From: Flavobacteriales bacterium
GTDB taxonomy: Bacteria; Bacteroidota; Bacteroidia; Flavobacteriales_D; Sanyastnellaceae
Direction: 5' to 3'
NCBI GenBank assembly: GCA_947462725.1
Contig: CANHPZ010000005.1
Coordinates: forward strand, 1 to 40,672
Length of the DNA: 40,672 nt
Numbering within the stretch: the first letter of the stretch is position 1; the number at the start of each line of letters is the position of its first letter. The translations under genes and the position numbers were made by a program. Below, one piece after another: positions 1 through 40,672 of the stretch. The notes under the pieces were generated by a model. That model saw only the letters and a list, made by a program, of their open reading frames with translations, searched no databases and was not told the DNA's origin.

Positions 1-56
1 TGCGTTTGCGCATGAAGCAGAGACGCGCTCAATAGAAACAACAAAAAGAATCGCAT
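1..56 (-). CDS. 5' end of a secreted protein gene running off the left edge (signal peptide MRFFLLFLLSASLLHAQT...)
   Basis: Reverse complement of 1-56 reads ATGCGATTCTTTTTGTTGTTTCTATTG..., a typical signal peptide ending HAQ. Too short for the ORF track. Confidence 0.6.
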   Translation of the reverse strand, partial: MRFFLLFLLSASLLHAQT

Positions 57-77
57 GCAGTGGATTTTCGTGCAATA

Positions 78-131
78 TAGGATTGTAGGGGCATCCCTAT
101 AATCCTATAATCCTGTTATCCTACAACCCTA
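78..131. repeat. Short-word degenerate repeat with inverted arms (TAGGATTGTAGG family), starting at the stop codon of the 129..500 gene
   Basis: Plus: TAGGATTGTAGGGG at 78; minus from 131: TAGGGTTGTAGGATAACAGGATTATAGGATTATAGGG. Confidence 0.7.
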
Positions 132-500
132 GGAAAAATACCGGACAATGGCTTTGCGCACCAACAGCTCTTGCTCGACCGGAGCCAGATTAGGCAGCTC
201 GCCATTGCGTTCGAAGTGCGGCCAGCCTTCCTCATCACGACCGATGAAGGTGTAGTAACCATAAGGCATGAGGAGAGAACAAATACCGACGTGCATAAGC
301 TCCACCTTCTGGTCCTTCTTAAACTTCTGATAATCCTGTCCTAATTCTTGTACGCCAATCATGAAAAGAATAGCGGCATAATCCAACTTCTCTCCGTATG
401 CCGCTGAGATGCGACTAACGGTTTCATTCCAAGTCTTTTCAAATACATAATCCATGATAAGTCCAATATTGTTGCGCAAATGTTCCGAAAAATCAGACAA
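129..500 (-). CDS. Conserved hypothetical protein (123 aa)
   Basis: Full ORF with plausible globular composition and no signal peptide. Confidence 0.75.
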   Translation of the reverse strand: MSDFSEHLRNNIGLIMDYVFEKTWNETVSRISAAYGEKLDYAAILFMIGVQELGQDYQKFKKDQKVELMHVGICSLLMPYGYYTFIGRDEEGWPHFERNGELPNLAPVEQELLVRKAIVRYFS

Positions 501-550
501 CCTTTGACGTTGCGTCCGTCTTATTTTTAAGTATATTCGCGCTGCCTAAC

Positions 551-1321
551 ATGTTTCGACTAAATTGTATGATTCAAATTCTTAGAATTGTCTGTCTTGT
601 AACGTTTTCGATGCTCACACAATGTGCTGCAGGACAGGTGCGTCGCGATTCATTAGACTTCCAGCACCGCAAGACTTCAGACATTAATGTAGCACGTTTC
701 GTCAGGGAAATTACCACTATCAATGACAGCTCCTACCAGGTTACAGTAAATTACCTTACAGGTGAATCTTTTATGACAGGTCTTTATCTCGATAAGGATC
801 TGGATGTGGCTCATGGTAATTTCGTTTACTTCTATGCCAACGGATACAAAGAATCGGAGGGCCGATTCAAAAATGGCTACAAAGTAGGCACATGGCAGCG
901 TTGGAATTTCGAAGGAAAACCAAAACCCGACCGCTTCTATCCCGATGAAGATTTCGTAAAAACAAATCGCACATCGAAGCCAGCCAAATTCCCGGGTGGC
1001 ATGGCTGCTCTGCAAGCGTTGGTTACCGACTCTCTTATCTATCCTGAAGAAGCAAAAAACAACAAAATTGAAGGAACCGTCTATGTAACATTTACCATTG
1101 ACGCAACCGGAGAAGTAAGCCAACCGCAAATTACAGACGGCGTTCATCAACTTCTCGACGAGGAGGCATTGCGATTTGTGTCATCGTTACCAACTTGGAT
1201 GCCTGCCGCGAAAAACGGCCTACCGGTTGACTCCAACTACATCATGCCGATAACATTTGATCTTGGTGGAAATGATGAATCCCAAGACTCTTCCGCACCC
1301 AATAAAGGAACATCAAACTAA
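551..1321 (+). CDS. Secreted protein with MORN-like segment and C-terminal TonB domain
   Basis: Signal peptide; GNFVYFYANGYKESEGRFKNGYKVGTWQRWNFEG resembles MORN/YwqK-type repeats; PAKFPGGMAALQALVTDSLIYPEEAKNNKIEGTVYVTFTIDATGEVSQPQI matches the TonB C-terminal pattern. Confidence 0.85.
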   Translation: MFRLNCMIQILRIVCLVTFSMLTQCAAGQVRRDSLDFQHRKTSDINVARFVREITTINDSSYQVTVNYLTGESFMTGLYLDKDLDVAHGNFVYFYANGYKESEGRFKNGYKVGTWQRWNFEGKPKPDRFYPDEDFVKTNRTSKPAKFPGGMAALQALVTDSLIYPEEAKNNKIEGTVYVTFTIDATGEVSQPQITDGVHQLLDEEALRFVSSLPTWMPAAKNGLPVDSNYIMPITFDLGGNDESQDSSAPNKGTSN

Positions 1322-1369
1322 TGGAGTGCCTCCTGCATTAGGACCACTCGACTTGTATTACTCTTGATT

Positions 1370-1408
1370 AAAAAAAGCGTCGCTGTCTTAACCAGGCGGC
1401 GTTTTTTG
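1370..1408 (+). terminator. Rho-independent-type terminator after the TonB-domain gene
   Basis: AAAAAAGCGTCGC-loop-GCGGCGTTTTTT imperfect stem followed by a T tract. Confidence 0.65.
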
Positions 1409-1701
1409 TTTATTGACGAAGGGCCGGCCAAGGGCGGGGGATGAAGTGAGCCCGTGCCTGGATGTTATCTTGAAAATGGTGAAGAGCGATGAGGGGACTC
1501 GGCACTGTCTTTTAGTTTTCCTTAATCAGCATTGAACATCGAATTGGTTTCTCAATTATTGATACAACCATTTAGATTTAAACTAGAAAAGGGAAAAAAG
1601 TCTGCGTTCCTTTCTCCTTTGTGATAAAACTTCTAAATCACAAACGCCCCAGGCACATCAAAAATTTCAATAACCACCGCGCCATTCGTAATCTGTATTC
1701 A

Positions 1702-1733
1702 AGAAAAAGGCTCCCGGTTTCCCAAGAGCCTTT
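1702..1733 (-). terminator. Terminator downstream of tRNA-Pro
   Basis: AAAGGCTC...GAGCCTTT stem; T-rich on the minus strand. Confidence 0.65.
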
Positions 1734-1743
1734 CACAATTTCG

Positions 1744-1816
1744 TCGGGATGACACGACTCGAACGTGCGACCACACGCCCCCCAGACGTGTACTCTACCA
1801 ACTGAGCTACATCCCG
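1744..1816 (-). tRNA. tRNA-Pro (anticodon GGG)
   Basis: Minus strand folds as CGGGATG TA GCTC-AGTTGGTA-GAGT A CACGT-CTGGGGG-GCGTG TGGTC GCACG-TTCGAGT-CGTGT CATCCCG A; 73 nt; no encoded CCA. Confidence 0.92.
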
Positions 1817-1895
1817 ATAAACTTAAAATCGAAGGCCTCTGCCTTCTTCGAGGGCGCGAAAATAACATAGCCAACCGCCTTAGCCAAAAAAAACG

Positions 1896-1944
1896 CCTCG
1901 ACTGCGCTCGGCAACCTTCAACTTTCAACTTTCAACCTTCAACC
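1896..1944. repeat. REP-like word CCTCGACTGCGCTCGGC followed by 7-bp tandem repeat (minus strand GTTGAAR)
   Basis: 1896-1912 matches the 4443-4557 repeat family in reverse complement; 1912-1944 reads CAACCTTCAACTTTCAACTTTCAACCTTCAACC, period 7. Confidence 0.75.
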
Positions 1945-1998
1945 AAACTACGAAGAGCCAGGCTCTGCTGTCCGTTAGAGAGCTGCCAGGGGTGGGGC

Positions 1999-2029
1999 AA
2001 AAAAAAGCCCCCGCAACTGCAGAGGCTTT
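1999..2029 (-). terminator. Probable terminator of the 2050..2445 gene
   Basis: Minus strand GAAAGCCTCTGCAGTTGCGGGGGCTTTTTTTT: partial stem plus T tract. Confidence 0.55.
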
Positions 2030-2049
2030 CAATTATTCTCGGTGATCTT

Positions 2050-2436
2050 TTATTCAATAATCACAGTCTCATCATTGGTCTTCATCTCCTCAATCTTGAT
2101 GATGCCCTCACCGGCTAAAGAACCCTTCGAGGCCTCAATATCCAATACGGCAAAACCAGCCTGACCTTCTTTGTAATAGTCGCTGAAATCGAAACTCACC
2201 TTGCCGGTTCCGTTGGTAACCTGGGTAGTGTCGAATCGCAATTCATTAGTCGGTGGCGGAGTTTCTGATGACACGGCATACAAGCGAACCGATGCGCCGG
2301 GAACGGCTTCACCATCGGCATTCACCACGGAAATGGTTGCAATGGTTTGCTGGTCTTTCTTGCATCCGTTCAATACCGCACCAACACACAACAACAGTGC
2401 TGTTCCGAAAATGAAGTGTACTTTTTTAGTAGTCAT
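2050..2436 (-). CDS. Putative lipoprotein, hypothetical
   Basis: MTTKKVHFIFGTALLLCVGAVLNGCKKD lipobox; start taken at the second Met (ORF opens at 2445); Ig-like/carboxypeptidase-regulatory-like body. Confidence 0.75.
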   Translation of the reverse strand: MTTKKVHFIFGTALLLCVGAVLNGCKKDQQTIATISVVNADGEAVPGASVRLYAVSSETPPPTNELRFDTTQVTNGTGKVSFDFSDYYKEGQAGFAVLDIEASKGSLAGEGIIKIEEMKTNDETVIIE

Positions 2437-2585
2437 AGCACGCAAATTTAATCAAAGCAAAGAAAGTAAAACACATCTATTATCCAACGCTGTTTTATTA
2501 TGATTCTATCACCACCGTGTTCATAATGGATACGCATCCGTTGGAGCTTTTGTGTATTACCTTCGGGCCCTTCATTTCAGAACCC

Positions 2586-3380
2586 ATGAAAAGACTACAC
2601 ATTGCCCTACTGGGTTGCGCTGCATTCACTATTTTCTGCAACGCATCAGGCTGCAAAAGCAAGAGCGAAACGCCTAGCACCGCCGCAACCTCAACGACGA
2701 CTCCCGCAGAGCCTTCCCAACCGGTGGCGGAAACCCCAACCGAAAGCGCCAGTCCGACCAATGGCGCCGGCCCACTGGTAAAAGTGCACACGCGTTTTGG
2801 CGACATGACGGTGATGCTCTACAACGAGACTCCCAAGCACCGCGACAATTTCCTCAAGCTGGTCAATGAAAAATACTATGACAATTTGCTATTCCACCGC
2901 TGCATTCCAGGCTTCATGATTCAAGGCGGTGATCCGCAAAGCCGCGGTGCCGCACAAGGTCAAATGCTTGGTGGCGGAGGCCCTGATTACAAGGTGCCTG
3001 CAGAATTCAACCCCAACCTCATCCATAAGAAAGGCGCACTCTGCGCTGCACGTCAAGGCGATCAGGTAAACCCAAAGAAAGAATCCAGTGGCAGCCAGTT
3101 CTACATCGTGCAAGGCCAACCGCTAACTGACATGCAACTGGGTCAAGTCGAAATGAACATCGGCCGCATGCATCCGGGCTTCAAATACACCGATGCTCAA
3201 AAGCAGCTCTATAAAACAGTTGGCGGAACCGCACAACTCGATATGGAATACACCGTATTCGGTGAGGTTGTAGAAGGCTTTGCGGTAATAGATAGCATCA
3301 ACAGTCAAAAAACCATGCGCGATCGTCCACTCAAGGACATCACGATGACCATGGAAGTGGTTAAAAAATCAGGCAAATAA
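2586..3380 (+). CDS. Cyclophilin-type peptidyl-prolyl cis-trans isomerase, lipoprotein
   Basis: VKVHTRFGDMTVMLYNETPKHRDNFLKLV, FHRCIPGFMIQGGDP and GSQFYIVQG motifs; MKRLHIALLGCAAFTIFCNASGC signal favours the internal start at 2586. Confidence 0.9.
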   Translation: MKRLHIALLGCAAFTIFCNASGCKSKSETPSTAATSTTTPAEPSQPVAETPTESASPTNGAGPLVKVHTRFGDMTVMLYNETPKHRDNFLKLVNEKYYDNLLFHRCIPGFMIQGGDPQSRGAAQGQMLGGGGPDYKVPAEFNPNLIHKKGALCAARQGDQVNPKKESSGSQFYIVQGQPLTDMQLGQVEMNIGRMHPGFKYTDAQKQLYKTVGGTAQLDMEYTVFGEVVEGFAVIDSINSQKTMRDRPLKDITMTMEVVKKSGK

Positions 3381-4405
3381 TGCAAGACCTCATCAACCAA
3401 CACCTGGCTGCCATTGCTGCACATGCAGCCTCAACGCCCGATGAGGTGGAGCAATTCCGCATCAAATACCTCGGACGTAAAGGTATCCTCAACGATTTAT
3501 TCGAAGCGTTCAAAGTAGTTCCGGGCGATCAGAAAAAATTACTCGGACAGGAACTCAACAAGTTGAAAAACGCGGTGCAGGAAAAACTCGATGCCATGCA
3601 AAGCGCATCGTCTGCGAGCACGCGCAACACGGAAGCATTTGACCTCAGTCGGCCCACCGGCACGGTGCCGCTAGGTACTCGCCACCCGCTGGCCATCGTG
3701 CGCCGCGAGATTTTGGACATCTTCTCACGGATGGGTTTCACCGTGGCTGATGGCCCTGAAATCGAAGACGATTGGCATGTATTCTCCGGTCTCAATTTTC
3801 CGCCAGAGCACCCAGCGCGCGATATGCAAGACACGTTCTTCATTCACAAGCCTGAGCAAGAAGGAGAAAAGGAAATGGTGTTGCGTACTCATACGAGCAG
3901 TGTGCAAGTGCGCGCCATGGAAAATCAAAAGCCGCCCATCCGCATTGTGATGCCCGGCCGCGTGTACCGCAACGAAGCCGTGAGCTCACGCGCCCACTGT
4001 CAGTTCCACCAAATCGAAGGATTGTATATCGATGAAGGTGTTTCGTTTGCTGATATGAAGCAAACACTACAATACTTCACACAAGAATTTTTCGGCAAAG
4101 CGAAAATTCGCTTGCGCCCTTCTTACTTCCCATTCACCGAGCCCAGCGCCGAAATGGATGTGTATTGGGGTCTCAATAGCGAAGCCGATTACCGCATCAC
4201 GAAAGGAACGGGCTGGCTCGAAATCATGGGCTGCGGCATGGTGGATCCCGCCGTGCTTAGCGCCAGCGGTATCGACCCCGAACGCTACAGCGGTTTCGCA
4301 TTTGGAATGGGTATAGAACGCATAACTATGCTGCGCTACCAAGTAGACGACCTCCGCATGTTTTTCGAAAACGATGTGAGGTTCTTGCGTCAGTTCCAAG
4401 GCTGA
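3380..4405 (+). CDS. pheS: Phenylalanine--tRNA ligase alpha subunit
   Basis: Full-length class II aaRS with GRVYRNEAVSSRAHCQFHQIEGL and GFAFGMGIERITMLRY; overlaps the upstream stop as TAATG. Confidence 0.97.
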   Translation: MQDLINQHLAAIAAHAASTPDEVEQFRIKYLGRKGILNDLFEAFKVVPGDQKKLLGQELNKLKNAVQEKLDAMQSASSASTRNTEAFDLSRPTGTVPLGTRHPLAIVRREILDIFSRMGFTVADGPEIEDDWHVFSGLNFPPEHPARDMQDTFFIHKPEQEGEKEMVLRTHTSSVQVRAMENQKPPIRIVMPGRVYRNEAVSSRAHCQFHQIEGLYIDEGVSFADMKQTLQYFTQEFFGKAKIRLRPSYFPFTEPSAEMDVYWGLNSEADYRITKGTGWLEIMGCGMVDPAVLSASGIDPERYSGFAFGMGIERITMLRYQVDDLRMFFENDVRFLRQFQG

Positions 4406-4442
4406 CCCCTCAGCCCTCGGCTTCGCTCGGCCACCAGCCGGT

Positions 4443-4557
4443 GCCCGAGCGCAGTCGAGAGCGTTGCCCGAGCGTAGTCGAGCGTGGTGCTCGAGCGCAG
4501 TCGAGCGTGGTGCCCGAGCGCAGTCGAGCGTGGTGCCCGAGCGCAGTCGAGGGCGAG
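4443..4557 (+). repeat. Five tandem copies of a 23-bp repeat, consensus GCCCGAGCGCAGTCGAGCGTGGT
   Basis: Unit starts at 4443, 4466, 4489, 4512 and 4535; a further partial copy follows, and an inverted word CTTCGCTCGG lies just upstream. Confidence 0.92.
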
Positions 4558-4605
4558 CGGAGTCGAAGATGCTTATTGTAAACTTTACAATTTCTCAATT
4601 TCCTG

Positions 4606-4635
4606 ATTGTCGAACACACGTCAGGACTATATTTG
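4606..4635 (+). promoter_or_regulatory. Candidate Bacteroidota-type promoter for pdhA
   Basis: ATTG-N18-TATATTTG, fitting the TAnnTTTG -7 element; ATG 19 nt downstream. Confidence 0.6.
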
Positions 4636-4654
4636 TGACCCTTAGAAAATCACT

Positions 4655-5692
4655 ATGGCAACAGACATCGCTACAGGTAAATCAGCAAGCGCCAAAACGG
4701 CTGCAATACGCTTCAACAAAGACACTTACATCAAGTGGTATCGTGAGATGCTTTTGATGCGTCGCTTCGAAGAGAAGTGCGGTCACTTATATATCCAACA
4801 AAAATTCGGTGGATTTTGTCACCTATACATCGGTCAGGAAGCAATTCTTTCCGGCATGATGGAGGCGATTCGTCCAAGTGACAAGGTCATCACTGCCTAC
4901 CGCGACCACGCGCATCCGCTGGTGATGGGCTCCGACCCGAAAAAAGTAATGGCTGAGCTCTACGGCAAGGCCACAGGTCTTTCGAAAGGAAAAGGCGGCT
5001 CCATGCACATGTTCGACAAAGAGCGCAATCTCTTTGGAGGCCATGGAATCGTTGGTGCTCAAATCCCGATGGGCGCCGGTATCGCCTTTGCCGACAAATA
5101 CAACGGCAACGACAACGTAACCCTCACCTTCTTTGGTGATGGTGCTGCACGTCAGGGAGCTTTGTTTGAAACCTTCAACATGGCGATGACCTGGAAACTT
5201 CCAGCAATCTTCATCATAGAAAATAATCAGTACGCGATGGGAACTTCCGTGGAGCGTACGTCCAACGTGACCGACCTTTCGCAACTGGGCGCATCGTTTT
5301 TGATGCCTTCAGAAACCGTGGATGGTATGCGTCCGGAAGCGGTATGCGAAGCCATTGAGCGTGCTGCAGATCGCGCACGCCGCGGTGACGGACCAACCTT
5401 GCTCGATATCAAAACATACCGATACAAAGGTCACTCGATGAGCGACCCACAGAAGTATCGCACCAAGGAAGAGGTGTCTGAATATCAAGAGCAAGACCCT
5501 ATCGAACACGTGCTTCGCATGATTCGCGAAAACAATTGGATGTCGGAAGCTGAAATTGAAGGCGTTGAAGCTGACATCAAGATCATTGTGGATGAATCAG
5601 TGAAGTATGCTGAAGAATCTCCACTTCCTGCTGCAGAAGAATTGTACAACGACGTCTACATGCAGCAAGACTATCCATACGTGAACGATTAA
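4655..5692 (+). CDS. pdhA: Pyruvate dehydrogenase E1 component subunit alpha
   Basis: ThPP-binding region GDGAARQGALFETFNMAMTWKLPAIFIIENNQYAMGT; RYKGHSMSDPQKYRTKEEV. Confidence 0.95.
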   Translation: MATDIATGKSASAKTAAIRFNKDTYIKWYREMLLMRRFEEKCGHLYIQQKFGGFCHLYIGQEAILSGMMEAIRPSDKVITAYRDHAHPLVMGSDPKKVMAELYGKATGLSKGKGGSMHMFDKERNLFGGHGIVGAQIPMGAGIAFADKYNGNDNVTLTFFGDGAARQGALFETFNMAMTWKLPAIFIIENNQYAMGTSVERTSNVTDLSQLGASFLMPSETVDGMRPEAVCEAIERAADRARRGDGPTLLDIKTYRYKGHSMSDPQKYRTKEEVSEYQEQDPIEHVLRMIRENNWMSEAEIEGVEADIKIIVDESVKYAEESPLPAAEELYNDVYMQQDYPYVND

Positions 5693-5722
5693 TTTTTTTT
5701 AAAACCGCAAGAGAAAAATACT

Positions 5723-6988
5723 ATGGCAGAAATAGTTCGCATGCCCAAGCTTAGTGATACCATGACAGAAGGTACAGTTGCTGCATGGCACAAAAAAGTT
5801 GGCGATAAAGTGAAGACCGGTGACTTGTTAGCCGAAATCGAAACCGACAAAGCCACCATGGAGTTTGAATCATTTCAGGATGGTGTGCTATTGCACATTG
5901 GCGTAGAGAAGGGCCAAACCACCAAGGTGGATTCAATACTCGCCATTTTGGGTAAAGAAGGTGAAGATGTGGCAGCCTTGATTGCTGCCGAAGCCAATGG
6001 TGCTCCAGCCGCGGCGGCGCCTGTTGCCTCGCCTGCTCCCAGTGCTAATCCTGCCCCTGCTTCCGTGGCCGCTCCTATTGCTGTTGCTGTAGCTGCTCCC
6101 GCAGGTGCTCCTGTATCCAACAACAATGGACGTTTGAAAGCGTCCCCTCTAGCCAAGAAAATTGCTGAAGAGAAAGGTATCGATATCGGAAGTGTAGCCG
6201 GTAGCGGCGACGGTGGACGCATTGTGCGTCGTGATGTAGAGAACTTTACGCCTGCTGCAAGCGGCGCAACTCCTACCTATGTGCCTGCTTTTGTTCCTGC
6301 AGGCACCGAGCGCTATACCGAAGAAAACGTTTCGCAAATGCGCAAAACCATTGCGCGTCGATTAGCAGAAAGCAAGTTCACTGCTCCGCACTTCTATCTC
6401 ACGATGGAAATTGACATGGAAAACGCCATGGCTGCGCGCAAAGCAATCAACGATAGCGGCATGGCTAAAGTGTCGTTCAACGATATGGTGGTAAAGGCCT
6501 GCGCTATGGCGCTTCGTCTTAACCCGAAGGTGAATTCATCATGGCGCGGAGAAACTATTCGCTACAACGAACACGTACACATCGGTGTAGCCGTGGCTGT
6601 AGAAGAAGGTCTGCTTGTGCCTGTGGTGCGTTTCGCTAATGAAAAAGGTTTGTCGCAAATTGGCGCTGAGGTTAAATCCTTTGCCGAAAAAGCGAAATCG
6701 AAAAAACTCCAACCATCCGACTGGGAAGGCAACACCTTCACCATTTCGAATCTCGGCATGTTTGGTATAGAAGAGTTCACAGCCATTATCAACCCACCGG
6801 ATGCTTGCATTCTCGCCGTTGGCGGAATCAAAGCTGTGCCTGTAGTAAAGAATGGTGCTGTTGTTCCGGGCAACGTAATGAAAGTAACCTTAAGCTGCGA
6901 TCACCGAGTGGTAGATGGTGCTTCAGGTGCTGCATTCCTCCAAACGCTGAAGTCGTATTTGGAGAATCCGGTGATGATGATTGTTTAG
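5723..6988 (+). CDS. pdhC: Pyruvate dehydrogenase E2, dihydrolipoamide acetyltransferase
   Basis: Single lipoyl domain (ETDKATMEFE), Ala/Pro linker, peripheral subunit-binding domain, catalytic DHRVVDGASGAAFL. Confidence 0.95.
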   Translation: MAEIVRMPKLSDTMTEGTVAAWHKKVGDKVKTGDLLAEIETDKATMEFESFQDGVLLHIGVEKGQTTKVDSILAILGKEGEDVAALIAAEANGAPAAAAPVASPAPSANPAPASVAAPIAVAVAAPAGAPVSNNNGRLKASPLAKKIAEEKGIDIGSVAGSGDGGRIVRRDVENFTPAASGATPTYVPAFVPAGTERYTEENVSQMRKTIARRLAESKFTAPHFYLTMEIDMENAMAARKAINDSGMAKVSFNDMVVKACAMALRLNPKVNSSWRGETIRYNEHVHIGVAVAVEEGLLVPVVRFANEKGLSQIGAEVKSFAEKAKSKKLQPSDWEGNTFTISNLGMFGIEEFTAIINPPDACILAVGGIKAVPVVKNGAVVPGNVMKVTLSCDHRVVDGASGAAFLQTLKSYLENPVMMIV

Positions 6989-7067
6989 GATTGTAGGGGT
7001 TAGGATTGTAGGATTGTAGGGCTGTAACACCATCTATAATCCTACAATCCTAACCCCTCTAATCCTA
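6986..7067. repeat. Stop-to-stop palindrome of 8-bp words (TAGGATTG) between convergent pdhC and dnaJ
   Basis: Arms 6986-7019 and 7034-7067 are 34 nt with 3 mismatches and a 14-nt loop; both arms start with the TAG stop of the flanking gene. Confidence 0.92.
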
Positions 7068-8168
7068 ATTGAACATTTCCTTCACCCGCTGAAAAAAGCT
7101 CTTATCTCTTGAGCCGGGTGCGGGCTTGAAATTGGCTGACTCGCGAAGCTTTTCCAACGCCTTCTTTTCTTCGTCATTGAGCTTTTGTGGTGTCCAAACA
7201 TTGATGTTCACCAGCAAATCGCCCTGACCGTAACCATTCACTTCTTTCAATCCTTTGCCTTTTAAACGCAGGATTTTTCCGCTTTGCGTGCCAGCCTCAA
7301 TCTTCACTTGGGCTTTGCTTTTCACCAAAGGAATTTCCACCGTTGCCCCTAGAGCAGCATCAGCAAAATTGATATAAAGGTCATAGTACAGGTTGATGCC
7401 ATCGCGCTTAAGCTCGGCATGCTCCTCTTCTTCGATTTGCACGAGCAAGTCACCCGGAATTCCGCCAAATGGTCCTGCATTTCCTTTTCCGGCAACGTTG
7501 AGCGTCATTCCCTCGCCTACGCCTGCAGGAATAGTGATTTCAATTAGTTCTTCTTCACGCTTCTGTCCATTTTCATCGGCATCCTTTGGTTTCGACTTCA
7601 CCGATTTCCCAACACCATGGCATTTGGGGCATGTTGAGGTCGTGGCCATTTGACCGAGAATAGTATTTGTAACGCGACGCACCTGCCCTTGCCCATTGCA
7701 CGTGGTGCACGTATCGAAGGTGACTTCCGATGCATTCACCAATTTGAACACTTTAATCTTCTTGGTGCAGCCATTGGCAATATCCTCCAAGTTCAACTTC
7801 ACTTTAATGCGAAGATTCGAACCCTTCACGCGACGCTGACCACCGCCACCACCGCCAAAACCTCCACCAAAAGCACCTCCGAAAATATCTCCGAAGTTGC
7901 TGAAGATGTCATCCATGTTCATGTGTCCACCACCAAATCCGCCTTGCGGACCTGCGTGACCAAACTGATCATATTGAGCGCGCTTTTGAGAATCACTGAG
8001 AACACCATAGGCATCAGCAGCCTCTTTGAATTTCTCTTCCGCAGCTTGATCACCGGGATTCTTATCCGGATGGTATTTCAACGCCATCTGGCGATAGGCC
8101 TTCTTGATCTCTGCTTCAGAAGCGCCTTTGGAAACTCCCAGTATATCGTAATAATCTCTTTTTGCCAT
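7065..8168 (-). CDS. dnaJ: Chaperone protein DnaJ
   Basis: J domain with HPD, Gly/Phe-rich linker, zinc motifs CTTCNGQGQ and [10 protein letters not shown]-terminal substrate-binding domain. Confidence 0.95.
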
Positions 8169-8179
8169 GACCTAATGTA

Positions 8180-8752
8180 TTACTGACCGATCACTACTTT
8201 GGCGTAGCGCAGTACTTTTTCGTTGAGCAAATACCCCTTTTCAACTTCGTCAATCACCTTGCCCACCATGTCGCGAGTTGGAGCAGGAATCTGCGTAATC
8301 GCCTCATGAAAGTCGGTATCGAATGCTTTGCCTGTTGCATCCATAGGCTTCAGCCCTTTCGACTCGAGTTTTCTATAGAGTTTCTGATGAATGAGCACGA
8401 AGCCTTCGCGCACCACATCGATGTTATCTACCGCTGCATTGGCCTGCACTGCACGATCAAAATCATCAACAATGGGAATAAGCTCCTTCATCAATTCGCC
8501 GGAAGCAGATGCCAGATATTCCGATTTCTCCTTCATGCTGCGTTTGCGAAAATTATCGAATTCTGCATATAGTCGCAGGTATTTATCCTTCCAATCAGCA
8601 GCATCGTGCTGAGCTTGCGCGAGTGGATCCAATACGGCTTGCGGGGTTTCTATTTCAGGCTGACCCATATCAGGCTGATGCTCGTCGGTGAGCATGTGCT
8701 CTGCAGCTTCAGATTCAGGGGCTGTTCCGTTTTTATTTTCTTCGTTGTTCAT
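8180..8752 (-). CDS. grpE: Nucleotide exchange factor GrpE
   Basis: Coiled-coil then LRLYAEFDNFRKRSMKE...GYLLNEKVLRYAKVVIG; immediately upstream of dnaJ. Confidence 0.95.
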   Translation of the reverse strand: MNNEENKNGTAPESEAAEHMLTDEHQPDMGQPEIETPQAVLDPLAQAQHDAADWKDKYLRLYAEFDNFRKRSMKEKSEYLASASGELMKELIPIVDDFDRAVQANAAVDNIDVVREGFVLIHQKLYRKLESKGLKPMDATGKAFDTDFHEAITQIPAPTRDMVGKVIDEVEKGYLLNEKVLRYAKVVIGQ

Positions 8753-8892
8753 AATGCATTTTTAAGGGTTACGCCGATTTTCAAGTACTACGCCATTCGG
8801 AATTGCGGGTCAAAGTGGCAGAATTTCCTATGCCTAGCGACAGCATAGAATTGGAAGTGCGCCATTTGCGCAGTCTCTTGTAAAAAGGCTGA

Positions 8893-8928
8893 CAAAAATA
8901 AAAAGGCCTCACCATAGGGTGAGGCCTT
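8893..8928 (-). terminator. Rho-independent terminator of the thioredoxin-like gene
   Basis: Perfect 11-bp stem AAGGCCTCACC-ATAG-GGTGAGGCCTT with T-rich tail on the minus strand. Confidence 0.85.
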
Positions 8929-8947
8929 CTCTATCATGTTCCTTAGT

Positions 8948-9514
8948 TTAAAGGCTTTTCACGTGCATGTCGAGCTGCTTGTGCAATTCGAGTCCGCGAA
9001 GATTCTTTGCCAGAATGATTCCGTTTTCATCAATTAAGAAACTCATGGGGATGCTTGATACACCATACACGGCTGCTGCACCGTTTTGCCATCCCTTCAA
9101 ATCGCTGACGTGATTTTTCCATATCAATCCGTCCTTTTCGATTGCAGCCTTCCAAGCGTCAACATTTTGATCGAGAGAAACCGAGAAAATATCAAAACCC
9201 TTCGCTGTTTTCCATTTAGACTTCTTATACTTCTCATAAGCGGCAACAACGTTTGGATTTTCACGGCGACATGGTCCACACCAAGAAGCCCAGAAATCAA
9301 TCAGCACCAACTTTCCGCGAAGCGAAGAGAGTTTGATTTCTTTTCCATCCAATCCTGCCATCACGATGTCGGGAGCCTCATCGCCAATGGCAGTGCCGAT
9401 TTTCACCGGTTGCGCAGTTATGCGCTGAGCCTTTGCAGGCTGATCCAACATGGTAAAGCTATACGTGGCGCCAATGCCTGCAGCCATTAGAATTGCGAAA
9501 ACAACTTTTTTCAT
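8948..9514 (-). CDS. TlpA-like thioredoxin-fold thiol-disulfide oxidoreductase, exported
   Basis: N-terminal signal segment; LVLIDFWASWCGPCRRENP active site. Confidence 0.9.
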   Translation of the reverse strand: MKKVVFAILMAAGIGATYSFTMLDQPAKAQRITAQPVKIGTAIGDEAPDIVMAGLDGKEIKLSSLRGKLVLIDFWASWCGPCRRENPNVVAAYEKYKKSKWKTAKGFDIFSVSLDQNVDAWKAAIEKDGLIWKNHVSDLKGWQNGAAAVYGVSSIPMSFLIDENGIILAKNLRGLELHKQLDMHVKSL

Positions 9515-9580
9515 ATTACTAAAATTATCAGGTTTAAAAATAACACCTCACGGCGAGCCGCAGTCAAACTTATTGCCAAT

Positions 9581-10888
9581 TTATTCTACACGTTTGATAT
9601 CCGCTCCAAGTGCACGCAAACGCTGCTCGATATTTTGATATCCGCGGTCAATCTGCTCAATATTGTGAATGGTACTTTTGCCATTGGCTGCCAATGCTGC
9701 AATGAGCATGGAAACCCCAGCACGTATATCTGGCGAAGACATGGTGATGCCGCGCAATTTCGTTTCACGGTTGCTGCCGATAACTACCGCACGATGCGGA
9801 TCACAAAGGATAATTTTCGCTCCCATGTCAATCAGATTGTCGACAAAGAACAAGCGACTCTCAAACATCCATTGGTGAATGAGCACGCTGCCCTTGGCCT
9901 GTGTTGCTGTAACTAGTGCAATCGAAATTAAATCGGGAGTAAACGCTGGCCAAATACCATCGCGAATAGTCAGTATCGAACCATCTATGAGATTCTGAAT
10001 ATTATACGACTCTTGTGCAGGCAGATAAATATCATCGCCACGGAATTCCATTTCAATACCCATCTTACGAAACACCGATGGTATGATACCCAAATCAGGG
10101 ATTGAACAATTACGAATTGTAATCTCCGATTGTGTTGTTGCTGCCAATCCGATGAAGCTACCAATTTCAATCATATCCGGTAGCATACGGTGCTCGGTTC
10201 CTCCCAAGCTATCGACTCCTTCAATAACCAGTTTGTTAGAGCCGATGCCGCTAATCTTACCGCCCATGCGATTGATCATCTTGCACAGTTGCTGCAAATA
10301 AGGTTCGCTCGCCGCATTGTAAATTGTTGTTTCGCCTTTGGTGAGTGACGCCGCCATCACGATGTTGGCCGTACCGGTAACGGATGCTTCATCGAGCAAC
10401 ATGAACGTGCCACGCAAATTCTTCGCGTTGATTTTATAGAAGCGCTCTTCCTTCATGTGCTCGAACGTAGCACCCAAGGCCTCAAAGCCACGCAAGTGCG
10501 TATCTACGGGGCGGCGACCAATTTTATCTCCACCTGGCTCAGGAATGTAGGCTACTCCAAAACGGGCCAAAAGAGGACCAATAATCATGATCGAACCGCG
10601 CAGTGCTCCGCCCTTCTTTTTGAAATCGTCGGTGAGCAGATATTCAAGATTCACATCCTTTGCCTCAAATGCGTAGGTGTGGTCATCCACTTTCGTAACC
10701 ATCACACCCATCGTTTCAAGCAGCTCAATGAGCTTCATGACATCTCGAATATTCGGGATGTTGGATATGGTTACCTTTTCCGAGGTGAGCAGCACTGCAG
10801 AGATAATTTGCAATGCTTCGTTTTTCGCGCCTTGAGGAATTACCTCGCCGCTGAGTTTCTTACCGCCAATAATTTCAAATGAGGCCAT
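9581..10888 (-). CDS. murA: UDP-N-acetylglucosamine 1-carboxyvinyltransferase
   Basis: EPSP synthase-fold sequence, LSGEVIPQGAKNEALQIISAVLL; start set at MASFEIIGGKKLSG. Confidence 0.95.
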   Translation of the reverse strand: MASFEIIGGKKLSGEVIPQGAKNEALQIISAVLLTSEKVTISNIPNIRDVMKLIELLETMGVMVTKVDDHTYAFEAKDVNLEYLLTDDFKKKGGALRGSIMIIGPLLARFGVAYIPEPGGDKIGRRPVDTHLRGFEALGATFEHMKEERFYKINAKNLRGTFMLLDEASVTGTANIVMAASLTKGETTIYNAASEPYLQQLCKMINRMGGKISGIGSNKLVIEGVDSLGGTEHRMLPDMIEIGSFIGLAATTQSEITIRNCSIPDLGIIPSVFRKMGIEMEFRGDDIYLPAQESYNIQNLIDGSILTIRDGIWPAFTPDLISIALVTATQAKGSVLIHQWMFESRLFFVDNLIDMGAKIILCDPHRAVVIGSNRETKLRGITMSSPDIRAGVSMLIAALAANGKSTIHNIEQIDRGYQNIEQRLRALGADIKRVE

Positions 10889-10985
10889 ACGTCGTGTTTT
10901 TAGATGTTCAAAGAACACCCTCACAGACGAACCCAAACCAAGAGTTTCAGGAAATTATTGACACCCGATAGATGATTCCGCAAAC

Positions 10986-11987
10986 CTATTTAATCACCTT
11001 CATGCGTTTGCGTTCCGGCATACCCAAATAGGTAAGAGAAATTTCAGGACCACCTGCAGTGCCCATCTTATAAGGCATCTTAGCTAATCGAATATCGTAG
11101 CCAAAACTTATAGCAGCAAATCTTTTATACTCGAATCCGATATAAGGTGAAATTGCATCTTTCCAGCGATAGAAAACGCCTGCTCTCGCCAAGCTCGCTG
11201 TTTTCACGTTGGTATATTTCGATTCTTCGCCAATGCGGTACTCTACAGTGACGCCGATGTTGACCTCATTAGAACCACCCTGACGTTGCACCAACGCATC
11301 ATAACGCATATCGATATGCTCGTAGCGCTTGATCCATGCGGCTTTATACACCTGACGCAAACGCACGTGATCATCACCGCGCGCAATCATAGTAATTTGT
11401 TGATTGGCGTGATAAATCGAATAACCCAAATCATAACGTTTTTTGGCGCGGTGCTTCCAATGAACACCTGCACCCAAGTCAACAAAACTTCGCGAATTCG
11501 TAATGAAACGTTCACGATCATCGAGTGATGGGTCATAGGCTACACCATCAAATTGTGAGTCCCAAGCTAAACCGTCAAAATTGATACTACGCTGCTCAAA
11601 GCCGAGCTGAAAACCCGTGGAAAACAAATCGTTGTCGGTAGCGACAAGATTATAGGCCGCAGTGCCCCGCACAGTGAGCGTCTTCATCTGCGACTTTCCA
11701 GCATCATCCTGTAATACCAGCAATCCGAAACCGAAATAATTAGCATTGTACAAACTTAAAAGTTTGTACTGCGCATCAAGTCCACTCGTGGTGTAACCAG
11801 AACCAATTCCACGCCATTGACGGCGATGGATTAAGGTGCCCTTAAGCATTGTTTCGAACTGACCCGTCAATGCCGGATTGTAAAACTGCGGACAATTGTT
11901 GTACTGCGAAAAGTGCATATCCTGCGCTTGCACATCACTTGCACAAAAGGCCAACAGGATAAGAATGATAGTATAGATTCTTTTCAT
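10986..11987 (-). CDS. PorP/SprF family T9SS membrane protein
   Basis: QDMHFSQYNNCPQFYNPALTGQF N-terminus and LGFEQRSINFDGLAWDSQFDG are characteristic of PorP/SprF. Confidence 0.93.
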   Translation of the reverse strand: MKRIYTIILILLAFCASDVQAQDMHFSQYNNCPQFYNPALTGQFETMLKGTLIHRRQWRGIGSGYTTSGLDAQYKLLSLYNANYFGFGLLVLQDDAGKSQMKTLTVRGTAAYNLVATDNDLFSTGFQLGFEQRSINFDGLAWDSQFDGVAYDPSLDDRERFITNSRSFVDLGAGVHWKHRAKKRYDLGYSIYHANQQITMIARGDDHVRLRQVYKAAWIKRYEHIDMRYDALVQRQGGSNEVNIGVTVEYRIGEESKYTNVKTASLARAGVFYRWKDAISPYIGFEYKRFAAISFGYDIRLAKMPYKMGTAGGPEISLTYLGMPERKRMKVIK

Positions 11988-12000
11988 TTTCAGTTTTTCT

Positions 12001-15000
12001 TTATCGGATTAGAACTACTTCGCCTACACGTTCGACTCTAGTTGCTGTGCCAATGGTAGCGGATAGCGTGTAGTAATAACTGCCGGAAGGAGATGGCATA
12101 CCGCGCAAATTCCCGTCCCATCCCTTCGACGGCGAAGTGGTTTCAAAAACAACTTCACCCCAGCGGTTGTAAACACGGAAATCCATTCGCGTAATCAGCA
12201 ATCCTCGCACATAAAGTGTATCGTTCTTGTTATCGTCATTGGGCGAAAAAATATCCGGAACAAAAACAGGATCAGGCGGCAATACACAAAGATTTATTGA
12301 GGTAGAATCAATGCATTCACCCTCATTCACCACTATCAATGAAACAGTATATAACCCGGCATTATCGTATGCATGATTTAGAGAGCTGCCAGGGTCCAAT
12401 GCACTAGTAGTTCCATCACCAAATTTCCAAGTGCCGCTTACCGCATTCGATGATGCATCTTGAAAAACAATGTTGTCAATCTCCTCGAATGGAATGCATG
12501 CGTCATCCGGTGTGATGGTAAATGATGCTGTCGGTTCGGTAAAGGCTGGAATCGTTACCGTGGTATCACGCTCGCAACCGTTATTATCGGTTATAGCTAT
12601 CTCAACTGAACTCCCAACATTGCCCTCATAGTAAGCGGGATTCCCTGTATCACCATCCCATGTCACACCGTAACTACCACTTGGCGTAATGGCTAGCGCA
12701 ATGAATCCATCCTCGCCTGGGCAAAGGGTATCCGATGTAGTGGTCACATATTGAAATTTTGGAAAAACCACAATCTCTATACTCCCTGTTTGAGGGGTAG
12801 AGCACCCGTCATCAACTAATACTACGAGAGTGGTAGTTTCCTCGTAGGTTAAATTATTTACTGCTGAATTTGGCCCACCATTGCTCCATGAATAGGTTAT
12901 AGGATTGCCTGCATAACCGCCGCTTACCTCAGCAGTTATTGAAGAAGACTCTTGGTAGCAAACGGGATTTACCGTTGCCTCCAGCGGCAGCAGAGCGATT
13001 GGTGGATAGATTGTAAAATCGGCTGTATCCGATGACTCCGGACAGATGTCAGGTATTATTTTATATATCACCTCATATTGACCCTCACCCAAAATGGATG
13101 GGTTGAATGAGTTTGAAGCCAATGAGCCAATGAGCAATCCTCCGAATGGCTCTGTAGTAAATTGAACCTCATAATCCTGAACGCAATACACTTCCTGTAT
13201 TCCAGTAATTGCAGGCTGAATTTGTTTCTCCACAGTGACATAAATAGAATCGCCACAACCGGATGGACTATCCCAGTGGATATAATACGAACCTTCATCA
13301 GCAACGGACGGATCGAATAGTCCTGATTGTGCGTTGATAATACCAGACCCCGACCAAGTGCCCCCAGGAACGGCCGCTGCAAGAACTACAGGACTATCGA
13401 TTGAACAAAATTGCTGCGGCGCATCAGGTAGATTGGGAGCGAAAATGCGCACCAAAATGGAATCTATGCAGGTGTTTGACGTGTAATAAATATAGTTGAG
13501 TCCAACCGGCATGGCCTGAGGATTCAACGTATAACCTAAATCAACAGACCCGCTTATTCCCGCCCCACTCCATGAACCCACTGCAGGAGATAATATACCC
13601 GTAAGGTTGGTATCAAGCATTACAACCGCATCAGTAACACAAAAGGACAATTCTGCGTTTGCGATGTTGGTGCGAACTATAGTAATAGCAACAGTATCAA
13701 TGCACCCGTTCAATGCCTGATAGGTAATGTATGTCTGTGTGTCTTCTGCAAAAACTCCGGGATTGAACATTCCCGAATTCACATTGGTGATTGCACCATT
13801 CGGACTCGACCACAAGCCACCGGCAGGTTGAGGCGATGGATCTACAATGAACTGAGCCTGCAAAGGGCATATCTCGGCTGATTCCAAAACGCTTACTTCC
13901 TTAACAAACAAAGTATAATCAGCCTCACATCCATTGATGGCGTAATGCAATGTGACATCCCCAGGAGGAGCATCGCTTGGAGCGAAAGAACCTACGAGTG
14001 AATTTACAATGCCTGGCCCGCTCCATTGCCCTCCGAATGGACTGACCACAAGCGTGTCCAAATTCACCGATTGGCAGATTGGATCAAATGTGAAAGGTTC
14101 AACAAGATCGCCAACATTGACAAGAGTGATATCCGTGCAACCGTTGACTGTATAGATGGCCTGAAATGACCCCGAAGTAGTCGGATCGAACATGCCGTTA
14201 GCAGAAACACCTATCCCCGACCAATTGCCTCCAGCAGGTGTTGCATTGATTTGAAAAGGCGCTGTTCCCGGGCAAGCAGCAGCGGCATATTGCGCTGCAA
14301 TAGGTGTTACCGTAATCTGCATACTGTCTATACAGTTTTCAGAATTGAAATAGACAGTATGAACACCTCCACCCGCTAAATCAGGATCGAAGAAACCGCT
14401 TCCAGGAATTACCCCCAATCCCGACCAACTGCCGGCCGTACCCGCTTGCAATAAAATATTAGGCACCGATTGACAAACCGTTTGATCCTGAGTAAAAATG
14501 GTCACGTTTTCAATACCAACCGTAAATGATTTAGTTACTTGCATAGCCGTTTCCAACTCGGTAATCACCACACTGTAGGTTGTGGTGCTGGCAGGACAAA
14601 CCTCATGAGGGCCCGCACCAGAACCAAGACCATTACTCCACGCATACGAGTAATTGAAACAACCCTCTGTGATAGCTTGAAGAGCGGTGCATTCACCCGG
14701 ACAAACCGTTGGTGAATCGGCAACAATTTCAGCCGCAATTCCGCAGTTATCGAACAAGAATGATGTGCCTAATTGAAATACATGAGGCCCGTTGCACGCA
14801 TCAGGAATACTGATGGTCATATTGACCAATATGTTACAGTTGAATGAAAACGGGTGATCGAGATACAGCGTTATAAGATCTGTCATGCCTGCTGCGCAAT
14901 TGCTTTGCACATCAATCACTTCAAAGGTTTCGGCAGCAGAAGCAACTTCGAAGGTTGCGCCGGTAAGCCAATCGCAATCGATGGCTTGCGATAAATCAAT

Positions 15001-15489
15001 ATTCACTTGCGACGCATTGCAAGCCGGGATATTCGCAACAGACAAGGTCGGTGGCACTGGATCAGGAACCTGTGTGCGCCAATACAAACTGAAACCTCCT
15101 GTGGATATGCTTCCATCCGATATCAAAACGACGGTGGCTAAGCCACTGGTCGCTACTAATTGGCCCGGAGAATCTTGTCCCGTAAAAGAGCCCAATAAAA
15201 TCCCCGTTGCAGCTGATCCGTCATAAACCATGAGCGAATCCACATTTTCTTGTATCGAAAACGATCCGTAGAAGGTCATTGTGATTATACCTCCGGCGTT
15301 AATTCTCGTCGTGGTATTCTCATTGATACCATAAGATCCCGTTATACCACCGCTATCATACAAGCGACCGAAACAATTGTTGATAGTAGTATTGGACATG
15401 CTGAACTCCGGATAACTCCATTGCCCAAAAACCATGAAGGGCGCTAAAAACGCCAATATTGACAAGCCTATTCGTGAATGTGACATCAT
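12001..15489 (-). CDS. Large T9SS type-B (gliding-motility-type CTD) secreted protein with CUB-like N-terminus, repeated WSGxGI modules and PKD domain
   Basis: C-terminus FVPDIFSPNDDNKNDTLYVRG...FRVYNRWGEVVFETTSPSKGWDGNLRGMPSPSGSYYYTL; PKD-like WKFGDGTTSALDPGSSLNHAYDNAGLYTVSLIV. Confidence 0.92.
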   Translation of the reverse strand: MMSHSRIGLSILAFLAPFMVFGQWSYPEFSMSNTTINNCFGRLYDSGGITGSYGINENTTTRINAGGIITMTFYGSFSIQENVDSLMVYDGSAATGILLGSFTGQDSPGQLVATSGLATVVLISDGSISTGGFSLYWRTQVPDPVPPTLSVANIPACNASQVNIDLSQAIDCDWLTGATFEVASAAETFEVIDVQSNCAAGMTDLITLYLDHPFSFNCNILVNMTISIPDACNGPHVFQLGTSFLFDNCGIAAEIVADSPTVCPGECTALQAITEGCFNYSYAWSNGLGSGAGPHEVCPASTTTYSVVITELETAMQVTKSFTVGIENVTIFTQDQTVCQSVPNILLQAGTAGSWSGLGVIPGSGFFDPDLAGGGVHTVYFNSENCIDSMQITVTPIAAQYAAAACPGTAPFQINATPAGGNWSGIGVSANGMFDPTTSGSFQAIYTVNGCTDITLVNVGDLVEPFTFDPICQSVNLDTLVVSPFGGQWSGPGIVNSLVGSFAPSDAPPGDVTLHYAINGCEADYTLFVKEVSVLESAEICPLQAQFIVDPSPQPAGGLWSSPNGAITNVNSGMFNPGVFAEDTQTYITYQALNGCIDTVAITIVRTNIANAELSFCVTDAVVMLDTNLTGILSPAVGSWSGAGISGSVDLGYTLNPQAMPVGLNYIYYTSNTCIDSILVRIFAPNLPDAPQQFCSIDSPVVLAAAVPGGTWSGSGIINAQSGLFDPSVADEGSYYIHWDSPSGCGDSIYVTVEKQIQPAITGIQEVYCVQDYEVQFTTEPFGGLLIGSLASNSFNPSILGEGQYEVIYKIIPDICPESSDTADFTIYPPIALLPLEATVNPVCYQESSSITAEVSGGYAGNPITYSWSNGGPNSAVNNLTYEETTTLVVLVDDGCSTPQTGSIEIVVFPKFQYVTTTSDTLCPGEDGFIALAITPSGSYGVTWDGDTGNPAYYEGNVGSSVEIAITDNNGCERDTTVTIPAFTEPTASFTITPDDACIPFEEIDNIVFQDASSNAVSGTWKFGDGTTSALDPGSSLNHAYDNAGLYTVSLIVVNEGECIDSTSINLCVLPPDPVFVPDIFSPNDDNKNDTLYVRGLLITRMDFRVYNRWGEVVFETTSPSKGWDGNLRGMPSPSGSYYYTLSATIGTATRVERVGEVVLIR

Positions 15490-15776
15490 TTGCTTTTCTG
15501 AAAGTACGTATTAAAAATACGTTGCAAATTACTACACATTCACCGCCAACATGTCTACTCCACAGCAGGTATATAACAACCGATTGTCGAATAAAAAGGC
15601 GCATCAATTCCTAAACAAAGCATGGATTTCAAACTGCTATTTCCAAAATGAAATATGCATGCGCCAGCAAAAAGTAGCAACCCCATGCCTGACTGCGAAA
15701 GTCGTTACTCGAATTGCGAATCCATGAGTATCCTTCTCAAGCCAAGCGTCTTCTCATCCGTTGTACATTTGCCCAC

Positions 15777-16592
15777 ATGTCAGTACACAAAGATGTGCGT
15801 CGTATAACGACCAATACCCTGCAGGAAATGAAACACCGTGGAGAGAAGATTTCCATGCTCACTTCCTATGATTACAGTATGGCTCGTCTGGTGGATGGCG
15901 CCGGCATCGACGTGATACTCGTTGGCGACAGCGCCAGCAATGTAATGGCAGGTCATGAAACCACCCTCCCCATCACACTCGATCAAATGATCTACCACGC
16001 TCAGGGTGTGGTGCGCGCAGCCAAACGATGCCTTGTGGTAGTTGACCTGCCTTTCGGTTCGTATCAAGGGAACTCGAAAGAAGCACTCAACTCGGCTATA
16101 CGCATCATGAAGGAAAGTGGCGCGCATGCCGTAAAAATGGAAGGCGGCTCCGAAATCAAGGAGTCCATTCAACGCATTCTCACCGCAGGTATACCCGTCA
16201 TGGGTCACCTAGGCCTTACCCCACAGAGCATTTACAAATTTGGAACGTATCAAGTTCGCGCAAAAGAAGAAGCTGAGGCAGAAAGACTGCTCAGCGATGC
16301 CCAAGTCTTGAGCGACTGCGGATGCTTTTCTTTGGTGCTTGAGAAAATACCCGCCAAGCTAGCCGCACAGGTCACTAGCGCAATTGAAATCCCCACCATC
16401 GGAATCGGCGCCGGTTCTGAGGTCGATGGCCAAGTGCTTGTGATTAATGACATGATAGGATTAACGCAGGACTTCAGTCCTCGTTTCCTTCGCCGATATA
16501 TGAACGCAGGCGATCAAATACTCGATGCCGTTGCACGGTACGTCTCCGATGTTAAATCAGGTGATTTCCCGAACGAGAAAGAGCAATATTAA
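15777..16592 (+). CDS. panB: 3-methyl-2-oxobutanoate hydroxymethyltransferase
   Basis: [51 protein letters not shown]; start set at MSVHKDVRR (ORF opens at 15714). Confidence 0.96.
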
Positions 16593-16640
16593 TAGCCCAC
16601 AAACTGCAGCGACAGGGCATCGCATCACGACTAATTACAT

Positions 16641-17408
16641 ATGGAGAACTCACAACCTTCAGGCAAAGGAACGCGCGACTGGCGCCAGGCCCCCAAAGAG
16701 CCAATCATCATGAGCACCGTCGAAAATCTTCGCGTGCTTTATGAGGATAACCACCTCATCATTATAAACAAGCGCAACTCTGACATCATTCAAAGCGACA
16801 TCAGCGGCGACCCAACACTTTGCGATACTGTTAAAAACTACGTCAGACAGAAATACAACAAGCCCGGACTAGCCTTCATTGGCACTGTGCACCGACTCGA
16901 CCGCCCGGTAAGCGGCATTGTTATCTATGCCAGGACTACAAAAGCCTTGAATCGCCTATCCAACATGTTCAAGTATCGAGAGGTGCAAAAAACATATTGG
17001 GCCGTTGTTAAAGGCACACCCGACCCGGAGGAGGGCACCATCATCAATTACCTATGGAAAGATCAAAAGCTCAATAAAACTTTTGCTTATAAGGATGCCG
17101 GCAACGACCGCAAGGAATCGGAACTTAGTTACAAGGTTGCCGGTATCGGAGAAAACTACACCTTTGTTGAAGTGTATCCCAAAACCGGTCGACATCATCA
17201 GATTCGCGCCACGTTAGCTAGCTTAAATTGCCCCATCAAGGGAGACATTAAATACGGGGCCAAACGCACCAACGACAATGCATCCATCCACCTGCATGCC
17301 CGCAAGATTGAGTTTATGCATCCTGTGAAGAAAACTCCAATTACAGTGGTTGCCCCTCCTCCGGAAGACGCGCTTTGGAATGAGTTCCTGCGTATTTCGT
17401 TTGAATAA
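16641..17408 (+). CDS. RluA-family RNA pseudouridine synthase
   Basis: GTVHRLDRPVSGIVIYARTTKALNRLS catalytic motif; GRHHQIRATLA. Start could alternatively be 16710. Confidence 0.92.
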   Translation: MENSQPSGKGTRDWRQAPKEPIIMSTVENLRVLYEDNHLIIINKRNSDIIQSDISGDPTLCDTVKNYVRQKYNKPGLAFIGTVHRLDRPVSGIVIYARTTKALNRLSNMFKYREVQKTYWAVVKGTPDPEEGTIINYLWKDQKLNKTFAYKDAGNDRKESELSYKVAGIGENYTFVEVYPKTGRHHQIRATLASLNCPIKGDIKYGAKRTNDNASIHLHARKIEFMHPVKKTPITVVAPPPEDALWNEFLRISFE

Positions 17409-17578
17409 GTCCATGCTAGGCTAGGACAGACACTCAATAGAGCTCTACCACTCTTGCCTTGCAAGAGCATCCAAAAGCTTGACTCCATTGGGGCTGTATA
17501 TGATCAAAACATGGAGTTCCAATTAGTCCATGCACGGCCCCTTGTTGAAAAACGATTTCAAAACCATGACTTTATCCT

Positions 17579-17608
17579 TTTGATGCACAAGGGACTTCTT
17601 TAGATTTG
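17579..17608 (+). promoter_or_regulatory. Candidate Bacteroidota-type promoter (TTTG-N18-TAGATTTG)
   Basis: TTTG at 17579-17582, TAGATTTG at 17601-17608, start codon at 17648. Confidence 0.65.
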
Positions 17609-17647
17609 CGCGAAGTATTATTATTTTATAAACACAATTTAAACCGC

Positions 17648-19348
17648 ATGAAAAAGAACAGCTTCTACTTTCTCGCAGCTGTAGTTTGCGCTACCATCGT
17701 TGTGGGATGCGCCAATTTGAAGTCAATGGAGAAGGCTGCCCAAGAAATGGGCATCAAGTCTAATCCAAACCCACTGGAAGTGCATGGCGACACCGTTGCC
17801 CTCACTGTTACCGGCAACTTCCCTCCAAAGTATTTCCCTAAAAAGGCCAGCATCGAGGCTGTACCCGTGCTCGTGCACAATGGAAAAGAGACTCGCTTCA
17901 AATCCACTTACTACCAAGGTGAACAAGCGGTTGGAAATGGCACCACTGTCCCATTCAAAACAGGCAAAAGCTTCACTTATACCGACAGAATTGCCTACAC
18001 TCCAGAAATGGAAAGCAGCAAACTCGAATTGCGCATCCATGGCAAGCAAGGCAGCAAAGAAGCTGACTTCCCTGCTTTGACTATTGGTGAAGGTGTAATC
18101 GCTACTCCATACCTCATGAAAAATGATGACAAGTGCGTTTGGAGCAAAGACAACTTCGTGCGCACGCTGAGCTACACCAACGACAGCACACAAATCAACT
18201 TTGACTACAACTCTTCAACGTTAAAGCCTGCAGAGATCAAGCAAACAGATGTTGTGAACCTGGGCAAGTGGATGCAAAGCGTTGCAACCAACCCTGCATT
18301 GGTTATCAAGAAAATCGAATTCACTTCGTACGCCTCACCTGAAGGTGAAATGTTGCTCAACGACAACCTCGCTAACGAGCGCGCTGAAGCCGGTAAAAAA
18401 GCATTTATGGATTTGGCCAAGAAAATGAAACTGACCAACGCCACTGAAAGCCTCTTCACTCTCACCCCAAAAGGTGAAGACTGGGAAGGTTTCCGTTCAG
18501 CCATGGAAGCTTCAAACATCGAAGACCGCAACATCATCATCAACGTGTTGAAGATGACCAGCGATTTGCAGCAGCGTGAGCAAGAGATTAAGAACATCTC
18601 TAAGACTTACACTGAAATCCAGAAGGACATCTTCCCTAGTCTGCGTCGTTGCCGCGTTTTGGTGAACTACGATTTGCAAGGCTACAGCGATCAAGAACTT
18701 ACTCAAATCGGATCTACCAATCCTTCATCTTTGAAATATGAAGAACTGATGCGTGCAGGTTCACTCATTGATGACTTGAACAAGAAGGCTGCTGTTTACC
18801 AAGCTGCATGTGCTTTGACTGATGCCGACTATCGCGCCTTCAACAACCTGGGTTGCGTTTACTACATGCAGAACAAAATGTCAGATGCCAAGACCAACTG
18901 GAACAAAGCTTATAGCATGAAGAAGTGCGCTGAAACTGCCAACAACATGGGTATCGTTACACGTGTTAGCGGAGATCGCAAAGGTGCTATGACCTATTTC
19001 AACGAAGCAGCAGGTTCTACCGAATCAAGCTACAACAAAGGTCTGATAGATATCCAGAACGGCAATTACAGCGGCGCTGTAAGCAAAATGGGTAGCTACA
19101 AAACTTTCAACTCATCATTGGCCAAGTTGCTCAACAAAGACAACAATACAGCCAAGGCTGATATTGATGCCAGCGGTGATAATTCAGCACTTGCTGATTA
19201 CCTCCGTGCTGTAATTTGCGCTCGCAATAGCGATGGCGCAGGCGTAGGTTCAAACTTGCGTAATGCGGTTCAAAAAGACGCAACACTTGGAGAGAAAGCC
19301 AAGCGCGATTTGGAATTCCGCAATCACAAGGATCAAACGAATTTCTAA
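17648..19348 (+). CDS. Lipoprotein with OmpA-like segment and C-terminal TPR-like region
   Basis: MKKNSFYFLAAVVCATIVVGC lipobox; INFDYNSSTLKPAEI...IEFTSYASPEGEMLLNDNLANERAEAGKKA OmpA-like; helical repeats after residue about 380. Confidence 0.85.
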   Translation: MKKNSFYFLAAVVCATIVVGCANLKSMEKAAQEMGIKSNPNPLEVHGDTVALTVTGNFPPKYFPKKASIEAVPVLVHNGKETRFKSTYYQGEQAVGNGTTVPFKTGKSFTYTDRIAYTPEMESSKLELRIHGKQGSKEADFPALTIGEGVIATPYLMKNDDKCVWSKDNFVRTLSYTNDSTQINFDYNSSTLKPAEIKQTDVVNLGKWMQSVATNPALVIKKIEFTSYASPEGEMLLNDNLANERAEAGKKAFMDLAKKMKLTNATESLFTLTPKGEDWEGFRSAMEASNIEDRNIIINVLKMTSDLQQREQEIKNISKTYTEIQKDIFPSLRRCRVLVNYDLQGYSDQELTQIGSTNPSSLKYEELMRAGSLIDDLNKKAAVYQAACALTDADYRAFNNLGCVYYMQNKMSDAKTNWNKAYSMKKCAETANNMGIVTRVSGDRKGAMTYFNEAAGSTESSYNKGLIDIQNGNYSGAVSKMGSYKTFNSSLAKLLNKDNNTAKADIDASGDNSALADYLRAVICARNSDGAGVGSNLRNAVQKDATLGEKAKRDLEFRNHKDQTNF

Positions 19349-19367
19349 AGCATAGCATTCATAATTT

Positions 19368-19395
19368 AAAACCGCCCACAAGGCGGTTTTTTTTT
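19368..19395 (+). terminator. Rho-independent terminator
   Basis: AAAACCGCC-CACAA-GGCGGTTTT followed by T tract. Confidence 0.88.
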
Positions 19396-19409
19396 GCCCA
19401 TCACACCGG

Positions 19410-19426
19410 CTTCGACTACACTCAGC
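19410..19426. repeat. Single dispersed copy of the CTTCGACTRCRCTCRGC word
   Basis: CTTCGACTACACTCAGC resembles the word in 1896-1912 and the reverse complement of the 4443-4557 units. Confidence 0.5.
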
Positions 19427-19465
19427 ACAAGTGCCTCCTCACACCTTATCCCTTATCTTCGCTCC

Positions 19466-19873
19466 ATGAGTCTAAACGACGCGAATAATCTCTCCGATAG
19501 CACGCTGCTCGGTGCATTGGGTATACAATTCACGCATATCGAACGCGGACACATTGAAGCAACCATGCCCGTAGATCATCGCACCAGGCAACCTTATGGA
19601 TTGCTACATGGCGGTGCCAGCGCTGCTTTAGCCGAAACACTCGGAAGCTATGGATCTCATCTCATGGCATCAGAAAATGGTGGCATAGCAGTAGGGGTTG
19701 AACTAAACATCAATCACGTCAAATCGAAACGCAGCGGTGTGGTTACGGGTATTGCCAAAATTCTGCATCAAGGTCGTTCTATACACATTTGGAATATTGA
19801 TGTTGTGGACGAAGAACAACAGCTCATTGCTTCTAGTCGACTAACCGTAATGGTGAAGGAAAAGAAAGGATGA
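19466..19873 (+). CDS. Hotdog-fold thioesterase (MenI/PaaI-like)
   Basis: RTRQPYGLLHGGASAALAETLGSYGS motif; adjacent to isochorismate synthase. Start set at MSLNDANN. Confidence 0.88.
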   Translation: MSLNDANNLSDSTLLGALGIQFTHIERGHIEATMPVDHRTRQPYGLLHGGASAALAETLGSYGSHLMASENGGIAVGVELNINHVKSKRSGVVTGIAKILHQGRSIHIWNIDVVDEEQQLIASSRLTVMVKEKKG

Positions 19874-20826
19874 GCATCGATGAATTGATTTCAGAGACCA
19901 AGTATTTCGCACGGTGTAAGCTTCCTGCTAGCATGGATGCTGAGCGAACCACACAGCAATTCGAATTTCAGCAGAATGGCTTATTCCTGAATGACACAGG
20001 AGACGTATTTACGACGGTTCCCTTCGCACCCTTTTCCAAAAAATCACCACAGCGAGAAACTTCACAACACGAGCATGCATCTGCTATTGAGGCAGCGCTT
20101 CAAGCAATCGATGGTGGCACGCTGCAAAAAGTAGTTCTTAGCTGTATTAAACATGCCGCGCGTGAAGTAGCTTCCTTAGATGAATTGTTCTTACGCATGG
20201 CTTCTCGTTACGAGAACGCATTCGTTTACATTATTAACCATCCACAATATGGCATTTGGATGGGCGCAACACCAGAATTGTTGCTCGAAAAAAAAGAGGA
20301 TACATGGCACACCGTGAGCTTAGCAGGCACACAAGCATTTCAATCCGAGAAAACAATAACCTGGTCAGATAAACTGACGCGAGAGCAACAGCTTGTCACC
20401 TCTTACATTACCGTTCAACTGGCAGAGCTAGGTGCTTCTGAGATCATGGTTCAAGGGCCATATACAGCGCAAGCCGGACCGCTTTTCCATTTGAAAACAG
20501 ACATCGCATTCACGTCACAACTGAACTCATCAGCAATCATTGAAAAACTGCAGCCCACGCCGGCCGTTTGTGGCTTGCCGCGTGATACCGCATTGGCATT
20601 TATTACAGAACACAGCGATTTCGAGCGCCGATTGTATGCCGGCAGATTAGGTATTGTAAAAGCAAACGGCAACGAAACTCACTTCGTGAATCTTCGCTGC
20701 ATGCAAGTTTTCGACGACCATTTCGAATTGCATGTTGGCGGTGGAATAGTTGCGGGCTCAACACCCGAGGATGAATGGCGCGAAACGGAAATGAAGGCAG
20801 ATGTATTGAGGTCCATACTTCACTAA
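19870..20826 (+). CDS. Isochorismate synthase / chorismate-binding enzyme
   Basis: KVVLSCIKHA, GATPELLLEK, SLAGTQAF, PTPAVCGLPRDTALAFI, RLYAGRLGIV, VGGGIVAGSTPEDEWRETEMKA; ATGA overlap with the upstream gene. Confidence 0.92.
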   Translation: MSIDELISETKYFARCKLPASMDAERTTQQFEFQQNGLFLNDTGDVFTTVPFAPFSKKSPQRETSQHEHASAIEAALQAIDGGTLQKVVLSCIKHAAREVASLDELFLRMASRYENAFVYIINHPQYGIWMGATPELLLEKKEDTWHTVSLAGTQAFQSEKTITWSDKLTREQQLVTSYITVQLAELGASEIMVQGPYTAQAGPLFHLKTDIAFTSQLNSSAIIEKLQPTPAVCGLPRDTALAFITEHSDFERRLYAGRLGIVKANGNETHFVNLRCMQVFDDHFELHVGGGIVAGSTPEDEWRETEMKADVLRSILH

Positions 20827-20860
20827 GAAATCTATTTCCTCGCAAACACTCTAGTCTCTA

Positions 20861-23800
20861 CTACCTCACCATTAGATTGGCGCTATGCATTCCATTCACT
20901 TCCACATGATACATGCCTGCTGACCAATTCGACACATCAAGCATCAATTTACCTTGCACCTGCTGAATTGACTCTACAAGTTCGCCCATGCTGTTATAGA
21001 CATTCGCGCTATGCATGCCGACCGGCAGATTGATAAATACATGATCGTCTGCCGGGTTCGGATACATGCTCAACCTAGATGCGAGCCCCTCGTCTACCCC
21101 ATTAATTGTGATAGATATAGGATCACTCTCCGAAGTGCATCCATAAGCATTGAAGGTGGTCACTACATATGTCCCTGAAACAACAGGAGTAATGCTTTGC
21201 GTTATGAATTCCGAAAGTTCATTGTTGATCTGCCATTGCCAATTGGTTCCATCTGGAGCAACGAGCATGTCGGCAACTACAGTGATTGCATTGCTAGGCG
21301 TTGGGAAAACTTCAACCTGCAGAGTGTCGTAAACATTGCACAACGGATTTGTTCGATTGAGCACGATATCATACACACCCTCTTGCTCTGCAGCAAAGGT
21401 GTATGACAACGTATTCCCCACTAGGTTACCGTCGATATACCACAAGTAGTTTTCCGTGTAATCCAGCTCCGGCCAAACATTCAACATTACCGAAGTGCCT
21501 TGGCAAGTCGAGCCTGATCCGTTCGGAAACGGCATCAAGTCGCAGGAGAAAATAGTATGCGAGTATATGTTGGTCATTACAGGATCGTTCATGTCAAAAT
21601 AAATTGCAGCGCTGTTGTTGATGACCTCAAGCGGCTGTAACAGATCGAATGCACGGATGCGATACACCACCCAACCGTGTGAATTCACCTCATCGTGCAC
21701 GCTATCGGCCAATTGGATGTTGGCGAATACAAACTGCACCATGCCATCGGGAGTTACTATCGTGCTATAGGAATGTGATGCCGCAATTGGATTGAATGTA
21801 TTCAAATCGAGACGCGTGAGATCCAGCTGATCTTCGATACGCACGTTAAACGCAGGTGCATTGCCTGTATTTTGGAATCGAATGCGATATTCAATCTCTT
21901 CACCGGCCATTATAAAATGTTGGTCGCTCCACCCTTCCGGCGTTGCGCTGATGTCATTGGGGTCATAGCTGCATGTTACTGTAGGATTAATTGTCCATGC
22001 ATTGGAGTAAAATGAGCCTCCGTTGCCGTCGGTCAGATTCAAGTCCAAGTTGAACGTGTAACTCTGGCCTGTGGCAGCAGTGCCTGGACCATTGAAGTGG
22101 ACTTCGTAATAATACACCGTGCCGGGAGGTTGGTTGTTGATTGTCCATGTGAGCTCACCAGGGGCCGTATTGATAGGATTCACGACAGTAACACCGTTGC
22201 CCGCCCATGGAGCATTGGTATAAACAAGCGATGGATTATAGGCCATGATGAATGTCCCATTGAGTGGCGTGTTACCGTTGTTGTATATATATATACCCGG
22301 ATTAAATCCGACGGCACAATGAATGGTTGTATTCGCGGAAACACTCATGCCACTTATTTGAGCCATCGCTGCCGTTGAGGGAACAAGTGGAAGGTTCAAT
22401 CCATTACAAGTTGGCAAAGTGAGTTGAATGGCGCCGCCGCTAGGCAATACCCAATAACCATTGGGATCAGAAAAACTAACGGTGTAAGTCGCTTGCGGCA
22501 CATCCGGCAGAGTAAAGTTACCGGAAGCATCGGGATAGATAAGAACGCCAAGCTCATCGATTGAAATCACGCCAATATTGCTCAAGTTGGGTTCGCCAGG
22601 CTGATAGAGTTGTTGAATGCCATCACCATTGACATCATGAAAAATATGTCCATTGATGTCTGCTCCATACACACACGAGCCATTGTCGCAGGTTACCCAC
22701 TGTTGGTAGTTGCACGCGCCGGAATCCATACAACCCGACCATCCGCAAGAGCCATTCGATATCAAAGCCTCTGGGTCATAATTGCATGAGGTATTATCGG
22801 TGCATCCGCAGATAGGCGCTATGGATTCGTTGGTGAGTACAACAAGCGCTTGCAAAGGCACTGCTGTAGTCCATTGGGTATAATACTTAATGTAATACAC
22901 TGTATTGGGCTGAAGAGTAAAAACTGAAGCCAGATCAACACAAGCACCATCGGCGGTCACATTTTGGCAATGCACCAAAGTGGATTGTGAGCACGGCGCT
23001 CCCAAAACTGATTCATATACTTCGAAAGCACTGGGTTGATTATAGTTTGCAGCAGAAGTGTAATAACCACTGAAAAACGAAACATTGGCATGTGTGAAAT
23101 CTCCACTATTGAAAGCATACCAGCCATACTGCATATAATTAATGGCAGCGTTGCAACTTGGTGATTCAAAAGCTAAAGCACATAGGGTATCATTCGTAAG
23201 TACGCTATTCTCTAAGTTCACTGCGTCTTCGCAGATCTCATTGGACGTGCCTGTTGATGCAATTTCGAATGATGTAGATCCACCGCATCCATTCGCATCC
23301 ACTGCAGTAATCACGTAAGTACCTGATACATCGAAGCAATTCAGTGTGCCGGGTGTAAGAACAGATCCATCGCTGATCATATACATATACGGTGCAGTGC
23401 CACCATTTGCCACCACCTGACCGAGGCAATTCGGACTACCACAACTGTTGTTGGCCAGAGATGCTGTTACAACGATTGGCTGCGGTAAATTGAATGACTC
23501 AAGAGATGCAGAGGCGGTTCCTACAGGCACGCCTGCAGCATCAATAGCAATTACTGTTAGTCCAATGGCATTTACAGCATACGCGATCGGCACTATAAAC
23601 TGCGCGAAAGTTGTTCCCGACATAGCCGTATCCTGAATGGTCAGTTCCGGATATGCAACCAAGTTGCCTTGAGCATCACTTGTAAAGGCATTCCATGAAT
23701 AAACGTATTCTACTTGCACGCTGCATCCACCGGTGGCGTAACCTAAAAAGGCGAGCTCAGTATCTGCACAAGTTGGAATGCCCATTTGATTTACAGTAGT

Positions 23801-23875
23801 TGTGAGGTTGCACTGCGCATTGACTTGTAACGCCACGCATAGCGCAGCAAATAGCATTTGAAATGATTTGGTCAT
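20861..23875 (-). CDS. Large T9SS type-A secreted multidomain protein
   Basis: Signal peptide; CTDNTSCNYDPEA...GSC modules; CSYDPNDISATPEG...YRIRFQNTGNAPAFNVRIEDQLD conserved segment; C-terminal LSMYPNPADDHVFINLP sorting domain. Confidence 0.9.
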   Translation of the reverse strand: MTKSFQMLFAALCVALQVNAQCNLTTTVNQMGIPTCADTELAFLGYATGGCSVQVEYVYSWNAFTSDAQGNLVAYPELTIQDTAMSGTTFAQFIVPIAYAVNAIGLTVIAIDAAGVPVGTASASLESFNLPQPIVVTASLANNSCGSPNCLGQVVANGGTAPYMYMISDGSVLTPGTLNCFDVSGTYVITAVDANGCGGSTSFEIASTGTSNEICEDAVNLENSVLTNDTLCALAFESPSCNAAINYMQYGWYAFNSGDFTHANVSFFSGYYTSAANYNQPSAFEVYESVLGAPCSQSTLVHCQNVTADGACVDLASVFTLQPNTVYYIKYYTQWTTAVPLQALVVLTNESIAPICGCTDNTSCNYDPEALISNGSCGWSGCMDSGACNYQQWVTCDNGSCVYGADINGHIFHDVNGDGIQQLYQPGEPNLSNIGVISIDELGVLIYPDASGNFTLPDVPQATYTVSFSDPNGYWVLPSGGAIQLTLPTCNGLNLPLVPSTAAMAQISGMSVSANTTIHCAVGFNPGIYIYNNGNTPLNGTFIMAYNPSLVYTNAPWAGNGVTVVNPINTAPGELTWTINNQPPGTVYYYEVHFNGPGTAATGQSYTFNLDLNLTDGNGGSFYSNAWTINPTVTCSYDPNDISATPEGWSDQHFIMAGEEIEYRIRFQNTGNAPAFNVRIEDQLDLTRLDLNTFNPIAASHSYSTIVTPDGMVQFVFANIQLADSVHDEVNSHGWVVYRIRAFDLLQPLEVINNSAAIYFDMNDPVMTNIYSHTIFSCDLMPFPNGSGSTCQGTSVMLNVWPELDYTENYLWYIDGNLVGNTLSYTFAAEQEGVYDIVLNRTNPLCNVYDTLQVEVFPTPSNAITVVADMLVAPDGTNWQWQINNELSEFITQSITPVVSGTYVVTTFNAYGCTSESDPISITINGVDEGLASRLSMYPNPADDHVFINLPVGMHSANVYNSMGELVESIQQVQGKLMLDVSNWSAGMYHVEVNGMHSANLMVR

Positions 23876-23943
23876 GTTCTAAGGTTTATCAAACGAGTCG
23901 TGAAAGTATGACGGATTTCTAATCCAGGAGGTTGCATAAGTAA

Positions 23944-24024
23944 TTCGTGACGAGTGAGTAGTGACGAGTGACAAATAGGGCATTCATCATTGGTCGCTAA
24001 TCACTACTCACTTGTCTCTATTTA
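23944..24024. repeat. Imperfect palindrome of 7-bp words (GTGACGA/GTGAGTA) between divergent genes, upstream of hppA
   Basis: GTGACGAGTGAGTAGTGACGAGTGAC; perfect 12-bp inverted core AGTGAGTAGTGA at 23953-23964 versus 24001-24012. Confidence 0.85.
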
Positions 24025-24111
24025 TGGTGCCCGATTTTCGCCTATATTCGCGCCCCGAATGTCCTAAAGGCCATTCATTAACCCACGCAAAACCAATTCA
24101 TCACGTCAATA

Positions 24112-26433
24112 ATGGATAATTTGATTTACATCGTTCCGGCCCTAGGAGTATTGGGCTTAATTGTTATGGCCATTAAATCGGCCTGGGTAACCAAACAAGA
24201 TGCGGGTAACGACCGCATGAAGGAAATAGCCGGCCACATAGCCGATGGAGCTATGGCTTTTTTGAAGGCAGAATATAAAATTCTAGCTGTATTCGTAGTT
24301 GTGGCAGGAGCGGCTCTGGGTGTTCTTTCCCAAATGGTAGAAACTTCACATTGGCTCATCGTTGTGGCCTTCGTTATCGGTGCTGTGTTTAGCGCATTGG
24401 CCGGATTTTTCGGTATGCGTATCGCCACCAAAGCCAATGTGCGCACAACAGAAGCAGCGCGCACTTCGCTTTCAAAAGCATTGAAAGTTTCCTTTACAGG
24501 AGGAACAGTAATGGGTCTGGGTGTTGCCGGTTTGGCTGTTCTCGGATTGAGCATGCTCTTCATCCTTTTCTTCTCTTACTTCATGCAAGGCTCATTCGCT
24601 AACGGCGGTGTAGAGGCTATGACTCAAGTGCTGGAGGTACTCGCCGGTTTCTCGGTAGGTGCTGAAAGTATCGCTCTCTTCGCTCGTGTTGGCGGTGGTA
24701 TTTACACAAAGGCTGCCGACGTTGGTGCCGACCTCGTTGGTAAAGTAGAAGCCGGTATTCCTGAAGATGATCCTCGCAACCCCGCTACTATTGCCGATAA
24801 CGTGGGTGATAACGTGGGTGACGTTGCCGGTATGGGTGCCGACTTGTTCGGTTCATACGTGGCAACAGTATTGGCCTCTATGGTTCTCGGTAACTACGTT
24901 ATCCGCGACTTTATGGATGCCAATGACGGTTCATTCGCCTTGATTCCTTTCAATGGTATGGGTCCTATTTTCCTTCCGTTGCTTATTGCAGCTGTAGGTC
25001 TTTTGGCTTCCATCGTTTCTAGCTACTTTGTGCGTGTATCTGACAACGGCAAGTCCAGCATCAATGCTGTGCAAGGCGCTCTTAACTTGGGCAACTGGCT
25101 CTCTATCGGACTTTCGCTTGTAGCATCATATTTCCTCATCAACATGTGCTTGCCTGCTGAAATGAGCATTCAGGTATTCAATGCAGGTGAATACAGCACT
25201 ACCACAACTACTTCAATGAACGTGTTCTTCGCTGTATTGATTGGTATGTTCGTAGGTGCGGCTATTTCTTTCATCACTGAATTCTACACCGGTTTAGGTA
25301 AGAAGCCTGTTATGGGCATCGTTCAAAAATCGGCTACTGGAGCGGCTACAAACATCATCGCCGGTTTGGGTATGGGTATGCTTTCAACAGCTATGCCTGT
25401 GATTCTTTTCGCCGGTGCAATTTGGGGCGCATATGCCCTAGCCGGTTTCTACGGTGTAGGTATCGCCGCTTCAGCTATGATGGCCAACACGGCCATGCAA
25501 TTGGCTATCGACGCTTTCGGCCCTATCGCTGACAACGCCGGTGGTGTTGCTGAAATGAGCGAACTTCCTGCCGACGTGCGCGAAAAGACCGATATCCTCG
25601 ACTCTGTAGGTAACACTACTGCTGCTATTGGTAAAGGTTTCGCTATCGCATCTGCTGCTCTTACTGCACTTGCACTCTTTGCAGCATATGTGACATTCAC
25701 AGGCATCAATGGTATCAACATCTTCGACGCGAAAGTACTTGCTGCCTTGTTCATCGGAGGTATGATTCCGGTGGTGTTCTCTGCACTTGCCATGAACTCG
25801 GTTGGTAAAGCAGCCATGGATATGGTAAACGAAGTGCGTCGCCAATTCCGCGAAATTCCAGGTATCATGGAAGGCACAGGCAAACCTGAATACAGCAAGT
25901 GCGTTGAGATTTCAACCCGCGCTGCATTGCGTGAAATGATGTTGCCAGGTGTTATCACAATTGTATCGCCAATTATCATTGGATTAGTAATGGGCGCTGA
26001 AGCACTCGGAGCATACATGGCCGGTGTTACAGTAAGCGGTGTATTGTGGGCAATCTTCCAAAATAACGCTGGTGGCGCTTGGGACAACGCCAAGAAGTCA
26101 TTCGAAAAAGGAGTTGAAATTGAAGTGAATGGTAAAAAAGAAATCTTCTACAAAAAATCTGAGCCACATAAAGCTGCTGTTGTGGGTGATACTGTTGGTG
26201 ATCCATTCAAAGACACATCTGGTCCTTCGATGAACATCCTCATCAAGCTTACTTGCTTGGTTGGTTTGACACTTGCTCCGCTGTTGGGTGAGAACGCTCA
26301 CGGTAAAAATGACGGCACACATGCACATGGCGAAGCATCGTCTTGCTGCAAAGACAAAAATGCTGAGTCTGCGCATATGGCTTCTGATACAGCAGCTTAC
26401 CACATGTCGTCTGCTGAAACAACTGCACACTAA
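24112..26433 (+). CDS. hppA: Membrane-bound ion-translocating pyrophosphatase
   Basis: DVGADLVGKVEAGIPEDDPRNPATIADNVGDNVGDVAGMGADLFGSY; DSVGNTTAAIGKGFAI; GDTVGDPFKDTSGPSMNILIKL. Confidence 0.97.
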   Translation: MDNLIYIVPALGVLGLIVMAIKSAWVTKQDAGNDRMKEIAGHIADGAMAFLKAEYKILAVFVVVAGAALGVLSQMVETSHWLIVVAFVIGAVFSALAGFFGMRIATKANVRTTEAARTSLSKALKVSFTGGTVMGLGVAGLAVLGLSMLFILFFSYFMQGSFANGGVEAMTQVLEVLAGFSVGAESIALFARVGGGIYTKAADVGADLVGKVEAGIPEDDPRNPATIADNVGDNVGDVAGMGADLFGSYVATVLASMVLGNYVIRDFMDANDGSFALIPFNGMGPIFLPLLIAAVGLLASIVSSYFVRVSDNGKSSINAVQGALNLGNWLSIGLSLVASYFLINMCLPAEMSIQVFNAGEYSTTTTTSMNVFFAVLIGMFVGAAISFITEFYTGLGKKPVMGIVQKSATGAATNIIAGLGMGMLSTAMPVILFAGAIWGAYALAGFYGVGIAASAMMANTAMQLAIDAFGPIADNAGGVAEMSELPADVREKTDILDSVGNTTAAIGKGFAIASAALTALALFAAYVTFTGINGINIFDAKVLAALFIGGMIPVVFSALAMNSVGKAAMDMVNEVRRQFREIPGIMEGTGKPEYSKCVEISTRAALREMMLPGVITIVSPIIIGLVMGAEALGAYMAGVTVSGVLWAIFQNNAGGAWDNAKKSFEKGVEIEVNGKKEIFYKKSEPHKAAVVGDTVGDPFKDTSGPSMNILIKLTCLVGLTLAPLLGENAHGKNDGTHAHGEASSCCKDKNAESAHMASDTAAYHMSSAETTAH

Positions 26434-26448
26434 AAACAAATCGTATAC

Positions 26449-27270
26449 ATGAACACTGTAAAAACCATTCTTTTCTCCGCAAGTGCAGCTATCATTATGG
26501 CTTCATGCGGTGAAAAAACGCCTGAAGGTCCAAAGGCTCTGACGCAATTTGATGCGTGCAGTTGTGCTTCAGTTGAAGACTTGAATAGCCCTGATTACGC
26601 AAAGTGCAAGGAATTGCGCAACGACTCTGTATTCAACGCACAATATCAGCAATGCCGCCTAGCCATTCAAAGTGGCATATCAGACACTTCTAAGGTGAGC
26701 ATCAGCAGTGCTGATAATGCTACCAACCTTAGCGCTGCCGGTGATGGCAACTACATCATTGATGTAGCAACTTCATCTTTGAAATGGAGAGGTGAAAATG
26801 TGGTAGGCAAGAAGCACGAAGGAGCCATCTTAGTGAAGCGCGGAAACATCAGCATTGCAGGTGGCGCTTTAACCGGAGGCGAATTGGTAATCGATATGAA
26901 CACACTCATTAACACTGACCTCAGTGGTGAAGAGAAAGCGAAAATTGAATCTCACTTGAAGAGCGAAGATTTCTTCGGTGTGGCCAAATTCGGTGAAGCT
27001 TCATACACCATCGTTTCAGGTGTGAAGACCAACGCAATTACTTATGATGTAAAAGGAAAACTGACCATCAAAGGAAATACCCACGACCTCAACTGCAAAT
27101 TGGTTGTTGCTCCAAATGGTAATGACATTAACGTTGGCGGTGGATTCATGTTTGATCGCTCAGCGTATGATGTGCGCTACGGCTCTGATAAATTCTTTGA
27201 AAACCTTGGCGACAAAATGATCAAGAACGAAGTGATCATGACCTTGAGCCTTCAAGGGAAGAAGCAGTGA
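26449..27270 (+). CDS. YceI-like domain lipoprotein
   Basis: Lipobox MASCGEK; VDVATSSLKWRGENVVGKKHEGAILVKRGNISI...LVIDMNTL...HLKSEDFFGVAKFGEASYTIVS matches YceI. Confidence 0.88.
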   Translation: MNTVKTILFSASAAIIMASCGEKTPEGPKALTQFDACSCASVEDLNSPDYAKCKELRNDSVFNAQYQQCRLAIQSGISDTSKVSISSADNATNLSAAGDGNYIIDVATSSLKWRGENVVGKKHEGAILVKRGNISIAGGALTGGELVIDMNTLINTDLSGEEKAKIESHLKSEDFFGVAKFGEASYTIVSGVKTNAITYDVKGKLTIKGNTHDLNCKLVVAPNGNDINVGGGFMFDRSAYDVRYGSDKFFENLGDKMIKNEVIMTLSLQGKKQ

Positions 27271-27305
27271 GAACAGTGAAGTAGTGAAATAGTGAAATGG
27301 TGAAG
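27268..27305. repeat. 8-bp word array (GTGAARTA) beginning at the TGA stop of the YceI gene; left arm of an inverted repeat
   Basis: TGAGAACAGTGAAGTAGTGAAATAGTGAAATGGTGAAG; 27283-27304 is a perfect inverted match to 27434-27455. Confidence 0.9.
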
Positions 27306-27331
27306 TCGGAACTTCATAGTCTATAAAAACC

Positions 27332-27380
27332 AAGAGCGGTGATTTCAAAGCTAACAGCCAGAAATCACCGCTCTTATTTT
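27332..27380. terminator. Bidirectional rho-independent terminator between convergent genes
   Basis: Perfect 15-bp stem AAGAGCGGTGATTTC / GAAATCACCGCTCTT with T tract on the right and A tract on the left. Confidence 0.92.
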
Positions 27381-27410
27381 TTAGTGCAGTGTAACAATGA
27401 ACTCATCATT

Positions 27411-27456
27411 CCACCATTTCACTACTTCACTATTTCACCATTTCACTATTTCACTT
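27411..27456. repeat. Right arm of the GTGAAATA array, containing the TGA stop of the kinase gene
   Basis: CCACCATTTCACTACTTCACTATTTCACCATTTCACTATTTCACTT; the stop codon is 27451-27453. Confidence 0.9.
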
Positions 27457-28068
27457 GAAAAGCCCGTGCAACTGCGCATCCACACCGGCAATAATCTTCC
27501 CGAGATCCTCAGGATTATCATGAAAGCGATTGTTGTCGATATCGATAACGAGCATCTTGCCCTTGTTGTAGGTGCTGATCCAAGCTTCATAACGCTCGTT
27601 CAGACGCGTGAGATAATCGAGACGAATGGCTTCTTCGTATTCACGACCACGCTTACCAATATTGTCGACCAGAGCAGGTACTGAAGCGCGCAAGAAAATC
27701 AGCAAATCAGGTGGTGTGATAAACTCATCCATCACATTGAATAGATCTACATAGTTTTCGAAATCGCGTGTGGTCATCAATCCCATCGCATGCAAGTTGG
27801 GAGCAAAGATTTGAGCATCTTCATAGATCGTGCGATCCTGTACAATCTTCTTTCCGCTCTTCTTGAGCTCCATGATTTGGCGGAAGCGACTTTTCAAAAA
27901 GAACACTTGCAGGTTGAATGACCAACGTTGCATGTCTTTGTAAAAATCAATGAGGTAAGGATTGTCGTCAACCTCTTCAAAATGGGGTTGCCATTTGTAG
28001 TGTTTGGCGAGCAGAGTTGTTAAGGTCGTCTTGCCCGAGCCAATATTTCCGGCGATAGCGATATGCAT
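27451..28068 (-). CDS. Deoxynucleoside kinase family protein
   Basis: MHIAIAGNIGSGKTTLTTLLAKHY P-loop; VQDRTIYEDAQIFA; dNK fold. Start set at 28068 (ORF opens at 28131). Confidence 0.93.
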   Translation of the reverse strand: MHIAIAGNIGSGKTTLTTLLAKHYKWQPHFEEVDDNPYLIDFYKDMQRWSFNLQVFFLKSRFRQIMELKKSGKKIVQDRTIYEDAQIFAPNLHAMGLMTTRDFENYVDLFNVMDEFITPPDLLIFLRASVPALVDNIGKRGREYEEAIRLDYLTRLNERYEAWISTYNKGKMLVIDIDNNRFHDNPEDLGKIIAGVDAQLHGLFK

Positions 28069-28134
28069 GATCTGTACTAGGTAATATGAATACGCTTCGA
28101 AAATAAAACAATTCAACCGTAGACCGTGCAATTG

Positions 28135-28938
28135 TTAGTTTCTTCCATTTTCAGGAAACTTCCATTGACTTAATCGGCCACCTTGCAAGGCATAGAGCAC
28201 ATCCTGTCGGCAGTAATAAGCAGCTCCCTCTACAGGCAAAATCATCACCTGCTGATCCGGTGAATTAACGCTAAGTATGAGCAGTTCTTTATCCTGAAAT
28301 AAGAGCACCCGATTATTTACTACCTGCATATCTGCATTGGCTTGCACCATCAATCGCGTCTTGTAGGTTCCGTACATATCAAAAACCAAAACCATGTCTT
28401 GCGCCGTGCGCATATACACGTATGATCCGCGCTCAATTATCTGCAAAGGTGTGATTGCCGTGCCCAGCAATACAGTCAAATTGCCTGTGGAAGAAATGGG
28501 TTGAAAATTCCTGTCGACTCGCACCAACTCCAAACTTCGGGAATCCCATAACCATAGGGCATCACCGCGCGATCCTGCAACATATTCTATCTGATCAAAA
28601 CCTCTTTCAAACAAATCAACAGGATACCCTTGCACACTGAGTGTATTGTCGAAAAAAACCAATTTGCCTGCGCCGGGAAAGTGAATAAATGGACGGAGTG
28701 GATCAGTAACATCTATTGCATTGTACGCACCCCATTGCAATTCTGAATTGCGGTACTTCTTTCCGCCTTGCGCGTTCCAACGCTCAATATATGTAGACGA
28801 CTGCACATAAATATTACCCAATTCATCCACCGTGATTCGATCTCCTGCACAAGGAATTTCACTTAGCCATGTGAATGTATTTTGACCTTGTATCACTTGC
28901 GCGACCAAGAAAAATAAAATCAGCGCGACTAATTTCAT
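28135..28938 (-). CDS. Exported hypothetical protein, possibly beta-propeller-like
   Basis: Signal peptide MKLVALILFFLVAQVIQGQ; overlaps the GH3 gene by 4 nt (ATGA). Confidence 0.75.
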   Translation of the reverse strand: MKLVALILFFLVAQVIQGQNTFTWLSEIPCAGDRITVDELGNIYVQSSTYIERWNAQGGKKYRNSELQWGAYNAIDVTDPLRPFIHFPGAGKLVFFDNTLSVQGYPVDLFERGFDQIEYVAGSRGDALWLWDSRSLELVRVDRNFQPISSTGNLTVLLGTAITPLQIIERGSYVYMRTAQDMVLVFDMYGTYKTRLMVQANADMQVVNNRVLLFQDKELLILSVNSPDQQVMILPVEGAAYYCRQDVLYALQGGRLSQWKFPENGRN

Positions 28939-30473
28939 GCGCTCACAGTTTGAATTTCGACGGGATGTTTCAAGCGCTCAAGCAGCTCATCAACATAGAC
29001 ACGCTCATTGCACAAACGCGGCACTTTATGCTGTCCGCCCAATTTGTTTTTATCACGCATCCAACGATAAAACGTTCCTTGTGGCAACGCAATTACATCG
29101 GGAAGTTGTAGAATAAAATTGAAGGCACGCTTGGCCTCATAATCGGAATTGAGCGACTTCAGCGTATCATCGAGAACTTGCGTAAATGCAGATAAATCTT
29201 GCGGAGCGCGTTCAAACTCGATGAGCCATTGATGCGCGCCGGTAGATTTCTCTGTCATGAATACAGGCGCCGCTGTATAATCAGCAACGGCAGCATCCGT
29301 ATGCAAGCAAGCGATGCGAATAGCCTCATCGGCGTTATCTACTATAAGCTCTTCACCAAAGGCATTGATGTAATGTCGTGTGCGACCACTCACTTGAATA
29401 CGAAACGGAAATTTCGAAGTGAAGCGCACAGTATCTCCAACCAAATAGCGCCACAAACCGCCATTGGTGCTGATGACGATGGCGTAATTCTGCCCTAACT
29501 CAACATCCTGCAAACTGACGGTTTTCGGATGATCCTTACCATACTCCGACATGGGCATGAACTCATAGAAAATTCCATAGTCGAGCATGAGCAACAAATC
29601 ATCCGCATTCAACCGATCCTGAATGCCGAAAAAACCTTCACTCGCGTTGTAGGTCTCCACGTAGTTCATCGATAAAGATGGAATGAGACGACTGAATTGA
29701 TCACGGTAGGGTTTGAAACTTACCCCACCATGCCAGAACAACTCAAGATTCGGCCATACCTCTTTTATATTTTCAGCCCCCTTAAGTTCTAGAATCCTTT
29801 TCAATAATACCATTGTCCATGAAGGCACTCCTGCCATCATGTAGATGTCTTCATTCATCGTAGTGCGCGCTATCATCTCGATCTTCTCCTCCCAATTTTC
29901 CATAAGGGCAATGTCACGCGAGGGTGTTCGCATAATCTCGGCCCAAACCGGAAGATTGCGAATGATTATTGCCGACAAATCGCCCGTGTATCCTTCTTCG
30001 TTGAATGGATTAATCTTAGATGATCCGCCCAGCACCAAGTGTTTTCCACTGTAAACTTTCGCATCCGGTTTTTGATTGTAGTAAAGTGCCAACAAATCTT
30101 TTCCACCTTTGTAATGACACTCTTCAAGTGCTTCTTTCGTAACCGGAATGAACTTACTCTTGGAATCTGTTGTGCCGCTGCTTTTGGCAAACCATTTCAC
30201 CTTCGATGGCCACAATACATTCTGATGACCGTCACGCAGAAGATCGATATACTCTTTGAATGATTCGTAATTGCGAATGGGAACCGCCTTTTTAAAATCT
30301 TCAACTGTTTTTATAGAAGAGAATTTATGATCAACACCAAATCGTGTTAGCGCGGCTTCATCAATTAAATTTCTAAACAGCTCGCCCTGCACCTCGACCG
30401 GATACTTCATGAAAAGATCGATCTGGTGCATGCGCTTTTTAATGAACCATCCAAAAACGGAATTTAACGGCAT
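28935..30473 (-). CDS. GH3 auxin-responsive promoter family protein
   Basis: KVKWFAKSSGTTDSKSKFIPVTKEAL; SFKPYRDQFSRLIPSLSMNYVETYNASEGFFGIQD; LWRYLVGDTVRFTS. Confidence 0.93.
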   Translation of the reverse strand: MPLNSVFGWFIKKRMHQIDLFMKYPVEVQGELFRNLIDEAALTRFGVDHKFSSIKTVEDFKKAVPIRNYESFKEYIDLLRDGHQNVLWPSKVKWFAKSSGTTDSKSKFIPVTKEALEECHYKGGKDLLALYYNQKPDAKVYSGKHLVLGGSSKINPFNEEGYTGDLSAIIIRNLPVWAEIMRTPSRDIALMENWEEKIEMIARTTMNEDIYMMAGVPSWTMVLLKRILELKGAENIKEVWPNLELFWHGGVSFKPYRDQFSRLIPSLSMNYVETYNASEGFFGIQDRLNADDLLLMLDYGIFYEFMPMSEYGKDHPKTVSLQDVELGQNYAIVISTNGGLWRYLVGDTVRFTSKFPFRIQVSGRTRHYINAFGEELIVDNADEAIRIACLHTDAAVADYTAAPVFMTEKSTGAHQWLIEFERAPQDLSAFTQVLDDTLKSLNSDYEAKRAFNFILQLPDVIALPQGTFYRWMRDKNKLGGQHKVPRLCNERVYVDELLERLKHPVEIQTVSA

Positions 30474-30526
30474 GCGATGTTTAGATAATAGGCTGCAAAA
30501 TAATTCAATTATTGCATTTGCTATGA

Positions 30527-30553
30527 TAAAAAAAGGCCGTCAAACGACGACCT
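30527..30553 (-). terminator. Probable terminator downstream of tRNA-Arg
   Basis: AGGCCGTC-AAAC-GACGACCT stem followed by a T tract on the minus strand. Confidence 0.55.
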
Positions 30554-30561
30554 CTTTCTGG

Positions 30562-30633
30562 TGACCCCGAAGGGATTCGAACCCCCATCTGAGGAACCGG
30601 AATCCTCCATTCTATCCATTAAACTACGGGGCC
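30562..30633 (-). tRNA. tRNA-Arg (anticodon CCG), CCA encoded at 30559-30561
   Basis: Minus strand GGCCCCG TA GTTT-AATGGATA-GAAT G GAGGA-TTCCGGT-TCCTC AGAT GGGGG-TTCGAAT-CCCTT CGGGGTC A CCA. Confidence 0.93.
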
Positions 30634-30693
30634 AAGTGCGCGCAAAAATAAGCATGATAGATGGCCAAACACAACGACAGGCTTAGGCTTGCT

Positions 30694-30701
30694 TATATTT
30701 G
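30694..30701 (+). promoter_or_regulatory. Candidate -7 element TATATTTG upstream of the CotH/lamin-tail gene
   Basis: TAnnTTTG match 36 nt before the likely ATG at 30737; no clear -33 element. Confidence 0.45.
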
Positions 30702-30736
30702 TTACATTCAGTATTCAAATTATCAGACACACCACT

Positions 30737-33700
30737 ATGACTACAACGCTCTTTCGTGCGTTATTGATCTTCTGCTTAAGTTTTACTTGTAATGCCCATC
30801 TGTGCGCGCAGCTCGTTATCAATGAAGGTAGCAACAAAAACACCGCAACACTTGTTGACGAAGACGGAGAATACAACGATTGGATAGAACTCTACAATGC
30901 AGGCACCGCTGCCATCGACCTATCCAATTACAGCCTAACGGATGATCCGGCACAACCGGCACAATGGGTTTTTCCGCATTACACGCTTGAACCCGGAGCA
31001 TTCCTTATCGTTTTCTGCAGCAGTAAAGACCGCGTTGCTTCTCCTGCTGCTGTTCACTACAATACTGCCTATGGATTTACTCCACAAGTAGGTTGGAATA
31101 ATCACGTTGCACAATCCACATACTCTTGGGATGGATTCTCCAACCTTGTGCTCAACACATGCTCATACTGGTCTGGAGGCTATACCTCGAATTCAATTTT
31201 CTGGCAAACCAACACCGACTATGTTGCATCCGTATCCTCGTTTATCGACGGCGGTGACTTTGCGTGTGCAGCGCAATATGGACAAACCTCAACACAGCGA
31301 CCGGTGCTGCGCATCAACAACACCATCATTGGTGATGCTACCGACCAAAACTGCAACACATGCTATCCTGCACCATATGGCAACTGGTACTTTAGCTCTC
31401 GGAATCAGATAATTTACCGAGCAGCTGATCTAATCGCTGCAGGATTGACTGCAGGCCCCATTGACTCATTGGCTTTTGAAGTGGCCAGCACAGACCCTTC
31501 ATTCTATGACTATGTGAGTATCCAAGTCACTACCACAAACGATGACCAACTCAGTTCTACGTTCATCAACACCAACGGCAGTTATTTCCATACCAATTTC
31601 GGAATTGCCGGATCAGGTGAAACCATTTATCTATTTGCACCCGACCAAACACAAATTGATGCACTCGAAATTTCATCGCTCGTGATGAATGTGAGCAGTG
31701 GAGATTTCCCCGACGGATCAAATACCACTGTATTATTCACCACTCCTACACCAGGCGCAACAAACAACTTTTCCGAACCGGCCGCGGGTTATTGTCAGGC
31801 ACCGCAGTTCACGATACAACCCGGTTTTTACCCGGGTCCGCTTTGGGTATCCATCATCAATGGCAATGGTCCACTTTCAGAGGTGCACTATACACTGGAT
31901 GGAAGTGAACCTACGGCAGCATCAGCAATATACAGCGGTGTCGCCATCAACATCATTCAAAACGCTGTATTGAAGGCGCGCGCTTTTGAGCCCAATCACA
32001 TCGCGAGTATGCCCAGCGTTGCGTCATACTTCATCAATACACAGCACATAACTCCAGTCATTTCGATTTCGACCAACAACGAAAACCTTTATGGCGCAGC
32101 AGGGATGTTCGACAATCCATTTAGCGACTGGTTGAAATCCGGCTATGTCGAGTATTTCGATTCAACAGACGCACACAACTTGCTCATGTCGCAAAACACG
32201 GGAATGATTATGGATGGCGGTGCAGGTGGAAGTCGCGCACAACCGCAGCATTCGTTTCGACTCAAATTAGCGGATGGAATTTTTGGTGACGGGCCTTTTC
32301 AAAATCAAGTGATACCTACCCTGCCCTATCGCTCAGAATTCAGCGATTTCTATCTCCGCAACGGAAGCAATCAATACCTCGCGCTTCAATACAAAGATGC
32401 CGCGCAATGTCGAATGATGTGCGAGGGCACGCACAACTACTACTCGGCATGGCGCCCTGTCACCGTTTATATCAACGGTCAATATCATGGCTTATATGAA
32501 CTGCGTGAAAAATTCAACGCCGAGAAATTCGAAATCGAAGACAATGCATCACGGAGTGGAATGGATGTTCTATCACTGAGCTATTACTACGGCGGCATAC
32601 TGAGAGGTGTTGAGGGTGACCCACAGCACTATTGGGATGATTGGAATGTGGTTTCACAACTTGATCCTACGGCAAATGATTACGTCAATCAAATCAGCCA
32701 GTATTACGACTTGGATTACTATACCGACTACTTCATAGCAGAGTCATTTATGGCCAATTTCGACTGGCCATACAACAACATCAAAATCTATCGATCGGAT
32801 GCCACGGATTACAAATGGCGTTTTGGTGTTCAGGATTTGGAACTGGGATTAGGCCCTAACTCCTGGACTGACTGCACCACGAATCACATCGAATGGCTCA
32901 TGGGCAATTCCAATGGCAACCCGTTTACTACTCCATGGTACAACATGATGCAGCACAATGACTATCGCGTTCGCTGGGTGAATCGTTTTGCAGATTTGAT
33001 GAATACATCGTATCGCACCGAGCGATTACTCGATATAGAAAGCTACCACTACAACATGGTAATTCCGGAAATGGCCAATTACATGGCCCGTTGGGGTGAT
33101 CCAAACAATGTTGAAGGCTATGTGCAATGGTTTACCGACAACCACAACATCTTCCGCGATCAACTCGCTTGCCGCACTGAACAAGTTCGCAATCATATTC
33201 AGAATCAATTTGGCTACAACGGTCTTTCTGAAGTTACCCTTGCGGTTTATCCGCCAGAAGCCGGAAGAATTCAAATCAATTCCATCATTCCTGATTCGTT
33301 GCCTTGGACAGGTATCTACTTCAACGGTGCGCCGGTTACAGTAACAGCCATAGCAAACCCCGGCTATGTCTTTAACTACTGGACAAGCGATAGCTTGCTG
33401 CAATCACAATGGCACAACGATACGCTTGTGATTAATATGTTTACAAACGACACACTCACTGCAAATTTCATTGGTGGCCCACAACCCATGAAACTCATGG
33501 TGAGCGAAATCAATTACCACGACGACAACACACAAGCAACCGGCGATTGGATTGAGCTGCACAACGATGGTAATGGCCTCGTAAACCTCACCGGATGGTC
33601 GCTTACCAATGATGTAAATATGCCTCGCTTCTATTTCCCTTCAGGAACATATGTAGCGCCGCATCAATACCTGGTTGTTGCGCACAACTTACCCTTGTTC

Positions 33701-34717
33701 CAAGCCCTTCACACCGATGTAGACAATGTGATTGGCAATTTTGATTTTTCGCTTCCCGCCAGCGGAGGAACTCTTCGCCTGCTCGATCATCGCGACAGTA
33801 TTTTGCGAGAAATAAACTATGGCGATAGCTTACCTTGGCCCATAGTGGCTGATGGTGGCGGCCGCACATTAGAATTTACAGAAGATGCCTTGGATCAAAA
33901 CAATGCCGACAACTGGTTTGCCGGCTGTATGTTTGGATCACCGGGTGAGGCCTATTCACCATGCACTTCACCTATTGTATTCAGCGAAATTAATTGCGCT
34001 TCTGCGCCGTCGTCAGACGCCGACGATTGGGTTGAAGTGCGCAACGTAAGCAACACTCCCTACGACATTTCAGGCTGGATTTTCAAAGACAATCAAGACA
34101 CCAGTGCGTTCATCGTGCCTCAATCAACGGTGCTCTCGCCTGGCGAGATGATAGTCCTTTGCAGAAGCACCAATCAATTCGATGCCATTCATCCCGGTGT
34201 AATCAACCGAAGCGGAAACTTCTCATTCTCTTTAAGCGATACGGGCGAATTGATTCGACTCTACAATGAACAGGGAAAGTTGAATTATTCGATGTATTAC
34301 GAAACCTCTGCGCCTTGGCCCATTCAAGCCAACCTGCAGGGATATACACTGGAACTGCTCGACAGCAGTGCCAATGTAAATAGCCCAGAGAATTGGTTTG
34401 CAGGCTGCGTGTTAGGTTCACCGGGTGCCTATTACACATCGTGCAATCCCGATGGCGTCGATGAAATAACATACGGCACTCAACTGCAGGTTTATCCTAA
34501 TCCTGCCGATGAAAACATCGCAGTCATATTGCCAAAACTGGCTCAAACACATGCAACACTATTCATCCACAATATGCAGGGACAATTGCTGCACGAGCAA
34601 AGTATATCCAATCGCGAGAGCACTTCATTGCATGTCGCTCATTTGCCCCGTGGTATGTATACACTTTCTATTCGAAGTGATCAATTCCTGTGGCATCAAA
34701 CATGGATAAAACAATAA
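30737..34717 (+). CDS. T9SS type-A secreted protein with three lamin-tail domains, chitobiase-C-like domain and CotH kinase-like domain
   Basis: DGEYNDWIELYNAG, ATGDWIELHNDG and DADDWVEVRNVS; VHYTLDGSEPTAASAIYSG; QHSFRLKLADGIFG...VYINGQYHGLYELREKFN; C-terminal LQVYPNPADENIAVILP. Internal start chosen at a signal peptide. Confidence 0.92.
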   Translation: MTTTLFRALLIFCLSFTCNAHLCAQLVINEGSNKNTATLVDEDGEYNDWIELYNAGTAAIDLSNYSLTDDPAQPAQWVFPHYTLEPGAFLIVFCSSKDRVASPAAVHYNTAYGFTPQVGWNNHVAQSTYSWDGFSNLVLNTCSYWSGGYTSNSIFWQTNTDYVASVSSFIDGGDFACAAQYGQTSTQRPVLRINNTIIGDATDQNCNTCYPAPYGNWYFSSRNQIIYRAADLIAAGLTAGPIDSLAFEVASTDPSFYDYVSIQVTTTNDDQLSSTFINTNGSYFHTNFGIAGSGETIYLFAPDQTQIDALEISSLVMNVSSGDFPDGSNTTVLFTTPTPGATNNFSEPAAGYCQAPQFTIQPGFYPGPLWVSIINGNGPLSEVHYTLDGSEPTAASAIYSGVAINIIQNAVLKARAFEPNHIASMPSVASYFINTQHITPVISISTNNENLYGAAGMFDNPFSDWLKSGYVEYFDSTDAHNLLMSQNTGMIMDGGAGGSRAQPQHSFRLKLADGIFGDGPFQNQVIPTLPYRSEFSDFYLRNGSNQYLALQYKDAAQCRMMCEGTHNYYSAWRPVTVYINGQYHGLYELREKFNAEKFEIEDNASRSGMDVLSLSYYYGGILRGVEGDPQHYWDDWNVVSQLDPTANDYVNQISQYYDLDYYTDYFIAESFMANFDWPYNNIKIYRSDATDYKWRFGVQDLELGLGPNSWTDCTTNHIEWLMGNSNGNPFTTPWYNMMQHNDYRVRWVNRFADLMNTSYRTERLLDIESYHYNMVIPEMANYMARWGDPNNVEGYVQWFTDNHNIFRDQLACRTEQVRNHIQNQFGYNGLSEVTLAVYPPEAGRIQINSIIPDSLPWTGIYFNGAPVTVTAIANPGYVFNYWTSDSLLQSQWHNDTLVINMFTNDTLTANFIGGPQPMKLMVSEINYHDDNTQATGDWIELHNDGNGLVNLTGWSLTNDVNMPRFYFPSGTYVAPHQYLVVAHNLPLFQALHTDVDNVIGNFDFSLPASGGTLRLLDHRDSILREINYGDSLPWPIVADGGGRTLEFTEDALDQNNADNWFAGCMFGSPGEAYSPCTSPIVFSEINCASAPSSDADDWVEVRNVSNTPYDISGWIFKDNQDTSAFIVPQSTVLSPGEMIVLCRSTNQFDAIHPGVINRSGNFSFSLSDTGELIRLYNEQGKLNYSMYYETSAPWPIQANLQGYTLELLDSSANVNSPENWFAGCVLGSPGAYYTSCNPDGVDEITYGTQLQVYPNPADENIAVILPKLAQTHATLFIHNMQGQLLHEQSISNRESTSLHVAHLPRGMYTLSIRSDQFLWHQTWIKQ

Positions 34718-34734
34718 GCAAAACTATGTGGCAT

Positions 34735-36000
34735 ATGAAAGCAACGTTCGGACTTTTCCTGCTAACACTTCCATTTCTACTGCAAGCACAAGCGACCAAG
34801 CGCGCCTTATTTATTGGGAATTCATACACCTACTACAACAGCCTACCTGAAATAGTTTCCGACATCGCGCAATCAGCGGGCGATACGCTTATCGTGTTTA
34901 GCAGCACGCCGGGCGGATACACGCTAGCGAACCACCTTAGCAATACCGCCACAATGAACTACATCGCTCAAGGCGGTTGGGACTTTGTGGTATTGCAAGA
35001 GCAAAGTCAAATGCCCGCATTTCCGCTAGCACAAGTGGAGGCAGAAACCTTTCCATACGCTGCACAACTCAACGACTCCATTCTCTATCACAACCCTTGT
35101 GCTGAAACTGTTTTGTATATGACTTGGGGCCGCCAAAATGGCGATTCACAAAACTGCGCCAACTGGCCTCCGGTATGCACATACGAAGGCATGGATGACT
35201 TACTGCAAGAACGCTACATGATGATGGCTGATTTGAATGAAGCACTGGTTTCACCTGTAAGCGCAGTATGGCGGAATGTGCGCGAGCTACATCCCGATAT
35301 ACAACTCTACGCTTCCGATGGCAGTCACCCATCGCCCACAGGATCTTATCTGGCAGCCATGTGCTTCTACACCACATTCTTTCGCAAGTCACCTCTCAAC
35401 ACGAATTATAGCTATACGATTGCCGATTCTACAGCAAACATGATTACCCAAACTGTTGATGAAATTGTATTCCAACACCTGAACGATTGGTACATTGGCG
35501 CATATGATCCGCAAGCCTCAGGTGAACTTACTTGGACAAATGCAAACGACCTTCAACTGACCAACACAAGTGCAAACGCAACTGAATCCTATTACGCATT
35601 GGATGGTGGTGACTTCACTGCAATGTTCAACGATAATGTTTCAATCACCGTTTCTGAACTCGGCACTCACATCATTACACTCATTGCCGCACATTGCGAA
35701 ATTGCCGATACAGCATTTATCACCTTCGACATTGCGTCATCGATATCAGAGAGCGCTCTGCAGGATGCAATTAGTATTTTCCCAAACCCAACACATGGCA
35801 ACACATGCATCGTGATTCCCGAAGGGTTTCATCAATCTGAAATATCAATCTTTCAATCGACAGGCAAAATCATTTTACAAAAAACACAACTGTGCAATCG
35901 ACAGCACTACATCGATTGTAACTCATGGCCTGCAGGGGTTTATACCGTGCGCATCAGCAACGCTTTCCACACCGTTTTCAAACGCCTTGTAATTGAATAA
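34735..36000 (+). CDS. SGNH/GDSL-type hydrolase with T9SS type-A sorting domain
   Basis: ALFIGNSYTYYNSLP; SDGSHPSPTGSYLAA; C-terminal SIFPNPTHGNTCIVIP. Start could be 34690, overlapping the upstream gene. Confidence 0.88.
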   Translation: MKATFGLFLLTLPFLLQAQATKRALFIGNSYTYYNSLPEIVSDIAQSAGDTLIVFSSTPGGYTLANHLSNTATMNYIAQGGWDFVVLQEQSQMPAFPLAQVEAETFPYAAQLNDSILYHNPCAETVLYMTWGRQNGDSQNCANWPPVCTYEGMDDLLQERYMMMADLNEALVSPVSAVWRNVRELHPDIQLYASDGSHPSPTGSYLAAMCFYTTFFRKSPLNTNYSYTIADSTANMITQTVDEIVFQHLNDWYIGAYDPQASGELTWTNANDLQLTNTSANATESYYALDGGDFTAMFNDNVSITVSELGTHIITLIAAHCEIADTAFITFDIASSISESALQDAISIFPNPTHGNTCIVIPEGFHQSEISIFQSTGKIILQKTQLCNRQHYIDCNSWPAGVYTVRISNAFHTVFKRLVIE

Positions 36001-36002
36001 GA

Positions 36003-37136
36003 TTACTCTGCCTGATTCGCCAATGCCATGAGCAAAGTGTATGCGCCATTGTACACTACGTTGCGCCCGTTGAGAGCTCCCTGCAACATAACCTCTACCT
36101 GACTGTTTTCTTCTGTGCCCATTTGCACTTCAAGCATTTCAAACGTATGCTGGTCGTTCCGCACAAAGATGAAGTTCTTGCCTTCATAGTGCACTACACT
36201 TGATATAGGCATGGCAGCTACGCGATGAACTCCCAATTCCACATCAGCCTGCATAAACATACCGGGAACCAATTGGTCATGGGCCGATGTGAACTTGCAA
36301 ATGGCTTCACCACTGCGTTGATCTGAAAGGTTAGCATGCACAAAAGCGATTTCACAAGCAACACTATCCTGCATTGTATTACCAACTGCAATCATCTTCA
36401 TCCCCGACTGCAATTCGCGCATATCCTGCTCGAACACGGTCAACCCCAAATAACAATCTTCCACATGAATAAACTCAAACATCACTTCAGATGGTGTGAC
36501 ATACTTGCCACTGTTCACGTTCACTTTTGAAACGAAACCATCGAATGGAGCATACAGCACAATGCTTCTGCTGATGTTGGATGAAGTCAATGCATCTGCA
36601 TTGATGTGCAGCAACGCCAGCTTCTCTTTCAGCGCGCGTTGCTCAGCCTGCGCTGATTCCCAATCGGCCTTGGCCAATTGAAAATCATGATCACTGGTGG
36701 CCTTCGACTCATTGAGTGAGCGCTGGCGCTCATAGTCAGCCTGCAGCATATTCATGCGCGATTTTATCGACACATACTGCTGCTGCAAATCGATGTACTG
36801 CAAATCTTCCATAGTAGCTACTTGCTGCCCCTTCTTCACGCGTGTACCAGGAACTAAAGAGGTAGATGTGACATAACCGCCAATAGGCACGCTCATGGAA
36901 TACACGTTTTGTGGAGGTACCTTCACTTGTCCGTTGAGATGCACCACGCGTGCTATTGATAACTGATGCATACTATCTGTTGTGATAGCCGCTGAAGCCA
37001 ATTGCGCATCCGTGAGTTGCACAATTGATGGTGATTTCGAATCTTCCACTGCAGAATTCTCTTCTGGTTTACTTCCGCAAGAGGCAACTAAAAGAACTGC
37101 TGCAATTGCTGATAAAATATGAATGCTGTTTTTCAT
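36003..37136 (-). CDS. Efflux RND transporter periplasmic adaptor subunit (CusB/HlyD-like)
   Basis: Lipobox LLVASCGSK; VPIGGYVTSTSLVPGTRVKKGQQVATMED barrel-sandwich hybrid; adjacent to CusA. Start set at MKNSIHIL. Confidence 0.93.
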   Translation of the reverse strand: MKNSIHILSAIAAVLLVASCGSKPEENSAVEDSKSPSIVQLTDAQLASAAITTDSMHQLSIARVVHLNGQVKVPPQNVYSMSVPIGGYVTSTSLVPGTRVKKGQQVATMEDLQYIDLQQQYVSIKSRMNMLQADYERQRSLNESKATSDHDFQLAKADWESAQAEQRALKEKLALLHINADALTSSNISRSIVLYAPFDGFVSKVNVNSGKYVTPSEVMFEFIHVEDCYLGLTVFEQDMRELQSGMKMIAVGNTMQDSVACEIAFVHANLSDQRSGEAICKFTSAHDQLVPGMFMQADVELGVHRVAAMPISSVVHYEGKNFIFVRNDQHTFEMLEVQMGTEENSQVEVMLQGALNGRNVVYNGAYTLLMALANQAE

Positions 37137-37140
37137 GTGA

Positions 37141-40100
37141 TCAATTTTGAAGTGTGTAATACTGAATTTCCGCGGCATCGCGGCGCAACTGCTCCTGGGC
37201 CTGCACATAATCAAGTCGAATTTGCAAGGCCTGTGATTGAAGCATCGTCCATTGCAAATAATCAATCGCTCCCTTGCTCAATTGTTCATTGGCACCCTGC
37301 CTGATTAGCGCGGCCGATGGCAATTGCTTCGATTCATACTGCGCAATTAAATCACGCTGTGCACGCCAGCGAGCAAGCGCAGAATTGAGTTCCCGATCCA
37401 TTTGCATGCGCTGCATTTCCAATTCAACTTTGGCAATCTCTACCTGAACCTTCGACGCTTCGAAATCCGATTTTTGTCCACCTCTAAGCAAAGGAATACC
37501 CAGGCTGATATTGGCTGAATGAAAACGATCGGAAGGCGTGTATGTGACGTTGTTCGGACCCAATCCGGTAAAACTCTGATTGGTATATCCCAGCGTGATG
37601 GAAGGAAACAATTGCGACTTTTGATAAGCTGACTCTGCCTGCGCGGTGTTCACGCGTGCTTGCATAATATTCAACATCGGATGATTGACTGCTAAGCTTG
37701 AGTCGATAGTCATACCTAATGTTTCATCCTCCTGAGTCAAGCTCGGTTGAAATGGTATTTCTGAATTCAATAACAATTGAAATTCGAGTTGCGTGATTTC
37801 CATTTCAGCTTGCACGCCCAAGAGCTGCGAACGCGCCAATTCGCGCTGCAACCTAGCCGAGCTCAACTCCAGTGTATTGCTCGCTCCAGCATCAAACCTA
37901 AGCTGCGTCCGGTTTTCAAATGCATCCATCATGATATTGGTCTCTAGCCAAAGTGCTTCGCTTTCCTTCAGAGCAAGCCAATGGTAAAACACATCGGCTA
38001 CTGTTCGCCTGATTTCACGCTCTGAAAGTGTGGTCGATAATACCATCTCTTTATACTGTGCATCATTCCAGGCTCTTTGCTTTGAGTATACCGCAGGCAT
38101 GCTGAAGCGCTGCTGAAACCCGAGCTTGTTGTCGGTGTAGTAGCTATTGACCTGACCATACTCAGCAAAAACAGCTGTCGGATCAAAATTGCTCTTGCCT
38201 TTGATATCCTGATATCGCTCCATCAAATGATTGCTCTTGATGCGCAAACTATTGCTGAGCGCTGTATCAACGGCAGACTCCAAACTGATTTGCTGCGCTT
38301 GTGAATTAAACGATATCAAAATAAGAATGGCAACAGATGCAACAGTCGACTTCAGCGTTACGCCTCCTGACTTTCCAATGCGCTCAAATCGCAAATACAA
38401 AATAGGCAACACAAACAAGGTGAGGAAGGTCGCAATCATCAATCCGCCGATAACTACTGTGGCCAAAGGTCGCTGCACCTCTGCGCCAGAGCCATTGCTC
38501 AGCGCCATGGGGAAGAAACCAAGCGATGCCACAAACGCGGTGATAAGAACAGGACGCAAACGCATACGCGTGCCTTCCATCACAATCTTGCGGGCATCCG
38601 TGTAGCCGTCCGACTTCAATCGATTGAATTCGGCCACAAGCACAATTCCATTCAATACGGCGACCCCGAACAGAGCAATAAAGCCAACGCCTGCACTAAT
38701 GCTAAATGGCATGCCACGCATGGCCAAAAAGAATATCCCACCCATCGCGGAAAGAGGAATGGCCGAATAAATCAACAATCCTTGCTTGATAGAATTGAAG
38801 GCGAAATAGAGCAGTATAAAAATGAGCAGCAAAGCCACGGGAACAGCAATGCTCAGGCGCGCTTTGGCCGCATTCAAATTTTCAAATGCGCCGCCATACG
38901 TCACATAGTAACCCGGCGAAAATTTAACCTGGGCATCTACTTTACTCTGGAGTTCATTCACCAACGACTGCACATCACGATCACGCACGTTGAAACCAAC
39001 CACAATGCGACGCTTCGTATCCTCACGTTGAATCTGATTCGGACTATTGACAATCTTCACATCAGCAAGCATGCGCAGCGGTACTGAACCTCCTTGAACT
39101 GTTGGAATAAGTAAATCCTGAATGTCGGTTAAATGAGTGCGTAAATCACCCTCGAGACGAACCACGAGATCAAAACGCTTCTCTCCTTCAAATACTTTTC
39201 CGGCGCTTTGTCCTGCAAAGGCTGTATTTACAATCCGATTCACATCAGCAATAGAAAGTCCATACTGCGCAATCAATTCGCGCTTGTATTGTATAACAAC
39301 TTGCGGCAATCCGGCAATTGGTTCAATGAACAAATCAGCTGCACCATCTACTGTATTAATGATACGTCCGAGTCTTTCTGCATAGGCCGACAACGAATCC
39401 AGATCTTCACCAAATATTTTACAAACTACATCTTGACGCGCACCGGTCATCAATTCATTGAAACGCATTTGCACCGGATATTGAAAGCCGGTGCTTAAGC
39501 CAACAACTTCTTCCAAAGCTCTGCTCATCGTATCAGCCAAATCGGGGAAGGTCTCTGCTGATGTCCATTCGTCTTTGTCCTTTAAGATAATCATCATATC
39601 AGCGGCCTCCATCGGCATCGGGTCAGTGGGTATTTCACTACTCCCAATTTTCGTGACCACCTTCTCCACTTCAGGAAATCTCTCCAACAAAATCTTACTT
39701 GCCTTCTGTGTGTACTCGATGGACGTATTCAAATTGCTTCCCGCCATTACCCGCGACTCAACAGCAAAATCTCCTTCTTCCAATGCCGGTATAAACTCTC
39801 CACCCATTCCCATTAAAACAACAATTGCAGCAGCAAACAAACCAAGAACAAGTGCGATAACTTTTCGCTGATGTTCGAGCACTTTTGCCAATGCGTTTTG
39901 GAAGTTGCGCTCGATAAACTTCATCATGCGATCAGAGAAATTTTCTTTATGCACAACATTCTTGCTCATGACCAACGACGTCATCATAGGCACATAGGTG
40001 ATGGAAAGCAGAAACGCCCCGAGCAAAGCAAACGAAACCGTTTGCGCCATCGGTATGAACATCTTGCCTTCAATACCACTTAAGGCATATGTAGGCAAGT

Positions 40101-40672
40101 ACACAATCAGAATAATAAGCTGACCAAAAACAACACTGCGCGCCATTTTTTTTGAAGCGTGTTCTACCTCTTCGTCCATTTGTCCTTGCGTTAAACGCAT
40201 GGCTGCTCCTAGCCGCTTGCTCTGCGAAAATTGATGGAGCGCCGCTTCAACAATCACCACAGCCCCATCGACAATAAGTCCGAAATCTAGTGCGCCCAGG
40301 CTCATAAGATTACCGGCTACTCCGAAGATGTTCATCAGAATAATGGCGAACAACATCGAGAGCGGAATAACCGACGCCACCAGAAATCCTGCACGAAAAT
40401 TCCCTAAGAATAGAATCAGCACAAACAACACGATGAGTGCACCTTCGAGCAAGTTCTTTTCGACTGTGCCCATAGCATTGTTCACCATCTTGGTGCGATC
40501 CAAAAACGGTTCAATGACAACACCTTCAGGCAAATTTTTCTGAATCATCGCAACACGTTCCTTCACGTTTGCAATAACCTCGCTGCTATTCGCTCCTTTG
40601 AGCATCATAACCACAGCACCAGCCACTTCGCCTTCGGTATTGTAGCACATAGCGCCATAGCGGGTTGCAAAA
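37141..40672 (-). CDS. CusA/CzcA-family heavy-metal RND pump fused to a TolC-like outer-membrane efflux domain (5' end off window)
   Basis: RND segments GALDFGLIVDGAVVIVEAAL and VGFIALFGVAVLNGIVLVAEFNRL; after about residue 770 a TolC-like region (SLESAVDTALSNSLRIKSN...). Reading frame stays open to 40672. Confidence 0.93.
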   Translation of the reverse strand, partial: FATRYGAMCYNTEGEVAGAVVMMLKGANSSEVIANVKERVAMIQKNLPEGVVIEPFLDRTKMVNNAMGTVEKNLLEGALIVLFVLILFLGNFRAGFLVASVIPLSMLFAIILMNIFGVAGNLMSLGALDFGLIVDGAVVIVEAALHQFSQSKRLGAAMRLTQGQMDEEVEHASKKMARSVVFGQLIILIVYLPTYALSGIEGKMFIPMAQTVSFALLGAFLLSITYVPMMTSLVMSKNVVHKENFSDRMMKFIERNFQNALAKVLEHQRKVIALVLGLFAAAIVVLMGMGGEFIPALEEGDFAVESRVMAGSNLNTSIEYTQKASKILLERFPEVEKVVTKIGSSEIPTDPMPMEAADMMIILKDKDEWTSAETFPDLADTMSRALEEVVGLSTGFQYPVQMRFNELMTGARQDVVCKIFGEDLDSLSAYAERLGRIINTVDGAADLFIEPIAGLPQVVIQYKRELIAQYGLSIADVNRIVNTAFAGQSAGKVFEGEKRFDLVVRLEGDLRTHLTDIQDLLIPTVQGGSVPLRMLADVKIVNSPNQIQREDTKRRIVVGFNVRDRDVQSLVNELQSKVDAQVKFSPGYYVTYGGAFENLNAAKARLSIAVPVALLLIFILLYFAFNSIKQGLLIYSAIPLSAMGGIFFLAMRGMPFSISAGVGFIALFGVAVLNGIVLVAEFNRLKSDGYTDARKIVMEGTRMRLRPVLITAFVASLGFFPMALSNGSGAEVQRPLATVVIGGLMIATFLTLFVLPILYLRFERIGKSGGVTLKSTVASVAILILISFNSQAQQISLESAVDTALSNSLRIKSNHLMERYQDIKGKSNFDPTAVFAEYGQVNSYYTDNKLGFQQRFSMPAVYSKQRAWNDAQYKEMVLSTTLSEREIRRTVADVFYHWLALKESEALWLETNIMMDAFENRTQLRFDAGASNTLELSSARLQRELARSQLLGVQAEMEITQLEFQLLLNSEIPFQPSLTQEDETLGMTIDSSLAVNHPMLNIMQARVNTAQAESAYQKSQLFPSITLGYTNQSFTGLGPNNVTYTPSDRFHSANISLGIPLLRGGQKSDFEASKVQVEIAKVELEMQRMQMDRELNSALARWRAQRDLIAQYESKQLPSAALIRQGANEQLSKGAIDYLQWTMLQSQALQIRLDYVQAQEQLRRDAAEIQYYTLQN

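Follow-up and report, generated by a model that had tools for sequence, protein, structure and literature searches.

Tandem word arrays in the window

What process places short tandem words, different at each locus, against the stop codons of neighbouring genes? The question is raised by the window analysed here, a stretch of 40,672 nucleotides that is contig C5 of a genome of 2.53 Mb (238 contigs). An earlier note had named five arrays and five stop codons in it, and a check of the sequence found every array in place, with positions that differ by a few bases at most, and each of the stop codons in or at an array.

The first locus is an inverted pair of TAGGATTR words (8 bp; 78..131), with a G-rich arm (G-arm, ~78-90) on the forward strand and a C-arm at ~95-131. 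Its outer end is the TAG stop (129-131) of a reverse-strand open reading frame called as a gene of unknown function (129..500, 123 aa), for which an NCBIfam profile search gave no match.

The second locus lies between the convergent genes pdhC (pyruvate dehydrogenase E2, TIGR01349; 5723..6988, forward strand) and dnaJ (NF008035; 7065..8168, reverse strand). The TAG stop of pdhC (6986-6988) is the first TAG of a forward-strand G-arm of TAGGATTG/TAGGGGT words (6986..7020), and the C-arm, a mirror array on the reverse strand (7034..7067), ends at the dnaJ stop, with that TAG (7065-7067) inside the array. The order of the word variants is mirrored between the arms, which are 91% complementary over 35 nt, and the hairpin has a folding z of -11.2.

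At the third locus, the TGA stop (27268-27270) of a YceI-like gene (26449..27270, forward strand) lies within a word of a GTGAARTR G-arm (8 bp; 27268..27305, forward strand). The corresponding C-arm (27404..27456, reverse strand) reads from the stop of a deoxynucleoside/thymidylate-kinase-like gene (27451..28131, reverse strand; TIGR00041, E 1.4e-7, below the curated cut-off), whose TGA (27451-27453) is part of the word. Enclosed between these arms (27268-27456) is an ordinary terminator-like hairpin with a T run (pair I8, 27324..27383).

Two further arrays had been described as lying away from stops, and they do. A single GTTGAAR array (7 bp; 1912..1944, G-strand on the reverse strand) is flanked by a tRNA-Pro gene (1743-1816) on one side and a gene stop at 2050 on the other, while GTGACGA/GTGAGTA words (7 bp) occupy a divergent junction, between two gene starts, as a G-arm (23941..23976, forward strand) and a C-arm partner (23989..24024, reverse strand) that are 78% complementary over 36 nt. 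The pairs at 78-131, 6986-7067, 23944-24024 and 27268-27456 are inverted repeats; two of the stems were folded and gave a z of about -11 each, far better than shuffles. Searching the window against Rfam returned one match only, a tRNA, and no known RNA family at the arrays.

Distribution in the genome

A scan of the genome for tandem words showed that arrays are found throughout, are enriched only at periods 7 and 8 and are almost all intergenic. The sample comprised 1.38 Mb of the 2.53 Mb, taken as stretches (1.34 Mb beyond the window), with genes called by a simple codon model. Autocorrelation in the intergenic DNA of this sample detected 38 arrays of period 7 and 16 of period 8, against 0.2 and 0 in Markov-3 controls; periods 5, 6 and 9-12 did not rise above noise. 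Tandem Repeats Finder, run on intergenic DNA for periods 5-10, reported 112 arrays (61 of period 7 and 29 of period 8), whereas Markov-3 controls gave 13-23. With a score of at least 40 required, the counts were 58 and 0. Intergenic arrays made up 73/77 at threshold 10, coding DNA being nearly free of them, and the excess at periods 7 and 8 was also present in two related species.

The arrays typically contain 3-7 units of 7 or 8 bp, and their words are C-poor (6-7% C). As tandem units within the 5-11 bp range, beyond chance and concentrated outside coding DNA, they are long simple sequence repeats. Some loci from lake-type MAGs found by a pattern scan align to the window genome at 74-79% nucleotide identity, and the host is probably a member of the Flavobacteriales from fresh water.

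Polarity and pairing of the arrays

Where adjacent arrays on opposite strands lie within 300 bp of each other, the G-rich one comes first in 36:0 pairs of the genus, 31:1 pairs of the pattern-found loci and 2:0 pairs of G018, a genome that belongs to another genus in the family; pairs more than 300 bp apart show both orders. This rule reads identically from either strand. It was obeyed in 23/23 pairs with non-matching words and in 38:0 pairs without any GGG, so neither pairing nor quadruplexes enforce it. Only 12/154 arrays have the four or more GGG tracts needed for a quadruplex; since most arrays cannot form one, quadruplexes do not explain the arrays in general. At junctions free of arrays, ordinary hairpins followed no order, with 72 G-first and 81 C-first.

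The 5' end of the G-strand is found at the nearest gene border, both at stops (61:8 in the genus, 66:22 in other loci) and at starts (18:5 and 26:8, respectively). Starting at the nearer gene border, the G-rich, C-poor strand reads 5' to 3' into the intergenic region, and paired arrays face each other. The two arms share their word in 19/36 pairs, compared with 6.9±2.3 when arms were re-paired within a genome, and many junctions hold a single arm or non-matching arms with the polarity unchanged.

Neutral polymerase slippage, with 7 bp as a favoured step and array positions set by what selection tolerates (the view of Mrazek et al. 2007), would agree with the near absence of arrays from coding DNA. 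Heptamers are the commonest long repeats in most surveyed genomes, for which slippage was proposed, according to the citing passage in PMC4679880. Slippage is weakened by the strict polarity, which it does not predict; nor does it predict words common to loci and genera, or matched inverted partners, and we consider it unlikely.

Placement at stop codons

The 3' borders of genes are strongly preferred: a stop is no more than 6 bp away from 30/73 arrays, where 11.9±2.2 were expected from random re-placement in their own intergenic regions (maximum 21 over 2,000 trials). Starts were not enriched, with 4 of the same 73 arrays within 6 bp and 5.7 expected. Loci were also fetched from 84,980 genomes using one word as bait, which enriches for arrays and not for array position; with the nearest relatives left out, 82/228 of these arrays were near a stop against 36±3.8, in a set that is clustered and lies mostly outside the genus, with many loci from a single MAG and possibly a few from near relatives.

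Where the G-strand reads with the gene, arrays begin most often at -6 to -1, counted from the end of the stop. The register of the word predicts the exact stop codon in 13/44 cases in the genus (2.2 at random) and in 14/55 at the other loci (2.9 at random), and TAG is the stop of 28/61 genes beside arrays against 295/1561 elsewhere (p=3.5e-6), indicating that the stop codon often became part of the array. Arrays reach the stop, often absorb it into the word and rarely extend further. Their density is 1.1/kb at convergent junctions, compared with 0.49/kb at tandem and 0.17/kb at divergent ones. Three points raised in the earlier note were borne out, namely anchoring at stops, association with convergent junctions, and a single family that has different words but a common style and placement rule.

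The same note had stated that every word contains TAG or TGA, and had offered selection for stops in all three frames, combined with a hairpin, as one possible cause. The statement is correct for the window, but the G-strand word lacks a stop triplet in 43/145 arrays from three genomes (GGGCGAA, ACGGATT and TGGAGAA are examples). Distinct words showed no excess of stop triplets, 42/69 against 41±3 after letter shuffling; weighted by array, the count was 102/145 against 91±5. Stop codons have no C and the words are C-poor, so array words are naturally stop-rich. Selection for three-frame stop codons after genes would agree with the TAG or TGA in every window word. Such selection would also be served by periods 5, 10 and 11, none of which is enriched, and arrays near starts keep the polarity although no stop is needed there; together with the missing triplet excess, this makes it scarcely credible as the driver. 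A hairpin is often possible, as had been suggested.

Replacement of words between species

At the convergent dnaJ/pdhC junction the protein ends are unchanged between species and the array word differs. Genomes G000 and G007 have TAGGATTG, G006 has GTGAAAGG and G005 has GTGACTA/GTGACGA; the array of G004, of a GTGAAA type, has decayed and is followed by different sequence, and G003 has no array. Words were also swapped at the orthologous junctions 229, 589, 756, 781 and 900, and a similar word was kept at junctions 763 and 903. The words form a shared vocabulary, ten or more being used within one genome, and species differ in the word that they carry at a given junction.

Three words were searched more widely. 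Of the eight genomes in the genus, six or seven contain them, in numbers that depend on the species; none of the three occurs in the 32 further genomes from the family and order. GTGAARTR was found in Hymenobacter, Prevotella, Ignavibacteria and others, that is, across the Bacteroidota plus a few other phyla. A vocabulary restricted to the genus was therefore rejected for GTGAARTR, which is patchy, being absent from those 32 genomes yet present in distant taxa. G018 contains dense 7-bp arrays with a vocabulary of its own, and one of them drifts base by base from GTGGAAT to TCGTCTA in a single fixed 7-bp register. Five viral contigs also carry GTGAARTR, one of which matches a listed Piscirickettsiaceae contig (6,215 bases, with the same match positions).

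Arrays and transcript ends

Canonical terminators are depleted at array junctions (p=1.7e-5, all strata combined). In the genus they were found at 2/15 convergent junctions with arrays against 14/36 without, and at 1/42 against 54/377 tandem junctions; elsewhere the counts were 0/9 against 4/9 and 1/60 against 13/86. A GC-rich hairpin with a T run, as in intrinsic terminators, was present at 3/57 array junctions of the genus. Given this shortage of ordinary terminators beside arrays, the long stems may have a secondary role in ending transcripts, alongside a mutational origin.

Selection for transcript ends is the main rival to the origin proposed below. The arrays would be lineage-specific terminators or hairpins that protect 3' ends, in which slippage supplies and alters the words while the stem and its position behind the stop are maintained by selection. 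The depletion of canonical terminators, the strong folding of the arrays and their enrichment at convergent junctions all agree with this, and Xanthomonas transcripts begin or end more often at quadruplex-forming repeats (PMC4692102). However, ordinary terminator hairpins have no G-arm-first order, many junctions hold single or non-matching arms with the same polarity, and this polarity extends to single arrays near starts. Furthermore, an array directly at a stop would be covered by the terminating ribosome, and the hairpin at 27324-27383 shows a canonical terminator between two arms. As the primary explanation this selection is possible but doubtful, and it may act in addition.

Mobile elements as a candidate source

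Mobile elements of the RAYT/REP or MITE type, with word arrays as their ends and insertion at stop codons, could also spread arrays. A 145-bp element with arrays at both ends is present in two copies, 93% identical, at the stops of unrelated genes ~1 kb apart, and a Y1 transposase gene on contig C41 runs into a GTGAAATG array. This pair, however, is the sole substantial core shared beyond the words among 61 array junctions, instead of the many copies of a conserved core that MITEs would have; arms frequently carry different words, and no clean empty site was seen in 153 orthologous junction pairs. Transposition was rejected as a general cause, the shared cores at the 61 junctions amounting to one local duplication.

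The link to RAYT or Y1 transposases raised in the earlier note failed, because Y1 presence does not track arrays: G003 has Y1 but no detected arrays, and the array-rich G018 has only one weak match. The real RAYT of the genome is surrounded by REP palindromes of another kind that belong to it (module on C6, CCCACCATTGAAATGGTGGGC); it is separate from the arrays and was discarded as their agent. Mobile elements are highly improbable as the general source.

A proposed origin by inward synthesis

The polarity at both borders, in which the 3' end of the C-poor strand always points inward, is the pattern expected from 3' extension into a gap. We propose, with a probability of about 0.38, that intergenic DNA is repeatedly remade by inward 3'-end extension with slippage of 7-8 bases, and that C-poor polarised arrays result. 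The setting would be a recurrent gap or break that is rejoined locally. At each of the two gene borders the inward-facing 3' end would be extended, and slippage in 7-8-base steps during this extension would produce the tandem words. Coding sequence would be a hard limit, so that surviving arrays end at the stop, and the three spellings of the stop would allow its takeover by the array word. Fold-back copying of one arm could be the reason that both arms usually share their word.

We infer the inward-extension step from geometry alone, and against it stands the failure of simple slippage to predict a vocabulary common to many loci and distant genomes. Searches of the eight genomes in the genus gave no reverse transcriptase (PF00078) and no Ku. 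Both were rejected as agents, which leaves no obvious enzyme to extend ends on a template or to carry out classical end joining. Synteny breaks showed no excess at arrays (6/22 against 74/360, p=0.43), and rearrangement breakpoints were likewise rejected. Local rejoining would leave no synteny break.

Two other readings also start from a break. Arrays could be healing scars, in which a break or gap between genes is resected to the gene borders, a telomere-like activity adds C-poor words of 7-8 bases to both 3' ends and the tails are joined. Joined tails would give a G-arm followed by a C-arm on either strand, with words sometimes differing by side; we regard this version as distinctly unlikely.

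Known Chi sites span 5-8 bases, act in one direction and are mostly G-rich. Chi-like guard sites, that is, C-poor words of 7-8 bases facing an intergenic break that stop a RecBCD/AddAB-type nuclease before it reaches the gene, would agree with the arrays in word length, G-richness, direction and border position. However, a given nuclease is specific for a single site or its close variants, and a single genome here has ten or more words; Chi is also normally scattered in coding DNA, without arrays. This makes guard sites very improbable.

Relation to known repeats

The earlier note knew of no named class that fits, which was too strong: heptamer long simple sequence repeats, and among them the GGGAATC class (PMC4692102), are that class. 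Rehm et al. (2015; PMC4692102) described quadruplex-forming heptamers, GGGAATC and GGGGA(C/T)T, in intergenic DNA of Xanthomonas and Nostoc. Few lie between divergent genes, the G-strand lies close to the gene on its 5' side, in whichever direction that gene reads, stop codons are overlapped, 70-75 convergent inverted pairs are present, and the sites are mostly retained between two species with length and sequence varying (PMC4692102). The arrays analysed here are alike in their 7-bp units, intergenic place, scarcity between divergent genes, G-strand polarity, stop overlap, inverted pairs and largely retained sites. They differ in drawing on tens of 7- or 8-bp words instead of one quadruplex-forming type per organism, in rarely having the four G tracts of GGGNATC repeats (12/154 arrays, as above) and in the replacement of the word itself at orthologous junctions.

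Other relatives are less close. As described in the excerpted text of MacGregor (2015; PMC4679880), TAACTGA heptamers of Beggiatoaceae, Cyanobacteria and some Bacteroidetes are intergenic and patchy between phyla, with all-frame stops noted and some overlap of upstream stop codons; in Maribeggiatoa they are mostly directly upstream of start codons. That text describes one word and no inverted-pair rule, whereas the arrays here are many-worded and paired and, with 4 near starts against 5.7 expected, do not share the start-codon placement. TAACTGA is not among the 45 commonest words here, although a one-base relative (TTACTGA-like, locus L081) is present. Heptamers dominate the long simple sequence repeats (5-11 bp) surveyed by Mrazek et al. 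(2007), with slippage proposed, as cited in PMC4679880 and PMC4692102; the citing passages attribute no polarity or stop-codon rule to that survey, and both are found here.

REP/RAYT systems resemble the arrays as intergenic inverted repeats spread over the genome, but REPs are single palindromes of conserved sequence, and the arrays have no conserved palindrome tied to a neighbouring Y1 transposase. Intrinsic terminators likewise form a stem after the stop, often bidirectional between convergent genes; the arrays, however, need no T run and have a strict arm order and word-built arms.

We therefore regard the arrays as a Bacteroidota form, unusually strict in its rules and rich in words, of the heptamer repeats that Xanthomonas and Nostoc carry between genes, with the mechanism as a proposal. 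Judged from a literature search that covered openly accessible papers, so that prior reports are possible, four features appear to be new: the generality of the polarity rule over many non-quadruplex words, the takeover of the stop codon by the word register, the scarcity of ordinary terminators at array junctions and the replacement of words at conserved junctions.

Reports of heptamer arrays go back at least to 2007, with no agreed cause. The polarity known for one quadruplex word is now near-exceptionless for many words that are unable to form quadruplexes, in several lineages, and the swap of words at orthologous junctions indicates that site and geometry are stable while the sequence is replaceable. 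The question raised is which process writes C-poor words of 7-8 bases inward from gene ends, and whether the resulting stems are used as transcript ends.

Word arrays in hairpins and composite elements

The loop of the hairpin lying between the convergent pdhC and dnaJ genes (positions 7022-7036) matches pdhC coding sequence at 6912-6926 in inverted orientation, with 13 of 15 bases identical at a distance of ~100 bp (inverted-repeat pair I13). Such an inverted near-copy is the pattern expected from fold-back copying, the process proposed to explain why the two arms of an array pair usually share a word, although the match could be due to chance. The composite order of the dnaJ/pdhC arms recurs in locus L080 (~208-391), where arms of the 8-bp word TAGGATTR surround a second inverted repeat made of ATTCTG-like words; this arrangement represents nested elements.

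Locus L075 contains two copies of a 145-bp element with a word array on each end (13314-13456 and 14279-14513), which are 93% identical and have unrelated neighbouring genes. For the second of these, the stop and final codons (NDK) of an adenylate-cyclase-like gene come from the array. A Y1-transposase gene (PF01797; L083:131-595) extends into a GTGAAATG array, which encodes its final residues. An ordinary REP/RAYT module, with no relation to the word arrays, was also found (L036, ~17150-17900); it is composed of a Y1 transposase between flanking CCCACCATTGAAATGGTGGGC palindromes.

At 4440-4551 of the window, a 23-bp repeat, GGTGCCCGAGCGCAGTCGAGCGT, occurs five times. A similar stretch, CTCGACTGCGCTCGG, directly precedes the 1912-1944 array (~1896-1910), and further CTCGACTGCGCTCGG-like stretches are present in L061 and L075. 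These sequences may be similar to the Porphyromonas gingivalis MITE that carries a minisatellite (PMC4596501).

Arrays in other genomes

In a closed genome from another genus of the same family (G018, locus L190), 7-bp arrays are very dense and use a different vocabulary (GGTTGAC, GGTAGAC, GTGGAAT), with gradual word drift along a single register. An Ignavibacteriae MAG locus (L219) contains 9-bp arrays (AACTTGATA, TAAGATTTG) alongside 7- and 8-bp arrays, and therefore the range of repeat-unit length may be lineage-specific.
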